Shown: positions 1 through 64,000 of the stretch, piece by piece | How positions within the stretch are numbered: the first letter of the stretch is position 1 | Layout: each line of letters starts with the position of its first letter | Origin: a virus | Direction: 5' to 3' (one strand) | DNA length: 64,000 nucleotides | Virus record (IMG/VR): IMGVR_UViG_3300035670_000019 | Location: 1-64,000 of that record | Made by a program: the position numbers and the translations under genes | The notes under the pieces: generated by a model | Databases searched by the model: none | What the model was told of the DNA's origin: nothing | What the model saw: only the letters and a program-made list of their open reading frames with translations

Positions 1-827
1 CTCCTTTAATAGTATATGGAAACGCTGCTAATTCAGCTACTATTACTTTTTTAAAAGGAAAAAACACTACTTATGGTTCTGATGATGATGAAACTAACCC
101 ATCTCCTTGGCCTTCAGCTTCATTAGTGTATGCTTCTATAAAGCAGTTATATTATAGTAATACTTTTCCTAATGATTCTCAACCTGCTATTGAAATTGAT
201 AATCAAGGAAATGTAGTTGAAGGTAGTCAAACAGCTAATGTTAATAGTAGATATGATAACTATTTACAAAGTGGTTTATATCCTATTAAAAATTTTCCAA
301 CTGGAGCAAACGATACTATATCTGTAGGAATTATACCTCAATCATTATTCGGAGACTGTATAAAACCAGGAAGTATAGGACTTTCAGGGTATGTTGATGA
401 TAGTCAAGGTAATTTATTTAATAGTAATGCTGAATATGTTGGTAATGTAATTTATACTCATGGTATAATCATCATTACAGAACCTGGTGGTCCAACAGGA
501 AACCAAAATGTAGGTTTTCGCTCTACTAGAACTGTTTATGAAACTCAATATAAATGTACTATTAGACCAGATGAATTTAATTATTCATTAAACCCAACTT
601 TATTAGCAGGTGATGAACTTACCAACCCTGTAAACTCAAATGGAGCACCCGTTAACACTAGTGGTGATGTTGAAAGTTTTATGACAGGTTCTGCTTTTGC
701 CCCTTATATAACCACAGTAGGTCTTTATAACACAAATAATGAGTTATTAGCTGTAGGTAAATTAGCTCAACCTATACCCACAAGTAGAACAGTTGATATG
801 AATATAGTTATTAATATGGATAAGTAA
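1..827 (+). CDS. Virion structural protein, 5' end missing (probable baseplate/tail-associated)
   Basis: The frame (codons from base 3) is open from the left window edge to a TAA at 825-827, so the true start lies outside; the GTG at 126 is only an internal codon. About 274 residues are visible. There is no catalytic motif. The C-terminal part contains FNYSLNPTLLAG followed about 50 residues later by PYITTVGLYNTNNELLAVGK, and the same pair of motifs ends the next gene, so the two are paralogues or share a C-terminal domain. From memory this ending recurs in structural proteins of marine and freshwater T4-like phages, which is the reason for the virion assignment. The exact role is unknown. 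The next gene starts one base after the stop. Confidence 0.6.
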   Translation, partial: PLIVYGNAANSATITFLKGKNTTYGSDDDETNPSPWPSASLVYASIKQLYYSNTFPNDSQPAIEIDNQGNVVEGSQTANVNSRYDNYLQSGLYPIKNFPTGANDTISVGIIPQSLFGDCIKPGSIGLSGYVDDSQGNLFNSNAEYVGNVIYTHGIIIITEPGGPTGNQNVGFRSTRTVYETQYKCTIRPDEFNYSLNPTLLAGDELTNPVNSNGAPVNTSGDVESFMTGSAFAPYITTVGLYNTNNELLAVGKLAQPIPTSRTVDMNIVINMDK

Positions 828-828
828 T

Positions 829-1644
829 ATGCCGCTAACAAGAATAGACCCTACAGATTTTGTTTTTAGTAATGATGATCTCTCTATATCATGCTGGAGA
901 GATGAGAATGGTGATTCTGTAATATCACCTTCATTTGATTTTTCTACTTTTAATAATGTTACTAATTATTACATCGGCACTCCAGGAAATATACAATTTG
1001 GTTTATCTACAGCCCAAAAAAATGCTGCTGATGGTACTACAGTTAGACAAATATATGGAGCTATTCGTAATATAGTAGTTGGAGATGCTAATGCTAATAT
1101 TGAGTGGAATAACAGTGTGCCAAATTTATTTAATGTTATATCTCTTTCAAAAAATATTCCTCTCCCTCTTTCTCCAGGTAGTTTACGTTTAGGAAACCTC
1201 ACAGATGATAGTAATATAAGACCTCCTAGAATATTAAACTGTGGAAGAGCTTATAATATAGCTGGAATAACATCTGGTCCCTTTAGATTTGGTTATGGAG
1301 ATGGTACTCCTGTAGGACTTTTCCTTCCAGATGCTGGATTAATTCTTACCACTAACGCGTTAGCATCTCCTTTTAATTTAAGTACTTTAAATCCAACCCC
1401 AACTAACCATGTTTTTATAAGAGCCCGAAATGCTCAATATAACTACTCCATGAACCCAAGTTTTATTTCAGGTAGTTCAGGTTTAATAATAAATCAAGAT
1501 TGGTATGATAATCCCCAAACATATATTACAACTGTTGGTTTATACAATGATAATAATGAGTTAATGGCGACAGCTAAACTCCCTAGACCGTACAATAAAA
1601 ATTTTCAAAATGAACTATTAATACAAGTAGGTTTAAACTTTTAA
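829..1644 (+). CDS. Virion structural protein, paralogue of upstream gene
   Basis: 271 residues starting at an ATG directly behind the previous stop (TAATATG). The C-terminal third shares YNYSMNPSFISG and YITTVGLYNDNNELMATAK with the preceding gene, while the N-terminal halves differ. This suggests a common attachment or fold domain carried by two structural proteins. No signal peptide, membrane segment or enzyme motif is visible. The position at the edge of a dense block of + strand genes and the family resemblance point to a baseplate or tail-decoration protein. That is inference from the shared motif; the precise role is not recognisable. Confidence 0.6.
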   Translation: MPLTRIDPTDFVFSNDDLSISCWRDENGDSVISPSFDFSTFNNVTNYYIGTPGNIQFGLSTAQKNAADGTTVRQIYGAIRNIVVGDANANIEWNNSVPNLFNVISLSKNIPLPLSPGSLRLGNLTDDSNIRPPRILNCGRAYNIAGITSGPFRFGYGDGTPVGLFLPDAGLILTTNALASPFNLSTLNPTPTNHVFIRARNAQYNYSMNPSFISGSSGLIINQDWYDNPQTYITTVGLYNDNNELMATAKLPRPYNKNFQNELLIQVGLNF

Positions 1645-1647
1645 AAT

Positions 1648-2121
1648 ATGAAAAAATCTGAGCTAAAACAACTTATAAAAGAAGAAATTATTAAAGTATT
1701 AAACGAACGTGGGGTTATAGATGAAGGTTGGAAAGAAAACATTTTAGTAGGATTAGCTTCTTTAGCTGGCTCTTTAGGTTTAGGTTTAAAAGCCCAAGAT
1801 ACAGTCCAAAATATGCCTTCTAAAGAAAAAACAGAAACTTCATACTCAGCTGAAGAATCATATCAAGTTCTTATAGGATATTTAATAGAATTAGACCAAG
1901 CAGGAGCATCAACTAAAACCCCAGAAGAATTAGGTGCTATGAAAGAAGCTAGAATGTATCTTGAAGCACTTCGAGATAATCAAACTCCTAAATCTTTATC
2001 TAATCCCGCTAAAGTAGTTTTAAATTATGCTATAAAAGAGACTAAAAATTTAAGTGGTTTTGAATTAAAAAGATTATCTGATTTAGGTGAAAACATTAAA
2101 ACAATAAGTTACAATGAATAA
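1648..2121 (+). CDS. Leader-bearing putative internal capsid protein (class A)
   Basis: 157 residues. The first 20 residues form a class A leader with ELKQLIKEEIIKVLNE, ending in L-N-E at residue 20. After it comes a short Gly/Ala/Leu-rich hydrophobic stretch (about residues 31-48) and then a mostly helical, charged domain. In T4, internal head proteins carry N-terminal capsid-targeting peptides removed by the gp21 protease at L/I-x-E sites; this leader has that form and recurs in several other genes here. Function after processing is unknown. The start is fixed by the leader, and the 3' end overlaps the next gene by eight bases. Confidence 0.6.
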   Translation: MKKSELKQLIKEEIIKVLNERGVIDEGWKENILVGLASLAGSLGLGLKAQDTVQNMPSKEKTETSYSAEESYQVLIGYLIELDQAGASTKTPEELGAMKEARMYLEALRDNQTPKSLSNPAKVVLNYAIKETKNLSGFELKRLSDLGENIKTISYNE

Positions 2122-2569
2122 CTGGTTTTGGTATGAGAATGCTCAAATTAAAGAATTTAAATCTATAGAAGATTTCCCACAGGATAGCTTTGGATTTATT
2201 TATAGGATCACAAATAGAGTGACAGGTAAATTCTATATTGGTAAAAAAAGTCTTTACCATAACATAAAGAAAAAACTCACCAAAAAAGAACTAGCTGAAC
2301 AATCTGGTCCTGGTAGAAAAGCAACTACTAAAAAAGTACATAAAGAATCTGATTGGCTAACATATTGGGGCTCTAATAAAGAAATATTAGAAGAAATAAA
2401 ATTAAATGGTAACCTAGCATTCCAAAGAGACATTATCAAAATAGTTAATACTAAAAAAGAATTAACATACTGGGAAGTCTATTACCAATGCCAGTATAAT
2501 GTTTTACGTGCAAATAGTTATAATGATAACATATTAGGAAAGTTTTTTAAAAAAGACTTTGTTTCTTAA
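2114..2569 (+). CDS. GIY-YIG-like putative nuclease domain protein
   Basis: 151 residues. Residues 28-43 (FIYRITNRVTGKFYIG) fit the two short strands of a GIY-YIG nuclease fold, here written FIYRI...FYIGKK, followed by a basic stretch and a conserved region SDWLTYWGSNKEILEEIK. Similar single-domain proteins are common in T4-like phages and usually lack the DNA-binding repeats of homing enzymes, as this one does. Possible roles are DNA repair, recombination or host DNA degradation; the sequence does not decide. It overlaps the preceding leader protein by eight bases, so the two are probably co-translated. Confidence 0.6.
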   Translation: MNNWFWYENAQIKEFKSIEDFPQDSFGFIYRITNRVTGKFYIGKKSLYHNIKKKLTKKELAEQSGPGRKATTKKVHKESDWLTYWGSNKEILEEIKLNGNLAFQRDIIKIVNTKKELTYWEVYYQCQYNVLRANSYNDNILGKFFKKDFVS

Positions 2570-2593
2570 ATAGTTTTCATACATTATACAAGT

Positions 2594-3526
2594 ATGGTAA
2601 ACCAGTTATTAGTAACCCTAGTGGACTCTGTTTTAGGTAAAGGTAAAAATACCTCTAAAAACAATCGGGCATACACTTGCCCGTTCTGTAAACATCATAA
2701 GCCTAAACTCGAAGTAAACATGGATACTAATGCTAAAGGTGACAACCCATGGCATTGTTGGGTATGTAATACTAAAGGTAGAAAATTATCACGTTTATTT
2801 AAACATTTAGAAACTACACCTGATAAGCTTCAAGCATTATATTCTTTAGTAGGTACCTCCAAATCAGAACATACCGAAGTTAATTTAGAGCAGGTTAAAC
2901 TACCTGAAGAATTTATTCCGCTAATTGATGTGACTTCAAATAATATTGTTGGTAGACGCGCTTTAGCTTACTTAAAACGCCGTGGTATTACCAAATATGA
3001 TATCCTAAAATACAACATTGGTTATTGTGAGCATGGACCTTATTCTAATATGATTGTTATACCTTCATATGATGAAAAAGGTAATTTAAATTATTTTACC
3101 TCTAGAGGATTTGAAGAATTTTCTAGATCCAAATATAAGAATCCAAATGTATCAAGAAATATTGTTCCATTTGAATTTTTTATAAACTGGAATGTACCTA
3201 TCATTTTATGTGAAGGCCCATTTGATATGATGGCTATTAAACGCAATGTAATACCATTACTAGGCAAAAACATCCAGGATAAATTAAAGAAAAAACTCGT
3301 TACTTCACAAGTACAAAAAATATATATAGCATTAGATAAAGATGCTATTAAACAAGCTCTTTCATTTTGTGAGGATTTATTAAATGAAGGAAAAGAGGTT
3401 TATTTGGTAGAGTTAAAAGATAAAGACCCAAGTGAAATGGGTTTTGAAAACTTTACTAAGTTAATCCAAACAACCCAACCATTAACATTCTCAAACTTAT
3501 TTGAGAAAAAACTAGAACTAGTATGA
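2594..3526 (+). CDS. DNA primase, gp61/DnaG type
   Basis: 310 residues. An N-terminal zinc-binding domain has C29-P-F-C32 and C55-W-V-C58. A TOPRIM catalytic core follows, with E207-G in CEGPFDMMAI and the D248-K-D250 pair in ALDKDA. This is the DnaG order. The length is close to T4 primase gp61 (342 residues), and the C-terminal helicase-binding part is short. It should lay RNA primers for lagging-strand synthesis with a phage helicase that is not in this window. The stop overlaps the start of the nuclease gene by four bases (ATGA), so they form one translational unit. The start is the first ATG after a 24-base gap. Confidence 0.88.
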   Translation: MVNQLLVTLVDSVLGKGKNTSKNNRAYTCPFCKHHKPKLEVNMDTNAKGDNPWHCWVCNTKGRKLSRLFKHLETTPDKLQALYSLVGTSKSEHTEVNLEQVKLPEEFIPLIDVTSNNIVGRRALAYLKRRGITKYDILKYNIGYCEHGPYSNMIVIPSYDEKGNLNYFTSRGFEEFSRSKYKNPNVSRNIVPFEFFINWNVPIILCEGPFDMMAIKRNVIPLLGKNIQDKLKKKLVTSQVQKIYIALDKDAIKQALSFCEDLLNEGKEVYLVELKDKDPSEMGFENFTKLIQTTQPLTFSNLFEKKLELV

Positions 3527-4332
3527 TAGAAAAAAATGTAAATGTCTATAAAAAACAAGTAACTCGTATACTTAATATAGACCCAACTTCAAAAAGAGTA
3601 AATGTATTTGATAACAGATTTTATAGTAGAAATCAAGATTATTACCCTTCTGTTACTAGTATATTACAATTTATGCCTAAAGGTAAATTTTTTGAAACTT
3701 GGCTTAAAGATGTAGGACATAACGCTGATATTATAGCTAGAAAAGCGGCGGATGAAGGTACACAAGTACATGATGCTATTGAAAAATATCTTAAAGGAGA
3801 AAAAATTCAATGGGTAAATGAAGAAGGATACTCTAATTACTCAATGGATGTATGGAAATTAATTCTTAAATTCCATGATTTTTGGACTACATATAAACCT
3901 ATCCTAATCGAAAGCGAAATTCATTTATTCTCAGATCAATATAAATATGCAGGAACATGTGATTTAGTTGTTGAAATTGATGGAGTAAGATGGTTATTAG
4001 ATATTAAAACTTCAAATTCAATTCATACATCTATGGATTTACAATTAGCAGCTTATGCTCAAGCATGGAATGAAACATTTGAAGAAAAAATAGAAAAAAC
4101 AGGTATCATCTGGTTAAAATCTTCTAAACGTGGTGAAGGAAAAGGGGATAAAATTCAAGGTAAAGGATGGGAAATATATGAACCAACACGCACATTTGAA
4201 GAAAATTTAAAATTATTTAATTCTATACATGAATTATTTAAACTTGAATATCCTAACCCAAAACCATCTTCTGAACAATTCCCTATTGAGATTCAACTAG
4301 ACCCTAATATTTATGAGAAAACTCAAGAATGA
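3523..4332 (+). CDS. PD-(D/E)XK nuclease, RecB/Cas4-like
   Basis: 269 residues. The order of motifs is that of the RecB/Cas4 branch of the PD-(D/E)XK superfamily: EGTQVHDAIEKYL (conserved His motif), then YAGTCDLV with D147, then LLDIKTS with D160 and K162, then the QLAAYAQ motif IV helix. The enzyme would be a metal-dependent exonuclease or endonuclease acting on single-stranded or broken DNA. It overlaps the primase by four bases at its start and the next gene by four bases at its end, tying it to replication or repair. No Cas4-type iron-sulphur cysteine cluster is visible, which argues against a CRISPR role. Confidence 0.82.
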   Translation: MIEKNVNVYKKQVTRILNIDPTSKRVNVFDNRFYSRNQDYYPSVTSILQFMPKGKFFETWLKDVGHNADIIARKAADEGTQVHDAIEKYLKGEKIQWVNEEGYSNYSMDVWKLILKFHDFWTTYKPILIESEIHLFSDQYKYAGTCDLVVEIDGVRWLLDIKTSNSIHTSMDLQLAAYAQAWNETFEEKIEKTGIIWLKSSKRGEGKGDKIQGKGWEIYEPTRTFEENLKLFNSIHELFKLEYPNPKPSSEQFPIEIQLDPNIYEKTQE

Positions 4333-5243
4333 TTTCTTTAATAAAGCTATTACATGAAGTTCTTATCGATGAAGGTGGAAATGTGTTTAAAGGTACAGAA
4401 TTTGATGCTCAAGATATAGTATTAGATAATATTAAACCTACAGTTGAAAAATTTGTTAGTGATTTAAGTAAAATTTTTCCTAATAAAAAAGCAACATTTA
4501 CTCCATTAACTGATAAAAGTAATTGGTTAGGCTCAACCGGTAGTAAACCTAAATCTGGAGACGTTGACTTAGCCTACTCATCAGAACATCTATTTAAAGA
4601 TGGAAAAGCTGATACTAATGGATGGGGTATTAATCAAAATGAATATGATGCTTTGTATGAAAAAACAAAGAAATCATCTCGTACAGCTACTGATGAAGCA
4701 GTTCAAACTAATGCTTTAATACGCTTAATTGTTAGTAAAATTAACAATGCTGGTAGTGATATATATGCTAGTGATAAAGCAGCAAATGGAGGCACTATCC
4801 ATTTCTCATACCCACAGTACACTCCAACAGGAGAGAAATTAGATTCAAGAGCCCAACTTGATATAGACACAGGAGATATGGATTGGTTAAAATTCAGATA
4901 CAATTCTGAATTACCTGAAGATAATCCTGAAATTAAAGGTTTACATAGAGGACAATTAATGTTAGCTATGTTTGCTGCTACAGGTTATACTTTTAAAAGT
5001 GGTAGAGGATTTATACGTAAAGAAACAGGTGATGTTATTGCTGATAAACCCCAAGGTGCTTTAGAAGTATTCAATCAAGAATATCAACCAACACAACCAC
5101 TAACTTTAGAGATAATTAATAATTATGATAAATTAATGAGTTATATTAAGACTAACCTTAAACCTGAAGATCAAACTAAAACATTAGAAATGTTTAAGGA
5201 AGCGTTACGAAGAGCAAATGCGTATGTCCCTGATAATATTTAA
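4329..5243 (+). CDS. Nucleotidyltransferase-like protein with class A-type leader
   Basis: 304 residues. WLGSTGSKPKSGDVDLA has the Gly-Ser and D78-x-D80 signature of polymerase-beta-fold nucleotidyltransferases, and QLDIDTGDMDW further on could supply the third carboxylate. The N-terminus MISLIKLLHEVLIDE followed by GG resembles the leaders described for other genes here, with I-D-E ending at residue 15. The substrate (protein, RNA or small molecule) cannot be told. The next gene carries a second nucleotidyltransferase motif, so the two look like a functional pair. If the leader is a capsid-targeting sequence, this would be an enzyme carried in the virion; that part is inference. Confidence 0.65.
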   Translation: MISLIKLLHEVLIDEGGNVFKGTEFDAQDIVLDNIKPTVEKFVSDLSKIFPNKKATFTPLTDKSNWLGSTGSKPKSGDVDLAYSSEHLFKDGKADTNGWGINQNEYDALYEKTKKSSRTATDEAVQTNALIRLIVSKINNAGSDIYASDKAANGGTIHFSYPQYTPTGEKLDSRAQLDIDTGDMDWLKFRYNSELPEDNPEIKGLHRGQLMLAMFAATGYTFKSGRGFIRKETGDVIADKPQGALEVFNQEYQPTQPLTLEIINNYDKLMSYIKTNLKPEDQTKTLEMFKEALRRANAYVPDNI

Positions 5244-5248
5244 ATAAC

Positions 5249-7669
5249 ATGAGTGGAGCAGCAGGTGGTATCACCATTAATAAAGAAAATTTAAAAGCAA
5301 CAATTCGAGATTACAGAGATAATGTTTTAAAACCATTAGGTCTTGATAAATCTTATAATGTTACTGGGGTTCGTTCTAGACCTGAAAAAAATACCTTTGG
5401 AGACATTGACATAATTATATCCTTCCCAGGAGGTGATAAAAAAGAACTTAAACAGCAATTAGCCCAATTCCTAGAACAAGTAGAAAAAATCCCAGAAATC
5501 CCTCATAAGAAAAATAAAAAATATTTCATACATGGTTCTATAGTCTCTATTTTATACCCAATATCTGGAAGAGAAAATGAGTATGTTCAAATAGATAATG
5601 TTGTTACGTCTTCTGAAGATGAAGGTAAATTTACTTACAGAATGTTAGATTTACCTGCTCAAGAACAAGGTTTAGCTTTAGGTTTAGCTAAAACTATATT
5701 TACAGAATTAGATGAAAAACAAATAGAACAATTATTTAGAAACCTAAACATCCCTCAAGATATTGAAAAACCAGGTGAAGGAGAAGAATATGATTTTAAC
5801 CTGAACACTTCAGAATTATCTTTAAGGATTGTTCCTATAGGTAAAAATGACGGAAGAGAAATATGGAAATCTAATAAATTTTCTGATATTAAAACCTTAC
5901 TTGCTTCTTTAGGTATTGATATTGAAAAAGATAAATTTGAAGCTATAGTTGAAAAAATTAAAAAATTCAAAAGTAGAAGATCAATAGATAGACTTAAAGG
6001 AATGTTTGCTAGAAATATTCGAGTTGGTGATACTGAAATTACAAGAGAAAAAGGTATTAAAAAACAACAATCACTAGATGCTGTAGCCGCTTTAGAAGGT
6101 AAATATAGTCCTTTAGTAATGAGTTTAATTAAACCATTTATAGAGGGAGAAACTATTATTGTAGAAGATGAAAATCAATCTAAAAAAGTAATAGCAGTAT
6201 TCCCAGGCAAATTTAAACCACCTCATAAAGATCATATAGCTCGAATTAAAGCCGCAGCTAATGATGCTGATGAAGTACTTGTCTTAGTGTCTCCAAAAAC
6301 AGAACCAAGTGGTACTGATAAGAAAAGTAGAGAAAAACTTGAAACCCAAATTCCTATATCAGCAGATCAAAGTTTAAGTATTTTTAAATCACTTAATCTT
6401 CCAAAAAATGTTAAAGTATTATTATCAAATGACTCATCTTTACCTGTACCTTCACCAAGTCCTGTAGCTGCAGCTTATGAATTATTTAAAAACAATCCTG
6501 AACAACAATATATAGGGGTATTTGGAAAAGAAGAAGATTTTGCTAGATTTGGATCCACTCCTTCAAATGTAATTATTAAAAATTATGATGGGTCAGCTGG
6601 AAATTTAAGTGCTACTGACTTAAGAGCAGCTTTGAAAAATAACCAGGATATAATTTCTTTCCTACCAGACGGGATTACTTCAGATGAATATAGACAAGTA
6701 TTAGGCTTAGATAATATTGATGAAGGTGATGAAATAACATCATTTTTAGATGAATATATAAATAATAAAGATTTAGAAGATATTGATCAAATAGCTGATG
6801 AAGAATTAGATACAGATGTTGTTTTTAATAAAGGAACAGACAATCACTTTGTTAAAAGAGCTAATGAACGTGGAGTTAGTAAACAAGATTTAATAGATTT
6901 TTTTCAAGAATTAGGAGCAGCAAAAGATGAATTCAAAGATGAATTTGAAGATCTAATTAACAACTATGAACCTGGGGAACCAAAACCTGCTATAGTTGCT
7001 AAAGATGAATATACTGGATTTAGTATACCATTTGTATCTGATAATATACGTAAAATATTAGCTACAACTATACTTTCTCCTGGGATGAAACCTAAAGAGA
7101 AAAAAACATTTAGTTTTTCTGAATCAGAAAATTTTGAACCATTACCAGATATAGACTTAAACACCTCTTCAGAATCATCTAGGGTTGATTATTATAAAGA
7201 TCATATTCAAAATGTAGTACCATCTGATTTTAAAGTTGATAAACATAAAGATAAGATTGTAGTATCTAATATCACTAAAAAAGGATTAGAACATAATAAA
7301 GAATTTAAAGACAAATTAATATCTTTAACAATGTTTATGATGGATAATGGTTTAAATATTGAGCCATTACCTGATATTAATTTTATTGAAGATGATAAAG
7401 AAAATGCTGTTGATATATTAGGACGTACAGCTCATTATGACCCAAACCAAAAATGTATTACTTTATACACTTATGGTCGTCATCCAAAAGATGTATTACG
7501 TTCATATGCTCATGAGATGATTCATCATCTACAAAACCTTGAAGGTAGAATCCAAGGTATTAAAGGTCAAAATGTTAATGAAGATGATTATTTAAAAGAA
7601 TTAGAAATTGAAGCTTACAGAGATGGAAATATTTATCTCCGTAGATGGGAAAATTCAACTAAAAAATAA
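5249..7669 (+). CDS. Multidomain protein: nucleotidyltransferase + NMNAT/cytidylyltransferase-like + metalloprotease-like
   Basis: 806 residues with at least four parts. (1) Near residues 38-56 the stretch up to G51-D-I-D54 fits a polymerase-beta-type nucleotidyltransferase. (2) From about residue 312, VFPGKFKPPHKDH is an HxGH-type nucleotidylyltransferase motif with Asp in place of Gly, matched by NLSATDLR (the I/S-S-x-x-R type motif) about 130 residues later, so both halves of the active site are present. (3) Around residue 531, NHFVKRANERGVSKQDL is a small conserved helical motif. (4) At the C-terminus H755-E-M-I-H759 is a zinc-metalloprotease signature. Fusion of these activities is unusual. 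The gene lies five bases behind another nucleotidyltransferase. Whether each domain is active is not shown. Confidence 0.7.
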   Translation: MSGAAGGITINKENLKATIRDYRDNVLKPLGLDKSYNVTGVRSRPEKNTFGDIDIIISFPGGDKKELKQQLAQFLEQVEKIPEIPHKKNKKYFIHGSIVSILYPISGRENEYVQIDNVVTSSEDEGKFTYRMLDLPAQEQGLALGLAKTIFTELDEKQIEQLFRNLNIPQDIEKPGEGEEYDFNLNTSELSLRIVPIGKNDGREIWKSNKFSDIKTLLASLGIDIEKDKFEAIVEKIKKFKSRRSIDRLKGMFARNIRVGDTEITREKGIKKQQSLDAVAALEGKYSPLVMSLIKPFIEGETIIVEDENQSKKVIAVFPGKFKPPHKDHIARIKAAANDADEVLVLVSPKTEPSGTDKKSREKLETQIPISADQSLSIFKSLNLPKNVKVLLSNDSSLPVPSPSPVAAAYELFKNNPEQQYIGVFGKEEDFARFGSTPSNVIIKNYDGSAGNLSATDLRAALKNNQDIISFLPDGITSDEYRQVLGLDNIDEGDEITSFLDEYINNKDLEDIDQIADEELDTDVVFNKGTDNHFVKRANERGVSKQDLIDFFQELGAAKDEFKDEFEDLINNYEPGEPKPAIVAKDEYTGFSIPFVSDNIRKILATTILSPGMKPKEKKTFSFSESENFEPLPDIDLNTSSESSRVDYYKDHIQNVVPSDFKVDKHKDKIVVSNITKKGLEHNKEFKDKLISLTMFMMDNGLNIEPLPDINFIEDDKENAVDILGRTAHYDPNQKCITLYTYGRHPKDVLRSYAHEMIHHLQNLEGRIQGIKGQNVNEDDYLKELEIEAYRDGNIYLRRWENSTKK

Positions 7670-7672
7670 AGT

Positions 7673-8242
7673 ATGTCAGATAATGTTTTAAAAAAAGAGT
7701 TCCAACAAAGGGACGTGCAACGACTTCGTAACCTAATGCAAGGTAAATACGGAGAAAAAACGTCTGTCGGAACAGGTTATACTAAACAACAAGAGTTTCA
7801 TGAGGAAGGAGATGTCTGGGAAGCTGATGGTCGTACTTGGACTATCAAAAATGGAATTAAACAAAATATTACTAAACTAGATAAAGCAAAAGAATCAATT
7901 CATTTGCCACTTTTCTGTCCTTGTTGTAATAACATCATGAAAAAGCAAAATGATAAGTTGTTTTATCTTCAATATAAAAGATGTTTTGATTGTCAAGTTG
8001 ATTTTGAAACAGAATTACGAATTAAAGGTTTATGGAGCGATTATGAGAAACACATCATCAATTCAGACATAGATGGAATCATAAATGATTTTAATATTTG
8101 GATTGATGAAGAAATAAGTGAATCCAATACTTCATATGTCACTGAAGCAGGAGATGTAGAGCGTTGGGTTGGTTCTTCAAAGCAAAAGTTGCTAGAAAAT
8201 AAAGAAGAAACAATTAAATACCTACAAAGCTTAAAAAAATGA
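7673..8242 (+). CDS. Conserved phage protein with C4 zinc ribbon
   Basis: 189 residues. CPCC at about residues 82-85 and a CFDC motif some 26 residues later form a treble-cysteine zinc ribbon. The N-terminal half contains VWEADGRTWTIKNGIKQNI, a pattern I associate with uncharacterised proteins of T4-like aquatic phages. It may bind nucleic acid or another protein; no enzyme motif is present. The gene begins three bases after the multidomain protein and overlaps the following membrane protein by four bases (ATGA). Confidence 0.6.
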   Translation: MSDNVLKKEFQQRDVQRLRNLMQGKYGEKTSVGTGYTKQQEFHEEGDVWEADGRTWTIKNGIKQNITKLDKAKESIHLPLFCPCCNNIMKKQNDKLFYLQYKRCFDCQVDFETELRIKGLWSDYEKHIINSDIDGIINDFNIWIDEEISESNTSYVTEAGDVERWVGSSKQKLLENKEETIKYLQSLKK

Positions 8243-8862
8243 GTGAGATTCAAATTATTGTTCCGATCATTATTGCGTTGACAACTTCAATTTTTGGTCC
8301 GTTACTAGTAAAATGGGTTGAAAAAAGATTTATTAGCAAAATTAACAATGATCCTTTAAAAGATGCTATACAGCATAATGAAATTATTGAGCAACAACTT
8401 GACGCTATTCTGCAAGAAATAGACTGTGATCAAGCATATATAGCTCAATTCCATAATGGAGGCCATTTTTACCCCACAGGTAAATCCATCCAGAAATTTT
8501 CAGTGTTTTATGAGATCACTACTCCAGATACTAATTCATTAAAGACACTATTCCAAAACATTCCTGTATCATTATTCAGTAAACAATTTTCTGTCTTATA
8601 TGAAAAAGGAGAAATTGCTATTGAAGATATGAATAATGGACCAACATATGGTCTTGATTTATATCAAGCAGATGGCCCAGGATGTAAATCTATTTATTTA
8701 CTAGCTATCAAAGGCTTAGACAATAGAATAATTGGTATTATGGGTCTACACTATGTCCATAAAAAACATAAACTAACTCAGAATGAATGGATATTTATAC
8801 GTCAGAAAGTAGGTGCTATAGGTAACCTAATGAGTAATTATTTAAATAGTAAAAAACACTAA
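8239..8862 (+). CDS. Membrane-anchored GAF-like protein
   Basis: 207 residues. Residues 4-22 (IQIIVPIIIALTTSIFGPLL) are a single hydrophobic segment, followed by basic KWVEKRF, which predicts one membrane anchor with the rest in the cytoplasm. The remainder has the feel of a GAF/PAS-type sensor domain: QAYIAQFHNGG early and IIGIMGLHYVHKKHKLT with a final helix late. Membrane attachment would let it act on the host inner membrane or a host regulator. It overlaps the zinc-ribbon gene by four bases. The GAF assignment rests on pattern only. Confidence 0.5.
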   Translation: MSEIQIIVPIIIALTTSIFGPLLVKWVEKRFISKINNDPLKDAIQHNEIIEQQLDAILQEIDCDQAYIAQFHNGGHFYPTGKSIQKFSVFYEITTPDTNSLKTLFQNIPVSLFSKQFSVLYEKGEIAIEDMNNGPTYGLDLYQADGPGCKSIYLLAIKGLDNRIIGIMGLHYVHKKHKLTQNEWIFIRQKVGAIGNLMSNYLNSKKH

Positions 8863-8864
8863 TA

Positions 8865-9227
8865 ATGGAGTTTTCTAAATTTATTTCATATCTGTTCCAT
8901 TCAAGAACACAAACCCACATTTTCCATCTACAAACTCCTTCATATGCTGAACATAAAGCATTACAAAAATATTATGAAGGTATTATTGATCTAATTGATG
9001 GTTTAGTAGAGTCATATCAAGGTAAAAATGGTATTATAACTGATTATACTAATTTTAATCTAAAACAATACCAGAGTAAAGAACAAGTTGTAGCATATCT
9101 TGAAACATTATGTGAAGCTGCTTACCAAGCATATGAAGTAACAGAAGACAGTTATCTACAAAACCAAATTGATACTGTGACTGAATTAATCAAATCAACT
9201 ATATATAAACTTTCATATTTAAAATAA
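8865..9227 (+). CDS. Dps/ferritin-like helical protein
   Basis: 120 residues, almost entirely helical. The stretch HIFHLQTPSYAEHKALQKYY followed by DLIDGLVESYQG resembles the first helices of Dps/ferritin-type four-helix bundles, where H, E and D residues line a metal site. Short proteins like this occur in many T4-like phages and are often listed as uncharacterised. Whether it binds iron is not established; several ligands are present but the bundle is shorter than a true Dps (about 160 residues). Its stop shares a base with the next start (TAATG), suggesting translational coupling. Confidence 0.55.
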   Translation: MEFSKFISYLFHSRTQTHIFHLQTPSYAEHKALQKYYEGIIDLIDGLVESYQGKNGIITDYTNFNLKQYQSKEQVVAYLETLCEAAYQAYEVTEDSYLQNQIDTVTELIKSTIYKLSYLK

Positions 9228-9700
9228 TGGCTTACAAATATAAATTAGTTAAAGAAAATCTCCCTGGAGCGGAAGATATAGAATCATTTATAGACACATA
9301 TACATTAGATGCTATACCTGAATTAGGTTTCCCAAATGGTCTTTCCCTTAGGGATTTAGTAGATGATTATGTTAGAATGTATCCTGTAGGTTCACAAATG
9401 AGTGAAGATGCTGAAATGATTATTCAATTATCTTTAGAATTTAATGGTTTTGATGATAATGATATAGATGAATATATGGATAATCTTGATAGATTAAGAA
9501 CCGCTAATTTAAATGAAGGTGAAGACCCCATACAAAAATATCTTACAGCTCTTCTAAAGAGACTTAAAAGTGAACAATCACCTGAAGAAAAAGCCCAAGA
9601 TGCTGAAAATGCTCGTTTAGGTAATACTTTTATGACTCCTGAAGAACAAGGTAAAAAAAATTTAGCTTTAGAAGTTATATCTAGACTTAAAAATCGCTAA
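9227..9700 (+). CDS. Conserved hypothetical acidic protein
   Basis: 157 residues, acidic and helical, with no recognisable domain. The middle has DAEMIIQLSLEFNGFDDNDI and the C-terminus a charged coil LTALLKRLKSEQSPEEKAQ. The start is set by a TAATG overlap with the upstream ferritin-like gene. It ends a long overlapping run that begins near 1648. A TATTTATA motif follows directly after its stop, marking the boundary to the next transcription block. Function unknown. Confidence 0.5.
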   Translation: MAYKYKLVKENLPGAEDIESFIDTYTLDAIPELGFPNGLSLRDLVDDYVRMYPVGSQMSEDAEMIIQLSLEFNGFDDNDIDEYMDNLDRLRTANLNEGEDPIQKYLTALLKRLKSEQSPEEKAQDAENARLGNTFMTPEEQGKKNLALEVISRLKNR

Positions 9701-9708
9701 TATTTATA
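9701..9708 (+). promoter_or_regulatory. Candidate late promoter element TATTTATA
   Basis: TATTTATA ends 13 bases before the ATG at 9722, in the gap directly behind the previous stop. The same octamer and often the same 13-base spacing recur before other blocks. Confidence 0.4.
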
Positions 9709-9721
9709 ATAAATTTACTAA

Positions 9722-10090
9722 ATGGAAAAAAAACTACGTACCTTAATAACTCAGTTGGTTAATGAAGAGATTTCTCTTATGGAGAAAAAGCGCAAGAAAG
9801 ATGAAGCACCATCTGAGGAAAATGTTGAACTAAACCTAGACATGCCAGCTGAAGAACCAGCTGCTGAACCTACTACTGAGCCCGCTGCTGAACCTACAAC
9901 TGAACCAGATATGGATTTAAGTGGAGGTGATTCAACAGAAAAACGTATAGGTCAAGGTTTACAAATGGCTTTAGATGCAGCTAAAGAAATGCCTGATGGT
10001 GAAAATAAAACCAAATTAGTAAGACAAATCGGAAATACAGCTCTATTTTTCCTGAAAACACAAATCCCAGGAACTGGAGATCAAGTATAA
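9722..10090 (+). CDS. Leader-bearing Glu/Pro-rich putative internal capsid protein
   Basis: 122 residues. The N-terminus KLRTLITQLVNE (Glu at residue 15) is a class A-like leader. A low-complexity Ala-Glu-Pro-Thr linker (about residues 38-64) separates it from a compact helical C-terminal domain (GLQMALDAAKEMPDGENKTK). This build of leader, flexible acidic linker and small helical domain is seen again in the gene at 16912. The domain has no match I recognise. A promoter-like octamer lies 13 bases upstream. Confidence 0.55.
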   Translation: MEKKLRTLITQLVNEEISLMEKKRKKDEAPSEENVELNLDMPAEEPAAEPTTEPAAEPTTEPDMDLSGGDSTEKRIGQGLQMALDAAKEMPDGENKTKLVRQIGNTALFFLKTQIPGTGDQV

Positions 10091-10119
10091 TTTATATTAA
10101 TTTAAAATCAATAAAATCT

Positions 10120-10293
10120 ATGACAACTCAAGAGTTATTTGAACAAATGCAAGGTTTATGGAACGAGTTTTCAGCTGAACACTCTAAAGCGTCTAAGGCT
10201 GCTCATGGTAGAGCCCGTAAGGCGGTTGGCGATCTGAAAAAGTTAGTGACCGAATACCGTAAAGCTTCTGTCGCAGAAGACAAAGCAAAGTAA
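10120..10293 (+). CDS. Histone H1-like DNA-binding protein (Bacteroidetes type)
   Basis: 57 residues: MTTQELFEQMQGLWNEF, then SKASKAAHGRARKAVGDLKK, then LVTEYRKASVAEDKAK. The order of an N-terminal helix, a GRARKAVGDLKKLV core and a lysine-rich tail matches the small histone-H1-like proteins common in Bacteroidetes. It should bind and compact DNA, either host or phage. It has its own gap of 29 bases upstream and is followed at once by a strong hairpin terminator, so it is probably a separately expressed, abundant product. GC content is visibly higher than in neighbouring genes, which fits recent capture from a host. Confidence 0.78.
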   Translation: MTTQELFEQMQGLWNEFSAEHSKASKAAHGRARKAVGDLKKLVTEYRKASVAEDKAK

Positions 10294-10309
10294 TGAACCG
10301 CAATAAGTT

Positions 10310-10340
10310 ATAAGGGGGGATGACCCCCTTATTCTTATTT
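10310..10340 (+). terminator. Hairpin terminator behind H1-like gene
   Basis: ATAAGGGGG, loop GATGA, CCCCCTTAT: a perfect nine-base stem followed by TCTTATTT. It lies 17 bases after the H1-like stop. Confidence 0.75.
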
Positions 10341-10353
10341 AAAATTGATTAAT

Positions 10354-11010
10354 ATGCCATACGAAAGAAAAGGTAAGTGTATATACAATAAAGAAACAGG
10401 TGAAAAAAAAGGCTGTTCTACTTCTGTTGGTAAAGCTAAAAAATATATGAGAGCTTTATACGCTGCTGAAAATGGTATTATTAAAGAAGAAGAAAGTGAA
10501 TTATCTCAAGCTATTCAAGATAGAGCAGAAGATATTTACCAAGCAATGAAAGCAACTGCTTTAGACTCAGCAGTAGATAGATATGAGGCTGATGCTGAAG
10601 ATGTATTACGACGTAGAGCAATAAAAATAGCTAAAAAACAAGTTAAAATGAAAAACATAGATCGCCTTAAAGAAATTATTAAGAAAAAATTAACTAAAAA
10701 ACAAGAAAAAATTGATGTTAATAATGATGGCCAAATAAACGGAAAAGATTTTAAACTACTTCGCTCTAAAAAAGCAGTCAAAGAAGAACTTGATTATGAA
10801 GGTGAAATGGCTAAATCTGAACTTCGTAACATCATCCAAAATGCTCAAGAACTAATGAACTCTTTAGATGATGACACTCAGTTAGAAGCTTGGGTTCAAA
10901 GTAAACTTACTAAAGCTAATGATTACCTAAATTCAGTAACACAATATTTAGGTTATCAAAACACTAAACAAGGCCCAACAGACGAAAAATTAGAATACAC
11001 TATAGACTAA
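10354..11010 (+). CDS. Hypothetical protein with EF-hand/dockerin-like calcium loop
   Basis: 218 residues from the ATG at 10354 (a TTG nine bases earlier is in frame but less likely). The N-terminus has YERKGKCIYNKETGEKKGCS, a two-cysteine motif seen in other phage proteins. Residues 121-132 (DVNNDGQINGKD) fit a canonical EF-hand or dockerin calcium loop, with oxygen ligands at positions 1, 3, 5 and 12 and Gly at 6. Around it are lysine-rich helices (KNIDRLKEIIKKKLTKKQEK) and a helical C-terminus. A calcium-sensing or calcium-stabilised virion protein is plausible. Downstream genes follow with very short gaps. Confidence 0.55.
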   Translation: MPYERKGKCIYNKETGEKKGCSTSVGKAKKYMRALYAAENGIIKEEESELSQAIQDRAEDIYQAMKATALDSAVDRYEADAEDVLRRRAIKIAKKQVKMKNIDRLKEIIKKKLTKKQEKIDVNNDGQINGKDFKLLRSKKAVKEELDYEGEMAKSELRNIIQNAQELMNSLDDDTQLEAWVQSKLTKANDYLNSVTQYLGYQNTKQGPTDEKLEYTID

Positions 11011-11014
11011 TACA

Positions 11015-11563
11015 ATGGCAAGTAAACAGGAATTAATAGATAAAATTCAAACTATAGCTAAGCGAGTATACGCTTCTAAAGTTAAAGATAATACCTTAGG
11101 TGTCACACCTGATGATGTTGATTTTGATACAGAGACATTTCCTGTTTTAACAAAATTCCCTATATTAAAAAAAGTTGTAACAGATTTACTAACAGATCAA
11201 TATGAGATGTTTATATCTGATATACAATGGGTCGCCCCACGTCCTACAACATTTAAAATAATGTTAGCTAATGGACAATTCTTTTATTTTATCTATACTG
11301 AAAGATCATGGATCGCTCAGGTAGAAGGTAAAAAATATTATTTATTAAATATAAATGAGGAAGAACAAGCAGCTGATTCTATCGCTCGTATCTTAAGATA
11401 TGGTGGTAAAACAGAACCTGAAAAAGCTGAAGTACCTACAGGAGGTGAAACACCAGCAGATGAGCCTGTTCCAACAGGTGAAGAAACACCTGCTCCTGAA
11501 GGAGGAGAAGAAACTCCACCAGCTGAAGAACCAGCTGAAGTTGAACCAACAGTACCAGCATAA
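11015..11563 (+). CDS. Hypothetical protein with Pro/Glu-rich tail
   Basis: 182 residues. Residues 1-130 form a globular alpha/beta domain (DIQWVAPRPTTFKIMLANGQ, then FFYFIYTERSWIAQVEGKKY). The last 50 residues are a low-complexity Glu-Pro-Thr-Gly tail. A similar globular part followed by an acidic tail occurs in proteins of T4-like aquatic phages, function unknown. The following nuclease gene starts one base after its stop, so the two are likely translated together. Confidence 0.5.
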   Translation: MASKQELIDKIQTIAKRVYASKVKDNTLGVTPDDVDFDTETFPVLTKFPILKKVVTDLLTDQYEMFISDIQWVAPRPTTFKIMLANGQFFYFIYTERSWIAQVEGKKYYLLNINEEEQAADSIARILRYGGKTEPEKAEVPTGGETPADEPVPTGEETPAPEGGEETPPAEEPAEVEPTVPA

Positions 11564-11564
11564 T

Positions 11565-12359
11565 ATGTTTGAACAATTTTTAAATAAAATAGCTCATAAA
11601 TTTCCTAAAGGATATCCTGACATGAATAATGAACAGGATATTTTAATTATTGAATCTGAGTTAAAAAAATTAGGTCTTTACTTAGAAGAAGATCTTGATT
11701 CTACAATTAAGGATCTAACCAGTAAAGATAAAAAAATATCTAAACTCCAAACATTCACAGACTTAGCCACCTTAACATACCAACAGTATGATTTAGGTGA
11801 TATTAAAAAAGTATTTCCTAATCCTGTAAATACTATAAAAGATTGGAGACAATATGTTGAAAAATCATTATCTAATAAAGGTAGAGAAGTAGAAAATTGT
11901 ATTAAAAATTATGCTATCTCTCAAAATGTAGAATCAAAAGAAATATCTAAAGGAAGAGGTGAGGATGTTATAATCGGAGGTAAAACCACTGAGATTAAAT
12001 CCATGCAAGATAATAAAATTAACACTCAACTCCAAACTAGTTTTTATACTAATGACCCAAATAAATTTTATATTTTTGTTTCAAATACATCTCAAAAAGA
12101 TATTGATGTTAGGGTAGTTTCTAGTCAACTTTTATTTAGAGCTATTTTAGGTAATGATGTTGTTGATGAAATTGAAAAAACTGGAGAATCTAAAGTTTTA
12201 TTAGATCAAGTAATAAAAGGAATAGAAACATTAGATTTGAAAAAATTTATAATGACTTCTTTATTAACAGGTAAAACATCTGAAGGATCTAAATCTTTCT
12301 TTATAGGAAAAGATGATAAAATAAGAGTAAGATTTGTAATATATATTGAGCCCAAATAA
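11565..12359 (+). CDS. Putative PD-(D/E)XK endonuclease
   Basis: 264 residues from the ATG at 11565; the frame is open upstream to 11400 but that part reads through the preceding gene and is not natural. Residues 133-145 (E-D-V-I-I-G-G-K-T-T-E-I-K) hold an acidic residue, a short strand and E143-x-K145, the core of a restriction-endonuclease fold, followed by QLQTSFYTND. An upstream Glu in REVENCIKNYA may complete the site. It would cut DNA with a metal ion. It could act in packaging, host DNA degradation or exclusion; context does not decide. Confidence 0.6.
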   Translation: MFEQFLNKIAHKFPKGYPDMNNEQDILIIESELKKLGLYLEEDLDSTIKDLTSKDKKISKLQTFTDLATLTYQQYDLGDIKKVFPNPVNTIKDWRQYVEKSLSNKGREVENCIKNYAISQNVESKEISKGRGEDVIIGGKTTEIKSMQDNKINTQLQTSFYTNDPNKFYIFVSNTSQKDIDVRVVSSQLLFRAILGNDVVDEIEKTGESKVLLDQVIKGIETLDLKKFIMTSLLTGKTSEGSKSFFIGKDDKIRVRFVIYIEPK

Positions 12360-12361
12360 CT

Positions 12362-13042
12362 ATGAAACAACGCCTCCTAGAAATAATTAGAAAAGCATTA
12401 ACAGAACAACCTAAAAAGAAAAAATGTGATTGTGGTTGTGATAAATGTACTGATGCTCCTATGCTAAATGAGTCTAAACAATATGTTATGCCTATATCAG
12501 AGAACATGCGTTATCATTTGGATAAAAAAATACCTATCCATGATAACACATTTCGTCCTGGTTCTAAAGCTCACATTGATTTAATCCACGAAACTCGCTT
12601 ATTATGGAAAAAAGGAGTTATTGAATTACAAGGTGAAGATAAAAAGTTATTTGAAAACACAGACTTAGGTCGTTTTGGAATATATGAAGGTGAAGTAGTT
12701 CCACTTGATTATCCAATGATGGTAATTGAAACTTTAACAGAAGCAGAATTAGAAGAAGAAAAGAAACAACCTGCTTTAGGTAAACCAAAACGTGGTGGTT
12801 CTAAAAAGTTTTATGTTTATGTTAAAGATCCTAAAACCAAGCGCATTAAAAAAGTATCATTTGGTATGGCAGGTGGTGGATTACGTGCTAAATTAAATAA
12901 CCCTAAAGCACGTCAGGCGTTTTCAAAAAGACATGATTGTCCTAATAAAAAAGACAGAACAAAGGCGTCGTACTGGAGTTGTGCGTTGCCTCGTTATGCG
13001 AAACTATTAGGATTTAAAACAACATTCTCAGGATACTGGTAA
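12362..13042 (+). CDS. Leader-bearing Cys-rich basic protein
   Basis: 226 residues in three parts. A class A-like leader MKQRLLEIIRKALTE (L-T-E ending at residue 15) is followed by a Lys run and CDCGCDKC, a compact metal-binding cluster. A middle acidic helical domain follows. The C-terminal basic domain contains KKFYVYVKDPKTKRIKKVSF and DCPNKKDRTKASYWSCALPR, a conserved ending found in many uncharacterised T4-like phage proteins. The basic end could bind DNA. The leader suggests it is packaged. It starts two bases after the nuclease stop. Confidence 0.55.
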   Translation: MKQRLLEIIRKALTEQPKKKKCDCGCDKCTDAPMLNESKQYVMPISENMRYHLDKKIPIHDNTFRPGSKAHIDLIHETRLLWKKGVIELQGEDKKLFENTDLGRFGIYEGEVVPLDYPMMVIETLTEAELEEEKKQPALGKPKRGGSKKFYVYVKDPKTKRIKKVSFGMAGGGLRAKLNNPKARQAFSKRHDCPNKKDRTKASYWSCALPRYAKLLGFKTTFSGYW

Positions 13043-13043
13043 T

Positions 13044-13427
13044 ATGAAACTAACACACATACTAAGACAACTTCTTGAGGAGCAAAAGAAAAAAGCAGAC
13101 CGCTGTAAACGCATTGCTGACCGCAAATATGATAAACCATCTGCTTACAAATCAGGCGCTATTGTTAGATGCCGTCAAGGTAAAATCTGGAAAGATTTAA
13201 AAGAAGAAGATTTAAATGAAGATGAATCACTTCATAAATGGTTCAAACGTAAAGGAACACCTGGTAAAGAAGGTGGTTGGGTAGATTGTAATACTTGTAG
13301 GGATGGTAAATGTAAACCATGTGGTAGAAAAGAAGGAGAAAAGCGCGCTAAATACCCTTCATGTCGTCCTACACCCGCTCAATGTAAAACAAAAGGCAAA
13401 GGCAAAAAATGGGGGAAAACCAAATAA
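13044..13427 (+). CDS. Leader-bearing Cys-rich basic protein
   Basis: 127 residues, strongly basic. It begins MKLTHILRQLLEE, a shortened class A-like leader. The C-terminal half is SLHKWFKRKGTPGKEGGWVD, then C-N-T-C, C-K-P-C and later single cysteines in a Lys/Gly-rich context, a likely zinc-binding domain that is conserved in aquatic phages and unnamed. Start and stop are one base from the upstream gene and 15 bases from the next. With the preceding gene it forms a pair of packaged-looking, metal-binding, DNA-friendly proteins. Confidence 0.55.
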   Translation: MKLTHILRQLLEEQKKKADRCKRIADRKYDKPSAYKSGAIVRCRQGKIWKDLKEEDLNEDESLHKWFKRKGTPGKEGGWVDCNTCRDGKCKPCGRKEGEKRAKYPSCRPTPAQCKTKGKGKKWGKTK

Positions 13428-13442
13428 TTAAAAGATAAATAA

Positions 13443-14102
13443 ATGAGTTATTTAGTAACTAATGTCCCTCCAGTAGAGGTTTTTATTAGAAAAGAATTTT
13501 TGTATGATTTTGAATTAGACAAAAATGGAAAACTTTTAGGAAAAGGAGAATTTGAATCAGCCCATTGGATTTCAGCTAAATCTATCCCTAACCAAGCTTT
13601 ATATTTTGAATCATTAATTCATGACTATGGTGCTTTATATGATAAACTACCTTTACATGCTTATGTTTGGAAAACAAATATAAAAGAAAATGAACTGTAT
13701 CCTTTAGATTGGCTTCAATTGTGGGATTGTTTTTCATATAATATAACCACTATTAAAAAACAAAGATTACGAAACGCTAGATGTGAAGTAGTAATGAAGG
13801 ATAAAACTAAAGCCCCTGGTTATTATTTATTCACTATAGATTCATGCTCATCAGATCCAAATGAATTAGATGTTTCTTGGTCTGAGACACCAAATGAACA
13901 TAAATCTTTTAATATAATTAAATTAGATAATGGACAATTTGCAGCCCAACCTAATAATAGAGTACTTTGGAAACATCAATCTCAAACATCATCAACAGAT
14001 TTAAAAACTCCGTATTTTAGATTTTCTACTAAAACATGGATTTGTGAAAATCAAGATAGATGGACAGCTGCTAATGCTACTAAATTTAATTATGATGAGT
14101 AA
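13443..14102 (+). CDS. Conserved hypothetical phage protein
   Basis: 219 residues beginning MSYLVTNVPPVEVFIRKEFL. It has a beta-rich, aromatic composition, conserved-looking stretches (LPLHAYVWKTNIKENELYPL, DWLQLWDCFSY, PNNRVLWKHQS) and no membrane segment. I recognise this as a recurring protein of T4-like phages without a known function. The stop overlaps the start of the following cupin-like gene by eight bases. Confidence 0.5.
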   Translation: MSYLVTNVPPVEVFIRKEFLYDFELDKNGKLLGKGEFESAHWISAKSIPNQALYFESLIHDYGALYDKLPLHAYVWKTNIKENELYPLDWLQLWDCFSYNITTIKKQRLRNARCEVVMKDKTKAPGYYLFTIDSCSSDPNELDVSWSETPNEHKSFNIIKLDNGQFAAQPNNRVLWKHQSQTSSTDLKTPYFRFSTKTWICENQDRWTAANATKFNYDE

Positions 14103-14355
14103 TCCTTATAAAGACATAGAAGTCACTGACAAATATATTATTCGTGAATTTAACGAAAATATAGATCCTATTGAACTTAAATGGCATCGTGATAGAGAAG
14201 ATCGTTTAATAGAAATAATAGGAGAAACAGATTGGATGATACAACTTGAAAACCAACTACCAACTTCCCTAAACCAACCCATATTTATACCAGCAGGTGA
14301 ATGGCATAGAGTCATTAAAGGAAAAAATACTTTAATTCTTAAAATTAATAAGTAG
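14095..14355 (+). CDS. Cupin-like small phage protein
   Basis: 86 residues from the ATG at 14095 (ATG at 14092 is also in frame; the longer frame back to 14044 runs inside the previous gene). It begins MSNPYKDIEVTDKYIIREF and contains DPIELKWHRDREDRLIEI and PIFIPAGEWHRVIKG. The paired His residues in KWHRD and EWHRV spaced across a small beta structure suggest a cupin barrel with a metal site. The substrate is unknown. It overlaps both neighbours. Confidence 0.55.
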   Translation: MSNPYKDIEVTDKYIIREFNENIDPIELKWHRDREDRLIEIIGETDWMIQLENQLPTSLNQPIFIPAGEWHRVIKGKNTLILKINK

Positions 14356-16925
14356 TGGAGAATATATATAAGTTTATAATACATGTTGTTTATAATCTGT
14401 TTCCCCTTAACGAATATTCTGAAGGTGAACTTAGAAATTTAATGCAGCAGTTTAAAGATGAAGCTGATGATTTAAATATCACTATCACTGATGATAAATT
14501 AAAATTTTATATCAATCGTTTTGATGCGTTAAAAAATTCACCTAAAATCACTGAAAAAGATCTACGTAAATATTCTTTATCTCAATTAATAAAATTAGTT
14601 ACTTCCTTAGCAGGTGATGAACCAGCTGAATTAGATATCACACCTGATGTTGTTTATAATAATGATGATAACACTATTGTAATTTATAACGGTAGTAAAG
14701 AAGGTAATTGCATTAGATTTGGTAAAGGAGAAAACTGGTGTATAACTAGAGGTTATTATAGTAACTATAGATATAGTTCTGATAGAGGTTATCCAACATT
14801 TTATTTAGCTAGAAATACTAATCTACCAGATAATGATAAACTAAGTTTTGTGGCTATACAAGTTAGAGATGTACCTAATGATAGTATTAGATATGTTTAT
14901 ACTAATAGGATGAATAGTCCTAATGAATCTAAACCAATGTCTTATGAATCTTTATTATCTGAAGTTCCTTGGCTGCAAGATATTCCTAATCTTAAAAATA
15001 TATTAAGATATATCCCTTTAACTTCCGCTGAAAAAGAAACTCAAAAATACAGAGCTAAACCTATTCCTTTTCAAGAATGGACTAAATTTCCATTTGAAAC
15101 TAAAAAACAATATTTAGTTGTTAGAAAAAACGACTCACAAATATTCAGTGATATAACTAATAGTGTGTTTGTAGTTAAGTATTTACCTAAATATCCTCAA
15201 ATAGCTACTTTTGTATGTCTTAACAATGGTATTATTAGTAATGAGACTATGATGCAACATCTAGATTTATTTTCAAATCAAGATGCTAAATCTTTTATAG
15301 CTAATATCCCAGGCACTGTAGGTCTTAGAAGATTAACTGATGATGAAATTTCTTTTGTAGCTAAAAAACTTTTAACTAAGTATAAAAAATGGGATACACT
15401 TCCTTCTAATCAAAGGATGTATGTGACTAAAGATGACAAGGCTATTGTTATGATAACACTCATAAAGCCTATTAAAATTGATGTTTATACTGAAGATGAT
15501 AGTTATACTAACATTAAACTTAACAAACGTACTTCTAGATTTTTATTAGATTTCCCTGAAATTGATACTATACCTTTTACTTCATTGATGGATTTAGTCG
15601 CAACTGAAGTTATAGATAGATCAACCCTAGACAGAATTCTAGCTAAAGCTAAAGAAAACCCAGATTCTGCCCTCATAATTAAAGATACAGAAGATGGACA
15701 GATTTTAGTAGATTCTAATACTTTTAGCTCTTATAAAATAGAAGATGATAAAGTAACTAGTATACCTATTGATAGTGAGGAAGTACAATCTATTCTTATT
15801 GATGAAGAAGGTAATAATGGACTTCAAAATAATGCTTTAAAATTATTAGGAAAAGATATTGATTCTGATTTAATAAATAAAGATATTTTCTTTAATATTA
15901 TTAATTCCACACCAATTGATAAAAGAAAAACATCTAATGGAAATCCTGTTATAGTAGTTAATGATGAAAATACTAAAAAAATCATTATAACTTACAGTGA
16001 TGATATAACAGCACTTTACACACCAGAATATGATTTTAATAGATTTAATTGGTATAACGTAAGAAATTATTCTCTTAGTGGAGCATCTCTTAGAGCGTAT
16101 TTTGAGTATCTTAGACAAACAAATCAAAGTTACACATCTGAACAGTTATTTAATATGGTAACTAGAAGTTATAGTGGTAATGCTAAAAAAGATGTTTTAT
16201 CTGCTAACCCACCATTATCAGATGATAACAAATATAAAATAGTTGTTAATGGTGATCTTTATTACTTATTAAATAAAGAAAATTCAAGATCAAGCCTTAC
16301 TATTTCACCTAACACAGGTAAATTAGTTAAAGCTAATATTTCCCCTCGTGATGCTGCTCAATATCTTGGCCAACCAGTCCCTGCTGGTGAAGAACCTCGT
16401 AGAAGAGGAAGAAGACCAGCTGGAGCAGAAACTCCCCAACAAGCCGCTGCTCCTGCCGCTGCTCAAGGAGCAGCTAATGGAGAAATAGCCGCTATAATAA
16501 ATCAATATGGTTTAACAAACGGATTTAACTCTTTACCTTCAGGTGTAAGAAATAGATTTTTAACTGGCGCTCTAACACCTACTTCTAGTGATAGAGGAGC
16601 TACTCGTAGAAATGGTGCTTTAGGTAATAGAGGTAGAGTTATAAGTGTTATAGCATCAGGACAAAGTAGATTCTATATTGTTCGTTTAGCAAGTAATACT
16701 ATAATAGGATCAGTTGCTACTCAACCAGATGCTCAACATTTTATAGTCACAGCTGAATCTGCATTTAGAATACCTAATGCTGGTGCGTTTGTAGATCAAT
16801 TGCGAGCTCGTAATTTAAGTGAAAATGCTAAAGCAATAATTTCATTACACGCTGAAGCAAAACCACAAGATATGAAAGAACTTAAATATTTATTAAAAAA
16901 TAAAAAGAAATATGAAACTTACTGA
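14355..16925 (+). CDS. Large hypothetical protein, probable virion component
   Basis: 856 residues. The start is a GTG sharing a base with the previous stop (TAGTG); the next ATG is some 30 codons in, so a non-ATG coupled start is the best choice. About residues 112-160 hold GNCIRFGKGENWCITRGYY and PTFYLARN, a motif I have seen in very large aquatic-phage proteins. A long middle part is Asn/Ile/Lys-rich. Near residue 675 there is an Arg/Pro/Ala-rich linker (RRRGRRPAGAETPQQAAAPA) and then a separate C-terminal domain. The size, linker and nearby leader-bearing genes suggest an injected or structural protein. No enzyme motif is recognised. Confidence 0.5.
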   Translation: MENIYKFIIHVVYNLFPLNEYSEGELRNLMQQFKDEADDLNITITDDKLKFYINRFDALKNSPKITEKDLRKYSLSQLIKLVTSLAGDEPAELDITPDVVYNNDDNTIVIYNGSKEGNCIRFGKGENWCITRGYYSNYRYSSDRGYPTFYLARNTNLPDNDKLSFVAIQVRDVPNDSIRYVYTNRMNSPNESKPMSYESLLSEVPWLQDIPNLKNILRYIPLTSAEKETQKYRAKPIPFQEWTKFPFETKKQYLVVRKNDSQIFSDITNSVFVVKYLPKYPQIATFVCLNNGIISNETMMQHLDLFSNQDAKSFIANIPGTVGLRRLTDDEISFVAKKLLTKYKKWDTLPSNQRMYVTKDDKAIVMITLIKPIKIDVYTEDDSYTNIKLNKRTSRFLLDFPEIDTIPFTSLMDLVATEVIDRSTLDRILAKAKENPDSALIIKDTEDGQILVDSNTFSSYKIEDDKVTSIPIDSEEVQSILIDEEGNNGLQNNALKLLGKDIDSDLINKDIFFNIINSTPIDKRKTSNGNPVIVVNDENTKKIIITYSDDITALYTPEYDFNRFNWYNVRNYSLSGASLRAYFEYLRQTNQSYTSEQLFNMVTRSYSGNAKKDVLSANPPLSDDNKYKIVVNGDLYYLLNKENSRSSLTISPNTGKLVKANISPRDAAQYLGQPVPAGEEPRRRGRRPAGAETPQQAAAPAAAQGAANGEIAAIINQYGLTNGFNSLPSGVRNRFLTGALTPTSSDRGATRRNGALGNRGRVISVIASGQSRFYIVRLASNTIIGSVATQPDAQHFIVTAESAFRIPNAGAFVDQLRARNLSENAKAIISLHAEAKPQDMKELKYLLKNKKKYETY

Positions 16926-17151
16926 ACTTAAAAAAATAATTCAAGAAGAAATTACTAAAATTCTTTCTGAAGCCCCCCAAACTGCCCCATCTAAACCAGC
17001 CCCAGATGTTGAAATAGCTGAGCCTGGTACTGAAACAGCCCCTAAAACAAAACCTCGTAGAACAATTTCCCCTGAAGAACCTGTAGAAGAACCAGCTAGA
17101 GCTAAAAAGATAGCTGAAAAAATTGCTGCTCGTTTTAAAAAAGGAAAATAA
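16912..17151 (+). CDS. Small leader-bearing protein with basic C-terminal helix
   Basis: 79 residues. A textbook class A leader, ELKKIIQEEITKILSE with L-S-E ending at residue 20, is followed by Ala-Pro. A 40-residue Pro/Glu/Thr linker leads to a short basic amphipathic helix (AKKIAEKIAARFKKGK). After removal of the leader the product would be about 59 residues with a cationic tail suited to DNA or membrane binding, as in T4 internal proteins IPI-III by analogy. It overlaps the end of the 856-residue protein by 14 bases. Confidence 0.6.
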   Translation: MKLTELKKIIQEEITKILSEAPQTAPSKPAPDVEIAEPGTETAPKTKPRRTISPEEPVEEPARAKKIAEKIAARFKKGK

Positions 17152-17153
17152 TC

Positions 17154-18479
17154 ATGGCTGAATATAATGACATATTTCGACCTGAGACATTAGCTAAACT
17201 AAACGCTAAATCAGCTGAAAGTGCTCGAATTTTGCTTGGTAATAGAAATCTTATCCAAGTTATGATGTCTTCTCAATCATTATTAAGTAAAATTATAAGA
17301 GCTGAATCATCATATAAAGCTCGTTTAGAGAATTTAGCTGTCTCTATGATTACTGAGATGTATCCTACTATAACTCAAGAAAATATAAATATAGACGCTA
17401 AAATTGTAGGTATGGGTGATGTAGGTGCTTCATTAGATGAAGCAACACCAAATGAAAAACGTCGTCGTGTTGTTAATGCTATTACACAAGGAGCATCTGT
17501 TAAAAGTTTAGAAGAACTTTTTCGTATTTTTAAAAGCCATATAGATGATATTAACCCGGCTTTGTATGATCAGTATAGTACAATTATGGGAGAAGTATTT
17601 GGTATATATGATAATGATGATGCTATATCTATGATGTTAGCAGCTGTTGCTAGTGGAGATAAAATGGCTGGTGGTTCTTCTAAAATTGTTATATCTGAAG
17701 CTTTAGGTATTAGAGCTAGAGCTGTTTGTTTCCCAATGTTAGTTCATGAGTTAATTAAAGGATATTACGCTATATTAGGACAAAGAGGTCTTAAAGGTGA
17801 TAAAGAAACTAAACAAGCAACTGTTAAAAAAGTAGACTTACTTAAAAATGAACCATCAGATATTCGCTATGGTAAATTCATCTACTCAGCTATTAATAAT
17901 ATCTTTTTAGCATTTGCTGACACAGATGATAAAAGAGTACAATCATTTTTCTTTCAAGACATATATGATTTAGGGGATGATGAATTCTTCTCATTTATTG
18001 AAAACGCAATTAATGAAGAATTAACCCCTCAACAAATTGATTGGGTACAAACTACTATTGAAAATATCATCTCAGATTTAAGAGCTGATGATTTTGATGC
18101 CACTGGTGTAAGTGAAAGTACTAAATTAACTGATATTGTTAAAGATATAATTCAAGAAGAATCCACTCAATATAAATTTGATGGATTACTTCAAACCGAC
18201 ACAGTAAAACGCCCCCAAAAAGATATTCTTTCTGATATTAGGTCATTACCTGGAGTAACAATAGTATCAAGCAAAGACTATGATCTATCAGGTGAAACAT
18301 CAGCTTTTAGTAATCCTAACTATTATTCTATATTAAGAATTAAAGTTGATCCACATCCGTTTATGACAAGTGGTGGTTTTAAAGATGAAGACCTCCAAAA
18401 AATGCTATCGGATGTTAGAAAAATAGATGGTGTTAAAAACTTTAAATTAACTCAAAAAGTAGAAAAATCAATAGTTTAA
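17154..18479 (+). CDS. Hypothetical protein, probable virion component
   Basis: 441 residues, mostly helical. It contains FPMLVHELIKGYYAILGQRG (about residues 197-216), a conserved HELIKG core that is one spacing away from a zinc HExxH motif and so is probably not catalytic. A ferredoxin-like end is suggested by YYSILRIKVDPHPF and a final DVRKIDGVKNFKL. I know similar proteins only as uncharacterised members of aquatic T4-like phages. It sits between leader-bearing genes with gaps of two and six bases. Function unknown. Confidence 0.5.
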   Translation: MAEYNDIFRPETLAKLNAKSAESARILLGNRNLIQVMMSSQSLLSKIIRAESSYKARLENLAVSMITEMYPTITQENINIDAKIVGMGDVGASLDEATPNEKRRRVVNAITQGASVKSLEELFRIFKSHIDDINPALYDQYSTIMGEVFGIYDNDDAISMMLAAVASGDKMAGGSSKIVISEALGIRARAVCFPMLVHELIKGYYAILGQRGLKGDKETKQATVKKVDLLKNEPSDIRYGKFIYSAINNIFLAFADTDDKRVQSFFFQDIYDLGDDEFFSFIENAINEELTPQQIDWVQTTIENIISDLRADDFDATGVSESTKLTDIVKDIIQEESTQYKFDGLLQTDTVKRPQKDILSDIRSLPGVTIVSSKDYDLSGETSAFSNPNYYSILRIKVDPHPFMTSGGFKDEDLQKMLSDVRKIDGVKNFKLTQKVEKSIV

Positions 18480-18485
18480 AAAACA

Positions 18486-19118
18486 ATGAATAAAGAGTTC
18501 CTTAAAATGCAAAAATTGGCTGGTATTATTACTGAAAGTCAATATAAAGTATCACTAGATGAAATTGAAAACATATATGAATTAGATGATACAGAAAAAA
18601 ATGTAGTTGATGATGTAAAAGATGAAATGTCTGCTATATTAAAAACTTTAGATGCTGAGTTAAATAAAGCATCTAAATCCACTGATCAACCAACAAATGA
18701 AGGTTTATTAACTGCGGCTGGCTTTATTATAGCTCTTCCTGCTATAATGGGATTAATAGCTAAATTTGGAAAAGCAGCTGGTGCTTTAGTTAATAAGATG
18801 TTAGGTAAAAAACCTAATGAAGGTGATGCTTATAATCAATGGTTAACTAAATTAAGTCATATAGCTGATGAATTACATCATTTGTATTTAGTCCCAATTG
18901 AAGGAATTGTTAAAAAATTTGTTAAAGATCCTAAAAAAGCCCATAATATATCTAATGGAATTTTTCATATTATAGTAGCTGTTTTCTTAGTAGCTTCTGG
19001 AGTCACAGCTGTGAAAGCCTTCCAAGCCAAAAATATATCATTAACCACTTTAGAAAGTGCTTTAACTGCTGTCAAATCAGGAGAAATACAAGCGTTTTTA
19101 GAAAAATTATTCGCTTAA
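18486..19118 (+). CDS. Class B leader protein with two membrane-type segments (putative internal/ejected protein)
   Basis: 210 residues. It starts MNKEFLKMQKLAGIITE, the class B leader, with I-T-E ending at residue 17. Two hydrophobic stretches follow: around residues 74-92 (LLTAAGFIIALPAIMGLIAK) and 155-178 (GIFHIIVAVFLVASGVTAV). A soluble protein of the head core would not need them, so after processing the protein may insert into the host membrane during genome entry. That is inference. The leader DNA is almost identical to that at 28388 and inside 19155-20189. It begins six bases after the previous stop. Confidence 0.6.
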   Translation: MNKEFLKMQKLAGIITESQYKVSLDEIENIYELDDTEKNVVDDVKDEMSAILKTLDAELNKASKSTDQPTNEGLLTAAGFIIALPAIMGLIAKFGKAAGALVNKMLGKKPNEGDAYNQWLTKLSHIADELHHLYLVPIEGIVKKFVKDPKKAHNISNGIFHIIVAVFLVASGVTAVKAFQAKNISLTTLESALTAVKSGEIQAFLEKLFA

Positions 19119-19130
19119 AAATTATATTAA

Positions 19131-19138
19131 TATTTATA
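19131..19138 (+). promoter_or_regulatory. Candidate late promoter element TATTTATA
   Basis: Lies in the gap after 19118 and 16 bases before the ATG at 19155, within TTAATATTTATAAATAAA. Confidence 0.4.
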
Positions 19139-19154
19139 AATAAACCCTAATAAA

Positions 19155-20189
19155 ATGCAAATAGAAAGATTACGTTCTCTTATTAAAGAATCAATTCAAG
19201 AATATATTAAAGAAATTGATGAAGCAGCTGAGACTGCCGCTATGGAAGCTCGCATCGCTAAATGTGATGAAGCTATTTTAGCCCGTGAAACTAGACTCGA
19301 AAACCTTAGAAACTTAGAAGAAGCAGCTGATATGCTGGATGAAGTTAAAGTTAAAGCTATGGAAAATGAGATTAAAGAGCTTAAAAAAGCTAAAGCTAAA
19401 TTTGAAAAAGATAAAGAAAAAAAAGCAGCTAAAAAAGCTGGTAAAGGTAAAAAAGAAGTAACTACTGATGCTAAAACTGAAGACACTCCTGTTGATGAGT
19501 CTGACGTAATGGAGAAAATGGAAATGGAAGGTGAAGAACCAAAAGAAAAAGCATTAAATGAGTCATTCCTTAAAATGCAAAAATTAGCAGGTGTTATTAC
19601 TGAGGCTCAATATAATCAGAAAAAAAAAGCCTTAACTGAAAACCAAATAACTAATAACCCTGAATTCAGTAAGATAGAAGATAAAGCTTACAGTTTTATT
19701 AATAGTCCTGAAGTAACTGCTTTACTCACTAAAGAACTAAATAAACTATCACCTGAAGAAAAAACAGAATTATCAAAAAATATTATGTCCGAAGGAGGAT
19801 CAGATAAATCTGATTTTAAATCAACTATAGAAAAAGCTATGAGTGCTATCTCTTTAAATGAAGATATGCATGATGCTATTAGAAAATTAGGTGGATACAA
19901 GCCAGGCCAAGAACCTACAGTTATGGATAAAGCCGCGGGTAAAGTTTTACAAGGTTTAGGAGTGAGTAATATCATGTCAATGGGAACATTACCTAGCCTA
20001 GTAGCTATGGCTATAGATAAAGGATTTGACATTAACCTTATGAAAATGGTTTCAGATATGCTTGGAAGTACACAAGCTGCTGTTGGAGCATCAGTCTTAG
20101 GTGGATTAATAGGAGGTGCGATATTATGGAAAATAGGCAAGATTCTACAAAACGAAAAAACAACTATGGGTACTGCGTTATTTAACTAA
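19155..20189 (+). CDS. Double-leader protein: class A at N-terminus, class B internal, C-terminal membrane segment
   Basis: 344 residues. Residues 1-20 (MQIERLRSLIKESIQEYIKE) are a class A leader ending I-K-E. Residues 25-130 are a Lys/Glu/Ala-rich coiled coil. At residues 137-150 the sequence SFLKMQKLAGVITE repeats the class B leader, with I-T-E ending at 150 followed by AQY. The remainder is a helical domain and a Gly/Ala-rich membrane-type segment near the end (SVLGGLIGGAILWKIGKIL). It reads as two leader-tagged proteins fused in frame, separable by the prohead protease. Two hairpins follow the stop. Confidence 0.6.
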   Translation: MQIERLRSLIKESIQEYIKEIDEAAETAAMEARIAKCDEAILARETRLENLRNLEEAADMLDEVKVKAMENEIKELKKAKAKFEKDKEKKAAKKAGKGKKEVTTDAKTEDTPVDESDVMEKMEMEGEEPKEKALNESFLKMQKLAGVITEAQYNQKKKALTENQITNNPEFSKIEDKAYSFINSPEVTALLTKELNKLSPEEKTELSKNIMSEGGSDKSDFKSTIEKAMSAISLNEDMHDAIRKLGGYKPGQEPTVMDKAAGKVLQGLGVSNIMSMGTLPSLVAMAIDKGFDINLMKMVSDMLGSTQAAVGASVLGGLIGGAILWKIGKILQNEKTTMGTALFN

Positions 20190-20195
20190 CATATA

Positions 20196-20214
20196 GACCG
20201 ATTCATAGCCGGTC
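20196..20214 (+). other. Weak hairpin
   Basis: GACCG and CGGTC form a five-base stem around a nine-base loop, seven bases after the stop of the double-leader gene. No T-tract; it may add to the next hairpin as a terminator. Confidence 0.3.
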
Positions 20215-20243
20215 GCTTTAACTAAAAACTAAAATGGAGCTGT

Positions 20244-20265
20244 GGCCCAATCATTTGATTGGGCC
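20244..20265 (+). terminator. Strong hairpin, probable terminator or RNA-processing site
   Basis: GGCCCAATCA-TT-TGATTGGGCC is a perfect ten-base inverted repeat (in practice a 9-bp stem with a four-base loop). It is followed by TTCTCT rather than a T-run, so termination is likely but not certain. Confidence 0.55.
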
Positions 20266-20315
20266 TTCTCTATGCTTATTTTGGCCTTAATAAAAAGAAT
20301 TATTATATTAAAAAT

Positions 20316-20789
20316 ATGAATATATTTTATATTAATTCTGATCCTATTATCGCCGCTAGAGAATTAGCTGATGATCATATTCGTAAAATGCAAATTGAAT
20401 CTGCTCAAATGTGTTGTACAGCACATTGGGAAACAGGTGGTACTGCTCCATATAAACGAGCTCATAAAAACCATCCTTCAACAATTTGGACAAGACAATC
20501 AATACAACATTATAGATGGTTAGTAAAACATGGATTAGAAATTTGTAATGAATTTGAAAAACGTTATGGTAAAACACATGCTACTAAACAAGTATTGTTA
20601 TGGTGTAAAGACAATGAACCAAATTTACCTAATAATGGATTTATAGATCCACCACAATGTATGCCTGATGAATTTAGAAAGGAAAACACTATAGAAGCAT
20701 ATAAGAATTTTTATATTAATGATAAAATAAAAGTTAAAAAATTAGATTGGAAAAAATTAAATAATAAACCTGAATGGATAAACAAATAG
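20316..20789 (+). CDS. Conserved phage protein of unknown function
   Basis: 157 residues from the ATG at 20316; an upstream in-frame TTG at 20259 would start inside the hairpin. The sequence runs MNIFYINSDPIIAARELADD, then KMQIESAQMCCTAHW, HKNHPSTIWTRQS and FIDPPQCMPDEFRK. This is a very common unnamed protein in aquatic T4-like phages; some relatives are labelled pyrimidine-dimer glycosylase-like, which I cannot confirm. The many conserved His, Cys and Trp suggest an enzyme or metal site. The end overlaps the oxidoreductase by 16 bases. Confidence 0.55.
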   Translation: MNIFYINSDPIIAARELADDHIRKMQIESAQMCCTAHWETGGTAPYKRAHKNHPSTIWTRQSIQHYRWLVKHGLEICNEFEKRYGKTHATKQVLLWCKDNEPNLPNNGFIDPPQCMPDEFRKENTIEAYKNFYINDKIKVKKLDWKKLNNKPEWINK

Positions 20790-22069
20790 TAATAGTTGGT
20801 GCAGGAGTAGCTGGTATAAACGCAGCTACTAAATTAGTTGATAATGGTTACCCTGGTAACTTAATCACTATTATAGACAAAGGTAATGATCCACATAACC
20901 GCTTACCTGAAGAAGTAATGACAGGTATGTTAGGCGCGGGAGGATGGAGTGATGGTAAATTAACATACCATACTGCAATTGGAGGTGTATTATCAAAATA
21001 CTGTGGTGAAGAGAAAGCAATGGAATTGATGGATCAAGTTATTAATAACTTTAGACGTTTTCACCCTAAACCAGAAGAAATCTTTTGCTCTGATCCACAA
21101 GCAGAACCTGAATTCATTAAACCATACTTTGGATTACGTTTATTCCCAGTATGGCATATTGGTTCAAATTACCTACATGAGATTGCTAAAACATGGTATC
21201 AGTATTTGCTAAACAAAGGTGTTAGATTTGAATGGAATACTGAGGTTAAAAATATATACTTTGATCGTAGTAGAATCTACACATCCAATGCCTATATGCA
21301 TTATGATGAACTTATATTTGCAGTAGGCAAATCAGGTATTGACTTTGCTCAAAAATTATCAGATGAGTATAAATTACCAACTGAACCAAAATCAGTACAA
21401 ATTGGAGTACGTTTTGAAGCACCACAAAAATACTTCCAAAAATTAATTGATATTAGCTATGATTTTAAACTATATCAAAAGTTTGATAATGTATCATTAA
21501 GATCATTCTGTACTAATAATAACGCAGCTTACGTCGCAGTAGAGGAAACATATGGTGATATTACTTATAATGGTCACGCTAAGAAAGGTGAGGAATTTAG
21601 AAATGATATGACCAATTTTGGTATTTTGATGGAAATCAAAGGTATTGATAATCCATTTGAATGGTCAAGAGATGTAGTAAATAAATTGCAAATTGATGGA
21701 AAAGGATTATATTACTCACCTAACCAAACCCGCAAACCAGGATTAACATCTGAGGGTGCTACAGTATCAGCTCATCAAGTAGATGATTATTCATTAGATG
21801 ATATTAGAAATGCAATGAGTGGTTATTTCTCATATATTGAAACATTTATTGAACAAATGAATGAAGTATTTCAATTTGGTGATGATTGGGGGATATATGT
21901 TCCTGAAGTAAAATATGTCTCCGCAGAGCCTCTTGTTAATTATAATAATCTAAGTCTCACAACATATAATAATATTTACTTTGCTGGAGACGCATTATCA
22001 GCTAGAGGTATAACAGTAGCAGGTAGTCAAGGTATTTACATTGCTGAAGGTATTTTAAAAAAAATGTAA
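20774..22069 (+). CDS. FAD-dependent oxidoreductase (COG2509-like)
   Basis: 431 residues. A dinucleotide-binding fold starts at residue 5 with G9-A-G-V-A-G14, and a second FAD motif at the C-terminus reads IYFAGDALSARGITVAG. Between them are stretches recalling the uncharacterised FAD dehydrogenases of COG2509: LGAGGWSDGKLTYHTAIGG, HIGSNYLHEIAKTW, SVQIGVRFEAPQ and LRSFCTNNNAAYV. The substrate is unknown. Such enzymes are rare in phages and could modify a host tRNA, quinone or redox pathway. Its last 40 codons are matched, without gaps, by a remnant at 23085-23207, about 1 kb downstream. Confidence 0.8.
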   Translation: MDKQIVIVGAGVAGINAATKLVDNGYPGNLITIIDKGNDPHNRLPEEVMTGMLGAGGWSDGKLTYHTAIGGVLSKYCGEEKAMELMDQVINNFRRFHPKPEEIFCSDPQAEPEFIKPYFGLRLFPVWHIGSNYLHEIAKTWYQYLLNKGVRFEWNTEVKNIYFDRSRIYTSNAYMHYDELIFAVGKSGIDFAQKLSDEYKLPTEPKSVQIGVRFEAPQKYFQKLIDISYDFKLYQKFDNVSLRSFCTNNNAAYVAVEETYGDITYNGHAKKGEEFRNDMTNFGILMEIKGIDNPFEWSRDVVNKLQIDGKGLYYSPNQTRKPGLTSEGATVSAHQVDDYSLDDIRNAMSGYFSYIETFIEQMNEVFQFGDDWGIYVPEVKYVSAEPLVNYNNLSLTTYNNIYFAGDALSARGITVAGSQGIYIAEGILKKM

Positions 22070-22087
22070 GTATTTAATTTCTGGTGA

Positions 22088-22095
22088 TATTTATA
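22088..22095 (+). promoter_or_regulatory. Candidate late promoter element TATTTATA
   Basis: Directly before the endonuclease; only three bases separate it from the ATG at 22099, so if it is a promoter the transcript would begin inside the gene or leaderless. Weaker case than others. Confidence 0.25.
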
Positions 22096-22098
22096 ATT

Positions 22099-22710
22099 AT
22101 GAAATATTATGTATATCATTGGATTAGAAAAGATACTAATGAACCTTTTTATGTAGGAAAAGGAACAGGTAATAGAGCAGGTCATAAAAAATCAAATAAA
22201 GGGTGGAAAAATATTACTTCTAAAGTTGAATGCTTTTGGGAAATTATTAAGTATTTTGATGATGAACAAACCGCTTATCTGTATGAACATACTCTTATTG
22301 AAGAATATAAAAAATTGGGGTATAAGATAATTAATCAAACTGAATATTCTAAAGGAGGAGGTACTTGGGCATATACAGATGAAGTAAAACAACGTCAAAG
22401 TAAAAATAGAAAAGGTAAAGGTTTAGGGCCTCGAAGTGAAGAATGGAAGCAAAATATTAGTAAAGCAAACAAAGGTAGAAATATATTATGGGCTAATAAA
22501 ATAGGGGATGCCCTTAGAGGAAAACCTAAAAATTATTTAAGTCATCATAAACCAATACTACAATATGATCTTCAAAATAATCTACTTAATGAATACCAAT
22601 CAGCCCAAGAAGCAGGTAAACATCTAAATAAATCAGGCAATAGTATAGCGGACTGTGCCGCAGGTCGTCAAAAAACAGCTTACGGATTTATTTGGAAATA
22701 TAAAGAATAA
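22099..22710 (+). CDS. GIY-YIG homing-type endonuclease with NUMOD repeats
   Basis: 203 residues from the ATG at 22099. Residues 3-26 hold the nuclease module (YYVYHWIR and FYVGKGTGNR with the catalytic Arg), and a Glu in YLYEHTLIEEY is the likely metal ligand. Residues 96-130 (SKNRKGKGLGPRSEEWKQNI, SKANKGR) match NUMOD3-type DNA-binding repeats, and the C-terminus (PILQYDLQNNLLNEYQSAQE to AYGFIWKYK) matches NUMOD1. This is the standard build of free-standing phage homing endonucleases. It sits between the intact oxidoreductase and a leftover 3' copy of it, as expected if it drove the rearrangement. Confidence 0.88.
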   Translation: MKYYVYHWIRKDTNEPFYVGKGTGNRAGHKKSNKGWKNITSKVECFWEIIKYFDDEQTAYLYEHTLIEEYKKLGYKIINQTEYSKGGGTWAYTDEVKQRQSKNRKGKGLGPRSEEWKQNISKANKGRNILWANKIGDALRGKPKNYLSHHKPILQYDLQNNLLNEYQSAQEAGKHLNKSGNSIADCAAGRQKTAYGFIWKYKE

Positions 22711-22716
22711 TTCATA

Positions 22717-22724
22717 TATTTATA
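22717..22724 (+). promoter_or_regulatory. Candidate late promoter element TATTTATA
   Basis: Thirteen bases before the ATG at 22738, directly after the endonuclease stop. Confidence 0.4.
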
Positions 22725-22737
22725 CTAAAATATAACT

Positions 22738-23085
22738 ATGAAAAAATCAGAATTACAACAAATTATTAAAGAAGAGATAAATAAATTTAGACTTAAACCT
22801 GGAGATCCGGGGTACACTGATAATGGTATAGCAAATAACTATGCATCTGATTTAACTAATCGTTTATTCTATCAAAAAAATTCCTCTCCTCTACAGTGCG
22901 TAACTAATTGGGGTAATGAATTAGAAAAAGATCCATTAATAGCTGGTAGACTTACTAAAAGTCAAATAGAAGATTTAAAAAAAGAAGCAATAGCTCTTGT
23001 AGGGATTACTAAAGGAACTAGTAGGTATAAACAAGTATTAAAAGATAAAATACTTAAAGTTTTAAAAGGTGAAAAAATAAGATAA
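22738..23085 (+). CDS. Class A leader protein, hypothetical
   Basis: 115 residues. It starts MKKSELQQIIKEEINK, nearly the same leader as at 1648, but continues FRLKPGDPG instead of the usual L-x-E, so the cleavage site is degenerate or absent. The body contains CVTNWGNELEKDPLIAGR and a Lys-rich C-terminus, with no known domain. It lies with the endonuclease in the roughly 1,015-base segment between the two oxidoreductase 3' ends and may have travelled with it. Own promoter-like octamer upstream. Confidence 0.55.
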   Translation: MKKSELQQIIKEEINKFRLKPGDPGYTDNGIANNYASDLTNRLFYQKNSSPLQCVTNWGNELEKDPLIAGRLTKSQIEDLKKEAIALVGITKGTSRYKQVLKDKILKVLKGEKIR

Positions 23086-23207
23086 ATTTGTCATTAAGTG
23101 AATTCCCAAATGTACACTTTGTAGGTGATGCTTTATCTGCTCGTGGTATTACAGTTAGTGGCGCTCAAGGAATATATGTTTCTGAATATTTATTGAAAAA
23201 TAAATAA
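23085..23207 (+). pseudogene. Remnant of oxidoreductase 3' end (40 codons)
   Basis: The frame beginning at 23085 reads NLSLSEFPNVHFVGDALSAR, then GITVSGAQGIYVSEYLLKNK and a TAA at 23205-23207. It aligns without gaps, over exactly 40 codons plus stop, to the end of the FAD oxidoreductase (21947-22069), with 25 of 40 residues identical by hand count. There is no start codon, so it is not an independent gene. Its stop overlaps the next ATG (TAATG), the coupling expected if the ancestral oxidoreductase ended here before about 1 kb with the endonuclease came between. Confidence 0.82.
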
Positions 23208-23671
23208 TGAAATTATCACAACTAAAACAAATCATTAAAGAGGAAATACATAAAGTATTGAATGAAGCTTTTGTTAATGATAAAGGAGAACTTGAAGATT
23301 TTAATTTTGAAAATGATTTAGTAGTAAAATATTTACCTGAATATTATCAAAATGAAAAACGTTATAAATTTTTCTATTGTGAAAAAGGATTAGCAGATGA
23401 CTTTGATACTAAGGATGGTAAAAAAGTAAAATATATTGTAGGATATTCACATTTTTTAGATTTACCTAATGATAAAGAATGGATTTTAGATATGCCTGAC
23501 CCAAAAACTGAATTAAATATAGCTTCAGGTTTAGCACTTGACCCAGATAGTTGTTATGATGCAGAAATGGATGTGATAGGATATATATATTCTAAAAATG
23601 GAAAAGATATTGAAACAGAATATGAAGAAGAGGAATTATGGGAGGCTTTTTATGATTCATTAGGAGCTTAA
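23207..23671 (+). CDS. Class A leader protein, hypothetical acidic
   Basis: 154 residues. It has the clearest class A leader in the window: MKLSQLKQIIKEEIHKVLNE with L-N-E ending at residue 20, followed by Ala. The body is acidic and folded-looking (KRYKFFYCEKGLADDFDTKD, then KYIVGYSHFLDLPNDKEWIL) and ends in a Glu-rich helix. No known domain. The start shares a base with the stop of the oxidoreductase remnant. A strong terminator lies 36 bases after the stop. Confidence 0.6.
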   Translation: MKLSQLKQIIKEEIHKVLNEAFVNDKGELEDFNFENDLVVKYLPEYYQNEKRYKFFYCEKGLADDFDTKDGKKVKYIVGYSHFLDLPNDKEWILDMPDPKTELNIASGLALDPDSCYDAEMDVIGYIYSKNGKDIETEYEEEELWEAFYDSLGA

Positions 23672-23707
23672 AATTTGATAAGTTTATACATAACCTTTAA
23701 TGTTTAG

Positions 23708-23731
23708 GGCTTGGCTTTGCCAAGCCTTTTT
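23708..23731 (+). terminator. Rho-independent terminator
   Basis: GGCTTGGC-TTT-GCCAAGCC, a perfect eight-base stem followed by five T. It closes the accessory block. Confidence 0.85.
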
Positions 23732-23744
23732 GCTATATTCACTA

Positions 23745-23752
23745 TATAAATA
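23745..23752 (+). promoter_or_regulatory. Candidate promoter element TATAAATA
   Basis: TATAAATA, the classic T4 late promoter core, nine bases before the ATG at 23762 and just after a terminator. The short distance implies a very short leader. Confidence 0.45.
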
Positions 23753-23761
23753 AAAAACATA

Positions 23762-24946
23762 ATGAATATACACGAGGACTTATCAAAAATTGGCAAGCAG
23801 TTAATGCTTAGTGAACCATTCTATGGTGTATTCTTATCTACTCTTAATAAAGTAGTTAGAAAAGATGTACCAACAGCTGGTGTTTGTTTACAAGGTATTA
23901 ATTATCAATTAGCAGTTAATGAAGAGTTTTGGAACTCACTACCAGGAGATAAACCAAAAATAGGACTACTCAAACATGAGTTGCTCCATATTTGCTTTAA
24001 TCATCTTCTTGATAGAGATGACTACCCAGATCAAGAATTACATAATGTAGCAGCTGATATTGAAATCAATCAATATATAGCTGAGGAGTATTATCCATCT
24101 AAAGATCTTCTATTACCAAGTTCATATCCTGAACTGAATTTGCCTTTAAAAGCTGGTACTAAAGTATATTATGGTTTGTTAAAACAAGCTTTAGAAAGTG
24201 GAGCTAGTCCAAAACTACAACAATTAATGGATGGTTTAAAAGGTGAAGGTCTACATCCAACTTGGAGTGAGTTTGATGGTTTAAGTGAAGCTGATGCTAA
24301 ACTAGCCAAATCACAACTTGAACATCAAATTAAAGAAATACTTAAAAGTCAATCAGATAAGGGTAGAGGTTTTGTTCCATCTGAGTTAGAAAGTTTTATA
24401 GATGATATATTAGCTGAAAGTGAACCATCATATGATTGGAGATCGTATTTTAGAAAATTTGCAGGTACATCAACTCGAGTCTATACTAAAAAAACAAGAC
24501 GTAAACTAAACAAACGTTTCCAAGAAAATCCAGCCTTAAAAATTAAAACTAAAAAGAATATACTTGTAGGCATTGATACATCAGGTTCAGTTCTTAATGA
24601 AGATTTAGCTAGATTTTTTGCTGAGATACATCATATGTACAAAACTGGAGTAACAATCACTGTAGCTGAAGGTGACGCTGCTATTCATAATGTATGGGAA
24701 TATAAAGGCGAGATGCCTAATTCTGTTACAGGTAGAGGCGGTACAAACATGAATCCGTTTATCCATTATTTTAATGAACATAAAGAATATAATAGTTTAA
24801 TTATATTAACTGATGGATTCATAGGTGAAAATAAAATTAAATCATTCAAACCAACTTTAATGGTCATAACACCGAATGGTGAAAGTTTAGATGTAATTAA
24901 AGAAAACGGATGGGGCAACACTATTAAAATGAATTTGGCCTCCTAA
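23762..24946 (+). CDS. Metallopeptidase-like / VWA-domain protein (DUF2201 type), partner of MoxR
   Basis: 394 residues. The N-terminal domain has LLKHELLHICFNH with H72-E-L-L-H76, a zinc-binding HExxH helix. The C-terminal domain begins VGIDTSGSV, where D272-x-S274-x-S276 is the metal-ion-dependent adhesion site of a von Willebrand A fold, later supported by RGGTNM and ILTDGF. This order is that of DUF2201 proteins, which are usually encoded beside a MoxR AAA+ ATPase, as here. Such pairs are thought to act as chaperone or metal-insertion machines on a target protein; the phage target is unknown. The gene starts a new transcription unit. Confidence 0.82.
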   Translation: MNIHEDLSKIGKQLMLSEPFYGVFLSTLNKVVRKDVPTAGVCLQGINYQLAVNEEFWNSLPGDKPKIGLLKHELLHICFNHLLDRDDYPDQELHNVAADIEINQYIAEEYYPSKDLLLPSSYPELNLPLKAGTKVYYGLLKQALESGASPKLQQLMDGLKGEGLHPTWSEFDGLSEADAKLAKSQLEHQIKEILKSQSDKGRGFVPSELESFIDDILAESEPSYDWRSYFRKFAGTSTRVYTKKTRRKLNKRFQENPALKIKTKKNILVGIDTSGSVLNEDLARFFAEIHHMYKTGVTITVAEGDAAIHNVWEYKGEMPNSVTGRGGTNMNPFIHYFNEHKEYNSLIILTDGFIGENKIKSFKPTLMVITPNGESLDVIKENGWGNTIKMNLAS

Positions 24947-24984
24947 TAAATCATTGTTATATTTAATTAAAATAAAGGTTACAA

Positions 24985-26181
24985 ATGGCAAAAAAAGAAA
25001 AAACAAAACATGCACAAGTGTCTCTAAATGTTAAAGAGGCAAAACAATTTCTTAAACATATTATTGATAACAATCGTTATCTACAACAACAAAACAAACC
25101 ACCTGTAGCAGTTGAAGTAATTGGTGATTCCGGTATTGGTAAAACATCAACTATTGTTCAATTAGCAAATGAGTTGGATTTGAATTTTGTTAAGTTGAAT
25201 CTCGCACAAATTGAGGAGTTAGGTGACCTAGTAGGTTTCCCAATTCGTCAATTTGAAGTATGCCAAGACAATGATAAATGTCTGTGGATAGATGAACATG
25301 CAGTTGATGAGTATACCAAACAAGGATTTAAATTTACAGGTAAAAATAGAATGAGTTATTGTCCACCTGAATGGATTAGTGGCAAATCAAATGGTGGTAT
25401 TTTGCTTTTAGATGACTGGAATCGCGCTGACATCAGGTTCATTCAAGCTGTTATGGAGCTAATTGATCGCCAACAATATATTAGTTGGGAGTTGCCTAAA
25501 GATTGGCATATTATTCTTACAAGTAATCCTGACAATGGTGATTATTTAGTTAATAGTATTGATAACGCTCAAAAAACACGATTTATATCTATTAATTTGA
25601 AATTTGATATTAATTGTTGGAGTGAGTGGGCTGAGAATGCTGAAATGGATAATAGGTGTATTAACTTCTTACTAAAACATCCTGAACTAGTATCAACAAA
25701 TACTAACTCAAGAAGCATATCAACATTCTTTAATTCAATATCATCACTAAAATCATTTGATGATGAGTTAGGATTGATTCAAATGATTGGTGAGGGTAGT
25801 GTTGGATCTGAATTCACTACAATGTTCACAATGTTTATTAATAATAAACTAGATAAGATTATATCCCCAGATACTATTATGAATCATGAAAGTGAAGAAT
25901 ATATTCTTAATACTTTAAAGGGTATTATTGGTAAAGACGATAAATATAGAGCAGATTTAGCATCAATTCTATCAACTCGTATTGTTAACTATAGTTTATT
26001 TTATAGTAAAAGCAATAAGATAGAAAAATCATATATTGATCGTTTGGCTTATTTGATGAATGAAGATATATTTGCTGTAGATTTGAAATACAAAATTGTA
26101 AAATCAATTTATAATGGCAATTCAAGCTCATTCAAAACACTAATGATGAATAAAACATTAATTAAATTCCTAAGTAAATAA
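24985..26181 (+). CDS. MoxR-type AAA+ ATPase
   Basis: 398 residues. Walker A is G47-D-S-G-I-G-K-T (Lys53), Walker B is ILLLDD with D143-D144 followed by WNRAD, and a sensor-1 strand reads WHIILTSNP. The helix-2-insert style of the middle and the C-terminal lid helices fit the MoxR group. It should work as a hexamer with the VWA protein encoded just upstream. The 38-base gap contains an A-rich stretch and AAAGG before the ATG. A third gene follows after two bases, making a three-gene unit. Confidence 0.85.
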   Translation: MAKKEKTKHAQVSLNVKEAKQFLKHIIDNNRYLQQQNKPPVAVEVIGDSGIGKTSTIVQLANELDLNFVKLNLAQIEELGDLVGFPIRQFEVCQDNDKCLWIDEHAVDEYTKQGFKFTGKNRMSYCPPEWISGKSNGGILLLDDWNRADIRFIQAVMELIDRQQYISWELPKDWHIILTSNPDNGDYLVNSIDNAQKTRFISINLKFDINCWSEWAENAEMDNRCINFLLKHPELVSTNTNSRSISTFFNSISSLKSFDDELGLIQMIGEGSVGSEFTTMFTMFINNKLDKIISPDTIMNHESEEYILNTLKGIIGKDDKYRADLASILSTRIVNYSLFYSKSNKIEKSYIDRLAYLMNEDIFAVDLKYKIVKSIYNGNSSSFKTLMMNKTLIKFLSK

Positions 26182-26183
26182 TT

Positions 26184-27290
26184 ATGTATATAGCACAACT
26201 AATATTTGACCCAGGTCGTAATAAACAATTTCATACTAATGGTTGGGAAAAAGTAGCAGGCATTATACCTGAATCATATAAGCAACGGTATTTAGCTTTA
26301 TATGAGGCTAATAAAGATAATAAAATTGAAAATAAAACAACAGTTTATTCAACACCATTATCTGAGTTACCTTCATATAAATTAAAAAACTACATAACAG
26401 AGAATAAACTAAATATTAAAACAGCTAGAAAATTTGATAAATTAGATGCTGTTATTATTAGTGATTTATTTATTAGAGAAAACTATACAGATCTTAAACA
26501 ATATAATTGGGATCAAACAACTAAACAATCATATTTTACCCCCAAACCATCAGAAAATCTATATATAATCCCAGTTGACTTTATTATAGATAATCCTAAA
26601 TTTTCAAAATATAGAAACCAAACAACTCAGTATGGTTATAGTAATGATATAGTTAAAGATCGTAAAGGTGAAGCATACACCCACTATGTTATTACTGAAA
26701 AAAATCTAAATGATTGGATTCAATTTGATCCTAATTTTGAGATTATTAAAAAACACTCACCTTTGCCTGGTTTTATAATTACTAGTCATCATGGTAATAC
26801 TAAGGCATGTAAAAACATTAATTTTTTCTTAAACTTAATTGACAATATTGAAAAATATAACTTAAAAGTTATTTTTGATACATCAGTCAATAATGATATT
26901 AATCAAGGTGTTGTAGTTGATTTTGATATGTATCAAACTCTTTATAATATGCTTAATAGTTCTGATGTTGAGAATTGGGAAATGGCTAGAGAAATAACAG
27001 CTAACTGCGAGTATGATACATCAAAACCATATCTGATGCATCTATATTGTAGTTTTAGTCAATTAAGAAAAGCAAATGGTTCTGCTAACTATCAATTCCT
27101 AAAAAAGAAACTAGATAAAGAAGTTAATATGGGGAGTTATGGTAGATATGGTGGTCCGTCATTCACTGCTATAACAAAGCATTTAGTTACTAAATTCCCA
27201 GCTTATAATCAAGTATTTTTAGATTGCTTTAAATATCAAGTTAATACATTTATTGGTAAAGATGTAATTAAAGAAATAACATCCTACTAA
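26184..27290 (+). CDS. Unknown protein, third member of the MoxR-VWA unit
   Basis: 368 residues, start two bases after the MoxR stop. No domain is recognised. It begins MYIAQLIFDPGRNKQFHTNG and includes LPGFIITSHHGNTKACKNIN and VVDFDMYQTLYNMLNSSD, giving an alpha/beta mixture with paired His residues. Its tight linkage to the ATPase and metallopeptidase-VWA protein makes a substrate, adaptor or partner role likely, by analogy with other MoxR ternary systems. The following gap holds a promoter-like octamer. Confidence 0.5.
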   Translation: MYIAQLIFDPGRNKQFHTNGWEKVAGIIPESYKQRYLALYEANKDNKIENKTTVYSTPLSELPSYKLKNYITENKLNIKTARKFDKLDAVIISDLFIRENYTDLKQYNWDQTTKQSYFTPKPSENLYIIPVDFIIDNPKFSKYRNQTTQYGYSNDIVKDRKGEAYTHYVITEKNLNDWIQFDPNFEIIKKHSPLPGFIITSHHGNTKACKNINFFLNLIDNIEKYNLKVIFDTSVNNDINQGVVVDFDMYQTLYNMLNSSDVENWEMAREITANCEYDTSKPYLMHLYCSFSQLRKANGSANYQFLKKKLDKEVNMGSYGRYGGPSFTAITKHLVTKFPAYNQVFLDCFKYQVNTFIGKDVIKEITSY

Positions 27291-27298
27291 TATTTATA
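27291..27298 (+). promoter_or_regulatory. Candidate late promoter element TATTTATA
   Basis: Begins right after the stop of the previous gene and ends 13 bases before the ATG at 27312. Confidence 0.4.
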
Positions 27299-27311
27299 CC
27301 AAATAATATTA

Positions 27312-27794
27312 ATGGCAAAGATAGTACTATTAAGTTGCACTAAATCAAAACTAGACCACCCAGCTCCTGCACAGGAGCTGTACTCTGCCTCTCCAATGTT
27401 CCAAAAAACATTAAAGTATGGCCAGTCACTCAAACCAGATAAGATGTTTATTCTTTCTGCTAAGCATCATTTAGTACCTATGACTAAAAAGTTAGCACCA
27501 TATGATATGACTCTTAAAGAAATGTCTAAAGATGAGAAAGAAGCATGGGCTGATGAAACAGTAAAACAAATGAAGTCTCAAGGTTTAAACCCACAAAAAG
27601 ACAAATTTGTATTCCTTACTGGTAATGAATATATGAAGCCGTTATTCAAATATATTCCTGAAGAAAATATAGAAAAACCAATGGACGGCAAACGTATGGG
27701 TGAGCGTTTAAAATGGTTAAATAGCCAGATTGAAGGTGTAAAAGAAGTTATAAACAAATTTAAAAAGATTATCTATGAAGTATTCAAAAAATAA
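27312..27794 (+). CDS. DUF6884/YaaA-like small protein
   Basis: 160 residues. It opens IVLLSCTKSKLDHPAPAQEL, followed by LYSASPMFQ, then FILSAKHHLVPMTKKLAPYD. The SCxKxK, LYxSxxF and LSAKHGL-type order is typical of small phage and plasmid proteins grouped as DUF6884, distantly like YaaA. The activity is not established; links to modified-base metabolism have been proposed for relatives. The end overlaps the next gene by 20 bases. Confidence 0.6.
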   Translation: MAKIVLLSCTKSKLDHPAPAQELYSASPMFQKTLKYGQSLKPDKMFILSAKHHLVPMTKKLAPYDMTLKEMSKDEKEAWADETVKQMKSQGLNPQKDKFVFLTGNEYMKPLFKYIPEENIEKPMDGKRMGERLKWLNSQIEGVKEVINKFKKIIYEVFKK

Positions 27795-28014
27795 ACTAAA
27801 CGAATATATTGAGTTATACCTTAATGATCTTGAAGATTATGGAGGCGATGAAGATAATGTTATTTTAGCTGAGATAGCACTTAAAGAATTTAAAATGCTT
27901 CTCACTGAATCAGAGCAAGATATTGTATCACTTTTAAAAGAAGCTAAAAAAGATTCACGCCCTGCTTATCGAATTGTATATAAAAATTTCATAGAGTATT
28001 TGGAAAATATCTAA
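27775..28014 (+). CDS. Small acidic hypothetical protein
   Basis: 79 residues, helical and acidic (KLNEYIELYLNDLEDYGGDE, then LLTESEQDIVSLLKEAKKD). The start ATG lies inside the previous gene. No leader or domain is recognised. It is supported by the tight overlap and by similar codon use to neighbours. Confidence 0.45.
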   Translation: MKYSKNKLNEYIELYLNDLEDYGGDEDNVILAEIALKEFKMLLTESEQDIVSLLKEAKKDSRPAYRIVYKNFIEYLENI

Positions 28015-28074
28015 ACCACTTGTTTGGCTTTGTGGAAAAATGATGTTATATTTAGTAAAATAATAAATAAACAT

Positions 28075-28332
28075 ATGGAAGAAGTAAAAAAGTATCAATT
28101 AGATCCAACATTGGAAACCAAAAAGTACACATCAACAGATGGTACAATTCGTTACATGAAAGATGGAAAATTACATAACTGGGAAGGACCAGCTGTAATT
28201 CATCCGAATGGTAAAAAGGAATATTATATTAATGGTTTCCAACATGACAAAGACAGTCACCATAAAGCAAAACGTGATGGAGTTGGATTACCTTGGTTTA
28301 AAAGTAGTGTAGGTAAAGGATCACGATCTTAG
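28075..28332 (+). CDS. Small protein with MORN-like repeat
   Basis: 85 residues from the ATG at 28075; an in-frame TTG at 28024 would add 17 residues but has poorer context. The core DGTIRYMKDGKLHNWEGPAV and HPNGKKEYYINGFQH is the short hairpin repeat (D-G-x-x-x-Y-x-x-G-x-x-H) seen in many phage and bacterial MORN-like proteins. The function is unknown; the conserved His and Gly give a beta-hairpin. Confidence 0.6.
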   Translation: MEEVKKYQLDPTLETKKYTSTDGTIRYMKDGKLHNWEGPAVIHPNGKKEYYINGFQHDKDSHHKAKRDGVGLPWFKSSVGKGSRS

Positions 28333-28344
28333 TTTTTTTTTTGA

Positions 28345-28352
28345 TATTTATA
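28345..28352 (+). promoter_or_regulatory. Candidate late promoter element TATTTATA
   Basis: Thirty-five bases before the ATG at 28388 and behind a run of nine T that may end upstream transcription. Confidence 0.35.
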
Positions 28353-28387
28353 TTAAAACATACTAATTTAAAAAATAATAAAAGACA

Positions 28388-28828
28388 ATGAACAAAGAGT
28401 TCCTCAAAATGCAAAAATTGGCTGGTTTGATCACTGAAAACCAGATTAAACAAGTAAATGAAAATCAAAGTGATTTTGATACTATTGAAAAAATTATCTC
28501 TCAAACTCCTTACCCTGTTACAGATCTTGAATCATTATATGATGAAATGGAAAATACAGATTTAGTAGACTCAGTAGCGGATGCTATGGGTGGAGATTTT
28601 ACTAAGGCTCGTAAAGCTTTAGAAGCTTATGGAAATAGTAAATTTGGAAATCAAATGTCTGGTGGATCTTTAAACCAAGAAATATATATGGATTTTTTAA
28701 ATGAATTATTTAATGTTCTTGGTAATAAAGCTAACTCATATGATGATAGTACTTGGACTAATCAAGAGAAAGAGTTAGTAAAAAATATCTATAATGCTAT
28801 AGAAAGAGCAGGGATTGAAATTGCTTAA
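28388..28828 (+). CDS. Class B leader protein, hypothetical
   Basis: 146 residues beginning MNKEFLKMQKLAGLITE, with I-T-E ending at residue 17. The leader DNA differs at only a few bases from those at 18486 and near 19563. The rest is helical and acidic (DLVDSVADAMGGDFTKARKA, FLNELFNVLGNKANSYDD) with no known domain and, unlike the other two class B proteins, no membrane segment. Probably an internal head protein; the specific role is unknown. Confidence 0.58.
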   Translation: MNKEFLKMQKLAGLITENQIKQVNENQSDFDTIEKIISQTPYPVTDLESLYDEMENTDLVDSVADAMGGDFTKARKALEAYGNSKFGNQMSGGSLNQEIYMDFLNELFNVLGNKANSYDDSTWTNQEKELVKNIYNAIERAGIEIA

Positions 28829-28839
28829 AAATAAAATTA

Positions 28840-29118
28840 ATGGTTATGGATTCACAATATATTGATGTGATTGACAGCTGCTATGATTCTAGATGGGACA
28901 CATTTAAGTGGAAAAGCACTCCTAAAAAACCTAATGGTATACTAATGGATTATGATGAGGGTGAAACGCTTACCAAAGAAGAATTTTGGGCTAATAATGA
29001 TGTAGAAAATGATAATATTCCTGTTTATGGTCAAAAAGATAATAATGGAATTTGGAGATTTCAATGGGAAGCAGGTGATGTAGGTGGATTCATAGAAGGT
29101 GAAGATTTTGATTTTTAA
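28840..29118 (+). CDS. Small acidic hypothetical protein
   Basis: 92 residues from ATG at 28840 (a second ATG at 28846 is possible). Rich in Asp and Trp (DSRWDTFKWKSTPKKPNG, WRFQWEAGDVGGFIEGEDF). No known domain. It ends the unit, with a strong terminator 25 bases downstream. Confidence 0.45.
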   Translation: MVMDSQYIDVIDSCYDSRWDTFKWKSTPKKPNGILMDYDEGETLTKEEFWANNDVENDNIPVYGQKDNNGIWRFQWEAGDVGGFIEGEDFDF

Positions 29119-29142
29119 TTCTTAAAATAAAATTTCAAATTA

Positions 29143-29166
29143 GGCTTGCACTTGCAAGCCTTTTTT
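29143..29166 (+). terminator. Rho-independent terminator
   Basis: GGCTTGC, loop ACTT, GCAAGCC followed by six T. It separates the accessory region from the kinase and head genes. Confidence 0.85.
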
Positions 29167-29173
29167 ATTATAT

Positions 29174-29181
29174 TATAAATA
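29174..29181 (+). promoter_or_regulatory. Candidate promoter element TATAAATA
   Basis: TATAAATAAAA directly after the terminator and nine bases before the ATG at 29191, the same arrangement as at 23745. Confidence 0.45.
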
Positions 29182-29190
29182 AAACAATAT

Positions 29191-29721
29191 ATGAAGATAG
29201 GATTCTGTGGTACAATGTCAGTAGGTAAATCAACACTAGTACATGCTTTAAAAGAATTACCTGAATTTAAAGATTATTTCTTCGCTACTGAACGTAGTAA
29301 ATACTTACGTGATTTAGGTATTCCATTAAACACTGATAGTACATTAAAAGGTCAAACAATATTCTTAGCTGAACGTTGTTCTGAATTAATGAGAGAAAAT
29401 GTTATTACTGATAGAACAGTAATTGATGTGATGGCATTTGCTCAATGTGCTAAATCAATTGATGGAGTAGAAAAATTATCATTTATTCCATATGCTAGTC
29501 AATTTATTAAAGACTATGATTATATTTTCTATGTCTCTCCTGTAGGAGTTCAAATTGAAGATAATGGTGTTAGAACAACTGATGCTGGTTATCGTGATTG
29601 GATTGATAGTACTATCAAACATTTTATCAAAAAAAATCTATATTATATGAAAAACTTTGGTATTATTTCAGGTACTACAGAACAAAGAATTGAACAAATT
29701 AAAGGTTACTTAAGTCTTTGA
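29191..29721 (+). CDS. P-loop kinase/ATPase (NadR-like, AAA_28 type)
   Basis: 176 residues. G7-T-M-S-V-G-K-S-T15 is the P-loop. Downstream are a conserved ERSKYLRD, DRTVIDVMAF (Walker B-like DR motif of nucleotide kinases) and IFYVSPVGVQIEDNGVRTTD (lid region). This fits the small NadR/thymidylate-kinase-like family common in T4-like phages. The substrate could be a nucleotide or nicotinamide riboside; the sequence alone does not decide. It is its own unit between a terminator and the terminase promoter-like motif. Confidence 0.75.
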   Translation: MKIGFCGTMSVGKSTLVHALKELPEFKDYFFATERSKYLRDLGIPLNTDSTLKGQTIFLAERCSELMRENVITDRTVIDVMAFAQCAKSIDGVEKLSFIPYASQFIKDYDYIFYVSPVGVQIEDNGVRTTDAGYRDWIDSTIKHFIKKNLYYMKNFGIISGTTEQRIEQIKGYLSL

Positions 29722-29723
29722 TA

Positions 29724-29731
29724 TATTTATA
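29724..29731 (+). promoter_or_regulatory. Candidate late promoter element TATTTATA
   Basis: Between the kinase stop and the terminase ATG at 29755 (23 bases downstream). Confidence 0.4.
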
Positions 29732-29754
29732 TACTAGAACCTAATTGGTTTTTT

Positions 29755-31326
29755 ATGAGTCAAGACTTAAAACAAATAATACGAGACGAATACTTAAAAT
29801 GTGCTCAAGACCCAGCACACTTTATGAAAAAGTATTGCCACATTCAGCATCCAACTCGTGGTAGAATTATATTTAATTTATACCCATTTCAAGAAAAAGT
29901 ACTACGTTTATGGAGAGATCATCCATATGATATAGTACTTAAGTCTCGACAATTAGGTATATCAACTTTAGTAGCAGGTTATTCATTATGGTTAATGACC
30001 TTCCAAAAAGACAAAAACGTTCTTTGTATAGCTACTAAACAAGAGACAGCTAAAAACATGGTGACAAAAGTCAAATTCATGTTTGAAAATTTACCATCTT
30101 GGTTAAAGATACCTGCTGAAGAAAATAATAAATTAACGTTACGATTAAATAACGGTTCTCAAATTAAAGCAGTTTCAGCGGCAGGTGACGCAGGTCGATC
30201 AGAAGCAGTGTCACTTCTAATTATAGATGAGGCTGCTTTTATTGAAGGTATAGCTGAGATATGGGCATCTGCTCAACAAACCTTAGCAACTGGTGGTGGA
30301 GCAATTGTGTTATCTACTCCATATGGTACTGGTAATTGGTTCCATCAAACATGGGTTAGAGCTGAAGCTCAACAAAATGACTTCTTACCTATTAAACTCC
30401 CATGGTATGTTCATCCTGAGCGTGATGAAAATTGGAGAAAAAAACAAGATGAATTACTAGGAGACCCACGACTAGCAGCACAAGAATGCGACTGTGACTT
30501 TAATACTTCAGGTGATACTGTGTTTTATAGTGAACAACTAGACTTTATTTTTGCTACCTCTGTTAAAGATCCTTTAGAAAAGCGTGGTATAGATCGTAAT
30601 TTATGGATATGGGAACTACCAGATTATACACGAAGTTATATGGTTGTTGCTGACGTAGCTCGTGGAGATGGTAAAGACTTTTCAACATTTCATGTTATAG
30701 ATACTGAATTAAATACACAAGTTGCTGAATATAAAAGCCAAATATCACCAAAAGAATTTGGTTATTTACTAGTGAGTATTGCAACAGAATATAATGATGC
30801 GTTGTTAGTTGTTGAAAATGCTAACATAGGATGGTCAACTCTTGATGCAATTATTGAAAGAGGATACAGAAATTTATATTATTCTCCAAAAAGTGAGGCG
30901 TTAAATGCGGAAACTTACTTAGAAAGAACAGATGATCCATCAAGAATGACACCAGGTTTTACAATGTCTATGAGAACTCGTCCGTTAGTTGTAAATAAAT
31001 TTAGAGAATACGTTGGAGATAAAAGTGTTACCATACAATCTAAGCGTCTTCTTGAAGAAATGAAAGTGTTTATATGGAGAAATGGTAGACCTGAAGCACA
31101 ATCTGGTTATAATGATGACTTAGTTATGAGTTTTGCTATTGGAATGTATGTTCGTGACACTGCTTTAAAATACAAAACACAAGGTTTAGATCTAACACGT
31201 GCTGCTTTGAGTAATATGGCAACTGTTAGACCAAATCCTCAAGGTAACTACACTATGAATGGTGTTCCTAACCCGTATCAAATGAATATAGGTGGGCAAG
31301 ATGAAGATATAAGGTGGTTACTGTAA
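29755..31326 (+). CDS. 17: Terminase large subunit (gp17-like)
   Basis: 523 residues. The ATPase has a Walker A-like KSRQLGIST (residues 63-71) and a Walker B LLIIDEAAF (D158-E159). The C-terminal RNase H-type nuclease shows D300 in VVADVARGDG, E354 in VVENANIG and D454-D455 in YNDDLVMSF. It pumps DNA into the prohead through the portal and cuts the concatemer. It is shorter than T4 gp17 (610 residues), mainly at the N-terminus. No small terminase gene lies next to it in this window. The portal gene follows after 26 bases. Confidence 0.95.
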   Translation: MSQDLKQIIRDEYLKCAQDPAHFMKKYCHIQHPTRGRIIFNLYPFQEKVLRLWRDHPYDIVLKSRQLGISTLVAGYSLWLMTFQKDKNVLCIATKQETAKNMVTKVKFMFENLPSWLKIPAEENNKLTLRLNNGSQIKAVSAAGDAGRSEAVSLLIIDEAAFIEGIAEIWASAQQTLATGGGAIVLSTPYGTGNWFHQTWVRAEAQQNDFLPIKLPWYVHPERDENWRKKQDELLGDPRLAAQECDCDFNTSGDTVFYSEQLDFIFATSVKDPLEKRGIDRNLWIWELPDYTRSYMVVADVARGDGKDFSTFHVIDTELNTQVAEYKSQISPKEFGYLLVSIATEYNDALLVVENANIGWSTLDAIIERGYRNLYYSPKSEALNAETYLERTDDPSRMTPGFTMSMRTRPLVVNKFREYVGDKSVTIQSKRLLEEMKVFIWRNGRPEAQSGYNDDLVMSFAIGMYVRDTALKYKTQGLDLTRAALSNMATVRPNPQGNYTMNGVPNPYQMNIGGQDEDIRWLL

Positions 31327-31334
31327 TATTTATA
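31327..31334 (+). promoter_or_regulatory. Candidate late promoter element TATTTATA
   Basis: In the terminase-portal gap, immediately after the stop and 18 bases before the ATG at 31353. Confidence 0.4.
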
Positions 31335-31352
31335 ATATATAATTCAATTTAA

Positions 31353-33242
31353 ATGGCTGATACAAGTGTTTTTTCAAGATTAAGGAAATTATTCTCAACA
31401 GATGTAATAATTCGTAATGCTGGTGGTAATCAGCTCAAAGTAATGGATGTAAATAGCATCCAAGCAACAGGTGAATTCCAAACTAATGCTTTAGTAGATA
31501 GATTCAATCGTATCTATTCTAGTAACAGCACATCACTTTTTGGAGCACAATTAAACCTCAACTGGAGATATTTACGCACCCAAGTATACTCAGATTATGA
31601 TGCAATGGATACAGATGCTATTGTAGCTTCTGCTCTTGATATTATAGCTGACGAATGTACTCTTAAAAATGATATGGGTGAAGTACTTCAAATTAAAAGT
31701 TCAAATGAGGATACACAAAAAATTCTATATAATTTATTTTATGATGTATTAAATATTGAATTTAATTTATGGTCTTGGATTCGTCAGATGTGTAAGTATG
31801 GTGATTTCTTTTTAAAATTGGAGATTGCGGAAAAATTTGGGGTTTATAACATTATTCCATACACCGCTTACCATATTATGAGAGAAGAACATTACGATCC
31901 TAAAAACCCAGCTGAAGTAAGATATAGATTCAGCCCAGATGGTTTCTCAGGTGGTGCTACAGGTTTTTATGGTGTGACAGGACAAGGCACTTATAGTACT
32001 AATAAAAATGACACATCAATTTATTTTGATAATTATGAAATGGCTCACTTCAGATTAATTACTGATGTGAATTATTTGCCTTATGGTCGTTCATATCTTG
32101 AACCAGCTCGTAAGTTGTTTAAACAATATGTTTTGATGGAAGATGCAATGTTGATCCATCGTATTGTTCGTGCCCCAGAAAAAAGAATTTTTTATGTTAA
32201 TGTAGGTTCTATTCCACCTAATGAGGTAGAAAACTTTATGCAAAAGACTATCTCACAGATGAAAAGAACTCCATATGTTGATCCACAAACTGGTGAGTAT
32301 AATTTAAAATATAATTTACAAAACTCATTAGAAGACTTTTTTATACCTGTTAGAGGTAATGATACAACTACTCGAATTGAGCCTACTAAAGGTTTAGACT
32401 ACACAGCAATTGAGGACGTAACTTACTTAAGAGATAAGTTATTTGCCGCTTTAAAAGTACCTAAAGCGTTTATGGGATATGAAAAAGACTTAACTGGTAA
32501 AGCTACTTTAGCAGCAGAAGATATTCGTTTTGCTCGTACAATTGATCGCATTCAACGTATTATACTCTCAGAATTAAATAAAATTGCTTTGGTTCACTTG
32601 TATACTCAAGGATATAGAAACGAACAATTGACTAATTTTGAACTATCATTAACTACTCCTTCTATCATCTATGACCAAGAAAGAATTGCGTTAATGAAAG
32701 AAAAAGTAGATTTAGCTAAAAACATTATTGATGGTAAATTATTACCTACAGATTGGATTTACGACAATGTATTCCACTTAAGCCAGGATCAATATGATGA
32801 GTATAGAGACTTAATCGCTGAAGATCAAAAGCGTATCTTTAGGTTTAAACAAATTGAAAATGAAGGTAACGACCCACTTGAATCAGGTAAGTCATATGGT
32901 ACACCTCACGATTTAGCCGCATTATATGGTGCTGGTAGAAATGGAATGGGTGTTCCTGATGGTTATGATAAAGATGAACCTCTAGGAAGACCTAAAGAAA
33001 AAGCATCTATTGCTGGTACACAACAAAGTACTTTAGGTAAAGATAGATTAGGTAATATTGGTATGAAGAAAGGAGATGCTACAGGTGAAGATGGATCTTT
33101 AAAAAATAATTTTAAAGGTGGGTCACCACTTGCTTTAGAGACTAAAGATAAAAACAAAACTTTATTAGAATCTTTAGATAAAAAATTATCCCTTAAAAAA
33201 GAAGAATCTTCATTATTAGATGAATCTCAAATACGAGAATAA
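31353..33242 (+). CDS. 20: Portal protein (gp20-like)
   Basis: 629 residues (T4 gp20 has 524). Typical gp20 stretches are DAMDTDAIVASALDIIADEC, MCKYGDFFLKLE, YGRSYLEPARKLFKQY, RAPEKRIFYVNVG, and KVPKAFMGYEKDLTGKATLA. Twelve copies should form the ring at the unique capsid vertex, bind the terminase and start head assembly. The C-terminal 130 residues are a charged, Gly-rich extension (for example YGAGRNGMGVPDGYDKDEPL) beyond the T4 core. The position between terminase and prohead core genes is the usual one. Confidence 0.94.
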   Translation: MADTSVFSRLRKLFSTDVIIRNAGGNQLKVMDVNSIQATGEFQTNALVDRFNRIYSSNSTSLFGAQLNLNWRYLRTQVYSDYDAMDTDAIVASALDIIADECTLKNDMGEVLQIKSSNEDTQKILYNLFYDVLNIEFNLWSWIRQMCKYGDFFLKLEIAEKFGVYNIIPYTAYHIMREEHYDPKNPAEVRYRFSPDGFSGGATGFYGVTGQGTYSTNKNDTSIYFDNYEMAHFRLITDVNYLPYGRSYLEPARKLFKQYVLMEDAMLIHRIVRAPEKRIFYVNVGSIPPNEVENFMQKTISQMKRTPYVDPQTGEYNLKYNLQNSLEDFFIPVRGNDTTTRIEPTKGLDYTAIEDVTYLRDKLFAALKVPKAFMGYEKDLTGKATLAAEDIRFARTIDRIQRIILSELNKIALVHLYTQGYRNEQLTNFELSLTTPSIIYDQERIALMKEKVDLAKNIIDGKLLPTDWIYDNVFHLSQDQYDEYRDLIAEDQKRIFRFKQIENEGNDPLESGKSYGTPHDLAALYGAGRNGMGVPDGYDKDEPLGRPKEKASIAGTQQSTLGKDRLGNIGMKKGDATGEDGSLKNNFKGGSPLALETKDKNKTLLESLDKKLSLKKEESSLLDESQIRE

Positions 33243-33254
33243 TATCTCCATATA

Positions 33255-33262
33255 TATTTATA
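33255..33262 (+). promoter_or_regulatory. Candidate late promoter element TATTTATA
   Basis: Between portal and the 284-residue protein, 20 bases before the ATG at 33283. Confidence 0.4.
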
Positions 33263-33282
33263 ACTAAAATATTACTCCTGGA

Positions 33283-34137
33283 ATGACTATAAAACATTCA
33301 AAGTATAAAAATACTGGTATCCTCTTTGAACTCTTAGTAAGACAAATTACAGCTGACACTTTATCAGGTGTTGAATCACAGGCTGTTAATATTCTTAAAA
33401 AATATTTTACTAAAACTGAATTAGGAAGAGAGTATAAATTATACGAGAGCTTTTTTAAGCATACTAACACTAGCGAAGCTAAAGCTGATATGGTTATTAG
33501 TACTCTTATAGAAAGTTCTAAGCAATTAAATCGTTCTGTTTTAAGAAGACAAAAATATAATCTAATTAAAGAAATTAAAAATCACTATGATTTAGAAGAA
33601 TTCTTTAAAACTAAGTTACCAAACTATAAAGCACAAGCTGCTTTGTTTACACTTTTAGAGGTTTACAACAGTGAAAATCTGTCTAACCCTGACCAGATTA
33701 TAGAAAATAAAACAGTTTTATTAGAATATCTTGTTAAGTCTCCTATTAATAAAAAAGAAGTTAGAGAAAATATCTTAGAAGAATTCAAAAACCAAGATAA
33801 AGATATTCGTGTGTTAGCATACAGAGTACTATTAGAAAAATTTAATGATAAGTATGCTGATTTAAATCCAAATCAGAAAGCCACATTAAAAGAATTTATT
33901 AATAGTGTTGATAACGCTCCTAAATTAAGAGAATTTTACAACACTAAAATAAACGAAATCAAAAATACTTTATTAACTCTAAACAAAAAAGTTACCAATA
34001 AAGCTATCCAGATAAAAGTAAATGAGGTTGTAAACATTTTACCAAGTCTAGGTAAAACAGATAAAGTTAATGATGATCATTTAATTAATCTCCTTCAGCA
34101 TTATCAGTTAGTTGAAGAACTAGAAACGGTAGAATGA
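33283..34137 (+). CDS. Prohead-core-region protein, unknown
   Basis: 284 residues, fully helical and charged. The opening KHSKYKNTGILFELLVRQIT is a conserved start in aquatic T4-like phages. The gene lies between portal and protease, where T4 has the small core genes 67 and 68, so a part in the prohead core or in portal-scaffold contacts is likely. There is no sequence resemblance to T4 gp67/gp68 that I can see. It overlaps the next gene by four bases. Confidence 0.55.
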   Translation: MTIKHSKYKNTGILFELLVRQITADTLSGVESQAVNILKKYFTKTELGREYKLYESFFKHTNTSEAKADMVISTLIESSKQLNRSVLRRQKYNLIKEIKNHYDLEEFFKTKLPNYKAQAALFTLLEVYNSENLSNPDQIIENKTVLLEYLVKSPINKKEVRENILEEFKNQDKDIRVLAYRVLLEKFNDKYADLNPNQKATLKEFINSVDNAPKLREFYNTKINEIKNTLLTLNKKVTNKAIQIKVNEVVNILPSLGKTDKVNDDHLINLLQHYQLVEELETVE

Positions 34138-34634
34138 GTGCTAAAGAAAAAATAAAAGAATTTGTACAGAAGCGATTAAAAGAAATAAGCGCTACAGGTA
34201 CTGGTGCTTCTACTATTCCTGGTGAAGGTATAGGTGTATCTACTAAACTTGCTTTTAATCCAAATAAAAAAGCTAAAGGTACCGCTCATAATTACTACTA
34301 CAAACTTGGTTTTAAACCTGTGAACCAAAAAGCTTTAAATAAAGCAGCTAAAGGTATTGAAGTAAAACACTTATGGGAAGAAGAAGAACCCAAATTTGAT
34401 ATTGAAGGTTTTGTTAATAGTTTAGGAGTTGATGAAGAAACAAAACAATATATAGCAGGACGATTAGGAGATTTTGATCTAATAGCAGATAAGCTAAAAG
34501 AACTTATCAAACTAATCCAGGAAGCTAAAAAAGAAACAATAAATAGCTATAGAGAAACACCAGAAAAGAAATCAGTATATGGTACTGATTTAGCTATTTC
34601 AATACTTGATAGAGCAATAAAATTATTTACATAA
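34134..34634 (+). CDS. Prohead-core-region protein, unknown
   Basis: 166 residues. The N-terminus EKIKEFVQKRLKEISATGTG is amphipathic and leader-like, ending L-K-E before an Ile-Ser and a Gly/Thr-rich stretch, so it may also be trimmed by the protease. The middle has the unusual KKAKGTAHNYYYKLGFKPVN, the end is acidic and helical. Four-base overlap upstream, two-base gap downstream. Role inferred only from position between portal and protease. Confidence 0.5.
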   Translation: MSAKEKIKEFVQKRLKEISATGTGASTIPGEGIGVSTKLAFNPNKKAKGTAHNYYYKLGFKPVNQKALNKAAKGIEVKHLWEEEEPKFDIEGFVNSLGVDEETKQYIAGRLGDFDLIADKLKELIKLIQEAKKETINSYRETPEKKSVYGTDLAISILDRAIKLFT

Positions 34635-34636
34635 AC

Positions 34637-35452
34637 ATGAAAACACTTCAAACACAATATAACCTTATTAAAGAAGGTAAAGGCGATAAAGCATACTTTA
34701 TGAAACTTGCTCGCTACAACTTCCCAGACCTTATTACTCCTGTATTATCATATAATGATACTATTACTGTATTAAAAAATAAAAGTATCTTATCTGAAGG
34801 TATTGGTGGTGTAGTAACTAAAGGTAAAACACCTGATTGGCATTCTATCTTTAAAGAAAATATTACTGAAGCTACTAAAGAAGCTAAAGCTGAAGAAAAA
34901 GAAACTACTAAAGAAGTAACTGACATGGCAACACGTGGTTATGACTATAAGGATGAAAAAAATTATGATAATGTATTTGGTCAAGAATTCTTAAAAGGAT
35001 TCTATACTGAAATGCAAGATCCTAAAAATGAAGATAAAACAGTAGAAGAATTAAGAGCAATTGTAGCTAAAAACTTAGCTAAAGACTGTAATTACTATGT
35101 TAAAGATGGCCAATTTGGTATTAAAGGTGTGGGTTATACTGTTGATGCTCCCGGTTTAGGAGAACCAAAACCTGCTAAAGGTAAGCATAAATCTTCAGGT
35201 TATGGTGATTTACAAGAATCAGTATTACGTTCTCAAATTTATTTGTTAGCTAAAGAAATGTTATTTGAAGAAGATAAAAAAGATTCTAAAGAAAATAAAA
35301 AATCTGAATCAAAAATAATTGATGCTTTAAGAAAAGAATATAAATTTGATTTAAAAGGTGTAGAGAATGATAAAAATTGGGACAAATTATCTACCAAATC
35401 AAAATTAAAAGTTAAAGATTATATACGATTTGATATGAATCAAGAGCATTAA
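34637..35452 (+). CDS. Prohead-core-region protein, unknown
   Basis: 271 residues. It begins MKTLQTQYNLIKEGKGDKAY and FMKLARYNFPDLITP, a start I associate with several proteins of this phage group. A Lys/Glu-rich coiled coil follows (TEATKEAKAEEKETTKEVTD) and then a conserved region around CNYYVKDGQFGIKGVGYTV. The gene sits directly before the protease (two-base gap), suggesting a core or scaffold-associated function. Confidence 0.5.
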   Translation: MKTLQTQYNLIKEGKGDKAYFMKLARYNFPDLITPVLSYNDTITVLKNKSILSEGIGGVVTKGKTPDWHSIFKENITEATKEAKAEEKETTKEVTDMATRGYDYKDEKNYDNVFGQEFLKGFYTEMQDPKNEDKTVEELRAIVAKNLAKDCNYYVKDGQFGIKGVGYTVDAPGLGEPKPAKGKHKSSGYGDLQESVLRSQIYLLAKEMLFEEDKKDSKENKKSESKIIDALRKEYKFDLKGVENDKNWDKLSTKSKLKVKDYIRFDMNQEH

Positions 35453-35454
35453 TT

Positions 35455-36066
35455 ATGAAACAAATACTTATTGAAACCCAAACATTCTCTGCCAAACCAG
35501 TCAAATTAATTGAAGGTAAAGGTAGTAATAACAATATATTAGTTCAAGGTATATTAGCAACAGCCGAAGTAAAAAACGGTAATGGTCGCTATTATTCAAG
35601 AGATTTATGGGAAAGAGAAATTAATAAGTATATGGAGAGTGTTAATGCCAATAGAGCATTAGGCGAACTAGATCATCCTGATTCTTCTATTATTAATTTA
35701 AAAAATGTATCCCATAATATTAAAAAAATATGGTGGGATGGAGATAATGTGATGGGAGCAATAGAAATTCTACCTACCCCTTCAGGCAATATATTATCTG
35801 CTTTATTTCAAAACAATATTCCAGTAGGTGTATCATCACGTGGTATGGGTTCATTAAAACAAATGGGTGAACTAATGGAAGTACAAGATGATTTTGAATT
35901 ATTATGTTGGGATTTTGTCTCAACCCCATCAAACCCAGGTTCATATATGAAAGAAAAAGGCATGATGAATGAATCTAAAACACCTCAACAATATAACCAA
36001 TATGCTAAAGTAAATTCTATTATCACAGACATACTTTGTGCTAATGGAACTTGCCCAATATTTTAA
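35455..36066 (+). CDS. 21: Prohead protease (gp21-like)
   Basis: 203 residues (T4 gp21 has 212). H74 in ALGELDHPDSS and S127 or S128 in PVGVSSRGMGS form the herpesvirus/T4-type serine protease site, with KNGNGRYYSRDLW upstream as the usual family start. It should sit in the prohead core, cut itself, the scaffold, the capsid protein and any leader-bearing internal proteins after L/I-x-E, and then be destroyed. Its presence supports the interpretation of the L-x-E and I-x-E leaders in this window. Two hairpins follow the stop. Confidence 0.92.
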   Translation: MKQILIETQTFSAKPVKLIEGKGSNNNILVQGILATAEVKNGNGRYYSRDLWEREINKYMESVNANRALGELDHPDSSIINLKNVSHNIKKIWWDGDNVMGAIEILPTPSGNILSALFQNNIPVGVSSRGMGSLKQMGELMEVQDDFELLCWDFVSTPSNPGSYMKEKGMMNESKTPQQYNQYAKVNSIITDILCANGTCPIF

Positions 36067-36071
36067 CCCCT

Positions 36072-36090
36072 CTTAAAATAGCATTTTAAG
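36072..36090 (+). other. AT-rich hairpin
   Basis: CTTAAAAT-AGC-ATTTTAAG, an eight-base stem six bases after the protease stop. No T-tract. Confidence 0.4.
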
Positions 36091-36094
36091 ATTG

Positions 36095-36125
36095 ATGCCT
36101 CACAAAAGTGAGGCATTTCTTTTTC
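36095..36125 (+). terminator. Rho-independent terminator
   Basis: ATGCCTCAC-AAAA-GTGAGGCAT, a perfect nine-base stem followed by TTCTTTTT. It separates the protease from the scaffold, allowing different expression of the two. The 140 bases after it (36126-36264) hold only A/T-rich DNA, no ORF, and a GAGG just before the scaffold ATG. Confidence 0.85.
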
Positions 36126-36264
36126 CCAAAATGTAATTTTTAATAGATCCATATATATGTATATTCAAATATGCTACCCTTTCCCCTTATGTAGCATTAA
36201 TTAGTTAATAAATCTATTACGTTTCCTATTAAACGTATTTCCAAAACAAATTTATTTGAGGACA

Positions 36265-37446
36265 ATGAACAGAGAAATGCTAAAAGAATGCATTGCTGAT
36301 GCTAAAACTATTAGAGAAACAGCAATTGCAAGCGCAAAAGTAGCTCTTGAAGAAGCATTCACTCCCCAACTCACTGCTATGTTTGCTGAAAGGTTAAATG
36401 AGCTTGAATTAGAGGAAGCTGAAACTGAAAAAGAGCCAACTGATGAAATGTACAGTAATGAAGAAAAGAAAGAAGAAAATCTTGAAGAAGATTTTAATCT
36501 TGAAGAACTTCTTGCTGAGTTATCAATGGAAGAAGAACAAGAACCTACAATGGAAGGTGAAGACACGGAAGATGAGCCATTAGAAGAAAATCTAATGCTT
36601 GAAGACATGTCTGACGAAGAAATTGAAGAACTTGTTATGCAAGTCATTGATGACATGATCGCATCTGGTAAGCTTATGCCTGGTGAAGGCGAAGAAGAAG
36701 ACATGGAAGACATGGAAGACATGGGTGATGAAGAAGAAGTAGAAGATGAAGAAATCGATATTGATGAAATTTTATCTGAAGCTGATTCTGAAGAAGTTAA
36801 AGAAGAAATGGTAAATGAAGGAGCAGCAATGGAGCTTTTTCAAGCTATTTTAGATCAATTTAGCTCCGCTAAAGAATTCTTCCAAGGGTTATATGATATA
36901 ATACAACAAGGAGGAGATCCAGAAGTATACATGATGGAAAAAGGACAAAACCCTACAGTTTTAGCTGGCATTGGCTCAGCTTTAGGATTTGGGGTTTTAT
37001 TAGCTAAAGTATTTGGAAAATCTGCTGTTGATAAATTAAAAGCATTTTATCAAAAATATGGTAAAGGAGCTAAATCAACAACTGAAGCTACAAATGAAGA
37101 AATGGAAGAAACTATCAATGAGCTTCGCAAAGAACTCAACGAAGTTAATCTATTAAACGCTAAGCTTCTTTACACCAACAAAATCTTCAAAGCTAAGAAT
37201 CTTACCGAATCAGAAAAAATCAAGGTTTTAAACACGTTTGACAAAGCAGAAACTGTTAAGGAAGTTAAACTCGTATTCGAAACTTTAACTGAATCTTTTA
37301 AAGCTACTACAGCTAAAAAGAATCCAATTAAAGAATCATTAGGATCAGCTTCTAAAACAATTTCAACTGCTACCCCTAAACAACCAATTATTGAGGTTAA
37401 TAGCGCTTTTGCTCGTATGCAGCAACTTGCTGGCCTCAGAAAGTAA
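36265..37446 (+). CDS. 22: Prohead scaffold/core protein (gp22-like)
   Basis: 393 residues from the ATG at 36265, which has GAGG close upstream (an in-frame TTG at 36256 is less likely). The N-terminal part is very acidic, with Glu-rich helices (ERLNELELEEAETEKEPTDE and several more). A short Gly/Ala-rich hydrophobic region near residues 235-255 and a coiled coil follow. The protein ends SAFARMQQLAGLRK. T4 gp22 is likewise acidic and helical, fills the prohead and is cut by gp21; the position between protease and capsid protein matches. The C-terminal motif matches the class B leader of other genes. Confidence 0.85.
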   Translation: MNREMLKECIADAKTIRETAIASAKVALEEAFTPQLTAMFAERLNELELEEAETEKEPTDEMYSNEEKKEENLEEDFNLEELLAELSMEEEQEPTMEGEDTEDEPLEENLMLEDMSDEEIEELVMQVIDDMIASGKLMPGEGEEEDMEDMEDMGDEEEVEDEEIDIDEILSEADSEEVKEEMVNEGAAMELFQAILDQFSSAKEFFQGLYDIIQQGGDPEVYMMEKGQNPTVLAGIGSALGFGVLLAKVFGKSAVDKLKAFYQKYGKGAKSTTEATNEEMEETINELRKELNEVNLLNAKLLYTNKIFKAKNLTESEKIKVLNTFDKAETVKEVKLVFETLTESFKATTAKKNPIKESLGSASKTISTATPKQPIIEVNSAFARMQQLAGLRK

Positions 37447-37484
37447 AAATTAAACATTAACAATTAAATCAATTTTTTAAAATT

Positions 37485-39155
37485 ATGGAAACAATTCAAC
37501 AATTAGTTGAGTCTGCCAACCCATGGAGATCACTTCAGAGTGATGCAGCTAAATTAGCTCGCAAGTGGGAAAAAACCGGCCTTTTGGAAGGTCTTGGTGA
37601 AGACGTCAACAAGAACAACATGGCTTTGATGTTGGAAAACCAAGCAAAGCAATTAGTAGTAGAAACATCTCAAACTGGTACTGGTGCTACTTTTACAGTA
37701 GGCACTGGTGAACAATGGGCTGGTATTGCGCTTCCTTTAGTACGTAAGGTATTTGGTCAGATCGCTGCAAAAGAATTTGTTAGCGTTCAACCAATGAACT
37801 TACCTTCAGGTCTTGTGTTTTTCCTTGACTTCCAGTATGGCACTACTAAGAGCCCATTTACCTCAGGTAATTCTATGTACGGTAATCGTACTTCAACTCA
37901 GTATCCATTTGCTACCCCAGCTGCTGAAGGTGGTTTATATGGTGCTGGTCGTTTTACTTACTCTACTAACCAATTCTCTGCTTCTGTAGCATCTGGTTCT
38001 AACGTTGTTACTCAAGCAACAATTGGTACAGCTACTTGGGCTACAGTAAATTATAATTCTGATTTATCAGCTTCAGTTGCTTCATTATACACTGTCACTA
38101 TCTCAGCTAGTGGTGTACTTTCAAACCCAGATCTAGATGCAGTTCGTGGTTTCTTAGTTAGTGGCTTAACTAATCAAGTTGGTACATACAATCTTCAAGC
38201 TTTCACTACTTATAGTAATTCAACTGATAAAATTACATTTGTAGTATCAGCTTCTTCTTCTCCAACTGGTACAGCTTTAGTAGAATATAACAAAACTACA
38301 GCTGATAACAAGCGTGGTGATTTTGAAGATGGTAGTACATATGCTATTCCTAACGCTGAAAGCTCAACAGCAATTTCTATCCCAGAAATCAACATCTCGA
38401 TGCAATCTCAAGCCATCACAGCTAAGACTAAAAAGTTAAAGGCTGTATGGACTCCTGAATTTGCTCAGGACTTGAACGCATATCAAAACTTAGATGCTGA
38501 AGCTGAATTGACTAACATCATGAGTGAGTACATCTCATTGGAAATCGACCTCGAAATCCTTGATATGTTGATCCAAGATGTTCCTTCAACCAATATTGAA
38601 TATTGGACAGCTCAAAACAATGGTGTTTATAATTCAGCTAACACTAACGGATTTGATTTCCCATCATCAACTAGCCAAACTGGATTCTACAACACTCAAG
38701 GTCAATGGTTCCAAACTCTTGGTACTAAACTTCAAAAGTTGAGCAATAAGATTCACCAGTTAACCCTTCGTGGTGGTGCTAACTTCATGGTAGTTTCTCC
38801 AACTGTAGCTACAATCATCGAGTCTATTCCTGGATTCGCTGCTAACAGCAACGGTGATGCTGCTGACATGGAATATGCATTTGGTGTACAGAAAGCTGGT
38901 CAATTCAACAGCCGTTACACTGTTTATAAGAATCCTTACATGACTGAAAACACTATCTTAGTTGGTTTCCGTGGTAAGCAATTCTTGGAAGCAGGTGCTG
39001 TGTTTGCTCCTTACATTCCATTGATCATGACACCTCTTATCTACGATCCAGATACCTTCACTCCACGTAAAGGTCTCTTGACTCGCTATGCTAAGAAGAT
39101 GTTACGTCCTGAATTCTATGGTAAAGTATTAGTAAGCGGTTTAAATACCCTCTAA
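37485..39155 (+). CDS. 23: Major capsid protein (gp23-like)
   Basis: 556 residues. LKAVWTPEFAQDLNAYQNLD followed by AEAELTNIMSEYISLEIDLE is the gp23 core signature. SVQPMNLPSGLVFFLDFQY matches the N-terminal domain after the cleaved part. As in T4, residues 1-60 form a removable helix region; V-V-E at residues 58-60, before TSQTGTG, is the best cleavage candidate. About 110 residues near 150-265 (Ser/Thr/Ala-rich) form an insertion relative to T4. Codon use is richer in C-ending codons than neighbouring genes, as in a highly expressed gene. A terminator follows. Confidence 0.95.
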   Translation: METIQQLVESANPWRSLQSDAAKLARKWEKTGLLEGLGEDVNKNNMALMLENQAKQLVVETSQTGTGATFTVGTGEQWAGIALPLVRKVFGQIAAKEFVSVQPMNLPSGLVFFLDFQYGTTKSPFTSGNSMYGNRTSTQYPFATPAAEGGLYGAGRFTYSTNQFSASVASGSNVVTQATIGTATWATVNYNSDLSASVASLYTVTISASGVLSNPDLDAVRGFLVSGLTNQVGTYNLQAFTTYSNSTDKITFVVSASSSPTGTALVEYNKTTADNKRGDFEDGSTYAIPNAESSTAISIPEINISMQSQAITAKTKKLKAVWTPEFAQDLNAYQNLDAEAELTNIMSEYISLEIDLEILDMLIQDVPSTNIEYWTAQNNGVYNSANTNGFDFPSSTSQTGFYNTQGQWFQTLGTKLQKLSNKIHQLTLRGGANFMVVSPTVATIIESIPGFAANSNGDAADMEYAFGVQKAGQFNSRYTVYKNPYMTENTILVGFRGKQFLEAGAVFAPYIPLIMTPLIYDPDTFTPRKGLLTRYAKKMLRPEFYGKVLVSGLNTL

Positions 39156-39177
39156 ACTAACCCAATAACTAACAATT

Positions 39178-39205
39178 AAGCCCAGAGAAATCTGGGCTTT
39201 TTTGT
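39178..39205 (+). terminator. Rho-independent terminator behind major capsid gene
   Basis: AAGCCCAGA-GAAA-TCTGGGCTT, a nine-base stem with a stable GAAA tetraloop, followed by TTTTG. Confidence 0.9.
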
Positions 39206-39215
39206 TCTGTTTTAA

Positions 39216-39223
39216 TATTTATC
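39216..39223 (+). promoter_or_regulatory. Candidate late promoter element TATTTATC
   Basis: After the capsid terminator and 13 bases before the phoH ATG at 39237. One base from the common octamer. Confidence 0.35.
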
Positions 39224-39236
39224 AATAAACAAAAAT

Positions 39237-39932
39237 ATGACTGACTTTAATCGAAGTGAAGAGGCTCAACAGATTTTTAAAGAAAAACGTAAGCCAAAAA
39301 ACCCAATCTCATTTAAAATCCAACTTAATGAAGAACAAAAGTTAGCAAAACAAGTTATTTTAGATAGTCCTGTCACATTATTAAGAGGTATGGCTGGTAG
39401 TGGTAAAACATTAGTAGCATGCCAAGTTGCTTTAGATTTAGTATTTAAAAAAGATGCTGAAAGAATCATCATTACTAGACCTACAGTTGCTAAAGAAGAA
39501 ATAGGTTTCTTACCTGGTGATTTAAAAGAAAAAATGGATCCATGGTTAGCTCCTATCTATGCTAACCTTTACATGTTGTATGATAAAGCAAAGATAGATA
39601 AAATGATCCAAGACCAGACAATTGAGATTGTACCATTTGCGTTTATGCGAGGCAGAACATTTCCTGATGCTGTAGTAATTGTAGATGAATGTCAAAATAT
39701 TACTCACGGACAAACAGAAATGATATTAGGTCGTTTAGGTAAAGGTGGTAAAATGATTTTTTGTGGAGATATAACTCAAACTGACTTGAAAAACAGAAAA
39801 GACAGTGGTATTGGATTCTTCACTCGTATGGAAGAAAATATTAAAGGAGTAAAAATATTTACTTTAAAAACAAACCATAGACATGAGATTGTAGAACCAA
39901 TCCTTAAACTTTACTCAGAATATAGAGATTAA
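39237..39932 (+). CDS. phoH: PhoH-like ATPase
   Basis: 231 residues. Walker A G51-M-A-G-S-G-K-T58, a RxTVAKEEIGFLPGDLKEKM region and Walker B VVIVDE (D150-E151) define PhoH, an ATPase resembling the N-terminal part of superfamily 1 helicases. PhoH genes are very common in aquatic phages; the substrate is probably RNA, but the role in infection is unsettled. Here the gene lies between capsid and neck genes, each flanked by its own promoter-like octamer. Confidence 0.92.
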   Translation: MTDFNRSEEAQQIFKEKRKPKNPISFKIQLNEEQKLAKQVILDSPVTLLRGMAGSGKTLVACQVALDLVFKKDAERIIITRPTVAKEEIGFLPGDLKEKMDPWLAPIYANLYMLYDKAKIDKMIQDQTIEIVPFAFMRGRTFPDAVVIVDECQNITHGQTEMILGRLGKGGKMIFCGDITQTDLKNRKDSGIGFFTRMEENIKGVKIFTLKTNHRHEIVEPILKLYSEYRD

Positions 39933-39933
39933 A

Positions 39934-39941
39934 TATTTATA
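39934..39941 (+). promoter_or_regulatory. Candidate late promoter element TATTTATA
   Basis: Directly after the phoH stop, 13 bases before the ATG at 39955. Confidence 0.4.
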
Positions 39942-39954
39942 ATTAAAACACATC

Positions 39955-41154
39955 ATGAATATACCTATTTGGCCCGGGTCTAGCTCTTTTGCTCTTTATT
40001 CTGCTTCTTATTATAATACACCATCAACAGGTAGTGCTCCTACTCCTTTTGGTTTATTTGATAGTGATGCTCAATTTAAAACAGATGCCGATAAAATAGC
40101 CAATTATTGTGCCAGAAGATTAGGATACCCATTAACAGATATTGAATTACAGGATATAAGTTTTTGGGCTGCTTTTGAAGATGCTATTATTACTTATGGT
40201 AATGAAGTATATTCATTTCAAATAAGAGATAATTTATTATCTTTAGAAGGAGCACCCACTTCAGCTTATGTTAATGATGCTATTATCACTCCTAATATGG
40301 GAACTATAATTAAGCTATCCCAACAGTATGCTTCTGAAGCAGGAGCAGGAGGTAATATAACTTACTATAGTGGTGCTTTAGCTTTAACCCCAGGCCAACA
40401 AACATATGACTTAAAAAATTGGGCTGTAAGCCAAAGTATATCAGGTGGGATAGAAATTAAAAAAGTATTTTACCAAGACCTACCCGCTATAAATCAGATG
40501 TATGCTCCATTTGGGGGATTTGCTGGCTTAGGAGGTTTACCTGCCGCTGGTATCTATGGTGGCATGTATGGTGGCGGCTACGGTGGAGGTTACTTAATGA
40601 TGCCGGTAGCATATGATGCTGGTGTGATTCAAGGACTTGAATTAAGTAACACCATTAGATTGTCAAATTATACATTTGAAATTATAAATAATAATATTAA
40701 AATATTCCCTATACCATCCGATAATGATGTTAGAGGAGGATTTTTATGGTTTGAATATATTAAACTAGAAGATAGATATACTGATAGTATAACTCAAACT
40801 GGAGGTGATAAAGTAACAAATATATCAAATGCCCCTTATGATTACCCAACTTATTCTTTAATAAATTCAGTTGGTAGATCATGGATATTTGATTATGCAT
40901 TGGCTCTTAGTAAAGAAATGTTAGGATATGTTCGAGGTAAATATGGAACAATCCCTATCCCAGGCCGCGAAGTAACTTTAAATCAAGCTGATTTATTAGC
41001 AGCTGCTACAGCTGAAAAAACAGCTTTAATAGAACGATTAAGAGCTTATCTTGATGAAACTTCTAAACGTTCTTTACTTGAAAGAAGAGCACAAGAAAGT
41101 GACTTTAGAAAGCAAGAAATCAATAATGTACCAATGGTAATATACATAGGATAA
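39955..41154 (+). CDS. Neck / head-completion protein (gp13-like)
   Basis: 399 residues. The N-terminal FKTDADKIANYCARRLGYPL and the later LWFEYIK plus LNQADLLAAATAEKTALIER resemble neck proteins of T4-like phages that close the head after packaging. A Gly/Tyr-rich loop near residues 185-215 (GIYGGMYGGGYGGGYL) is unusual and probably exposed. The start of the gp14-like gene shares one base with the stop. The assignment is from order (before gp14- and gp15-like genes) and general resemblance. Confidence 0.7.
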   Translation: MNIPIWPGSSSFALYSASYYNTPSTGSAPTPFGLFDSDAQFKTDADKIANYCARRLGYPLTDIELQDISFWAAFEDAIITYGNEVYSFQIRDNLLSLEGAPTSAYVNDAIITPNMGTIIKLSQQYASEAGAGGNITYYSGALALTPGQQTYDLKNWAVSQSISGGIEIKKVFYQDLPAINQMYAPFGGFAGLGGLPAAGIYGGMYGGGYGGGYLMMPVAYDAGVIQGLELSNTIRLSNYTFEIINNNIKIFPIPSDNDVRGGFLWFEYIKLEDRYTDSITQTGGDKVTNISNAPYDYPTYSLINSVGRSWIFDYALALSKEMLGYVRGKYGTIPIPGREVTLNQADLLAAATAEKTALIERLRAYLDETSKRSLLERRAQESDFRKQEINNVPMVIYIG

Positions 41155-41663
41155 TGGCACTATTTGGCGGATCAAGAGATGTTAGTGTATTTAGACATGT
41201 CAACCGAGAGTTGCTAGGGAATGTTATCACTCAACAGTGTGCTCTATACAAATTTTCCTTAGAACAAACAACTGTTAATATGTACGGAGAAGCTTCTGGA
41301 GGTAAATTTTTACAAGGTCCATACTTATTTAATTCTTTAATTGAAGTTAATGCTACTACTTCACCTGTAAGTGAATTGGGTGTTGATTTTGATTGGGGTA
41401 TAACAGTATCTTTTTTAAGAGATGACTTAGTAGAAGCAGATGTTCATCCTGAAGTAGGTGATATTATCCTGTATCAAGAAAGTTATTTTGAAATAGATAA
41501 CACTAATGAAACCCAATATTTCGCAGGCAAAAACCCAGATTTCCCATATGAAGCTAATCCTACAAACCCAGGCTTAAGTAATTTTGGCTACAATGTTAGT
41601 ATTATTTGTACAGCCCACTACACACCAGCAGACAGACTTAATATAATCAAACAAAGATTATGA
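41154..41663 (+). CDS. Neck protein (gp14-like)
   Basis: 169 residues. It starts MALFGGSRDVSVFRHVNREL and contains GVDFDWGITVSFLRDDL and EVGDIILYQESYFEID, the pattern of gp14, which with gp13 forms the collar joining head and tail. It is shorter than T4 gp14 (256 residues). It overlaps its upstream neighbour by one base and the downstream one by four, so the three neck genes act as a unit. Confidence 0.7.
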   Translation: MALFGGSRDVSVFRHVNRELLGNVITQQCALYKFSLEQTTVNMYGEASGGKFLQGPYLFNSLIEVNATTSPVSELGVDFDWGITVSFLRDDLVEADVHPEVGDIILYQESYFEIDNTNETQYFAGKNPDFPYEANPTNPGLSNFGYNVSIICTAHYTPADRLNIIKQRL

Positions 41664-42925
41664 TAAATAAAAGAAAACCAATACCAAAAACACAAAGGGA
41701 ATTAAGTGTTGAAAGACAAGAACCTTATATTCCCCCGGCTGGTGCTCCTGGTTTTTCTCCTACTGGTAATCCTAATGACAGTAATCAACCTAATAGAGCA
41801 TTACAGACTTCTTTTAAAGGTGATACTGTCAAACCTATGTCTATTGGTATTCAAGATATAGATGAGGCTATAATGTATTATTTTCAAAACATTATTAAAC
41901 CATCTGTATCTCAAAATGGTGAAAGAATACCTGTACCTGTAATATATGGTTCACCTGAGAAATGGAAATCAATTCAAAAAGATGGCTATTATAGAGATTT
42001 AAATAATAGAATAATGGCTCCTCTTTTAGTGTTTAAACGTAATACTATCACTAAAGATAGAAGTTTAAATAATAAATTAGATGCTAATAACCCTCATAAT
42101 GTCGCTGTTGTAGGTCAATCATACACTAAAAGAAATGAATATAGTAAGTTTAACATGTTAAACAATGTTAAACCTGAAAAAACATATTATGTCACTGTAG
42201 TACCTGATCATTTAACAATTACTTATGATTGTGTAGCTTTTACCTATTATAATGACCAGTTAAATAAAATAATAGAAGCAATAGAATATGCTTCTGATTC
42301 ATATTGGGGTGATCCTGAAAGATTTAAATTTAAAGCTACTATTAATTCTTTTAATACCACAACAGATTTATCTGAAAGTGGAGAAAGAATAGTAAAAAGC
42401 ACTTTTACTTTAAACATCTATGGATATATTATCCCAGATACTATACAAAAAGATTTAAAAGCAGCTCGTAAATTCTCTGATAGAAATAGAGTTGTTTTTG
42501 GTTTAGAAACAACAGGTGGTAGTATAGAAAACTTTGAAGCTAACACTAAACAAACATCAGCTCAAGGTACTGGTGTAGCAAATATATTTGATTCTCAAAA
42601 TATAACTAACAATACAACCATTGTTTCTGGAGATATAGGATCTATTTCAACATATTTAAGTGCTAATAATCAAGTAACAGGAGCATATGTTGATTCAACA
42701 ACAGCTGTTTTTGCTTATGATTGGTTAGCAGCCCCATCACCTTTACCTGCTACAAACGCAGATCAGTTTGTATTCTTTGTTAATGGTCAATTAATAGAAA
42801 AAACAGCTATAGTATCATTCACTCAAGGGACTAACATAAGTACTTTAGTAATTGATTCTGTCGCTTTAGGATTTGGTTTTATATCAACAGATGAAATAAT
42901 AGGAATAGGAAAATTTGACGTATAA
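41660..42925 (+). CDS. Tail completion / sheath terminator protein (gp15-like) with C-terminal extension
   Basis: 421 residues (T4 gp15 has 272). QDIDEAIMYYFQNIIKPSVS, RIPVPVIYGSPEKWKSIQ and IMAPLLVFKRNTI fit gp15, which caps the tail tube and sheath. ERIVKSTFTLNIYGYIIPD marks the end of the conserved core. The last 140 residues (from about 280) form an extra Thr/Ser/Asn-rich domain with AYDWLAAPSPLPATNADQFV, probably surface-exposed. One-base overlap with the following fibre gene. Confidence 0.72.
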   Translation: MINKRKPIPKTQRELSVERQEPYIPPAGAPGFSPTGNPNDSNQPNRALQTSFKGDTVKPMSIGIQDIDEAIMYYFQNIIKPSVSQNGERIPVPVIYGSPEKWKSIQKDGYYRDLNNRIMAPLLVFKRNTITKDRSLNNKLDANNPHNVAVVGQSYTKRNEYSKFNMLNNVKPEKTYYVTVVPDHLTITYDCVAFTYYNDQLNKIIEAIEYASDSYWGDPERFKFKATINSFNTTTDLSESGERIVKSTFTLNIYGYIIPDTIQKDLKAARKFSDRNRVVFGLETTGGSIENFEANTKQTSAQGTGVANIFDSQNITNNTTIVSGDIGSISTYLSANNQVTGAYVDSTTAVFAYDWLAAPSPLPATNADQFVFFVNGQLIEKTAIVSFTQGTNISTLVIDSVALGFGFISTDEIIGIGKFDV

Positions 42926-45366
42926 TGAGTATAATTAGAAAAGAACAATTAACTAATCCTCTATCAGCTTCCTATGCTTTAACAGCATCGTATGCTGAAA
43001 ATGCTTCTGTTACTATTGATACTAGTAGCTTAGTAACTACTTCAAGTTTTAACGCGTTTACTTCAAGCATAAACAACTTCACTTCATCCTATAATACAGG
43101 ATCATTTACAGGTAGCTTCACAGGTAATTTTAATGGTACTGCTAGTTGGGCAGAATATGTTGTTAATGAATCTACTACAAACACAGGTTCTCTTTTAACA
43201 ACAGCCTCTATTGTCTCAAATACTATAACCTTTACAAAAGGTGATGGATCAACCTTTCCTATAACTGTTGACACAGGATCAGGGGGTACAGGTGATACTA
43301 GTGGATTAGTAACTACTTCAAGTTTTAATGCGTTTACTTCAAGTATAAACAACTTTACATCGTCCTACAACACAGGATCATTTAGTGGAAGTTTTAGTGG
43401 AAGTTTTTATGGGACTGCTAGTTGGGCAGAGTATGTTGTTAATGCAGGAAATGTAGATACTAGTGGATTAGTTACCACTTCTAGCTTTAACGCGTTTACT
43501 TCAAGTATAAATACATTCACATCATCTTATAACACTGGATCATTCACTGGTAGTTTTAAAGGAAATTTTACTGGTTCTTTAAATGGAACTGCTACCCAAG
43601 CAAATACTGTTTATACTCAAGCACAGAATGCAAATATAGCTTACTCAATTCCATATTTAAGTGCTAATGGAACAACATATGCCGCTTTATATAATGATAC
43701 TACTCAATTAACTTATAATCCATTTTTAGGTAAGTTAACTATAAGTGGAAGTGGAATAGAGTTAACTGGTTCAATAATAGCTACTCAAGGATTTACAGGA
43801 TCATTATTTGGTACTGCATCTTGGGCTACAAATGCTTTAACAGCTTTAAATGGTTTTCCATATTTTGGTAGTGCAGCCATAACAGGTAGCTTAGTAGTGA
43901 CAAATGGAACTAACAATATTTTAATAGCTGATACGATTAATGGAAACTATCAACTAAATGATGGTAGTGGTATCCTTAGTGTAGATTGGAACAACAGAAC
44001 TTTAAATGATGGAAATAGAACCCCAGTAGACTGGTTTAATAGATATTTACAATCTTCAAATGCTGATGAGTTGTCTATTGATTGGGAAAATAGAGTTTTA
44101 TATGCGAGTGATGGCACAACTGCTCATTTAGATTGGAGTAATCCATCTTATATGCAACTAGGTTCTATAAATGAAAGCCCAATAGTAAGTGTGTTAGGTA
44201 TAGATAGTAATGGAAACATATACTCTACAGCCTCAAGTGCAATAGGTGGAGGAGGAGCAGGAGGTGATTTTGTACCTAGTAGTTGGACAGGATCAGCTGC
44301 TTCTCAATTTGCTGGAACTGCTTCTAGAGCTACCACAGCCTCTTTAGCTTTAACTGCTTCATCTTTAACAACAGGAACATATCAAATAACAAGCAGTTGG
44401 GCTACAAATGCTCTAACAGCTTCATTAGTATCAACTGCTTCGAGATTAAATGCTGATAATACTAGCATTTTTGGAGACAATAATAGAATGACTATTACTG
44501 CCTCTAATGGTATAATCATTAATGCTGGCAACCCTGGGGTAGATCTACAATCTAAAATAACTGTTACTGGTGATGTTTTGCCTGGAGGTACTATCACAAA
44601 CAATACATCTTCTTGGAGTTTAGGATCCCCTACACAAGCTTGGAAGGATTTATATGTTAGTAATGGTTCTGTGTATTTTATAAGTGGTTCTAATACTGCT
44701 AGTATTAGTTTTACTAATGGTAATATTGATTTTGGAGGAACAAATATAACTATCCCTACAGGCTCAATAGTTACTTCTGCTTCATATGCGGCTACTGCTT
44801 CTATAACTACTACTGCTACTAGTGCTTCATACGCGGCTACCGCTTCTTTATTATTAGGATCTGTAACTAGTGCTTCATATGCTGAAACAGCTTCATACAT
44901 AAGTAACGGAGTCAGTTTTATTGGAAGCGGTAGTATAATAACTGGATCCACAGCTATCTCTTCTTCCTATGGTTTGTATATTCCTGCTAATACATTTGGT
45001 GTAGGTGATTTAGTGGAAATTCATGGTGTATATACAAAACCTAATGGTGCTACTAGTACGGGATTCAATGTTTATATAAATACATCTGACCAATTATCTG
45101 GCGCTACTCAATTAGGGCAATACAGTACTACAACTTTTAGATGGATCCCATTCACCAGACTGTTGGCTATTGAATCAACTACTTCTACAGCATTATTCCC
45201 TACAAACGTATCACACTATAATGATATAATACCAATAGCAACAGCAACTGCTAGAGCATCTCTAAACATAGATTGGACAGTTGATCAATATATATTATTT
45301 GCAGCTTCAAACGCATCTTTAGCAGATAGAACAGATACATTTAGATTTTATGCTAAAAAGATATGA
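42925..45366 (+). CDS. Tail fibre/appendage protein with triplicated module
   Basis: 813 residues, very rich in Ser, Thr, Ala and Gly. Near the N-terminus a block of about 45 residues occurs three times: LVTTSSFNAFTSSINNFTSS, then SYNTGSFTGSF and GTASWAEYVV. Later parts carry the SASYAxTASY motif found in all the fibre proteins here and IYSTASSAIGGGGAGGDF. The C-terminal 140 residues are a compact, less repetitive domain, possibly the tip. The composition suits an elongated trimeric fibre. It is the first gene of the fibre cassette. Confidence 0.75.
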   Translation: MSIIRKEQLTNPLSASYALTASYAENASVTIDTSSLVTTSSFNAFTSSINNFTSSYNTGSFTGSFTGNFNGTASWAEYVVNESTTNTGSLLTTASIVSNTITFTKGDGSTFPITVDTGSGGTGDTSGLVTTSSFNAFTSSINNFTSSYNTGSFSGSFSGSFYGTASWAEYVVNAGNVDTSGLVTTSSFNAFTSSINTFTSSYNTGSFTGSFKGNFTGSLNGTATQANTVYTQAQNANIAYSIPYLSANGTTYAALYNDTTQLTYNPFLGKLTISGSGIELTGSIIATQGFTGSLFGTASWATNALTALNGFPYFGSAAITGSLVVTNGTNNILIADTINGNYQLNDGSGILSVDWNNRTLNDGNRTPVDWFNRYLQSSNADELSIDWENRVLYASDGTTAHLDWSNPSYMQLGSINESPIVSVLGIDSNGNIYSTASSAIGGGGAGGDFVPSSWTGSAASQFAGTASRATTASLALTASSLTTGTYQITSSWATNALTASLVSTASRLNADNTSIFGDNNRMTITASNGIIINAGNPGVDLQSKITVTGDVLPGGTITNNTSSWSLGSPTQAWKDLYVSNGSVYFISGSNTASISFTNGNIDFGGTNITIPTGSIVTSASYAATASITTTATSASYAATASLLLGSVTSASYAETASYISNGVSFIGSGSIITGSTAISSSYGLYIPANTFGVGDLVEIHGVYTKPNGATSTGFNVYINTSDQLSGATQLGQYSTTTFRWIPFTRLLAIESTTSTALFPTNVSHYNDIIPIATATARASLNIDWTVDQYILFAASNASLADRTDTFRFYAKKI
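43024..43600 (+). repeat. Three copies of a fibre module
   Basis: Three in-frame copies (about 43027-43168, 43303-43441, 43465-43600) encode LVTTSSFNAFTSS, NTGSF and, in the first two, GTASWAEYVV. The DNA copies differ at many third positions. Confidence 0.8.
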
Positions 45367-45584
45367 TACTAGATATACAAACAATACCAAATGGAATAAC
45401 ATTACGAGGAGTAGATATGTATTTTACAACAACCTATTTTCCTAGTAGTGTTCAAATATATAATATATATCAACTAAGTATTGAATTAGATGAACAAATA
45501 ATATTTTTTGATTGTCGAGACACTACAATTGATGGAGTCTTTTATTTAGATTCAACTGCTTTTCAAAATACTTTAGGTTTATAA
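45363..45584 (+). CDS. Small fibre-associated protein
   Basis: 73 residues starting in a four-base overlap with the fibre gene. Hydrophobic-aromatic beta strands (ITLRGVDMYFTTTYFPSSVQ, IIFFDCRDTTIDGVFYLD). No known domain. The position between two fibre genes suggests a fibre chaperone or tip protein. Confidence 0.5.
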   Translation: MILDIQTIPNGITLRGVDMYFTTTYFPSSVQIYNIYQLSIELDEQIIFFDCRDTTIDGVFYLDSTAFQNTLGL

Positions 45585-45599
45585 TACTAAATCTTTTAA

Positions 45600-45607
45600 T
45601 ATTTATA
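45600..45607 (+). promoter_or_regulatory. Candidate late promoter element TATTTATA
   Basis: In the 37-base gap, 14 bases before the ATG at 45622. Confidence 0.4.
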
Positions 45608-45621
45608 ACTAAAAGTAGTTA

Positions 45622-48600
45622 ATGGCCCAAGTCTATTTAAGTCAATATTCTAGAAGAGCAGCTGTAGCAGATTCTACAGACTCCGCATCATATGCTGCTA
45701 CAGCTTCATATATTAATCCTATTAGACTTGACCCTATTGAAGACCCAAATCCTACAGGTCTTCTATATCCTACCTCAACCTATTTATATCAAAGTGCTTC
45801 TAACACAGCTTTAGGATATGACTTATATATTCGTCAAGATGGAAATCTTGTAAAATGGAAGTGGGTAGAAGGTATGTTAAATACAGGCCTTCTTTATGGA
45901 GGAGTATTATCATACTCTGCTAGTTCTTTTCTTATAACTTCTGGAGCAGGTTTAATAGTTAATCATAATGCTGTAACTGGTTCTGAAATTAGTCCTATAG
46001 TAGAATATGTGACTTGGGGTCCTATAACTCAAAGTATTGAAAATATAGCCACTTTTCAAAATACATTTGTCTATATAGATGTTAGTGGTAGTGCTAGTCA
46101 ACAAAATGTATTTTTCTCTCCTGATCAATATCAAGAGTATATTCCTATAGGCCGAATATCACATTATGATAATGTGGTTACTAATGGTTCTAACATGAAT
46201 GTTCAAACCGCTTATGACATTGATGGACAACAAAGTGTTTTTGTTAGAGCATTTGGACCTTTAAAACTAACAGGTATAGCCACTAGTGGACAAGCTGGTA
46301 CTTTAAGATTAAATATAGGATCTGGAAGAGCATTTAGTTTAGGGCAATTCTATCCCTACAACCCAGAAACACCTAGTACATATGATGTATCAACTTATAA
46401 TACAGCTAGTATTATAAAAATATATAGAGATGGTGCTGGAGAGTATGTTTTTGATAACAATAGTGGAAATTATTATACTACTATAACTACTAATCTATAT
46501 GATGATGGAACAGGTACTTTAGCTGCAGTTGGTAATAATGAGTGGACTATTCAGCGTGTGATGGTAAATCCTGTCACAGGTAGAGCCCACGTTTATTATG
46601 GACAAAATGTTTATCCTACTTTTGATGAAGCAGTAGCAGATATATTTGCAGATGAATTTGTAGAAAGTGATGCTACAGCTTATTCTTATGTTTTTTCAGC
46701 TTATTTAGTTGTAAAAGGATTAACATCTGATTTAACAGATGATACTGAAAATAAAATAGTTCAAGCTGGTTTATTTAGAAATATAGCTGGTGGAGGAGGA
46801 GCAGGAGGTGGAGGAGTACCTGGTGGTCAAGACACTCAAATACAGTTTAATAATAATGGTGTATTTGATGGTGAACCTGAATTTACTTATAACTACACTG
46901 ATAGTATTGTCACATTAACAGGTTCAATGTTTGTAAGTGGAGCAATTTCTGCTTCATATGGACCTAGTACTGTAGGGTTTTATGGTACAGCAAGTTGGGC
47001 TGTGAGTGCTTCTCAAGCAGTATCTGCATCATATGCTTTTTCTGCCTCTTATGCTTTATCAAGTTCAAGAGCAACAACTGCTTCTTATGCTTTAACAGCT
47101 AGTTTTGCTACTACATCATCATATGCTTCTTCTAGCCCTAACTTTGCTAATACTGATTTAGTATTTACTTCTAATAGAAAACATGATACTAATAGATATT
47201 CTTATTTTATATATAGTGATTTAGTAGGAGGTGATGAAACAGATCCTTTTCAAGGATTTGGTGTTAGTGGTAGTTTCCATTACTTTAACACAGGATCAAA
47301 TGTTTTAGGAACAGCAGCTGGATCAACAAGTACTTACACTTACATTGAGATAACATCTCAATCTATTGATTTAAGTTTTAACGCTGATCCTGCTGTACCA
47401 AGTTCTTATACTTTTACTAAAAACTCTGCTTCTTTCTCTAGTTCTTTAACTGTAACCAAATCAGTATATTTTCCTGGTTTAACATCTGCCTCACGACCAA
47501 ATGTTGTAATGATAGATACAGCTTCAGGTCAACTATATTATTTAGACTCTTCTTCTTTAGGAGGAGCTACAGCAGATATAGCTATATCATCTTCAGGCAC
47601 TGGATTAACAGCAACTGTAGAATCTATAAACTTTGCAGGCGCTGGAGTGGTAGCTACAACTGTTGGAAACAATGTAACAGTGACTATTCCTGGAGGAGCA
47701 GGAGTTGCAGGTGGAGCAAATACTCAAATACAATTTAATAGTGGAAGTGAATTTAGTGGAAGCGGAAACTTCTCATTTAATTATGACAATAATATTGTTT
47801 ATTTAACAGGTTCAATGATAGTAAGTGGTAGTACCACATTAACAGGCTCAATGTTTGTTAGTGGTGCTATTTCCGCGTCATTTGGGCCTAACACTGTTGG
47901 ATTCTTTGGTACTGCATCTTGGGCTCAAAGTGCATCTCAAGCTGTAAGTTCAAGTTATAGTTTAAGTAGCAGTTACGCCTTATCAGCATCATATGCTTTA
48001 TCAAGTTCTTATGCTTTAAGTTCAAGTTATGCTTTATCTTCTTCGTATGCATTAAGTAGTAGCTATGCTTTAAGTTCATCTTACGCCTTAAGCTCTAGTT
48101 ATACTTTATCAAGTTCTTACAGTCTAAGTAGTTCTTATGCGTTAAGCTCTAGTTATGCTTTATCAAGTTCATATGCTCTTAGCGCGTCATACTCTTTAAG
48201 TAGTAGTTATGCTTTAAGTGCTTCATACAGTGATACAAGTTCATTCTCATTTACTTCATCATTAGCATATACTGCTTCGTTTATAACCGCTTCTAATGTA
48301 TGGGGACCATTTGGTTCTAGTAGTGTTGCAAGTGCATCCTTTGCTTCATCATCTGTTAGTGCGTCTTATGCTACTACAGCAGTAACCTCTTCTTACCCAA
48401 TTAATGTAACAGGTAGTACCTTGTATTCTGTAGCTCCTGTTTCTGGAATACCTAATATACCATCAGCTGATAATAGCATATTTTTTGGTTCTGAATCTGG
48501 TCTTAATGCTGTAAGTGCTTCATATTCAAACTTTATAGGTACCCAAGCCGGTAGGGAAGCAACCACAGCCTCATATTCAAACTTTATAGGCAATCAAGCT

Positions 48601-50196
48601 GGTAGAAATGCTTCTCGAGCTAATAATTCAAACTTCATAGGATATTTAGCAGGCAATGAAGCCACAACTGCTAGTAATTCTAACTTTATAGGAAACAGTG
48701 CTGGTAACAATGCTGCAAACGCTAATAACTCAAACTTTTTAGGGGACTCAGCGGGTAGGAGTGCTACAAATGCCTCATACTCAAATTTTTTAGGTGTTAA
48801 TGCGGGCAATGAAGCCACAAATGCTCCATACTCAAACTTTTTAGGATCTGGCACAGGTCAATCATCTACAAACGCTAACAACTCAAACTTTTTAGGTTAT
48901 CGTGCTGGTTATCAAGCTACAGACGCTTCATACTCAAACTTTATAGGTAGACAAGCAGGTTACATTGCTCTTAATGCTCAATATTCTAACTTTATAGGAA
49001 ACAATGCTGGTAACAATGCTGCAAACGCTAATAACTCAAACTTTTTAGGTAACCAGGCTGGTATTTTAGCTGCTAATGCTTCCCACTCAAACTTTTTAGG
49101 TAACGAGGCTGGTTACCAAGCCGCTTCTGCCTCATATTCAACATTGATTGGTTATCAAGTTGGATACGCTACTCATCCTTCTATGAGTATAGGTTCTAAC
49201 AATATTATAGTAGGTACTAATATAACACTTCCAACAGGTAGTAAAAATTCAATTAATTTAGGAGGAATTATATTTGCCACAGGATCATATGCTAATACTA
49301 CATTTGCTACATTCTCAGGTTCAGCAGGCGGTAAAGTTGGTATCAATGTATACCCACCAGAGTATAATTTACATGTATCAGGAACAGTAGCATTTCCTAA
49401 CTTAACAAATTCATCGCAGATTAATCTTGTTGTTGTAGATACAGCTTCAGGACAATTATTTTACTTACCTACATCTTCAGTTGGAGGAGGAGGAGGTGGA
49501 GGTGATATAACAGCAGTTAATGCTGGAGATGGTTTAAGCGGAGGAGGTTCATCTGGAGATGTAACCTTATCATTAAATACAGGATCAACCCATTTTATAG
49601 ATGGAGTGTATGCTTTAACAGGAAGTTTATTAACAACATCTTCCTTTAATAACTGGACAGGATCAACCACTAGCCAATTTGCTGGAACTGCTTCATATGC
49701 TACTTTTGCTAGTGCCGCATATGCTGCTCCTTCTGATACTTATATTCAATTTAATAGTGGAGGATTATTTTCAGGATCACAAAACTTTATTTTTGATTAT
49801 ACTGCAAATCAAGTCATTGTGACTGGTTCTACAGTAACATTAGGCACTTCATCCATTGATGGTATAGCTTTAATAGGCACTTCCTCAGCGTATGCTTTAT
49901 ACACTACAGCTAAAATTACAACTGTAAGTGGTATTAACACTATTTATTCTTTACAAACAGCCTCATATGATGGAGCATTTTTTGATTATACATTAATATC
50001 AGGATTAAATGCTAGAGCAGGACAAATAATGTCTATATGGAGTGGTAGTGAAGTAAGATACACAGAAACAACAACAACAGATATAGGATCAACCTCTGAA
50101 TTTATATTTTCAGTAGCATTAACAGCAGGTTCTGCTTCACTACAAGTGACAGGATCTACAGGTGCAGTAATAAAAACAATAATAAAAAGTATATAA
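45622..50196 (+). CDS. Long tail fibre with hexapeptide and 17-residue repeats
   Basis: 1524 residues, the longest protein in the window. An N-terminal non-repetitive domain (about 1-390) probably attaches to the virion (QVYLSQYSRRAAVADSTDSA). Gly-rich GGGGAGGGGVPGG forms a hinge near 393. Two similar cassettes of the type FVSGAISASYGP / GTASWA follow. Residues 778-873 are 16 units of S-Y-A-L-S-S. Residues 968-1188 are 13 units of Y-S-N-F-I-G-x-x-A-G-x-x-A-x-x-A-x. Conserved DTASGQLFYLPTSS modules precede the C-terminal part. The long regular repeats predict a rod-like, probably trimeric fibre. Confidence 0.82.
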   Translation: MAQVYLSQYSRRAAVADSTDSASYAATASYINPIRLDPIEDPNPTGLLYPTSTYLYQSASNTALGYDLYIRQDGNLVKWKWVEGMLNTGLLYGGVLSYSASSFLITSGAGLIVNHNAVTGSEISPIVEYVTWGPITQSIENIATFQNTFVYIDVSGSASQQNVFFSPDQYQEYIPIGRISHYDNVVTNGSNMNVQTAYDIDGQQSVFVRAFGPLKLTGIATSGQAGTLRLNIGSGRAFSLGQFYPYNPETPSTYDVSTYNTASIIKIYRDGAGEYVFDNNSGNYYTTITTNLYDDGTGTLAAVGNNEWTIQRVMVNPVTGRAHVYYGQNVYPTFDEAVADIFADEFVESDATAYSYVFSAYLVVKGLTSDLTDDTENKIVQAGLFRNIAGGGGAGGGGVPGGQDTQIQFNNNGVFDGEPEFTYNYTDSIVTLTGSMFVSGAISASYGPSTVGFYGTASWAVSASQAVSASYAFSASYALSSSRATTASYALTASFATTSSYASSSPNFANTDLVFTSNRKHDTNRYSYFIYSDLVGGDETDPFQGFGVSGSFHYFNTGSNVLGTAAGSTSTYTYIEITSQSIDLSFNADPAVPSSYTFTKNSASFSSSLTVTKSVYFPGLTSASRPNVVMIDTASGQLYYLDSSSLGGATADIAISSSGTGLTATVESINFAGAGVVATTVGNNVTVTIPGGAGVAGGANTQIQFNSGSEFSGSGNFSFNYDNNIVYLTGSMIVSGSTTLTGSMFVSGAISASFGPNTVGFFGTASWAQSASQAVSSSYSLSSSYALSASYALSSSYALSSSYALSSSYALSSSYALSSSYALSSSYTLSSSYSLSSSYALSSSYALSSSYALSASYSLSSSYALSASYSDTSSFSFTSSLAYTASFITASNVWGPFGSSSVASASFASSSVSASYATTAVTSSYPINVTGSTLYSVAPVSGIPNIPSADNSIFFGSESGLNAVSASYSNFIGTQAGREATTASYSNFIGNQAGRNASRANNSNFIGYLAGNEATTASNSNFIGNSAGNNAANANNSNFLGDSAGRSATNASYSNFLGVNAGNEATNAPYSNFLGSGTGQSSTNANNSNFLGYRAGYQATDASYSNFIGRQAGYIALNAQYSNFIGNNAGNNAANANNSNFLGNQAGILAANASHSNFLGNEAGYQAASASYSTLIGYQVGYATHPSMSIGSNNIIVGTNITLPTGSKNSINLGGIIFATGSYANTTFATFSGSAGGKVGINVYPPEYNLHVSGTVAFPNLTNSSQINLVVVDTASGQLFYLPTSSVGGGGGGGDITAVNAGDGLSGGGSSGDVTLSLNTGSTHFIDGVYALTGSLLTTSSFNNWTGSTTSQFAGTASYATFASAAYAAPSDTYIQFNSGGLFSGSQNFIFDYTANQVIVTGSTVTLGTSSIDGIALIGTSSAYALYTTAKITTVSGINTIYSLQTASYDGAFFDYTLISGLNARAGQIMSIWSGSEVRYTETTTTDIGSTSEFIFSVALTAGSASLQVTGSTGAVIKTIIKSI
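47953..48240 (+). repeat. 18-bp tandem repeat (16 units)
   Basis: Sixteen consecutive 18-base units encode the hexapeptide SYALSS with a few variants (SYSLSS, SYALSA, SYTLSS). Ser is written with AGT, AGC, TCA, TCT and TCG codons in a mixed order, so the DNA units differ while the peptide stays constant. Confidence 0.9.
48523..49185 (+). repeat. 51-bp tandem repeat (13 units)
   Basis: Thirteen gap-free units of 17 codons with the pattern YSNFIG-xxAG-xxA-xxA-x. Units at 48676 and 48982 are almost identical over the stretch encoding GNNAANANNSNFLG, indicating recent exchange between copies. Confidence 0.9.
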
Positions 50197-50200
50197 CAAA

Positions 50201-50953
50201 ATGAGTATTTCAATAGGTGGAAAAATAGTAACAGATGGATTAGTAATACATTTAGATGCTTTAAACCCCAGATCATATCCTGGAAGTGGCACAGACTGGA
50301 TTGATTTAACTCTATATAATAATACAGGTAGTTTTTTAAATATTACCCCTACTGTAGCAAATGGTTATGCATCTTTTACTGGAGAAAACGATACTTCAAG
50401 GGTGTTTATAGATAACATTAATGAAATTACATCCACTACATATTATGTCACTGTTGATATGTGGGCTCGAATTAATAACCCACCATCATTCCCTGGAGAT
50501 ACCAGTGCTACAATGCTTTGTGGTTTTGGAGACCAATCCTCATATAGTGTACAAATAAGAGCTGCTAATGATTTTTTAGGTTTTACTACTGGAACAACTG
50601 ATATATATGGAATTGATACTGTAACTGAGCTAGGATTATTAGATAATTGGAAACACTATTGTTTTGTGATGATAGACACAGAACACACAGCCCTAACCGA
50701 AGATGATCAAAAAATATACATTAATGGACAATCTCAAGTTTTAAGCCAACAAGTTAACACCTTTGGCTCTAGTTACTTTAGTCTTAACCAACCAAATAGC
50801 TCATTCGGATTCCCAGGAAGAGCTTACACTAATGGTGGTATTGTTTTAACAAATATGGATATAGCTCTTGTAAAAGTCTACAATCGCGAACTTACCCAAG
50901 CAGAAGTAACTCAAAACTTTAACGCACATAAAGGAAGATTTAATATTTATTAA
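50201..50953 (+). CDS. LamG/concanavalin-like lectin protein (putative adhesin)
   Basis: 250 residues. The order GLVIHLDALNPRSYPGSGTD, then WIDLTLYNN, then DNWKHYCFVMID, KIYINGQ and ALVKVYNRELTQAEVTQNF is that of the LamG-like jelly-roll domains used by phage and bacterial adhesins to bind sugars. Almost the entire protein is this domain. It should sit at a fibre tip or on the baseplate and bind a surface glycan. It begins four bases after the long fibre stop. Confidence 0.82.
   Translation: MSISIGGKIVTDGLVIHLDALNPRSYPGSGTDWIDLTLYNNTGSFLNITPTVANGYASFTGENDTSRVFIDNINEITSTTYYVTVDMWARINNPPSFPGDTSATMLCGFGDQSSYSVQIRAANDFLGFTTGTTDIYGIDTVTELGLLDNWKHYCFVMIDTEHTALTEDDQKIYINGQSQVLSQQVNTFGSSYFSLNQPNSSFGFPGRAYTNGGIVLTNMDIALVKVYNRELTQAEVTQNFNAHKGRFNIY
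50944..50951 (+). promoter_or_regulatory. Candidate late promoter element TATTTATT
   Basis: Overlaps the last codons of the lectin gene and lies 35 bases before the ATG at 50987. Last base differs from the consensus. Confidence 0.3.
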
Positions 50954-50986
50954 TAACAAATCTTGGATAGGGAAAAGATTTAAATT

Positions 50987-52096
50987 ATGGCAAATGAATT
51001 TGTAATAAAAAATGGATATTTCTCCCAAGGAAATTCCAATGTGACTGGATCGTTACAAGTAACTGGATCTGTAGGTGTTACTGGATCTGCTTCTATAACT
51101 GGTTCATTAACATCAATTGGTACATCAACATTTTCTGGTTCTGTTTTAATGACAGGATCATTAAACGCTATAGTATCTGGAGCTATAGATTTAACTGGTT
51201 TTATAACAGCCTCTAAAATCTTTATTACAAGTTCAAATGGAAACCAGTTGACTGTAATAGGATCTGGTTCAACTATAGCTCAAGTATATGGTTCTCAAGG
51301 TAATCTATTAACAGTAAATGATACTTTTTCTGGTTCTATATTCACAGTCACAGACATTTCTGGCTACCCAATATTAGATGTTACTTCTGATTATTATACT
51401 GGGTCTGTGTTTTTACCTATGATGCAATCACAATCACAACAGCATGTTGTGGTGTATGATTCTCAATCCGGATTGTTAACATACACACTAGCAGATGCTG
51501 TTGGTGGAGGTATATCTTTTCCTTATACTATAACTAGTAGTGCGGTAGTACCTATATTTAATGTGTCTGGAAGTTATTATTTTGAAATAGGTCGAGATGG
51601 ATCAGGTGAGAGGTTATTTAGAATGCAATATGATGAAGCTACTGGAGGTGGAGGCGTTGTTGTTGAAATGGGAGGAATTACAGCTGGTGATACTATTCTT
51701 ACTGTCAATCAAGCTTTACAAACTATTGATATTAATGCCCCCACAGCTAGTATTCAAGGTTTAACAAATGTAGCTCAAACTAATGTTGTGACAATTGACA
51801 CAGTTACAGGCCAATTATTTTATACAGCTTCATCAGCCATTGGGGGTGGAGGTCCAAGTACTTTTAATTCAACTTCTTCCGTTATTGGAGATGGAGCACT
51901 CACAACTTGGGATATCAATCATGGTTTTAATACAAGAAATTTACACATAACAGTCTATGAAAGTAGTTCAAATGGAGTAACAGGTAATGGTGAAACAGTT
52001 TACCCTGATATAAGAAGAATTAATGAAAATACAGCAAGTATTGTATTTGCTAACCCACCAACATCATTACAGTATATAGTTTATGTATCACAATAA
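50987..52096 (+). CDS. Tail fibre protein
   Basis: 369 residues. The N-terminal stretch of TGS-type short repeats (GSLQVTGSVGVTGSASITGS) suggests a beta-helix. A middle part holds VTDISGYPILDVTSD, and VVTIDTVTGQLFYTASSAIG with GGG repeats the module of the two larger fibres. The C-terminal domain (STSSVIGDGALTTWDINHGF, IVYVSQ) is a separate small beta fold also found in phage structural proteins. The stop shares one base with the next small gene. Confidence 0.72.
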   Translation: MANEFVIKNGYFSQGNSNVTGSLQVTGSVGVTGSASITGSLTSIGTSTFSGSVLMTGSLNAIVSGAIDLTGFITASKIFITSSNGNQLTVIGSGSTIAQVYGSQGNLLTVNDTFSGSIFTVTDISGYPILDVTSDYYTGSVFLPMMQSQSQQHVVVYDSQSGLLTYTLADAVGGGISFPYTITSSAVVPIFNVSGSYYFEIGRDGSGERLFRMQYDEATGGGGVVVEMGGITAGDTILTVNQALQTIDINAPTASIQGLTNVAQTNVVTIDTVTGQLFYTASSAIGGGGPSTFNSTSSVIGDGALTTWDINHGFNTRNLHITVYESSSNGVTGNGETVYPDIRRINENTASIVFANPPTSLQYIVYVSQ

Positions 52097-52239
52097 TGGC
52101 AAAGTTTTTAACTGAAATACAATTTGTATCCACAAGCTCAATGGAAACACCAGAGCCTGGATTTGTAACAGTATATATGAATACTAATGGATATTTATAC
52201 GCAAAATTTCCTAATGGGGAACAAGCTAGGTTAAGTTAA
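52096..52239 (+). CDS. Small fibre adaptor protein
   Basis: 47 residues: MAKFLTEIQFVSTSSMETPE, then PGFVTVYMNTNGYLYAKFPN, then GEQARLS. The start overlaps the previous stop (TAATG). The pattern F-x-T-x-S-x-x-T-P-x-x-G-x-x-x-x-Y followed by Y-x-x-x-x-x-G is the same as the first 45 residues of the next two Gly-rich proteins, so this is a stand-alone copy of their N-terminal module, perhaps an attachment piece. Confidence 0.65.
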   Translation: MAKFLTEIQFVSTSSMETPEPGFVTVYMNTNGYLYAKFPNGEQARLS

Positions 52240-52245
52240 TATGTT

Positions 52246-53376
52246 ATGAGTAAAATATTAAAAAGTTTACAATTTGTGACTCAATCTGCTTCACCAAGTA
52301 CTCCTAGTGCTGGTACTGGGGCTTTATTTGGCAGTGGTAGTAGCTTTTATTTTGAAAACTCTTCTGGTACAGTATTTGATTTAGCTGCTTCTAATGGTTA
52401 TATTGTTACTAGATCATATACTGGTTCAACCACAGGAGTAGATGTTCCTTACACTTGGAGTAAATCACCTAGTTTAAAATTTTTAGAAATTTGTTGTGTT
52501 GGGGGTGGAGGTGGTGGTGGTGGTGGTCGATCAATAGCTATTAATAATCAACAAGTAACAACAGGAGGTGGTGGGGGTGCTATAGCATATCTTTGGTTAG
52601 AAGCCTCACAATTAAGCTCTTCTCCATATGTTATCACTGTTGGTAGAGGAGGCACTCCTGGAGCCGCCCGGGTTAGTACTGGAACAGCATTAACAAGTAA
52701 TACCGGGTCACGTGGTGGAAACACATCATTTGGTTCATTGGTAGTAGCTGAAGGAGGACAAGGTGGGCAAAGCACAACATTTGCTTCAGGTGGATTAGCC
52801 ATTAATTGTGTACCTTCTAGTGGACCATGGATAATATCCGGAGTCCCATCTGGCCCAGCTGGAGGGACAAATGCTACTACTAATCGAAGTCAAGATGTTT
52901 TTGATCCTCTTGGTGTTTCAACATTAGTTTCTACTGTTACACGAAATTCAATTATATTTTATGGACAAGGTGGCGCAGCGGGTGGTAGTGGGGGAGGTAG
53001 AGATTCAGTAGTAGGATTGTTCGCTGGAAGAACAGGATCAGGAATAGACTCTACAGTAATTGCTGGTGGTTACCCGGGTCCAACTCCTGGATCTTCTGGG
53101 ACTGTTGGTGGTAATGGTGGAAATGGAGTTAATAATGTATTAACCTCATTATTATTGTTATCTGGATCAAATTTTGGATATGGTTTAGGTACAGGTGGAT
53201 CTGGAGGAGGAAGTGGAACAACACAAGGAGGTAATGGAGGAAATGGAGGATACTACGGAGCCGGAGGAGGAGGTGGAGGCCTACTATTTGGATTAGGCTC
53301 AGCATCCTTTCCCTCATCATCAGGAGCAGGAGGTTCTGGATCTTCAGGATTATGTTTATTAATTGAATATTATTAG
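52246..53376 (+). CDS. Glycine-rich adhesin
   Basis: 376 residues. An N-terminal adaptor module (residues 1-45) is followed by SLKFLEICCVGGGGGGGGGR and then many Gly-rich stretches (GGGGAIAYLWLEASQL, GGRGGNTSF-like loops, GGNGGNGGYYGAGGGGGGLL), ending SGLCLLIEYY. This build is that of Gly-rich tail adhesins such as those at the fibre tips of some T4-like phages, where polyglycine-II helices pack and the loops bind receptors. Receptor specificity is inferred. The next gene has the same layout. Confidence 0.78.
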   Translation: MSKILKSLQFVTQSASPSTPSAGTGALFGSGSSFYFENSSGTVFDLAASNGYIVTRSYTGSTTGVDVPYTWSKSPSLKFLEICCVGGGGGGGGGRSIAINNQQVTTGGGGGAIAYLWLEASQLSSSPYVITVGRGGTPGAARVSTGTALTSNTGSRGGNTSFGSLVVAEGGQGGQSTTFASGGLAINCVPSSGPWIISGVPSGPAGGTNATTNRSQDVFDPLGVSTLVSTVTRNSIIFYGQGGAAGGSGGGRDSVVGLFAGRTGSGIDSTVIAGGYPGPTPGSSGTVGGNGGNGVNNVLTSLLLLSGSNFGYGLGTGGSGGGSGTTQGGNGGNGGYYGAGGGGGGLLFGLGSASFPSSSGAGGSGSSGLCLLIEYY

Positions 53377-53390
53377 AGGAATATTTTTAT

Positions 53391-54503
53391 ATGTCTAAAT
53401 TACTAAACACTACATTTTTAGTTACAATGTCATTCGCTACACCAGAAGGTGTAGGTTATGGTAGTTTATATGCTAGTAGTAGTAAAATTTACTTTACTTC
53501 TTCTTTAGGTAATTTCGATTTGACTGATGCTAAGGGTTATATTCTTATTAGAGAATATGTTTCTAACACAATATGGAGTCCACCTGCTAATGTAAAATAT
53601 GTACGTTTATTAGCAGTTGGAGGCGGAGGTGGAGGAGGTGGTGGTTCTAAACGACTCAGCTCACTTTCAGCTAATTCACCTGGAGGAGGAGGAGGAAGTG
53701 GGGGAATAATGGTTAATTATATGTACCCCGCTTCAGCATTCACTAGACCTGAATATAATGTAACTATAGGAGGTGGTGGTAATTCTGGCTCTGGTAATAC
53801 AAACGCAGCTGGTGGAAGTGGTACTAATGGTGTTAATGGTGGTATCACTGGTTTAACTAGTGGTAGTATTGTAATGATTCGAGCTGCTGGTGGTATTTTA
53901 GGACAAGGTGGTGTTAATAATGGAGCATCTATACCTGGGGGGGTATCTGTTATCGGGTCAACATTTCCCTCGTCTTTACCATACGCTCGTTTTAGTGTAA
54001 ATGGAGGATATGTACAAAGTTATGTTGGATTTAATGCTAATTTAAGCTCTACTATAGAACTAGTATCAACACATGCTTTAAATGGCCTACGTGGTACTGC
54101 GGGTGCAGGAGGAGGAGGTGGCTTTACCACCTCAACAACATTAACCCGTGGAGGATCTGGTTCTGGAGTATTTGTTAATAATACTGTTTTAAATGCTAGT
54201 GCTCCTGGAGCTACAGGCACAGGCAATGCAGGTACTGATGGAGTCAATGATGTATTAGACATTATGACTTTATTTTTTACTTCTGGTAGTAGTAATATCA
54301 CATCATCTTATGGATTTGGAAGTGGTGGAGGTGGTGGTGCTGGAGGAAATTTAAGTGGTACTATTGGAGGAGGCAAGGGAGGAAATGGAGGTACAATTGG
54401 AGCAGGAGGTGGAGGTGGTGGAGCTTGTAATACTGGTTCATTGGCAGCTGGAAATGGAGGACGTGGTGGGGATGGTTATTTAGCTATAATAGAATATTAT
54501 TAA
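53391..54503 (+). CDS. Glycine-rich adhesin, paralogue of upstream gene
   Basis: 370 residues with the same plan as the preceding protein: adaptor module (MSKLLNTTFLVTMSFATPEG), VRLLAVGGGGGGGGGSKR, several Gly-rich blocks and a final YLAIIEYY. The ends are similar between the two while the loops differ, as expected for duplicated receptor-binding proteins that diverged at the tip. It closes the receptor-binding cassette together with the small protein that follows. Confidence 0.78.
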   Translation: MSKLLNTTFLVTMSFATPEGVGYGSLYASSSKIYFTSSLGNFDLTDAKGYILIREYVSNTIWSPPANVKYVRLLAVGGGGGGGGGSKRLSSLSANSPGGGGGSGGIMVNYMYPASAFTRPEYNVTIGGGGNSGSGNTNAAGGSGTNGVNGGITGLTSGSIVMIRAAGGILGQGGVNNGASIPGGVSVIGSTFPSSLPYARFSVNGGYVQSYVGFNANLSSTIELVSTHALNGLRGTAGAGGGGGFTTSTTLTRGGSGSGVFVNNTVLNASAPGATGTGNAGTDGVNDVLDIMTLFFTSGSSNITSSYGFGSGGGGGAGGNLSGTIGGGKGGNGGTIGAGGGGGGACNTGSLAAGNGGRGGDGYLAIIEYY

Positions 54504-54524
54504 TAAAAAAATAATTTTTAACAA

Positions 54525-54740
54525 ATGGAAAAACGATATTGGTTTGTAATAAAAGATAACTATGTTATTGATTATGTTATATGGGATGGTGTGACGTCCT
54601 GGAATTATCCATATCCTTATGATTCTTTAAAAGAAGACACTACATATATGCCTGGTGTTGGTGATTGGTATGAAGCATCAGAAGATATTTTTTACCGCCC
54701 ACTAGGAAAGACACCCCCAGATTTTCCAGGAAATCCTTAA
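54525..54740 (+). CDS. Small fibre-associated protein
   Basis: 71 residues, aromatic and Pro-rich: RYWFVIKDNYVIDYVIWDGV, then SWNYPYPYDSL and VGDWYEASEDIFYRPLGK. The pattern of an N-terminal beta pair with V-x-x-V-I-x-W-D-G is common in short proteins downstream of fibre genes, some of which act in fibre assembly. Role inferred from position and pattern. Confidence 0.5.
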   Translation: MEKRYWFVIKDNYVIDYVIWDGVTSWNYPYPYDSLKEDTTYMPGVGDWYEASEDIFYRPLGKTPPDFPGNP

Positions 54741-54741
54741 A

Positions 54742-54749
54742 TATTTATA
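54742..54749 (+). promoter_or_regulatory. Candidate late promoter element TATTTATA
   Basis: Directly after the stop at 54740 and seven bases before the ATG at 54757. Confidence 0.35.
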
Positions 54750-54756
54750 ATAAATT

Positions 54757-55011
54757 ATGAAAATGGAAACAAAAGTTTTAACCCAAGAAGAGATTACACA
54801 ATTAAAAGCAGTTCAACAAGAACGATATTCTTTAGTAGATAAATTTGGTACTATTGAAATCCAATTCCAAGAATTAGAATCTACTAAACAGAAACTAAAA
54901 CTTGAATACGAAAAACTAAAACAAAAAGAAGAAGTTTTAGGAAAACAGTTACAAGCAAAATATGGTGATGGTACTATCAATTTGGAGAAAGGAGAATTTG
55001 TAAGCGCCTAG
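54757..55011 (+). CDS. Small coiled-coil protein
   Basis: 84 residues forming one long coiled coil (VLTQEEITQLKAVQQERYSL, QELESTKQKLKLEYEKLKQK) and ending GDGTINLEKGEFVSA. Proteins of this kind are found before sheath genes in related phages as I recall; the role is unknown. Could be a tail-assembly or sheath-associated factor. Confidence 0.5.
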   Translation: MKMETKVLTQEEITQLKAVQQERYSLVDKFGTIEIQFQELESTKQKLKLEYEKLKQKEEVLGKQLQAKYGDGTINLEKGEFVSA

Positions 55012-55031
55012 TTTTTCGAATCACTTTAGGA

Positions 55032-55039
55032 TATTTATC
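55032..55039 (+). promoter_or_regulatory. Candidate late promoter element TATTTATC
   Basis: In the 69-base gap before the sheath gene, 41 bases from the ATG at 55081. Confidence 0.35.
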
Positions 55040-55080
55040 ATCAAACCCCAATTAAAAAACAATTTAATTAAACAAATAAC

Positions 55081-56799
55081 ATGGCAGAAATTTTATTATC
55101 CCCCGGTGTTTTATCTAGAGAGATAGATACCTCATTTATAGCAGAACAACCACCACAGATTGGTGCTGCTATCATAGGCCCAACTGTTAAAGGCCCTGTT
55201 GGTATTCCTGTAACTGTTACATCTTATACTGATTTCACTAGTTATTTTGGTGAAACTGAAGTTATAGCCGGTACTGGATCATTTTCATATTTCACTTCTA
55301 TAGCAGCTTACAATTACTTCCAAAACGGAGGTGAAACATTATTAGTGACTCGTGTAGTATCTGGTTCTTACACTTCAGCTACAGCTTCAGTTTATGGTAG
55401 TGGTTCATCAACTTCTGATATAGCATTTACTTTGGAAACTATTTCTCAAGGTGCTAATATGAATGCTACAGGTAGTATGGATGCTAATGGAGCATTAGCA
55501 ACAGCTTCAATTCATAGTGTTCGTTTCCAAATTGTAGCTCCAAATACTGCTTCTGGTACGTTTAACCTATATATTCGCAGAGGAGATGATGATAACAGAA
55601 ACCCAGCTATTTTAGAAACATATACTGGATTATCATTAGATCCATTATCTGAAAATTATGTAGCTAGAAGAATTGGTGACTATAAATTCACTCAAACAAC
55701 TTTAGATGGTGAAGCTACATTGCAAATTACGGGTACTTATCCTAACAAATCAAGATATGTAAGAGTAGGTACAGTTAATAAACCAACCCCTCAATACTTA
55801 GTAGGTGGTGTTGCTAATTCAGCTTACACATCTTCTATCCCAGTAACTACAGGTCTTAATGGTACTGGTTCATTTGGTAGTGCTGTAGGACAATTAGTAG
55901 CAGGTGCTAAGTTCTATAATGATATCACTGTTGATAATATTCAAGGTGTAAGCGCTAGTGCTTATACAGCTTCTATTAACTTACTAGCTAGTGCTAATGA
56001 CTATCAATTTAATGTATTAATAACTCCTGGTCTAAATTACACAGACCATGAAGATACAATGAGTTTAGCTCTTACTAATACTGAAAACAGAGGCGATAGT
56101 GTTTACGTAATGGATTTAGGTGATTATAGTGCTTCAGCTAGCCAAGTTATTGAAACAGCTATTGATATTGATTCATCATATGGTGCCGCTTATTACCCAT
56201 GGTTACAAACACTTGATCCAGCCACTAACCAATATGTTTGGGTTCCAGCTTCAGTAATGATCCCAGGTGTTTATGCTTATAATGATAGTGTAGCTGAGCC
56301 ATGGTTCGCTCCAGCAGGTATCAACAGAGGTGGATTAAGCACTGTAATTAGAGCTGCTTCTAAATTATCTCAAAACACTCGTGATAACTTATATCAAGGT
56401 AAAGTTAACCCAATCGCTACATTCCCAGGACAAGGTGTTGTAGTATACGGTCAGAAAACCTTACAAACTAAAGCTTCTGCTCTTGATCGTATCAACGTTC
56501 GTCGTTTGATGATTGCTCTTAAGAGATATATTGGTCAAATTGCTAATGGATTAGTATTCCAACAGAACAACGCTGCTACAAGAAACGGTTTCTTAGCTCA
56601 AGTAAACCCATATCTTGAATCAGTTCAGCAAAGACAAGGTTTGTATGCGTTTAAAGTAGTAATGGATGACTCTATTAACAACGCCGCTGTAATTGACAGA
56701 AACGAGTTAGTAGGTCAAATTTACTTACAACCAACCAAGACAGCTGAATTTATTTACTTGAACTTCACCCTTACTCCAACAGGTGCTGTTTTCCCATAA
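55081..56799 (+). CDS. 18: Tail sheath protein (gp18-like)
   Basis: 572 residues (T4 gp18 has 659). It begins LLSPGVLSREIDTSFIAEQP and contains AAIIGPTVKGPVGIPVTVTS, the sheath signature, and in the conserved C-terminal domain KTLQTKASALDRINVRRLMI, ALKRYIGQIANG and IYLQPTKTAEFIYLNFTLTP. Copies wrap the tube and contract to drive it through the envelope. The middle is shorter than T4 gp18, mainly in the exposed domains. Paired with the tube gene 50 bases on. Confidence 0.95.
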   Translation: MAEILLSPGVLSREIDTSFIAEQPPQIGAAIIGPTVKGPVGIPVTVTSYTDFTSYFGETEVIAGTGSFSYFTSIAAYNYFQNGGETLLVTRVVSGSYTSATASVYGSGSSTSDIAFTLETISQGANMNATGSMDANGALATASIHSVRFQIVAPNTASGTFNLYIRRGDDDNRNPAILETYTGLSLDPLSENYVARRIGDYKFTQTTLDGEATLQITGTYPNKSRYVRVGTVNKPTPQYLVGGVANSAYTSSIPVTTGLNGTGSFGSAVGQLVAGAKFYNDITVDNIQGVSASAYTASINLLASANDYQFNVLITPGLNYTDHEDTMSLALTNTENRGDSVYVMDLGDYSASASQVIETAIDIDSSYGAAYYPWLQTLDPATNQYVWVPASVMIPGVYAYNDSVAEPWFAPAGINRGGLSTVIRAASKLSQNTRDNLYQGKVNPIATFPGQGVVVYGQKTLQTKASALDRINVRRLMIALKRYIGQIANGLVFQQNNAATRNGFLAQVNPYLESVQQRQGLYAFKVVMDDSINNAAVIDRNELVGQIYLQPTKTAEFIYLNFTLTPTGAVFP

Positions 56800-56819
56800 T
56801 AAAAAGTTAACTGTTTAAA

Positions 56820-56827
56820 TATTTATT
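56820..56827 (+). promoter_or_regulatory. Candidate late promoter element TATTTATT
   Basis: Between sheath and tube, 22 bases before the ATG at 56850. Confidence 0.35.
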
Positions 56828-56849
56828 AACAAATAAAAACTAAAAGAAA

Positions 56850-57338
56850 ATGGCAATTATAGACGCAAATGAAATGTTTTTTACAGCGTTTGAACCAAAA
56901 CAGGCTAACCGATTTATCCTGTACGCTGATGGAATACCAACATGGATGATTAAAGGAGTAAGTGCAGTGAACTTAACTCAAGGTGAAGTAATATTAAACC
57001 ACATTAACGTTTTACGTAAAGTAAAAGGTAAAACAGTTTGGGGTGATGTTACTATGACACTTCATGATCCGATTTCACCATCAGGTGCTCAAACAATCAT
57101 GGAATGGGTTCGCTTATCACACGAATCAGTAACAGGTAGAGATGGATACTCAGACTTCTATAAGAAGGATTTAGTTATCAATGCTCTTGGTCCTGTAGGT
57201 GACGTGGTAGCAGAATGGGTACTTAAAGGCGCATTTGTAAAAGATGCTAACTTTGGTGAATATAACTGGGATACTGAAAATACCGCTATAAACATCACAA
57301 TGACATTAGCAATTGACTACGCCGTGTTAAACTACTAA
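56850..57338 (+). CDS. 19: Tail tube protein (gp19-like)
   Basis: 162 residues, matching T4 gp19 (163). It starts with ANEMFFTAFEPKQANRFILY and has VILNHINVLRKVKGKTVWGD and TMTLHDPISPSGAQTIMEW, the usual tube pattern, ending in an INITMTLAIDYA strand. Hexameric rings stack into the rigid tube under the sheath. A terminator follows, so sheath and tube can be made in excess over downstream genes. Confidence 0.93.
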   Translation: MAIIDANEMFFTAFEPKQANRFILYADGIPTWMIKGVSAVNLTQGEVILNHINVLRKVKGKTVWGDVTMTLHDPISPSGAQTIMEWVRLSHESVTGRDGYSDFYKKDLVINALGPVGDVVAEWVLKGAFVKDANFGEYNWDTENTAINITMTLAIDYAVLNY

Positions 57339-57364
57339 AAGTTAAACCCAATAACTATAAAAAG

Positions 57365-57394
57365 AGCTCGCATTTTTTGCGAGCTTCTTTTTTC
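57365..57394 (+). terminator. Rho-independent terminator behind tube gene
   Basis: AGCTCGC, loop ATTTTTT, GCGAGCT then TCTTTTTTC. Confidence 0.8.
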
Positions 57395-57400
57395 TTTATA

Positions 57401-57408
57401 TATTTATA
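57401..57408 (+). promoter_or_regulatory. Candidate late promoter element TATTTATA
   Basis: After the tube terminator, 34 bases before the ATG at 57443. Confidence 0.4.
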
Positions 57409-57442
57409 TACAACAAATAAAATGTTATAACAAAAATTATCT

Positions 57443-58177
57443 ATGGAAAATAAGTTTAGTATGCCAACAGAAATGGTTGAATTGCCTTCAAAAGGCTTAG
57501 TCTACCCAGAAACAAGTCCTCTCTCAAGCGGTAAAATTGAAATGAAATATATGACCGCTAAAGAAGAAGATATCTTAACTAACCAATCCTACATTCAAAA
57601 AGGAACAGTATTAGATGAACTAATCAAGTCTCTTATTGTTACTCCAGATATAAAATATGAAGATTTAATTGTGGGTGATAAAAATGCTTTACTAGTAGCT
57701 GCTCGTATTTTAGGTTACGGTAAAGATTATAAGTTTACATACGGTGGAGAAGAACAAACAATTGATCTATCAACTGTAGAAAATAAAGTTATTCTTGATC
57801 ATTTATATACTAAAGGTGTAAATGAATTTGAATATACACTTCCTTCAACAGGTACTAAAATTACCTTTAAACTTTTAACAGGCCATGATGAGAAAAAAAT
57901 CAATGCTGAGTTAGAAGGTTTAAAGAAAATCAATAAAAATAATGTACCTGAATTATCAACTCGTTTAAAATATATGATTACCTCAATTGAAGGTAATACA
58001 GAACCTAAAGCAATTAGGGAATTTGTTGATAATCATTTCTTAGCTCGTGACTCTAGAGCCTTCAGAGAGTACATAAAGGAGGTACAACCAGATGTTGATC
58101 TGACCTTTTTTCCCGACGGGAGCGACACAAAAGTTAACATTCCAGTTGGACTTAGCTTTTTTTGGCCTGACCTCTGA
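57443..58177 (+). CDS. gp26-like baseplate/tail-assembly protein
   Basis: 244 residues. VELPSKGLVYPETSPLSSGK and IEMKYMTAKEEDILTNQSYI match the T4 gp26 family of baseplate hub proteins, as does the ending VGLSFFWPDL. The gene lies between the tube and tape measure, the place where tail-assembly chaperones sit in other phages. Its last 32 bases overlap the following frame at a run of seven T, discussed as a possible frameshift site. Confidence 0.8.
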   Translation: MENKFSMPTEMVELPSKGLVYPETSPLSSGKIEMKYMTAKEEDILTNQSYIQKGTVLDELIKSLIVTPDIKYEDLIVGDKNALLVAARILGYGKDYKFTYGGEEQTIDLSTVENKVILDHLYTKGVNEFEYTLPSTGTKITFKLLTGHDEKKINAELEGLKKINKNNVPELSTRLKYMITSIEGNTEPKAIREFVDNHFLARDSRAFREYIKEVQPDVDLTFFPDGSDTKVNIPVGLSFFWPDL

Positions 58178-58445
58178 TCTAGCTAAACAACATCGAGTTA
58201 ATCTTTTTACTCAAATACATGAGATAGTTTTTCATGGCCAAGGCGGTTATGACTGGGAAACAGTCTATAACATGCCTATTTGGCTTCGTAAGTTCACTTT
58301 CCATAAAATGAAAGAACATTATGATGAGAAAAATGGAGATGGAAATGGTGATCTAGCATCTCAAACTAAAGCTATCAAAGATGGTAAAATCCAACTCCCA
58401 GACCATTTTAAAGGTAAATTAGCCAATAAAGCTCCAAAGTATTAA
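58146..58445 (+). CDS. Small tail-assembly protein in overlapping +1 frame
   Basis: About 100 residues including TQIHEIVFHGQGGYDWETVY and NMPIWLRKFTFHKMKEHYDE, a pattern found after the gp26-like gene in relatives. No ATG exists before this conserved part: the first ATG in frame (near 58273) would remove half of it. The gene therefore either starts at TTG 58146, in the overlap, or is made as an extension of the upstream protein by a +1 frameshift near 58157-58163. The stated start is the earliest candidate start codon, not proven. Confidence 0.65.
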   Translation: MDLAFFGLTSDLAKQHRVNLFTQIHEIVFHGQGGYDWETVYNMPIWLRKFTFHKMKEHYDEKNGDGNGDLASQTKAIKDGKIQLPDHFKGKLANKAPKY

Positions 58446-58453
58446 TATTTATA
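58446..58453 (+). promoter_or_regulatory. Candidate late promoter element TATTTATA
   Basis: Directly behind the stop at 58445, 19 bases before the tape measure ATG. Confidence 0.4.
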
Positions 58454-58472
58454 ATATATACTTTATCACAAC

Positions 58473-61400
58473 ATGGCTGAAGAATCTAAGTTATCAAAAG
58501 CGGAAATACAAGAATTAAGAGCCCTTATAAGACTTCTTAAGGAAGAAATGACTGATGTTGAGTTTGATAACTTAATCAAATCAGGTCCAGCAGCTAAAAA
58601 ACTATTAACAGAATTAAGAGTAGAAAATGGCTCTTTTAGAGATAGCATTTCAGATGCTCGTGAAGCATTTAAAAGACTTTCTGATGAAATTAAAGGTACT
58701 CAATCTGGTGTAAAAACAGTAGCCTCTATCTATAATAAAACAGCTAGACTAGCTGAAGACATCCAGCGATACCAAAAAGGTATAGTTGATTATAATGAAA
58801 AAGATATATCTAAACTTCAAGAAAAATCAAAAATTCAAAAATTAGATCTTGAAAATGCTGATAAAGTTTTAAAAGCTGAAGAAAAAGATTTAAAATTAGC
58901 TGAACAAAACAAAAAACTCCTACAAGATCAATTACTACTCCAGTACGACCTTAAAAAAGCAGCTCTACAGAGACAGGGGATAGATATTAAAAATAACAGA
59001 GAGTTAAAAGAACTTGAAAAACAATACAATAAAGTAGATAAAGAGCTTGAATCTATTAGTGAAAAACTAGAAAAGAATAGAGACACTCAAGGTGAAATTA
59101 GTGGAGCATTAAAAGATCAAGATGGTTTTTACAATGTATTAAATGCCTCTATAGCAGATCTTAATAGTAAATTAGAACAACAGAATAAATTATTAGGATT
59201 AGGTGGTGCGGTTGTAGCAAGTTTAGACACAGCTTTAAATGGTTTAGGATTAGGTAGATTAGCTGGTGCTTTAGGTATTAGTGAAGCTAAAAACGAAATG
59301 GATGAATTTTCTAAGAAAATTCTTAAAGATCGTGAAGAGCAATTAATTTTAGAAAAAGAAATTAAGGATGAGATGAAAGCTAGAGCAGGAGGTAAAGGTC
59401 AACTTTCACCTGAAGTTTTAGCTGAAAAGTATAAACAATTAAATGCTCTTAAAGCTCAAAATGCTCAATATGATGGTATAAATGGTAAGTTAGCTGTATT
59501 GAAGAAAGGTATTTCTTCAATGGGAGCGTCTTTGCTTAAAAATCTAACTGACCCTGTATCTTTAGCTGTAGCAGCAGTAGGAGCATTAATTAGTACTTTA
59601 AAAGCATCAGACCAAGCAACAGGAGAATTAGCTAAAAATTTTGGTACAAGCTACAGAGAAGCTTCCAAAATGCGACAAGAATTAAATGAAGTAGCTAACT
59701 CCACAAGTAACATTAATGTTACAACTGAAAAACTACAAAAAACTCAAATGGCTGTTGCAGCAGCTGTTGGTTCTACCGCTATGCTAAATCAAGAAGATTT
59801 AGTTACCATGACTGAAATGGTAGAACAAGCTGGCTATCAGTATGATGAGGTAATGAATATTCAAAAATTATCTCTAGCACAAGGTAAAACATTAAAAGAT
59901 AATACAACACAAATACTAGGAGCTGCTAAAGCATATGCCTCTAGAAACAAATTAGTTATAAATGAAAAAGAAGTTCTTAAAGAAGTAAACAAAATGTCAG
60001 CCTCCTTAAAATTATCATTAGGTGGTAGCGCTGATAAAATGGCTGAAGCTGTTGTTAAAACTAAAGCTCTTGGTTTAAGTATAGAACAAGCTGAAAAAAT
60101 GGCTGATGGGTTATTACAATTTGAGTCTTCTATTTCTTCTGAAATGGAAGCTGAAATGTTAACCGGTAAAGCTTTAAATTTTGAAAAAGCAAGATTATTA
60201 GCTTTAAATAATGATGTAGCAGGGGCAGCTGAAGAAATAGCTAAACAGGTAGGTACTTCCGCTGATTTTGCTAAAATGAACCGCATCCAACAAGAAGCAT
60301 TAGCTAAAGCTGCTGGTATGGAGAGAGATGAGTTGGCTCAATCGTTAATGGATAGAGAAGCATTAGCCGCTTTATCTGATGTTGAAGGTAAAACAGCTAA
60401 AGAACGTTTTGATAATTTAGTTAAAGAAGTTGGAATGGAAGAAGCTAAAAAACGTCTAGGAAACGATGAATTAGCCCAACAATATGAATCCCAATCAATA
60501 CAAGAAAAATTCCAAGCCACAGCCCAAAAAGTCATGGATATTTTTGTATCCATGGCTCAACCTATATTAGATATAGTTAACGCTTTAACCCCTGTTTTCA
60601 AATTTGTTGGTTGGATAGCTAGTGGAATAGGTTCAATTGTAAATCTTTTAAATAAAGCTACCTTTGGTATGCTTCCTGCTCTTATAGGTGGTTTTGCAGT
60701 ACTTAAATTACTATCAGGTGATATAGGTAAATCATTACTTAAAGGCTTAGTTTATCCTTTTAAAGCAGCTAAAGAAGGACTTTCCTCATTAAGTGGTGGA
60801 CTTAAATCAATGTTTTCCGAAATCAAAGAAAAAGGAATTGGAGGAGCATTTAAAGACGCATTTACATCTGTTAAAGATAAAATTTCAGGTAAATCAAAAG
60901 CTAAAGACCTAGCTTCGAAAGTTGCGGAAATGAAAAAGCAATCCCCTGGTATGACTTCTAAAGAAGCTCTAGAAAAGATTAGAGCATCAAACAAAGACGT
61001 AGCAGGAGGAGCAGCGGATAAAGCAGGTAACTTAGCAAATAAAGCTAAAGATAAAGCTGATAAAGTATCTGATAGCACTAAAGGTGGAGATAAAGCTAAA
61101 AACTTTGCTGATAGAATGAAAAATATAGCTAAAGGTATAGCAGCCTTTGGCACTAAAGAAGTATTATTCGGAGCATTAAACCTTATCCCAGTATCCGTTG
61201 GTTTAATAGCTATGCTTCCTGGTTTTTTAGGTGCTAAAGCTATTGAAAAACTTGATGGTAAAAAATTAAAAACCTCATTAGAAGGTTTAGCTAAAGGTAT
61301 TGAAGCTATGGCTAAAGGTAAAGTAGCTTTAGGAGCATTAGCTTTAACAGCCGCTGGAGTAGCTTTAGTTGCTGCTCTTCCAGGCATGATAGCGGCTGCT

Positions 61401-62546
61401 GCTTTAGGAACTATAGGTCCATTAGTTGAAAAAGGTCTTACATCATTTGCAAAAGGTATTGAAAGATTAGGTACTGGTAAAGTATTTTTAGGTGCTGCTG
61501 CTTTAGCAGCGTTAGGAGCATCTTTAATCCCAGCAGCCATTGCTTTTAAAATGTTTGCTGATATAGATTGGGAAGATATGGGTAAAGCAGGAGCTGCATT
61601 AGTTGGATTAGGAGTAGCAGGGGCTGCATTTGGTGCTTTAGGTGAATCTGGATTGCTTTTTGTAGGAGCAGCAGCGATAGCAGCTTTAGGAGCTTCATTA
61701 ATACCATTTGCTTATGCTTTAAACCTAATGGCTCCTGCTTTAGAAAAATTTACTCCAATAATTGAAGTATTTGGTAACGTTATATCAAAAACATTTTCAG
61801 GAATAGCCAGTGTAATTACATCAGCATTTGATGGATTATCAAATCTATTTAAAACTTTAGGTGAAGTTGATCCTATTAAATTATTCGCTATAGGACCCGC
61901 TTTAGCAAGTATAGGAGCAGGTTTAGTAGCTTTAGGAGGTGGAGGTTTAGTTGGAGGTATATTAGGTAGTGTAGGTAAATTATTTGGTGGAGATATAGTT
62001 GAAAAATTCAATCATTTAGCTTCTATAGATTCAAGTAAAATATTAACATTAGCTGATGCTATTAATAAATTAAGTGAATCTTTAGCTAGTTTTACTATAG
62101 CAACTGCTAATATAGGTGATACATCAAATATAGAAAAAACTATTGCTAAATTAATAGATTTGCATGATGAGTTTGAAGATACACCTATGGAAAAAGTTAT
62201 CAATACAGCAGTAACAGGAGTTAGTAATTTATTTGATAAAGCTTCATCATTTGTTTCTTCAGTATTTACTCCATCTGAAACTTCAGAAAATATGCCTGAA
62301 ACTCAGATGATGTCTCCTTCAAATATTAACAATGTTAATCAATCATCAACCTCTATTAACAATACATCATCTAATATAGATAATACTAATGTTGTAACTA
62401 TATTAAAAGAAGCTGTAAGTGTATTAAAAGCTATCCAAGCTAAAGATACAAGTGTGCAATTAGCTGTAGATGGTGAAGTTATAGCTAAAAAAATAACTCC
62501 TAATGTTAGTAGAGAACAAGTTAGAACATACTCATCAGTTTCATAA
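58473..62546 (+). CDS. Tail tape measure protein
   Basis: 1357 residues. The N-terminal 400 residues are helical coiled coils (EKSKIQKLDLENADKVLKAE). Around 360-690 lies a helical domain with LTEMVEQAGYQYDEV-type repeats. From about residue 695 there are repeated hydrophobic Gly/Ala helices (PVSVGLIAMLPGFLGAKAIE, LAALGASLIPAAIAFKMF) alternating with charged segments. It ends in an Asn/Ser-rich linker and a small charged domain. This composition and the place behind tube and assembly genes identify the ruler. At roughly 0.15 nm per residue the tail would be near 200 nm, about twice that of T4. Confidence 0.9.
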   Translation: MAEESKLSKAEIQELRALIRLLKEEMTDVEFDNLIKSGPAAKKLLTELRVENGSFRDSISDAREAFKRLSDEIKGTQSGVKTVASIYNKTARLAEDIQRYQKGIVDYNEKDISKLQEKSKIQKLDLENADKVLKAEEKDLKLAEQNKKLLQDQLLLQYDLKKAALQRQGIDIKNNRELKELEKQYNKVDKELESISEKLEKNRDTQGEISGALKDQDGFYNVLNASIADLNSKLEQQNKLLGLGGAVVASLDTALNGLGLGRLAGALGISEAKNEMDEFSKKILKDREEQLILEKEIKDEMKARAGGKGQLSPEVLAEKYKQLNALKAQNAQYDGINGKLAVLKKGISSMGASLLKNLTDPVSLAVAAVGALISTLKASDQATGELAKNFGTSYREASKMRQELNEVANSTSNINVTTEKLQKTQMAVAAAVGSTAMLNQEDLVTMTEMVEQAGYQYDEVMNIQKLSLAQGKTLKDNTTQILGAAKAYASRNKLVINEKEVLKEVNKMSASLKLSLGGSADKMAEAVVKTKALGLSIEQAEKMADGLLQFESSISSEMEAEMLTGKALNFEKARLLALNNDVAGAAEEIAKQVGTSADFAKMNRIQQEALAKAAGMERDELAQSLMDREALAALSDVEGKTAKERFDNLVKEVGMEEAKKRLGNDELAQQYESQSIQEKFQATAQKVMDIFVSMAQPILDIVNALTPVFKFVGWIASGIGSIVNLLNKATFGMLPALIGGFAVLKLLSGDIGKSLLKGLVYPFKAAKEGLSSLSGGLKSMFSEIKEKGIGGAFKDAFTSVKDKISGKSKAKDLASKVAEMKKQSPGMTSKEALEKIRASNKDVAGGAADKAGNLANKAKDKADKVSDSTKGGDKAKNFADRMKNIAKGIAAFGTKEVLFGALNLIPVSVGLIAMLPGFLGAKAIEKLDGKKLKTSLEGLAKGIEAMAKGKVALGALALTAAGVALVAALPGMIAAAALGTIGPLVEKGLTSFAKGIERLGTGKVFLGAAALAALGASLIPAAIAFKMFADIDWEDMGKAGAALVGLGVAGAAFGALGESGLLFVGAAAIAALGASLIPFAYALNLMAPALEKFTPIIEVFGNVISKTFSGIASVITSAFDGLSNLFKTLGEVDPIKLFAIGPALASIGAGLVALGGGGLVGGILGSVGKLFGGDIVEKFNHLASIDSSKILTLADAINKLSESLASFTIATANIGDTSNIEKTIAKLIDLHDEFEDTPMEKVINTAVTGVSNLFDKASSFVSSVFTPSETSENMPETQMMSPSNINNVNQSSTSINNTSSNIDNTNVVTILKEAVSVLKAIQAKDTSVQLAVDGEVIAKKITPNVSREQVRTYSSVS

Positions 62547-62553
62547 AATATAA

Positions 62554-62561
62554 TATTTATA
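62554..62561 (+). promoter_or_regulatory. Candidate late promoter element TATTTATA
   Basis: After the tape measure stop, 25 bases before the ATG at 62587. Confidence 0.4.
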
Positions 62562-62586
62562 ATAAACCCTTAAAATCAATAATAAC

Positions 62587-62766
62587 ATGGCAGAGTACAA
62601 AGGAATTGTAAACCGATTAGAAACAGAGGGATCATTATTAACCGCTTTTGATGGTAATACTCCACCACCTGCTGTTTTTCCTGATCCATTAGAATCATCA
62701 AACTCAATTTTATCTGGATATAAAGGTATAACTCCAAAAGGATATTTGGATAATCCCCCAAGATAA
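62587..62766 (+). CDS. Small tail protein
   Basis: 59 residues: MAEYKGIVNRLETEGSLLTA, then FDGNTPPPAVFPDPLESSNS, then a GYKGITPKGYLDNPPR end. It is supported by a clean ATG, a promoter-like octamer upstream and a short gap to the next gene. Pro-rich and probably extended; a linker or plug of the baseplate is conceivable. Function unknown. Confidence 0.55.
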   Translation: MAEYKGIVNRLETEGSLLTAFDGNTPPPAVFPDPLESSNSILSGYKGITPKGYLDNPPR

Positions 62767-62770
62767 TTAA

Positions 62771-64000
62771 ATGGGTTTAGTTAATCTAAAAACCGATCTA
62801 AAATCGTTAAAGTATGGGAATGACAGACCAGGAGGTGGTTCAAGTAACCAACCCTATATTGTCACTCCTATACCTGACGGTTTAACAGCTAATGGTCCTG
62901 ACTTTTTATTGAGACAGGGAGCGTTAAAGGCTTCTTTAACAGATATTAGCCGATTAACTAAATGGTTTTCAGATACACAATCTGTAAATGGGTTATTATT
63001 TACTACTAAGCAGATAGCTTTAGAAAGACAAAATCCTAAATTAGTTAACACTAATAGAATTTATTTACCTACTTCAACTATTTCTCAAGTTGGAGCTTTA
63101 GCTGTTGGATCACACTTTAATAAACAAGGTTTAGATCCATTATCACCATTAAGTTATTTCGCTGGAGGAACTGAAGGGTATTATTTTACTACTAGAGGTA
63201 TAGGTGAATATCCTACATTTCAAACTTTACCAAATGGAGAAATTGAAAATAGATTAACCATAGCTTATACAGCTAAAATAGCTAACCAGTCTTTAGGTGG
63301 TTTAGCTATTAACCCATTTGGAATAACTACTCTTAATCCAACCACTTTATTATCTTACTCAGGTGGTCCTAATGCTGTTTTAGGTTTAGGTTCAACTAAC
63401 ATCAGAATTCAAAACCCAACCATTAAACTTAAAGATGTTTATGAAGATGGTGAGGCTAGAACCGCTGAAATATATAATAATCCTAATAATGTATCTGCCC
63501 TAGAAGGCCAGAATTTTTTATCACATAAAATACCTACTTGGATATATAATCCTTCTTATAAAAATCCTGGAGCTTCATTTGAGTACCAAGTATATGCTAG
63601 TGAGAATGGAGTTGATGATGGGTATTTATTTAGACAATTATATAATGATAATATTTCTAATATTTTAAATAGAGATACTACCACTATATATAATAAACCT
63701 TTAGGTAATACTGGGGTTTCTATTAACTATGTTTCTACTGATCCTAGTAAACCTGGTTATTTGACTCCTAAAGGAGAAAAAGGGAATGTTGCTCCTACCA
63801 ACAATTACAATATTGACCAAATAATGTCTGTTGGGGCCAGCCAAAATTATTTTGATATATACAAAGATAAATTAGGTGAAGGAGGAGGATTTAGATTATT
63901 ATCTACTGAACCAAAAGAGATTGTAGAAAGAAATAGTGCTACTAGCCCTATAAGATTTCCTGAATTTAGAGAAGAAGCCACCACTAAAATAGAATACACT
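62771..64000 (+). CDS. Baseplate-type structural protein, 3' end missing
   Basis: The frame opens at ATG 62771 and has no stop before the window edge; 410 residues are visible. It begins MGLVNLKTDLKSLKYGNDRP and GGGSSNQPYIVTPIPDG, a start I associate with large baseplate proteins of aquatic T4-like phages, and continues with SLTDISRLTKWFSDTQSVNG and GLLFTTKQIALERQNP. No enzyme motif is visible. Location behind the tape measure fits a baseplate hub or wedge part. Confidence 0.65.
   Translation, partial: MGLVNLKTDLKSLKYGNDRPGGGSSNQPYIVTPIPDGLTANGPDFLLRQGALKASLTDISRLTKWFSDTQSVNGLLFTTKQIALERQNPKLVNTNRIYLPTSTISQVGALAVGSHFNKQGLDPLSPLSYFAGGTEGYYFTTRGIGEYPTFQTLPNGEIENRLTIAYTAKIANQSLGGLAINPFGITTLNPTTLLSYSGGPNAVLGLGSTNIRIQNPTIKLKDVYEDGEARTAEIYNNPNNVSALEGQNFLSHKIPTWIYNPSYKNPGASFEYQVYASENGVDDGYLFRQLYNDNISNILNRDTTTIYNKPLGNTGVSINYVSTDPSKPGYLTPKGEKGNVAPTNNYNIDQIMSVGASQNYFDIYKDKLGEGGGFRLLSTEPKEIVERNSATSPIRFPEFREEATTKIEYT

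Follow-up and report, generated by a model that had tools for sequence, protein, structure and literature searches.

Why proteins with quite different bodies, encoded by a single virus, should begin with nearly the same short amphipathic peptide is the question raised by the DNA considered here. The window, the whole stretch that was analysed, comprises bases 1–64,000 of a 163,030-bp IMG/VR record of a T4-related virus, and among cultured phages the capsid protein nearest to its own is that of Flavobacterium phage immuto (56% identity). A preliminary description of the window had proposed that the shared peptide is a modular packaging tag, removed in the prohead by a homologue of T4 gp21. The open reading frames listed in it are all present, with the N-termini that it gave.

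The leader concerned is termed class A. A profile made from 28 leader sequences, when searched across the whole record, recovers five full-length leaders in the window, those at 90966 and 91615 outside it and a weak match at 150926 (E 0.15) that sits among baseplate genes, all of them at codon 1. Class A is thus the start of seven genes with unrelated bodies, and the whole-record profile search gave no internal copies. The five in the window are on the + strand. MKKSELKQLIKEEIIKVLNE (1648–1707) opens a 157-aa protein (1648–2121; profile E 4e-10 at codon 1) with a predicted cut after LNE20, and in L047 and L092, too, this body follows a class A leader. MKLTELKKIIQEEITKILSE (16912–16971; E 7.5e-9), with a predicted cut after LSE20, precedes a Pro-rich protein of 79 aa whose homologues in L234, L159, L056 and L232 keep the leader. 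The class A-type leader MQIERLRSLIKESIQEYIKE (19155–19214; E 2.3e-7) begins a 344-aa protein and has its predicted cut after IKE20. The genome's best profile match, MKLSQLKQIIKEEIHKVLNE (23207–23266; E 6e-13), has LNE at 20 and belongs to an acidic protein of 154 aa. These four agree with the placing of the Glu of a terminal hydrophobic-x-Glu at residue 20. The fifth, MKKSELQQIIKEEINKFRLK (22738–22797), shares the helix, as had been claimed (profile E 1.3e-8 over 16 residues), and lacks hydrophobic-x-Glu at 20.

Shorter leaders, again on the + strand, begin four other proteins. They had been taken for shorter versions of the same peptide; the leaders are there, and they form a looser group, not strict class A members. 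In three the Glu is at residue 15 as described: IDE in the protein at 4329, VNE at 9722 and LTE at 12362. The leader MISLIKLLHEVLIDE (4329–4373) has a predicted cut between IDE15 and GGNVF, and the orthologues in immuto (L132) and L039, which have no leader, begin M-GGNVF, exactly at that cut. In the AlphaFold model residues 1–16 have pLDDT below 50 and the body is folded. By fold the body matches DNA polymerase beta best (E 3e-4, TM about 0.3), and the assignment of the body as a Pol beta-type nucleotidyltransferase holds as far as conserved GS...DxD-like residues and this predicted fold carry it. MEKKLRTLITQLVNE (9722–9766) precedes a body whose relatives in other phages bear a different leader, class B (below). 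MKQRLLEIIRKALTE (12362–12406) is joined to a Cys-rich basic body (PHROG 7595), and MKLTHILRQLLE (13044–13079), with LLE at residues 10–12, to a basic DUF5872 body (PF19197, Pfam E 2e-7); among homologues of the latter the body is constant and the leader varies from phage to phage. For most leader-protein bodies, Pfam and PHROG searches gave no function.

Other genes lie in this region. Amid the leader genes is that for a 57-aa histone H1-like Hc1 protein (10120–10293; PF07432, E 6e-11), a candidate DNA-condensing packaged protein, and the same operon-like stretch includes a DUF5856/PHROG 858 protein (8865–9227) annotated as a starvation-inducible regulator. A multidomain protein of 806 aa (5249–7669), whose syntenic counterpart in immuto is annotated NadR-like, has a HEMIHH metalloprotease-like motif near its C-terminus.

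Is class A more than a chance resemblance? Degenerate codons for its first 14 residues served as a pattern with which IMG/VR was scanned, the same codons scrambled being the control. The pattern occurs in at least 120 stretches versus 3 for the control, and two of those 3 are themselves leader-like proteins. Among the matches listed, 150 of 151 open ORFs of at least 25 aa, and 150 viral matches start a median of 5 codons past an in-frame stop, with more than 40 codons intervening in only 3. A score of at least 14 bits is reached by 56 of 2,263 ORFs that were not chosen for class A, and by none in shuffles. Cellular genomes (84,980 species, 257 Gb) have the pattern in only 10 stretches; about half of these are real leaders, mostly on short contigs from one metagenome bin, and the rest are chance or broken frames. 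Leader and bodies do not differ in how freely codons are chosen, which places the conservation at the protein level; a DNA-level signal in the leader was rejected on the same ground. (A tblastn search of cultured phages with the 21-residue leader, a query too short for such a search, gave no match.)

The end of the leader is sharp. Of 123 class A proteins with non-redundant bodies, among the matches listed, 69% have Glu20, and from residue 21 onwards conservation declines. In 82 of these 123, residue 20 is exactly the last of a hydrophobic-x-Glu, versus 3.4 ± 1.9 in shuffles and 0–3 at comparable positions of the bodies. The remaining 41 of the listed 123, like the protein at 22738, have no such site at residue 20, and some may therefore stay uncut or be cut elsewhere, for instance at I-K-E12. 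Two 282-aa proteins (L187:4314–5162 and L161:5852–6700) have the class A helix at their C-terminus, where it ends LTK or ITK with Lys in place of the terminal Glu, a parallel to the uncleavable scaffold tail described below. In L177:2361–3101, L244:1060–2196, L156 and L146 a class A segment is within a larger fused protein, behind a GIKEN-like sequence.

A candidate protease for such sites is encoded in the window. The gp21 homologue claimed at 35455 is confirmed as a head maturation protease (35455–36066, + strand; PHROG 207, E 1.8e-56), and hydrophobic-x-Glu, the motif that ends class A leaders, is the known cleavage site of T4 gp21. It is part of a head module that runs TerL (29755), portal (31353), three small genes, gp21, a gene in the scaffold position (36256) and major capsid protein (MCP, 37485). 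With T4 as the reference, the T4-type order of portal, two or three small core genes, gp21, scaffold and MCP is found in the window and in relatives. The acidic gp22-like scaffold (36256–37446, + strand) is identified by its position between gp21 and the MCP and by its relatives, with gene order as in T4 20-67-68-21-22-23, and is similar to the proteins at the same position in immuto and Mel-JY01. The MCP (37485–39155, + strand; PHROG 138) has a predicted propeptide cut between VVE60 and TSQTG (codons 37656–37664). The T4 MCP cut, between FLTE65 and A, aligns with hydrophobic-x-Glu in 65 of the 66 capsid proteins of the set, P3 being Val, Leu or Ile. The two proteins at 34134 and 34637 (34134–35452, + strand) occupy the T4 gp67/gp68 position, and some of their relatives have class A-like helices. 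In the gp68-position family, relatives of 34637–35452 (L139, L273, L284, L289, L270 and L278) have the helix LRS[IL]I...[LI]I[KR]EE[LI], internal or C-terminal. TerL N-termini (MSQDLKQII[KR][ED]EY, at 29755–29800 in the window and in other TerL genes) give weak class A profile matches in several genomes. Among tail genes, a tail-region protein of 1,524 aa (45622–50196) has long runs of SSSYALSSSYA-type repeats, and TVDMNIVINMDK is shared as an identical C-terminal sequence by those at the two ends of the record (126–827 and 161527–162411).

A second leader, class B, connects the leaders to this module. It has the form MNKEFLKMQKLAG[IL]ITE and, by profile search, occurs in the record at 18486, 28388 and 95320, with a further copy inside the protein at 19155. 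On the + strand, MNKEFLKMQKLAGIITE (18486–18536; E 4e-15) opens a protein of 210 aa predicted to be helical (mean pLDDT 67, with low confidence in the leader region), and MNKEFLKMQKLAGLITE (28388–28438; E 8e-14) a 146-aa protein. The internal segment, SFLKMQKLAGVITE (19557–19616, + strand; E 7e-14), is flanked by LNE and AQYN; relatives of the 19155 protein begin with class A and end with class B. A scan of IMG/VR with a class B pattern gave at least 124 copies. Among the matches listed, 94 of 124 are N-terminal, and Glu follows [ILV]-I-T, at a position that the search pattern left open, in 121 of 124.

The next-best class B profile match in the genome is the scaffold C-terminal tail itself, FARMQQLAGLRK (37408–37443, + strand). 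It is the class B core, [FV]-x-R-[MWF]-[QRK]-K-L-A-G-[IL], without the cleavable ITE. Among scaffold relatives, taken as the gp22-position proteins of relatives located by way of gp21, 62 of 62 have their best class B match at the C-terminus, and 49 of these exceed the 99.9% shuffle level. The other head proteins of those relatives (portal, protease, capsid and core) do not have the class B core. It persists at the scaffold tail in Mel-JY01, RM378 and the 484-kb phage LR756508. Class B leaders copy the scaffold tail and so should use its binding site; most simply, class B cargo would borrow that site and add the cut site that the tail is missing. For class A, a like origin, by copying from a fixed core protein, was rejected, the only matches being weak, partial ones in the 34637 family, internal or C-terminal.

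Leaders are exchanged on the same bodies. Nine body families bear both class A and class B leaders, and in the best such pair, L196 (class A) and L205 (class B), body identity is 68% over the 176 aa past the leader (E 3e-78). Orthologues of the 18486 body have class A, class B, class C (FDLKKFLxEN-like) or short leaders, and its relative in Mel-JY01 is the product of the gene directly after the capsid gene. Leader-less bodies also exist, and their start coincides exactly with the predicted cut, as in the 4329 orthologues. Of 234 leader–body clusters, 169 are singletons.

The leaders track gp21 and the head module, within limits. A PHROG 207 gp21 is encoded by 17 of 20 class A contigs of at least 60 kb and 10 of 11 of at least 100 kb, versus 1 of a small background sample of 14 random contigs. 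In the reverse direction, class A is present in 8 of 13 gp21-selected contigs (9 counting a partial TerL match), and class B profile matches, with scaffold tails counted, in 10 of 13, versus 0 of 14 random contigs for each. The class A proteins in the first 380 kb of LR756508 number 15, and every one of them is encoded at 155–220 kb, where gp21 and the major capsid gene also lie. The expectation had been that a search with the leader would recover many unrelated bodies, always at the N-terminus and only in gp21 genomes. Many unrelated bodies were recovered, the position is N-terminal almost always, and the gp21 association is strong in the proportions just given; gp21, however, is not sufficient. 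The leader was absent from the 14 background contigs, and six Bacteroidota phages that lack gp21 do not have it either. T4, HTVC008M, P-SSM2 and syn9 have gp21 and, by profile search, no class A leader, while Mel-JY01 and RM378, with similar head modules, lack both class A and class B leaders; the leaders are therefore a clade-specific trait within gp21 phages. Strict gp21 dependence in both directions was rejected, given the many gp21 phages without these leaders.

The reading favoured here, at a probability of about 0.8 on what the sequences offer, is that the leaders are interchangeable N-terminal prohead-targeting propeptides that act as the T4 capsid targeting sequence (CTS) does and are cut by gp21 to free their cargo in the head. 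During prohead assembly each leader would attach to some part of the scaffold core or the inner shell and so carry the protein behind it inside. Class B, as a copy of the scaffold C-terminal tail, would occupy the site of that tail, probably on the MCP or another core component; class A would act through a second, different partner. The gp21 homologue would then cut after the hydrophobic-x-Glu that ends the leader (LNE20 for class A, ITE for class B), leaving the mature protein free in the head until its ejection along with the DNA. The literature yielded no virion proteomics on any of these phages, and so packaging, cleavage and delivery are what we infer, as is the existence of the class A partner. 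The proposal of a modular packaging tag gains support from the identity of class B with the scaffold tail, from the exchange of A and B on orthologous bodies and from the clustering of class A around the head module in the 484-kb phage. Weighing against it are the internal class B copies, the class A proteins that have no site at residue 20, the relatives with similar head modules but neither leader class, and the position of 150926 among baseplate genes. It also seems rather probable that class B is a portable copy of the scaffold tail, a 17-residue tag that would seat any protein in the prohead in place of that tail before the cut at ITE and that, with class A and other leaders, would amount to general multi-address cargo loading of several to more than ten cargos per phage, the 484-kb phage included.

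The same leaders could instead dock assembly factors or minor core components on the scaffold core, these then being degraded or expelled with the scaffold and not delivered. The 19155 family, adaptor-like in having class A and class B at opposite ends, would suit this, as would the class A-like helices in some gp67/gp68-position proteins and the cutting of T4 gp22, gp67 and gp68 into small peptides (PMC9958956). It is nevertheless unlikely: many bodies resemble intact functional domains (the Pol beta-type fold, DUF5872 and, in L244, a HAD-like protein with a short leader), and a single site right behind the leader fits release better than degradation.

Distinctly less credible is that the leaders are docking peptides for some other phage or host hub, such as RNA polymerase, a membrane site or a replication compartment, with hydrophobic-x-Glu as incidental helix chemistry. 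Short amphipathic helices are common docking elements, and the leader genes at 90966, 91615 and 150926 are far from the head genes; against this, class B is the scaffold tail and is exchanged with class A on the same bodies, and leader genes track gp21 and the head module. Ordinary paralogous expansion, in which an ancestral gene was duplicated and the C-terminal parts diverged past recognition with no targeting role, might account for the adjacency of several leader genes and for tandem class A proteins such as those of L016 and L086. It is very improbable and already disfavoured by leader swapping, as orthologous bodies have different leaders gained or lost at one exact junction, and the preponderance of singletons among the leader–body clusters is also against it.

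How does the favoured reading, of targeting propeptides, stand beside known systems? In T4, propeptides of 10–19 residues target proteins to the core, and targeting (residues 4 and 7) is separable from cleavage (8 and 10) (PMC9026906). The T4 CTS (MKTYQEFIAE in IPII and IPIII; also IPI and Alt) with gp21 is likewise a short N-terminal propeptide on unrelated bodies that ends in hydrophobic-x-Glu, and T4 shares with these phages gp21 and the gene order 20-67-68-21-22-23. The T4 genome has no class A or class B profile match, so the system is proposed to work like the CTS and descent from it is not claimed. Unlike the CTS, the leaders are of 17–20 residues, fall into several classes, occur on many genes per genome and are swapped, and one class is the scaffold C-terminus; according to a review, conservation of the T4 CTS does not extend to other core proteins (PMC9958956). 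An N-terminal segment of P1 DarB suffices to send a reporter into the capsid (PMC9024508), an analogous packaging signal, but the P1 Dar proteins have no common consensus and no shared leader family. Among the inner-head proteins of SPN3US and phiKZ, packaged-protein propeptides are cut by the prohead protease and two paralogues have identical first 15 residues; however, those propeptides are mostly over 100 residues, the cleavage motif is another one and no scaffold-tail copy is reported there (PMC5694885). No open-licence paper in the literature searched has the peptides QIIKEE, MQKLAG or LAGIITE. What is new relative to the CTS is the different sequence, the multiple leader classes, their exchange, the scale and the identification of the copied partner, the scaffold tail.

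The head contents and injected proteins of T4-related uncultured phages are largely undescribed. Going by these sequences, it is very likely that in a large family of such phages, mostly uncultured, tags load unrelated proteins into the head. If so, the leaders would flag candidate internal or injected proteins in many viral contigs from nothing but sequence, yield a list of cargo bodies to try against host defences and offer a short tag, released by the protease, with which proteins of choice could be loaded into phage heads. The organisation of the T4 core has been described as unresolved (PMC9958956). As to what a capsid targeting sequence can bind, the scaffold-tail copy would supply a concrete answer that can be tested.

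What the first reader, a model, noticed from the sequence alone, without database searches (positions are those of the whole stretch)
5249..7669. Four-part enzyme: nucleotidyltransferase, nucleotidylyltransferase, small helical motif and metalloprotease-like end
The combination of GDID, PPHKDH with SATDLR, NHFVKRANERG and HEMIH in one 806-residue chain is not a family I know. The HxGH-type motif has Asp for Gly. Protease at the C-terminus could release the other domains, or the protein may be an injected effector that modifies and cuts host targets.
Basis: partly seen in the sequence, partly recalled or inferred. Interest (0 to 1): 0.7.

Follow-up and report, generated by a model that had tools for sequence, protein, structure and literature searches.

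The report
Phage multi-enzyme chain with protease
A virus of Flavobacterium-like bacteria makes one long protein that joins two nucleotide-transferring enzymes, a possible RNA-cutting domain and a zinc protease; relatives keep the ends and swap the middle, which suggests a multi-tool precursor carried in the virus particle to take over the host, though delivery is not yet shown.

Summary
One 806-residue ORF (window 5249-7669) holds four modules: a Pol-beta/family-X-like nucleotidyltransferase (model Z 11.8), a HIGH-type nucleotidylyltransferase, a small domain with weak RelE/RegB similarity, and a zincin-like C-terminus (HEMIH plus a downstream Glu, 78 of 78 relatives). It is not a sequencing join: the same order recurs in 11 other distinct ORFs, and the ortholog in the isolated Flavobacterium phage immuto is syntenic. 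The family is a mosaic: HIGH and protease are mostly kept, with 0-996 residues of variable cargo between them.

The gene is second in a two-gene unit. Its partner, a paralogous nucleotidyltransferase, is replaced in other phages by a Zeta-toxin-family kinase. Both unrelated partners start with a near-identical leader that fits the published description of the T4 capsid-targeting sequence. The units tend to start at a motif, ATATTTAT, enriched before structural genes.

Best reading: a packaged, proteolytically matured polyvalent-type effector delivered with the DNA. Modules and family are shown; late expression, packaging, cleavage and injection are inferred. This chain has no N-terminal leader of its own. 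I rate it a new variant of a known kind.

The parts
4307..4314 (+). Promoter-like motif ATATTTAT before the partner gene, start of the two-gene unit
   Evidence: the same motif lies within 70 nt upstream of 64 of 67 distinct NTase-A genes
4329..5243 (+). Partner gene NTase-A, paralogue of module 1 (304 aa)
   Evidence: profile hit at its GDxD core; GS and SGDxD in 70 of 70 aligned
4329..4373 (+). Leader of NTase-A (15 residues), predicted to end at Glu15|Gly16; fits the residue 4/7/8/10 description of the T4 capsid-targeting sequence
5249..7669 (+). The four-module ORF, 806 aa
5249..6142 (+). Module 1, Pol-beta/family-X-like nucleotidyltransferase, aa 1-298; GDID 51-54, third Asp 116
6107..6184 (+). 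Linker aa 287-312, resembling the N-terminal leader of relatives that begin with HIGH; candidate cut region
   Evidence: [LI]xE in 70 of 70 distinct NTase-HIGH linkers
6185..6709 (+). Module 2, HIGH-type nucleotidylyltransferase, aa 313-487; HKDH 326-329, SATDLR
6794..7078 (+). Module 3, NHF..R domain, aa 516-610, possible RelE/RegB-type RNase
7190..7657 (+). Module 4, zincin-like protease, aa 648-803; HEMIH at 7511-7525, Glu786
   Evidence: HExxH and E786 in 78 of 78; Foldseek top hits IrrE and selecase at weak E-values; Wss1 Z 8.3, rmsd 3.1, 105 aligned
7629..7636 (+). ATATTTAT inside the 3' end of the ORF, 36 nt before the next gene (7673)

Best explanation
The ORF encodes one member of a mosaic family of polyvalent-type effector precursors of T4-like phages of flavobacteria. 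Inferred mechanism: it is made late together with its partner NTase-A, enters the prohead core (the partner carries the targeting leader; this chain would enter with it or through an internal leader-like segment), and is cut at Glu-ending linkers by the prohead protease and/or by its own zincin into separate enzymes. These enter the new host with the DNA: a Pol-X-like nucleotidyltransferase pair, a HIGH-type nucleotidylyltransferase, a RelE/RegB-like endoribonuclease and the protease. Shown: the four modules, their conserved catalytic residues, model folds of modules 1 and 4, the mosaic family, the two-gene unit, the shared leader, the motif. Weakly supported: the RNase assignment. Inferred only: late expression, packaging, cleavage, injection, host targets.
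For: Modules and folds. Mosaic with variable cargo, including nucleotidyltransferases, RegB and DUF4258 hits, and one HYD1 ADP-ribosyltransferase hit. Alternative partner is a Zeta_toxin kinase in the 3 of 3 scanned. Leader (hydrophobic 4, 7, 8; Glu 10) in 33 of 34 kinases and 32 of 54 NTase-A, against 1 of 218 and 4 of 215 genes of two genomes, matching the T4 determinants. Leader ends Glu|GGNVF in 69 of 70, and immuto starts Met-GGNVF. [LI]xE[AGS] 0.43 per 100 aa outside modules against 0.00-0.07 inside. ATATTTAT before 64 of 67 NTase-A genes, enriched at structural genes. Prohead protease homolog present.
Against: This chain has no N-terminal leader of the targeting type. Immuto NTase-A lacks the leader and the exact motif. 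The gene follows primase and exonuclease genes. ATATTTAT is absent before the major capsid gene and present before PhoH and dpdA. Module 3 matches are weak and the window copy itself hits neither RegB nor DUF4258. [LI]xE without the fourth residue is not enriched in linkers relative to module 4. No virion data were found.
Confidence: 0.55

Rival explanations
1. An intracellular NAD or nucleotide metabolism enzyme: the HIGH domain makes NAD+ (NMN adenylyltransferase, as annotated in immuto) to counter NAD-depleting defences, and the other modules are accessories.
For: phrog_3462 NMN adenylyltransferase E 1.8e-7; NMN, nicotinate-nucleotide and phosphopantetheine adenylyltransferases among the profile hits; immuto annotation.
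Against: No NAPRTase/NadV in the 163-kb record, whereas a survey found NadV with every NadM phage (PMC9503650, passages). Does not explain the protease, the RelE/RegB-like module or the variable cargo.
Confidence: 0.2
2. An intracellular DNA-repair or replication machine: a Pol-X-like enzyme with a Wss1/SPRTN-like protease clearing protein from phage DNA, encoded beside primase and exonuclease.
For: Best fold matches are family-X polymerases and Wss1, with SPRTN entries below it; neighbours are primase and exonuclease.
Against: Those fold matches are distant (14-17% and 8-11% identity). HIGH, the RelE/RegB-like module, Zeta kinases and ADP-ribosyltransferase-like cargo do not fit repair. A motif-led unit separates the gene from primase.
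Confidence: 0.15
3. A toxin or superinfection-exclusion protein acting in the producing cell, not packaged.
For: Toxin-type cargo and partner, with fast module exchange.
Against: No immunity gene recognised next to it; the leader and the linker sites would be unexplained.
Confidence: 0.1

Closest known systems
Polyvalent proteins of phages and conjugative elements (PMC5512222, passages read)
   Same: Many unrelated enzyme domains in one chain; zincin as hub; BECR/RelE-like RNase, nucleotidyltransferase and ADP-ribosyltransferase themes
   Different: There Pol-beta NTases are reported only from conjugative elements and are minimal; here the NTase is Pol-X-like, HIGH is the core module, no ArdC-N or LPD domain was listed at E 0.01 in cargo or tails, and the phages are T4-like
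T4 internal proteins and Alt (capsid-targeted, gp21-processed; PMC9026906 and PMC3012670, passages read)
   Same: Short leader with determinants at residues 4, 7, 8 and 10, cut after Glu; diverse cargo behind a conserved leader; prohead protease homolog present
   Different: The leader is on the partner gene, not on this chain; multi-module chain; packaging untested
NMN adenylyltransferases NadM/NadR
   Same: HIGH fold by sequence profile
   Different: No NadV found in the record; Asp in the HxGH motif of this clade; no Nudix or kinase domain recognised in the chain (in some relatives a Zeta-type kinase is the preceding gene)
Family X DNA polymerases
   Same: Model fold and three Asp
   Different: 14-17% identity; polymerase activity untested
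Zincins (Wss1/SPRTN, IrrE/PprI, selecase)
   Same: HExxH and downstream Glu, model fold
   Different: Below Pfam cut-offs; no close solved relative

Membership tests
Polyvalent proteins | Several unrelated enzyme domains in one phage polypeptide | tested here: met
   four modules, other combinations in relatives
Polyvalent proteins | Zincin of the MPTase-PolyVal type | tested here: inconclusive
   PF18818 in 6 of 28 members, best E 0.0057, under cut-off
Polyvalent proteins | Delivered into the host at invasion | not testable with these tools
   only indirect signs
Polyvalent proteins | Linked to domains named in that survey (ArdC-N, DarA, LPDs) | tested here: inconclusive
   none listed by Pfam at E 0.01 in 36 cargo and 33 of 34 tail stretches; one HYD1 ADP-ribosyltransferase hit
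T4-type capsid-targeted internal protein | N-terminal capsid-targeting leader on this chain | tested here: not met
   chain starts MSGAAGG; leader only on the partner NTase-A
T4-type capsid-targeted internal protein | Prohead protease encoded by the phage | tested here: met
   own ORF at 35434-36063 is 47% identical to the immuto prohead core protease
T4-type capsid-targeted internal protein | Present and processed in virions | not testable with these tools
   no virion proteome found
NadM/NadR NMN adenylyltransferase | HIGH fold with HxGH and the second signature | tested here: inconclusive
   fold met; HKDH in place of HxGH; substrate unknown
NadM/NadR NMN adenylyltransferase | NadV partner in the genome | tested here: not met
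   0 of 1 record; record may be incomplete
Pol-beta superfamily / family X | Palm fold with three carboxylates | tested here: met
RelE/RegB endoribonuclease | RelE fold and catalytic residues | tested here: inconclusive
   4fxe_F Z 5.1, 74 aligned; REGB_T4 5 of 15, under cut-off, window copy none; only His533 and Arg537 strongly kept among candidate catalytic residues
Zincin metallopeptidase | HExxH plus downstream ligand in a zincin fold | tested here: met
   78 of 78; activity untested

The most novel reading that the evidence does not exclude
T4-like flavophages carry a swappable capsid-delivered polyprotein: a fixed HIGH-protease chassis with interchangeable toxin-like and enzyme cargo, broken into individual enzymes in the prohead by the capsid protease at leader-derived linkers, with a leader-bearing partner (an NTase or a Zeta-type kinase) as carrier.
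Probability: 0.3. Interest if true: 0.82.

Novelty: new variant of a known kind. Interest (0 to 1): 0.62.

Why it matters
It extends the polyvalent-effector idea to environmental T4-like phages of Bacteroidota (304 viral stretches encode a relative of the first module) and offers concrete, testable packaging and cut signals, so that delivered enzymes could be predicted from sequence. An isolated phage (immuto) carries an ortholog, so virion proteomics could decide it.

Tried and rejected
Sequencing error or mis-joined genes: rejected, since 11 other distinct ORFs have the same four-part order. Direct sequence search of solved structures with modules 1, 3 and 4 gave nothing useful; folds came from models. 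A pure NAD-salvage reading was weakened by the missing NadV. The T4 late-promoter word TATAAATA was not enriched (21 forward against a Markov expectation of 21-23), while ATATTTAT was (53 forward, 11 reverse, expectation 25-26). A loose regular expression for leaders found 12 of 218 N-termini against a shuffled mean of 6.6 and maximum of 14, so no clear excess; a position matrix trained on loci leaders found only NTase-A here and two proteins in immuto. Searching viral contigs with the module-3 alignment was not possible. Genome contigs gave 6 loci, all from metagenome-assembled genomes. Pfam on 36 non-redundant cargo and 33 of 34 tail stretches left most of them unnamed; the shortest tail stretch was dropped before alignment. 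Searches of papers for this family or for an immuto virion proteome found none; preprints and most subscription journals are not held. In the structure lists many rows are chains of one listed germ's lethal factor; I used them only as members of a fold family and fetched nothing.

Full report
What is there. The ORF at 5249-7669 (+) reads through 806 codons and lies in a 163,030-base virus record. The record is largely syntenic with Flavobacterium phage immuto (Immutovirus), with T4-like terminase, gp20 and gp23 homologs. The ortholog, immuto gp182, is annotated NMN adenylyltransferase and follows the same neighbours: primase, exonuclease and gp181. In 50,697 phage records the whole protein finds only four immuto records.

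Modules. Profiles grown from the window protein define four modules. Module 1 (aa 1-298): no match to solved structures by sequence, but a good model (pLDDT 82.9, pTM 0.78) matches family-X polymerases (Foldseek E 1.3e-5, TM only about 0.3-0.45; VIA-align Z 11.8, 183 aligned, 3.4 A, 17% identity), with the three Asp in 11 of 11 relatives aligned. Module 2 (aa 313-487): a profile of 33 relatives finds 51 PDB sequences at E 0.01 or better, NMN, nicotinate-nucleotide and phosphopantetheine adenylyltransferases alike, so the fold is clear and the substrate is not. Module 3 (aa 516-610): His533 in 33 of 33 and Arg537 in 32 of 33. The model matches RelE at Z 5.1 over 74 residues. Pfam RegB hits 5 of 15 relatives and DUF4258 2 of 15, all weakly; the window copy hits neither and instead gives a weak EF-hand-like match. 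I call it a possible RelE/RegB-type RNase, not more. Module 4 (aa 648-803): modelled at pLDDT about 92-98 over most of the domain. The top Foldseek hits are IrrE and selecase but with weak E-values (0.045 and above). In the VIA list Wss1 leads (Z 8.3, 3.1 A, 105 aligned), then PprI/IrrE, SPRTN and other zinc peptidases, with one non-peptidase metal RNase at Z 7.2. HExxH and Glu786 are in 78 of 78. Pfam finds zincin families only weakly: M91 in 16 of 28 members, DUF6782 in 10, MPTase-PolyVal in 6.

A mosaic family. A scan with the protease domain gave 156 viral stretches, 80 loci kept. A scan with module 1 gave 304, 80 kept. Outside the window, distinct intact ORFs comprise 32 HIGH-protease, 26 NTase-HIGH-protease, 17 protease only, 14 HIGH-module3-protease, 9 with all four modules, 3 with two HIGH modules, and rarer forms including one of 1536 aa that also fuses the upstream paralogue (the six-frame ORFs were not curated, and contig-cut ORFs were tallied apart). 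The distance from HIGH to protease runs from -11 (overlapping profile ends) to 996 residues in 103 distinct ORFs, window included. Pfam on 36 non-redundant cargo stretches, the window's among them, finds nucleotidyltransferase families, RegB (3), DUF4258 (2), one HYD1 ADP-ribosyltransferase (E 1.8e-4), zinc ribbons and several DUFs. On 33 of 34 tail stretches it finds DUF6934 (6) and 5'-nucleotidase (4); in immuto that nucleotidase is the separate next gene. One cargo nucleotidyltransferase (of L126) has relatives in cyanophage records, outside any such chain as far as annotated.

A two-gene unit with a shared leader. In nearly all NTase loci the gene just before is a shorter paralogue, NTase-A, whose catalytic GS and SGDxD are in 70 of 70 aligned. 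Where the chain lacks the NTase, the preceding gene is in 42 of 65 distinct cases a P-loop kinase, in 17 the chain begins with the protease, and 6 are other. The three kinases scanned are all Zeta_toxin family above the cut-off (44.6-62.7 bits against 22.3). Kinases and NTase-A are unrelated, yet both begin with nearly the same eleven residues: hydrophobic at 4, 7 and 8 and Glu at 10 in 33 of 34 distinct kinases and 32 of 54 distinct NTase-A, against 1 of 218 genes here (NTase-A itself) and 4 of 215 in immuto; internal Met windows give 4 of 659 and 0 of 715. For T4 the targeting determinants of the internal-protein leader are reported mainly at residues 4 and 7 and the processing determinants at 8 and 10 (PMC9026906, passages), with cutting after Glu (PMC5694885, passages). 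The NTase-A leader ends Glu|GGNVF in 69 of 70; the exception is immuto, whose protein starts Met-GGNVF, that is, at the predicted mature end. Chains that begin with HIGH have another leader, and the NTase-HIGH linker of the window resembles it. The site [LI]xE[AGS] occurs 0.43 times per 100 residues outside the modules and 0.00-0.07 inside; the three-residue form [LI]xE shows no such contrast (1.40 outside, 0.12-1.43 inside).

Expression. ATATTTAT occurs 53 times forward and 11 reverse, and 41 of the 53 lie within 60 nt of a start codon. It precedes 7 of 12 structural and 2 of 26 metabolic genes here (p 0.0017) and 7 of 21 against 2 of 38 in immuto (p 0.007). It precedes 64 of 67 distinct NTase-A genes but 1 of 69 NTase-B chains, 25 of 42 kinases and 15 of 17 protease-first genes, against 125 of 967 other ORFs. 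So the unit starts at the partner gene and tends to carry the same upstream motif as structural genes. The motif is not before the major capsid gene and is before PhoH and dpdA, so 'late' is an inference.

How it most likely works. Polyvalent proteins are described as multi-enzyme chains delivered at infection, with zincins as the proposed means of cutting them into units (PMC5512222, passages). The present family fits that theme by composition, by zincin hub and by a toxin-type partner. It differs in its Pol-X-like NTase, its HIGH module, its T4-like phages and its leader-bearing partner. I infer packaging with NTase-A, cutting at Glu linkers, and delivery. Against this, the chain itself has no N-terminal leader and no virion data were found. 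I therefore do not file it as a capsid-targeted protein or a proven polyvalent protein; it works like one, with confidence 0.55. Rivals are NAD metabolism (0.2; no NadV found), DNA repair (0.15) and a non-packaged toxin (0.1).

Noticed in passing
G000 whole record; window 4307, 9700, 19130, 29723, 31326, 39215, 55031, 56819, 58445: ATATTTAT is a strongly strand-biased, start-proximal motif (53 forward, 11 reverse, 41 within 60 nt of a start), a likely promoter of this phage group.
   Followed up: partly
window 2114-2566: A GIY-YIG nuclease (SegE_GIY-YIG, 92.8 bits) before the primase; its immuto and PHROGs relatives are called 'NAD synthetase', probably a propagated mis-annotation.
   Followed up: partly
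window 1648, 13044, 16912, 23207: Four proteins begin with another amphipathic leader type (MK..L..[IL][IL].EE..); 16912 and 23207 also have ATATTTAT upstream, and 13044 is DUF5872. Possible further packaged proteins.
   Followed up: no
G000 81104-88196: Homologs of immuto dpdA, queC, queD, queE and folE: probable 7-deazaguanine DNA modification.
   Followed up: no
G000 136685-136933 (L184): A weak Zeta_toxin match (21.1 bits, below the 22.3 cut-off) in a 271-aa frame far from the unit.
   Followed up: no
L004 7056-7982 and immuto gp182 C-terminus: Some relatives carry a second HExxH-type stretch after the protease module.
   Followed up: no
L006-L010, L029, L068-L070: A CxxC...CxxC zinc-ribbon-like segment recurs before or after the protease module.
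   Followed up: no

Follow-up and report, generated by a model that had tools for sequence, protein, structure and literature searches.

Between genes of the first 64,000 bases of a 163,030-base viral contig (this stretch is called the window here), one short element, TATTTATA, recurs in gap after gap, often just 5' of genes for virion proteins. What does this element do, and what would read it? The original prediction took it for a phage-specific late promoter and for the late core of phage T4 read backwards. A hexamer-based gene caller places 231 of the 233 genes of the contig on the + strand, which is therefore taken as the coding strand. Among annotated phages, the Flavobacterium phages immuto (60.5%) and the Microcystis phage Mel-JY01 (52.8%) have the most similar terminases, and the virus is a large one of Bacteroidota-type bacteria.

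Distribution of the element

Counted on both strands of the whole window, TATTTATA is in modest excess (29 copies, 20 on + and 9 on -, versus 18.4 +/- 4.4 expected); the signal is one of position and strand rather than of whole-window count. In the gaps of the window, 15 forward copies were found versus 0.95 expected and a maximum of four in 300 dinucleotide shuffles, and the reverse complement, TATAAATA, occurs three times versus 1.8 expected. Throughout the contig, gaps contain 33 forward copies versus 3.1 expected, with the reverse complement matching expectation; intergenic DNA, about 6% of the 163 kb, holds 33 of the 44 forward copies versus 5 of the 21 reverse ones. De novo word counting in gaps recovered the element unprompted, together with a second element described below. 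A scan for sigma-70 promoters (TTGACA/TATAAT) gave a count not above that of shuffles. Both the enrichment over background and the orientation bias that had been proposed as checks are present. The reading as a reversed T4 late core did not hold up: the enriched word is ATATTTATA on the coding strand, and TATAAATA occurs in gaps at the chance level (5 versus 5.1 expected).

The clear sites of the window are collected in Table 1. An earlier count of at least 19 gaps roughly holds, but only with one-base variants admitted; exact copies number 15, to which three clear variants (ATATTTATC, ATATTTATT) and some weaker ones can be added. The 13-nt spacing claimed for genes 9722, 22738, 27312, 39237 and 39955 is exact, with phoH (39237) preceded by the variant ATATTTATC, and the element does lie 5' of the terminase, portal, phoH, neck, tail tube, gp26-like and tape measure genes, and of the sheath gene as ATATTTATC at 41 nt. 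Copies inside called genes, noted earlier near 2197 and 52193, were found at 2197 and 52192 and also at 8792, 14282 and 45781; the one at 52192 lies within a doubtful 47-aa open reading frame, 46 nt 5' of 52246. No recognisable late or early box was found in the 38-nt gap before the major capsid gene (37485), nor in that of immuto, and an upstream promoter may serve this gene. We infer lateness from gene content, given that the genes behind the box include some without an obvious late role (QueE, a homing endonuclease and many hypothetical genes).

Table 1. Clear sites of the box and its variants in the window
Element	Position	Strand	Relation to the following gene
ATATTTATA box	9700..9708	+	13 nt 5' of gene 9722
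ATATTTATA box	19130..19138	+	16 nt 5' of 19155
ATATTTATA box	22087..22095	+	3 nt 5' of ATG 22099 (NUMOD homing endonuclease); predicted leaderless
ATATTTATA box	22716..22724	+	13 nt 5' of 22738
ATATTTATA box	27290..27298	+	13 nt 5' of 27312 (DUF6884)
ATATTTATA box	28344..28352	+	56 nt 5' of called start 28409
ATATTTATA box	29723..29731	+	23 nt 5' of terminase 29755
ATATTTATA box	31326..31334	+	18 nt 5' of portal 31353; kept in 31 of 32 relatives
ATATTTATA box	33254..33262	+	20 nt 5' of 33283
Variant box ATATTTATC	39215..39223	+	After terminator; 13 nt 5' of phoH 39237
ATATTTATA box	39933..39941	+	13 nt 5' of neck/head completion gene 39955
ATATTTATA box	45599..45607	+	14 nt 5' of 45622 (1524 aa, fibre-like)
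ATATTTATA box	54741..54749	+	7 nt 5' of 54757; 13 nt with the orthologue's start METKVL
Variant box ATATTTATC	55031..55039	+	41 nt 5' of tail sheath 55081
Variant box ATATTTATT	56819..56827	+	22 nt 5' of tail tube 56850
ATATTTATA box	57400..57408	+	After terminator (57364-57386); 34 nt 5' of gp26-like gene 57443
ATATTTATA box	58445..58453	+	19 nt 5' of tape measure 58473
ATATTTATA box	62553..62561	+	25 nt 5' of 62587

Conservation in related phages

In the terminase-to-portal gap of 32 relatives picked by terminase, the box is ATATTTATA in 23 and ATATTTATT in eight, and the rest of the gap is variable. The strand bias extends to the loci of 160 relatives (434 forward and 23 reverse copies of ATATTTATA) and to the gaps of six large genomes, namely the contig, immuto and four relatives (111 forward, 4 reverse). 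Whole records of eleven relatives gave forward:reverse counts such as 0:23, 18:0 and 2:23. A control with the pattern reversed carries no information, because ATATTTATA reads identically backwards.

This bias is present in phages that carry the sigma-like gene described below, and absent in T4 (6:7) and P-SSM4 (0:2), neither of which matches the sigma profile. The gut phage MT121964, which does not match it either, has six copies only (5:1), and RM378, with a weak match, has the box at 3:3. Two other genomes deserve mention. The 484-kb phage genome LR756508.1 encodes a sigma of 46% identity and has little ATATTTATA, with no box 5' of the portal gene; this phage may use an altered box. Mel-JY01 (PP395634.1), reported from Microcystis elabens, has a sigma of 41% identity and the box at 17:6, like Flavobacterium phages, and its host assignment may be worth checking.

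Two promoter classes

Alignment of the 33 gap sites gives the consensus A-TATTTATA-A-T-A-A-A, and the logo of these sites shows nothing conserved upstream of the box, where a -35 or -33 element would lie. At 71 leadered sites of the six genomes (start codon at least 12 nt from the box), the fourth base after the box is A in 54 and the fifth in 62.

The second element, TTTGGC-N-GATGTTATATTTAG, occurs in some twenty gaps, TTTG and TATATTTA being separated by about 20 bases. In the form TTTGGC-N-TTATATTTAG it fits the boxes and spacing of the Bacteroidota housekeeping -33/-7 promoter, with TTTA replacing TTTG. This early class is found at 113676-142000 of the contig, most densely within a block of small genes, and at 24957 and 28046 of the window; at three of its sites an ATG lies 4 nt after the -7 box. 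Gaps of the block at 128.5-142.9 kb contain 16 early sites (after manual merging of overlapping pattern matches), and ATATTTAT(A/T) is missing there; in the structural regions, at 29-69 kb and from 143 kb onwards, 14 late-type and no early-type sites were counted. For 14:0 versus 0:16 Fisher's test gives about 7e-9; a value of 6e-12 results when overlapping early matches are counted twice. Across relatives the extended early motif varies, while ATATTTATA is still enriched or strand-biased; the pattern TTTG-N-TAnnTTTA is too loose there for promoter counts.

The sequence ATATTTA is common to the two classes, in identical register, and some sites carry late and early elements together (115928-115940). 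The box could accordingly be a modified host-type promoter, read by the host housekeeping sigma (-33 TTTG/-7 TAnnTTTG) with the help of a phage activator; use of host sigma throughout is presumed for Ma-LMM01 (PMC5780444). We regard this as unlikely. Placed in the -7 register, the late box does not keep the nearly invariant T(-12) (T at 27 of 71 sites), its G(-5) position is not G and the -33 box is absent; moreover, late and early territories do not overlap.

The early class also bears on copies of TATAAATA that had been singled out before genes 23762 and 29191. They are present (23745 and 29174), but resemble early-type leaders and are not to be pooled with the box. The order at 129424 is TTATATTTAgtaTATAAATAAAAAACAT and that at 23745, after a terminator, is TATATTCActaTATAAATAAAAAACAT; because both are similar to TATAATTAAAAAACA, a leader common in the early class, TATAAATA at these two sites is probably the leader of an early-type promoter. 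The copy at 29174 is probably similar, less clearly so, its candidate -7 box being unclear. At 23706-23762 of the window and 79570-79620 of the contig, GGCTTGG...CCAAGCC and a T run are followed by TATATTCA / TTATATTTA, and the early-type -33 element appears to overlap the terminator hairpin.

Spacing to start codons

Box-to-start distances range from 3 to more than 30 nt and are bimodal. Among 518 sites, orthologues included, 119 lie at 3-5 nt, 18 at 6-9 nt and 129 at 10-14 nt; with one modal distance for each of 103 gene families, the corresponding numbers are 22, 3 and 28. Under a flat distribution over 3-14 nt the sparse 6-9 nt zone has a probability of 1.5e-6, a value that is descriptive only because the flat null was picked after the data were seen. 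In the portal family alone, the spacing is 4 nt in five members and 10-21 nt in 40, with nothing at 5-9 nt. Our gene caller prefers longer open reading frames, which blurs the empty zone and does not create it; start codons deposited for immuto fit the 3-4 nt spacing in three cases (10527, 81525 and 142474), and at three immuto-type sites with a spacing of 1 nt, an in-frame ATG further downstream is conserved.

At sites with a spacing of 3 or 4 nt, the A of the ATG falls on the same fourth and fifth positions that are A at leadered sites. In Flavobacterium johnsoniae, the -7 box lies 4-5 nt ahead of the transcription start (PMC6847099), and about 5.5% of the mRNAs of F. psychrophilum are leaderless (PMC9723704). 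Given a spacing of either 3-5 nt or 10 nt and more, the simplest reading places the transcription start 4-5 nt downstream of the box; mRNAs would then be leaderless or have a leader of about 5 nt or longer.

Proximity to start codons, in a host phylum without Shine-Dalgarno sites (PMC6847099), would also suit an RNA-level signal, either a translation enhancer or a processing site that takes the place of such sites. This appears quite improbable: the spacing is both bimodal and wide, the early block is free of box copies, yet its genes need translation, and the majority of genes have no box. The position of boxes directly after terminators (39215 and 57400) argues for a promoter instead. As for chance in AT-rich gaps, to which the sharing of bases between several copies and a preceding TAA stop and the small whole-window excess might point, its probability is negligible, being ruled out by a gap excess of about 15-fold over dinucleotide shuffles, the strict strand bias and conservation in relatives.

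A probable gp55-like sigma factor

A search for homologues of gp55 and gp33 had been proposed along with the late promoter. For gp55 it led to a candidate gene at 147008-147718 of the contig, outside the window, and it gave no match for gp33. This is the only gene of the contig that matches both phrog_234 (gp55; E 3.8e-5) and Sigma70_r2 (E 1.3e-5, under the Pfam cut-off). It was called at 147047; because close relatives share the in-frame extension, its start is probably 147008, for a protein of 236 aa. At least 599 relatives occur in metagenomic viral contigs, the region-2-like stretch is almost invariant and identity to gp118 of immuto, a 'hypothetical protein', is 47%.

An AlphaFold2 model built on 45 sequences reached a pLDDT of 80 and a pTM of 0.46, a model on 20 close sequences being poorer. 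The best match of the predicted fold is T4 gp55 (7d7c_F; Z 10.5, 126 residues aligned, rmsd 4.4), and nearly all remaining structure matches are sigma factors or sigma domains. A Z near 10 is possibly middling for helical proteins. Foldseek gave weak plain E-values (best 0.06) and a list made up mostly of sigma factors. By sequence only, hhalign of this protein with gp55 was weak (probability 3, E 0.015), its profile found no relevant match among PDB sequences, and the late sigma family phrog_12791 was not matched. The identification draws its weight not from Z alone but from family search, fold and motif all pointing the same way; the protein is probably a distant gp55-like sigma factor. Searches with the gp45 and gp33 families (phrog_223 and phrog_254) gave no match in the contig; divergent homologues or another clamp may be present.

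The predicted phage-specific promoter is supported by gap enrichment in one orientation, orthologous conservation, the lack of a -35 element, the conserved AA and the sigma gene. We consider it likely that ATATTTATA is the -10-type box of such a promoter, probably a late one. The gp55-like sigma would join the host core RNA polymerase and read this single box without a -35/-33 element; transcription would start at an A about 4-5 nt downstream, giving mRNAs whose first base is that of the start codon or that have a short leader, and early genes would use host-type -33/-7 promoters instead. Against this explanation count the weak similarity to gp55, the pTM of 0.46, the missing box of the major capsid gene, boxes before possibly non-late genes and LR756508, which has the sigma and little ATATTTATA.

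Comparison with known systems

T4 late promoters likewise consist of a single 8-9 bp AT box at -10 with no -35 element, AT-rich downstream sequence and a position 5' of virion genes (PMC2988020), and the small sigma with its region-2-like domain has a model closest to gp55. However, the box is ATATTTATA here and TATAAATA in T4, the sigma is longer than gp55 with a conserved C-terminal part, and gp45 and gp33 are unmatched; clamp coupling may be absent. Start codons here are as near as 3-5 nt; T4 late boxes, by the same method, lie mostly 14-34 nt away. Transcription from T4-type late promoters starts about 6 nt after the box; here the AA at +4/+5 and the placement of ATG are an indirect indication of the start site. 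Immuto (Immutovirus) has the same box at a 16:1 strand bias, but box and sigma are unannotated there and its extended early promoter is TATATTTAGGTATCAAT.

The open-access literature yielded no paper naming TATTTATA as a phage promoter. A wider proposal is evenly balanced in our judgement: that a gp55-like late system with a box of its own, ATATTTATA, operates across a large group of Bacteroidota phages, to all appearance lacking the T4 clamp and co-activator, and that orthologues such as portal genes alternate between leaderless mRNAs and mRNAs with a leader of about 5 nt or longer, skipping the distances that lie between. T4-style late transcription would then reach into Bacteroidota phages, where it would employ another promoter sequence and an unannotated sigma. 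The box gives a simple rule to mark transcription units in these genomes, and the empty spacing zone makes leaderless translation directly testable in a phylum without Shine-Dalgarno sites.

Two further loci were observed. Homologues of DpdA, QueC, QueD, QueE and FolE at 81104-87727 of the contig, outside the window, probably provide 7-deazaguanine DNA modification, an annotation also given for immuto. The product of 23762-24946 of the window is assigned to an HNH endonuclease family by PHROGs and to DUF2201 metallopeptidase-like and VWA-like domains by Pfam.

Follow-up and report, generated by a model that had tools for sequence, protein, structure and literature searches.

The prohead protease gp21 of phage T4 cleaves behind L/I-x-E, and for targeting to the head a short terminal sequence is enough; such a tag sends the unrelated proteins IPI-III and Alt to the prohead and is removed by the gp21-type protease (PMC9026906). 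In the excerpts available on the giant phages phiKZ and SPN3US, many packaged head proteins carry removable propeptides cut by a prohead protease, S/A-x-E is given as the phiKZ motif, and no tag common to the scaffold tail is described. Polyvalent proteins hold several parts, including several enzymatic domains, in one probably packaged chain, and their release by proteolysis is presumed (PMC5512222). Shigella mxiE and spa13 and Citrobacter tssM feature a long homopolymer with open frames for a short and a long product; slippage at runs of at least 9 A is established in bacteria, with about 20% in Citrobacter tssM1 as an example (PMC5009743, PMC4256274).

The 344 aa gene described here lies in a window of 64,000 nucleotides, the opening part of a virus record of 163,030 bases. 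Its product is probably a two-part head-packaging protein, in which a scaffold-like carrier is fused to a cargo that would be excised by a gp21-type protease; as with IPI-III and Alt, a short tag would send the protein to the prohead and then be removed. This tag, termed class B, differs from the T4 capsid targeting sequence in that it matches the scaffold's own C-terminal tail, may be N-terminal, C-terminal or internal, where it joins two proteins in one chain, and is followed by a variable tag-cargo junction. As at the position of the T4-type core scaffold gp22, the tag of the scaffold gene stands at the gene end after an [IL]-x-E site, and gp22 of cyanophage P-SSM4, which ends QPLVESNVSG..., has a similar layout; unlike a gp22-type scaffold, however, the coil-cargo protein has the tail in common and nothing else. 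Processing of packaged proteins by a prohead protease, as in phiKZ and SPN3US, is predicted here as well, although not at the S/A-x-E motif of phiKZ. The likeness to polyvalent proteins lies in several parts carried on one chain, but Pfam and PHROG scans of the 344 aa protein gave no enzymatic, peptidase or other domain above threshold and no function for the cargo, so it was not assigned to that group; release would need the head protease in trans.

Gene Layout and Genome Setting

Table 1. Features of the 344 aa gene and of its genome setting; a slash marks a candidate cut.
Feature	Position	Strand	Basis
Neighbouring class-B-led gene, 210 aa, two hydrophobic segments	18486..19118	+	hydropathy, leader match
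Whole fused gene, 344 aa	19155..20189	+	open for 344 codons
Class A N-terminal leader, residues 1-23, candidate site IDE23/A	19155..19223	+	sequence, orthologue conservation
Coiled-coil hairpin (model helices 2-53, 63-99)	19224..19454	+	pLDDT mostly >85
Linker, predicted disordered	19455..19553	+	pLDDT <50 at residues 98-130
Upstream cleavage-type site L134-N-E136	19554..19562	+	sequence, orthologue conservation
Class B tag SFLKMQKLAG, residues 137-146	19563..19592	+	sequence, leader match, orthologues
I148-T-E150 site, at turn before second tag helix	19596..19604	+	sequence and model
Run of 9 A at tag-cargo junction	19620..19628	+	sequence
Third site L160-T-E162/N, predicted mature-cargo start 163	19632..19640	+	sequence, junction conservation
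Cargo segment, residues 163-344, homologue of class-B-led gene in L184	19641..20186	+	BLAST homology
L234-N-E236 site within cargo segment	19854..19862	+	sequence
Prohead protease, Peptidase_S77 (T4 gp21 family)	35455..36066	+	PF03420, E=1.8e-29
Gene at core scaffold position, tag in C-terminus PIIE-VNSAFARMQQLAGLRK	36256..37446	+	read from sequence
Major capsid protein, Gp23 family	37485..39155	+	PF07068, E=2.6e-72

The window encodes both an S77 protease of the gp21 type and a gp23-type capsid protein, the pair that marks phages with T4-type processed internal head proteins; a T4-type head maturation system is therefore present. The terminase shares 60% identity with its counterpart in Flavobacterium phage immuto. 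An earlier sequence-only reading had recognized a class A leader at the start of the 344 aa gene, and this gene does begin MQIERLRSLIKESIQEYIKEIDEAAE, on the pattern of other N-termini in the genome. The class B motif that it placed inside the ORF, with an I-T-E site at 150, is likewise found: residues 134-150 in the translation of 19155-20189 are LNE-SFLKMQKLAG-V-ITE, with an exact match to the motif at S137-G146 and the site at 148-150, its Glu at 150.

The structure of the coil and tag is modelled as a helical hairpin (2-53 and 63-99), a disordered linker (98-130) and two tag helices (129-144 and 150-161) with ITE at the turn between them; in the model the tag is carried on a flexible arm. 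The model of the cargo was unusable (pLDDT 42), and no fold search was made with it. The membrane segment formerly proposed within 151-344 is weak, as the best 19-residue hydropathy window reaches 1.64, at residue 309; the helical, glycine-rich end of the cargo may insert into a membrane, although its hydropathy is no more than moderate.

The product of the neighbouring gene at 18486-19118 has two strong hydrophobic segments with hydropathy peaks of 2.3 and is possibly a packaged membrane protein. ORFs resembling GIY-YIG endonucleases are found near the cargo locus at 22084-22710 and in several relatives, including the collected loci L002 (6162-6755) and L012 (5595-6188); these might mobilise the cargo locus. 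A long tail-fibre-like ORF with numerous SSYALSSSYALS repeats occupies 45622-50196.

A Tag Shared by Scaffold, Coil and Cargo

Of the ORFs in the 163 kb genome, just five contain the class B motif; it is N-terminal in three, internal in 19155-20189 and C-terminal in the gene directly before the capsid gene. The copy in the 344 aa protein matches the N-terminus of the 18486-19118 product with 15/20 identities (E=9e-8), and since N135-E136, F138, M141-Q142-K143, A145-G146 and I148 are invariant across 14 orthologues, its presence in the fused gene is not due to chance. The orthologues mostly have a 'YKDIEVTDKYIIREF' gene on one side and a 'MNIFYINEDPI' gene on the other; in L001 (...LNESFIRMQKIAGIIK), L012, L016, L018 and L019 the coil protein ends in the tag.

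The tag is also the C-terminus of the scaffold-position gene directly before the major capsid protein gene in 29/29 distinct loci (36256-37446 here; L025-L064, L080, L159, L176, L184, L067 and L205), with [LIVM]xE just upstream in 28; read directly, the scaffold-position genes of immuto and Mel-JY01 likewise end in the tag after a site. Residues 134-146 of the 344 aa protein have the make-up of such a core-scaffold tail, namely an RxQxLAG-type motif with [LI]xE upstream. Because both the scaffold-position and the coil proteins end in the motif, the class B leader and the scaffold C-terminal tail are one element. The earlier view of this element as the leader of a second gene holds insofar as the motif is of the leader type; it is, however, equally the tag in which the first gene and the scaffold regularly end, and on these comparisons the motif is a movable head tag and not solely a leader. 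A literature search found no paper containing the tag sequence. The immuto scaffold (L067, 40583-41824) contains a direct repeat of ~50 residues (EGFEQWLDSVSAQMDKFGKNNPTIQAIEKAV...) and carries the annotation 'DNA polymerase phi-like'.

Scaffold tails in other capsid systems dock on the shell. Since the tag copies the C-terminal tail of the scaffold, the two probably share a docking partner in the prohead, by analogy most likely the capsid shell.

Cleavage-Type Sites and Putative Protease Signature

Sites of the type [LIVM]xE are found upstream of 32/33 C-terminal tags, with a site beyond the tag in only one case, and downstream of 103/110 N-terminal tags, partly owing to the design of the search; internal tags have sites both upstream and downstream in 30/34, a few of these 34 being false or mis-started. 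Because the search pattern used to retrieve L068-L147 and the series from there up to L187 itself included I[ST]E, the frequency of ITE is biased in these loci. In the window the tag, with its putative role in targeting, is accompanied by LNE136, ITE150 and LTE162.

The third of these sites has a counterpart in most relatives: [LIV]xE precedes the cargo after an internal tag at 40/42 junctions, against 11% expected (p=4e-36), and the cargos concerned are mostly unrelated to each other. In L002 the third site aligns with the leader's own ITE/NQ of the class-B-led relative L085; the corresponding position of the window reads LTE162/NQ, and the mature cargo therefore probably starts at 163. A product 151-344 had been predicted from the I-T-E site, and ITE150 is indeed conserved, but on these comparisons N163 is the more likely start of the released cargo. 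Within the coil, [LI]xE recurs at 54-56, 61-63 and 73-75; this richness in sites makes degradation more probable than release of the stable peptide, approximately 21-150, that had been envisaged.

In 82 class-B-led cargos [LI]xE is depleted (125 observed, 167 expected; z=-4.1), while it is enriched in the coils (76 versus 49, z=+4.4) as well as in 181 control ORFs (z=+5.2), all z-scores being approximate as some cargos are related to each other. No depletion of [LI]xE is seen in the scaffold, nor of the control motif [LI]xD. The fused cargos taken alone reach no more than z=-1.9, and the window cargo alone has 1 site versus 2.1 expected, numbers too small to tell. The depletion is as expected if class-B-led cargos meet a gp21-type protease, of which it would be an independent sign.

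Stand-Alone Halves and Cargo Exchange

A search for relatives with the two halves as separate genes had been proposed as a check, and such relatives exist for both. The N-terminal half is a separate gene in five loci (L001, L012, L016, L019 and L232); the window cargo matches a class-B-led 243 aa gene in L184 (E=5e-31), a relative detected solely by BLAST against the ORFs of the collected loci. This gene is located in the head operon between the prohead protease and the scaffold gene, where L184 (1360-4726, minus strand) has two class-B-led cargo genes. Exact peptide patterns from cargo residues 155-344 found no relative in viral contigs, and phage record searches with the whole 344 aa protein and with the L184 cargo gave no match. 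Eight more fused cargos have stand-alone class-B-led homologues by BLAST (fused/stand-alone: L002/L085, L231/L238, L242/L123, L241/L115, L014/L102, L099/L186, L212/L092 and L224/L143).

Close orthologues display unrelated cargos after one conserved junction, ITE.QYNQKK.L.EN, and near relatives differ in having a cargo at all, as in L001 (without) versus L230 (with) and L012 (without) versus L231 (with). The tree requires at least four changes of cargo state, two of which are forced by well-supported branches, and one module is found before the tag in L018 and after the tag in L181. Exchange at one junction, with a module on either side of the tag, is expected from recombination at the shared tag. 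The ORF had been taken for an in-frame fusion of two cargo genes; both halves do stand alone in relatives, but the tag is common to both partners and not the second gene's alone, and the comparison supports as largely right a fusion of a coil-tag gene with a class-B-led cargo gene.

Serially fused relatives of ~490-620 aa (L068, L106, L121, L128, L153, L161, L172, L217 and L244) begin with a class A leader and a small domain, to which an extra cargo is added in some, and continue with a class-A-like start, the coil, the tag and a cargo; the internal class-A-like start retains its methionine (such as 'MSELEKYIKK'). These proteins appear as if several genes had merged, and the window gene represents a short version of the class. 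In L121 (619 aa), L153, L172, L161, L244 and L068 internal methionines often stand right after L-x-E or I-x-E type sites.

The Poly-A Run and Alternative Explanations

The window copy of the junction has A9 with the cargo in frame; one extra A at 19620-19628 would end the first gene at QKKKSLN and a stop. L002 has A10 and ends RQKKKLN before a stop; beyond the run its cargo stays open in the +1 frame, where the first 51 codons include no ATG and show a dN/dS of 0.15 against L085. A separate second gene from ATG 5209 of L002 was considered and rejected, as the +1 frame lacks stops and retains homology to L085 as far back as the A run. Loci in which the frame of the cargo is shifted relative to the tag are L002, L121, L152, L161, L171, L175, L214, L219 and L230. 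In all collected sequence such out-of-frame, start-less, open cargo frames follow 9/25 runs of at least A8 after tags versus 1/115 elsewhere (p=4e-7), and 7/20 versus 0/28 for runs of at least A9; the run with a start-less second open frame that characterizes slippage genes is found at these nine related junctions, and the window A9 is in frame. L068 and L171 represent a single phage, differing over 1,120 bp by one A and one substitution, with the cargo in frame in just one of them, and L121 (A9, +1) and L214 (A10, -1) have the same cargo, out of frame in both, with dN/dS 0.16. A scan of genome contigs for the tag with an A run found none, and no RNA families were found at the locus.

The fusion is very unlikely to be an assembly artefact in which a base missing from the A run merged two genes: one A more would give the first gene an end much like that of L002, but in-frame fused orthologues with A6-A10 are seen in L221, L224, L239, L231, L236, L241, L223 and L212, residues 158-210 are open without an ATG, GTG or TTG codon, so that a separate second gene would have no start there, and other ORFs with runs of at least A9 show no such break. 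Error in sequencing does not by itself account for where the frame breaks fall; RNA slippage, DNA phase variation and tolerated cargo loss remain as readings. By either of the former two the run would be a working switch between coil-tag and coil-tag-cargo products that sets the amount of cargo, a proposal that can be put forward only tentatively and that supplements, without replacing, the explanation by fusion and packaging. The excess of out-of-frame cargos after tags, the L068/L171 and L121/L214 pairs and the slippage established at such runs in bacteria (PMC5009743, PMC4256274) argue for the switch; selection for the run is nevertheless not supported, as it is no more common than predicted from the codon usage of conserved lysines (17 observed, 15.1 expected), RNA structure near it is not significant (z -1.2 and -1.4), the shifts go in both directions, and loss of the cargo may simply be tolerated if the coil-tag protein works alone. 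Unlike mxiE, spa13 and tssM, the window copy is in frame.

Two other readings concern the tag and its sites. That the tag is a SHOCT-like helical pair for oligomerisation, with I-T-E as a helix cap and the 344 aa protein staying whole, is unlikely; the modelled helix-turn-helix and a weak Pfam resemblance of I-T-E and the following helix would fit, but at 14.9-15.7 bits the score is far under the curated cut-off of 27, and membership in SHOCT (PF09851) was rejected. The N-terminal leaders, moreover, diverge immediately after ITE, the sites change side with the position of the tag, the third site is kept before unrelated cargos, and [LI]xE is depleted in the cargos, all of which argue against an uncut protein. 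A scheme in which exactly two products arise, a stable coil peptide of approximately 21-150 and a cargo 151-344, agrees with the conserved ITE150 but is improbable in view of LNE136 and LTE162, which are conserved too, and of the additional sites within the coil.

Proposed Mechanism and Significance

Under the preferred reading, a scaffold-like carrier with an excisable cargo, the class A leader and the coil would form a core-scaffold-like carrier with the tag at 137-146 as a copy of the C-terminal tail of the phage scaffold; the cargo (163-344) would have been gained through joining with a class-B-led cargo gene at the tag common to both. In head maturation a gp21-type protease is predicted to cut at LNE136/S, ITE150/A and LTE162/N; these cuts would excise the tag and fragment the coil with its many sites, and the cargo, released inside the head, would be delivered along with the DNA. 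Packaging, cleavage, docking partner and delivery are all predicted from sequence. Slippage at the poly-A run could, as a more doubtful addition, set how often the carrier is extended; one phage would then make the carrier with and without cargo, and lineages would swap cargos at this point.

If true, this would amount to one removable address tag, common to scaffold and cargo, which works at either end of a protein or in its middle. It would provide a simple rule to predict head-borne proteins in a large group of uncultured T4-like phages, explain the swapping of cargos between phages and represent a natural design for protein loading into capsids. A frame switch governing the amount of cargo is a further, testable possibility suggested by the junction data. 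The pairing of one tag with many different passengers across related viruses could account for the swapping of packaged proteins in these phages.
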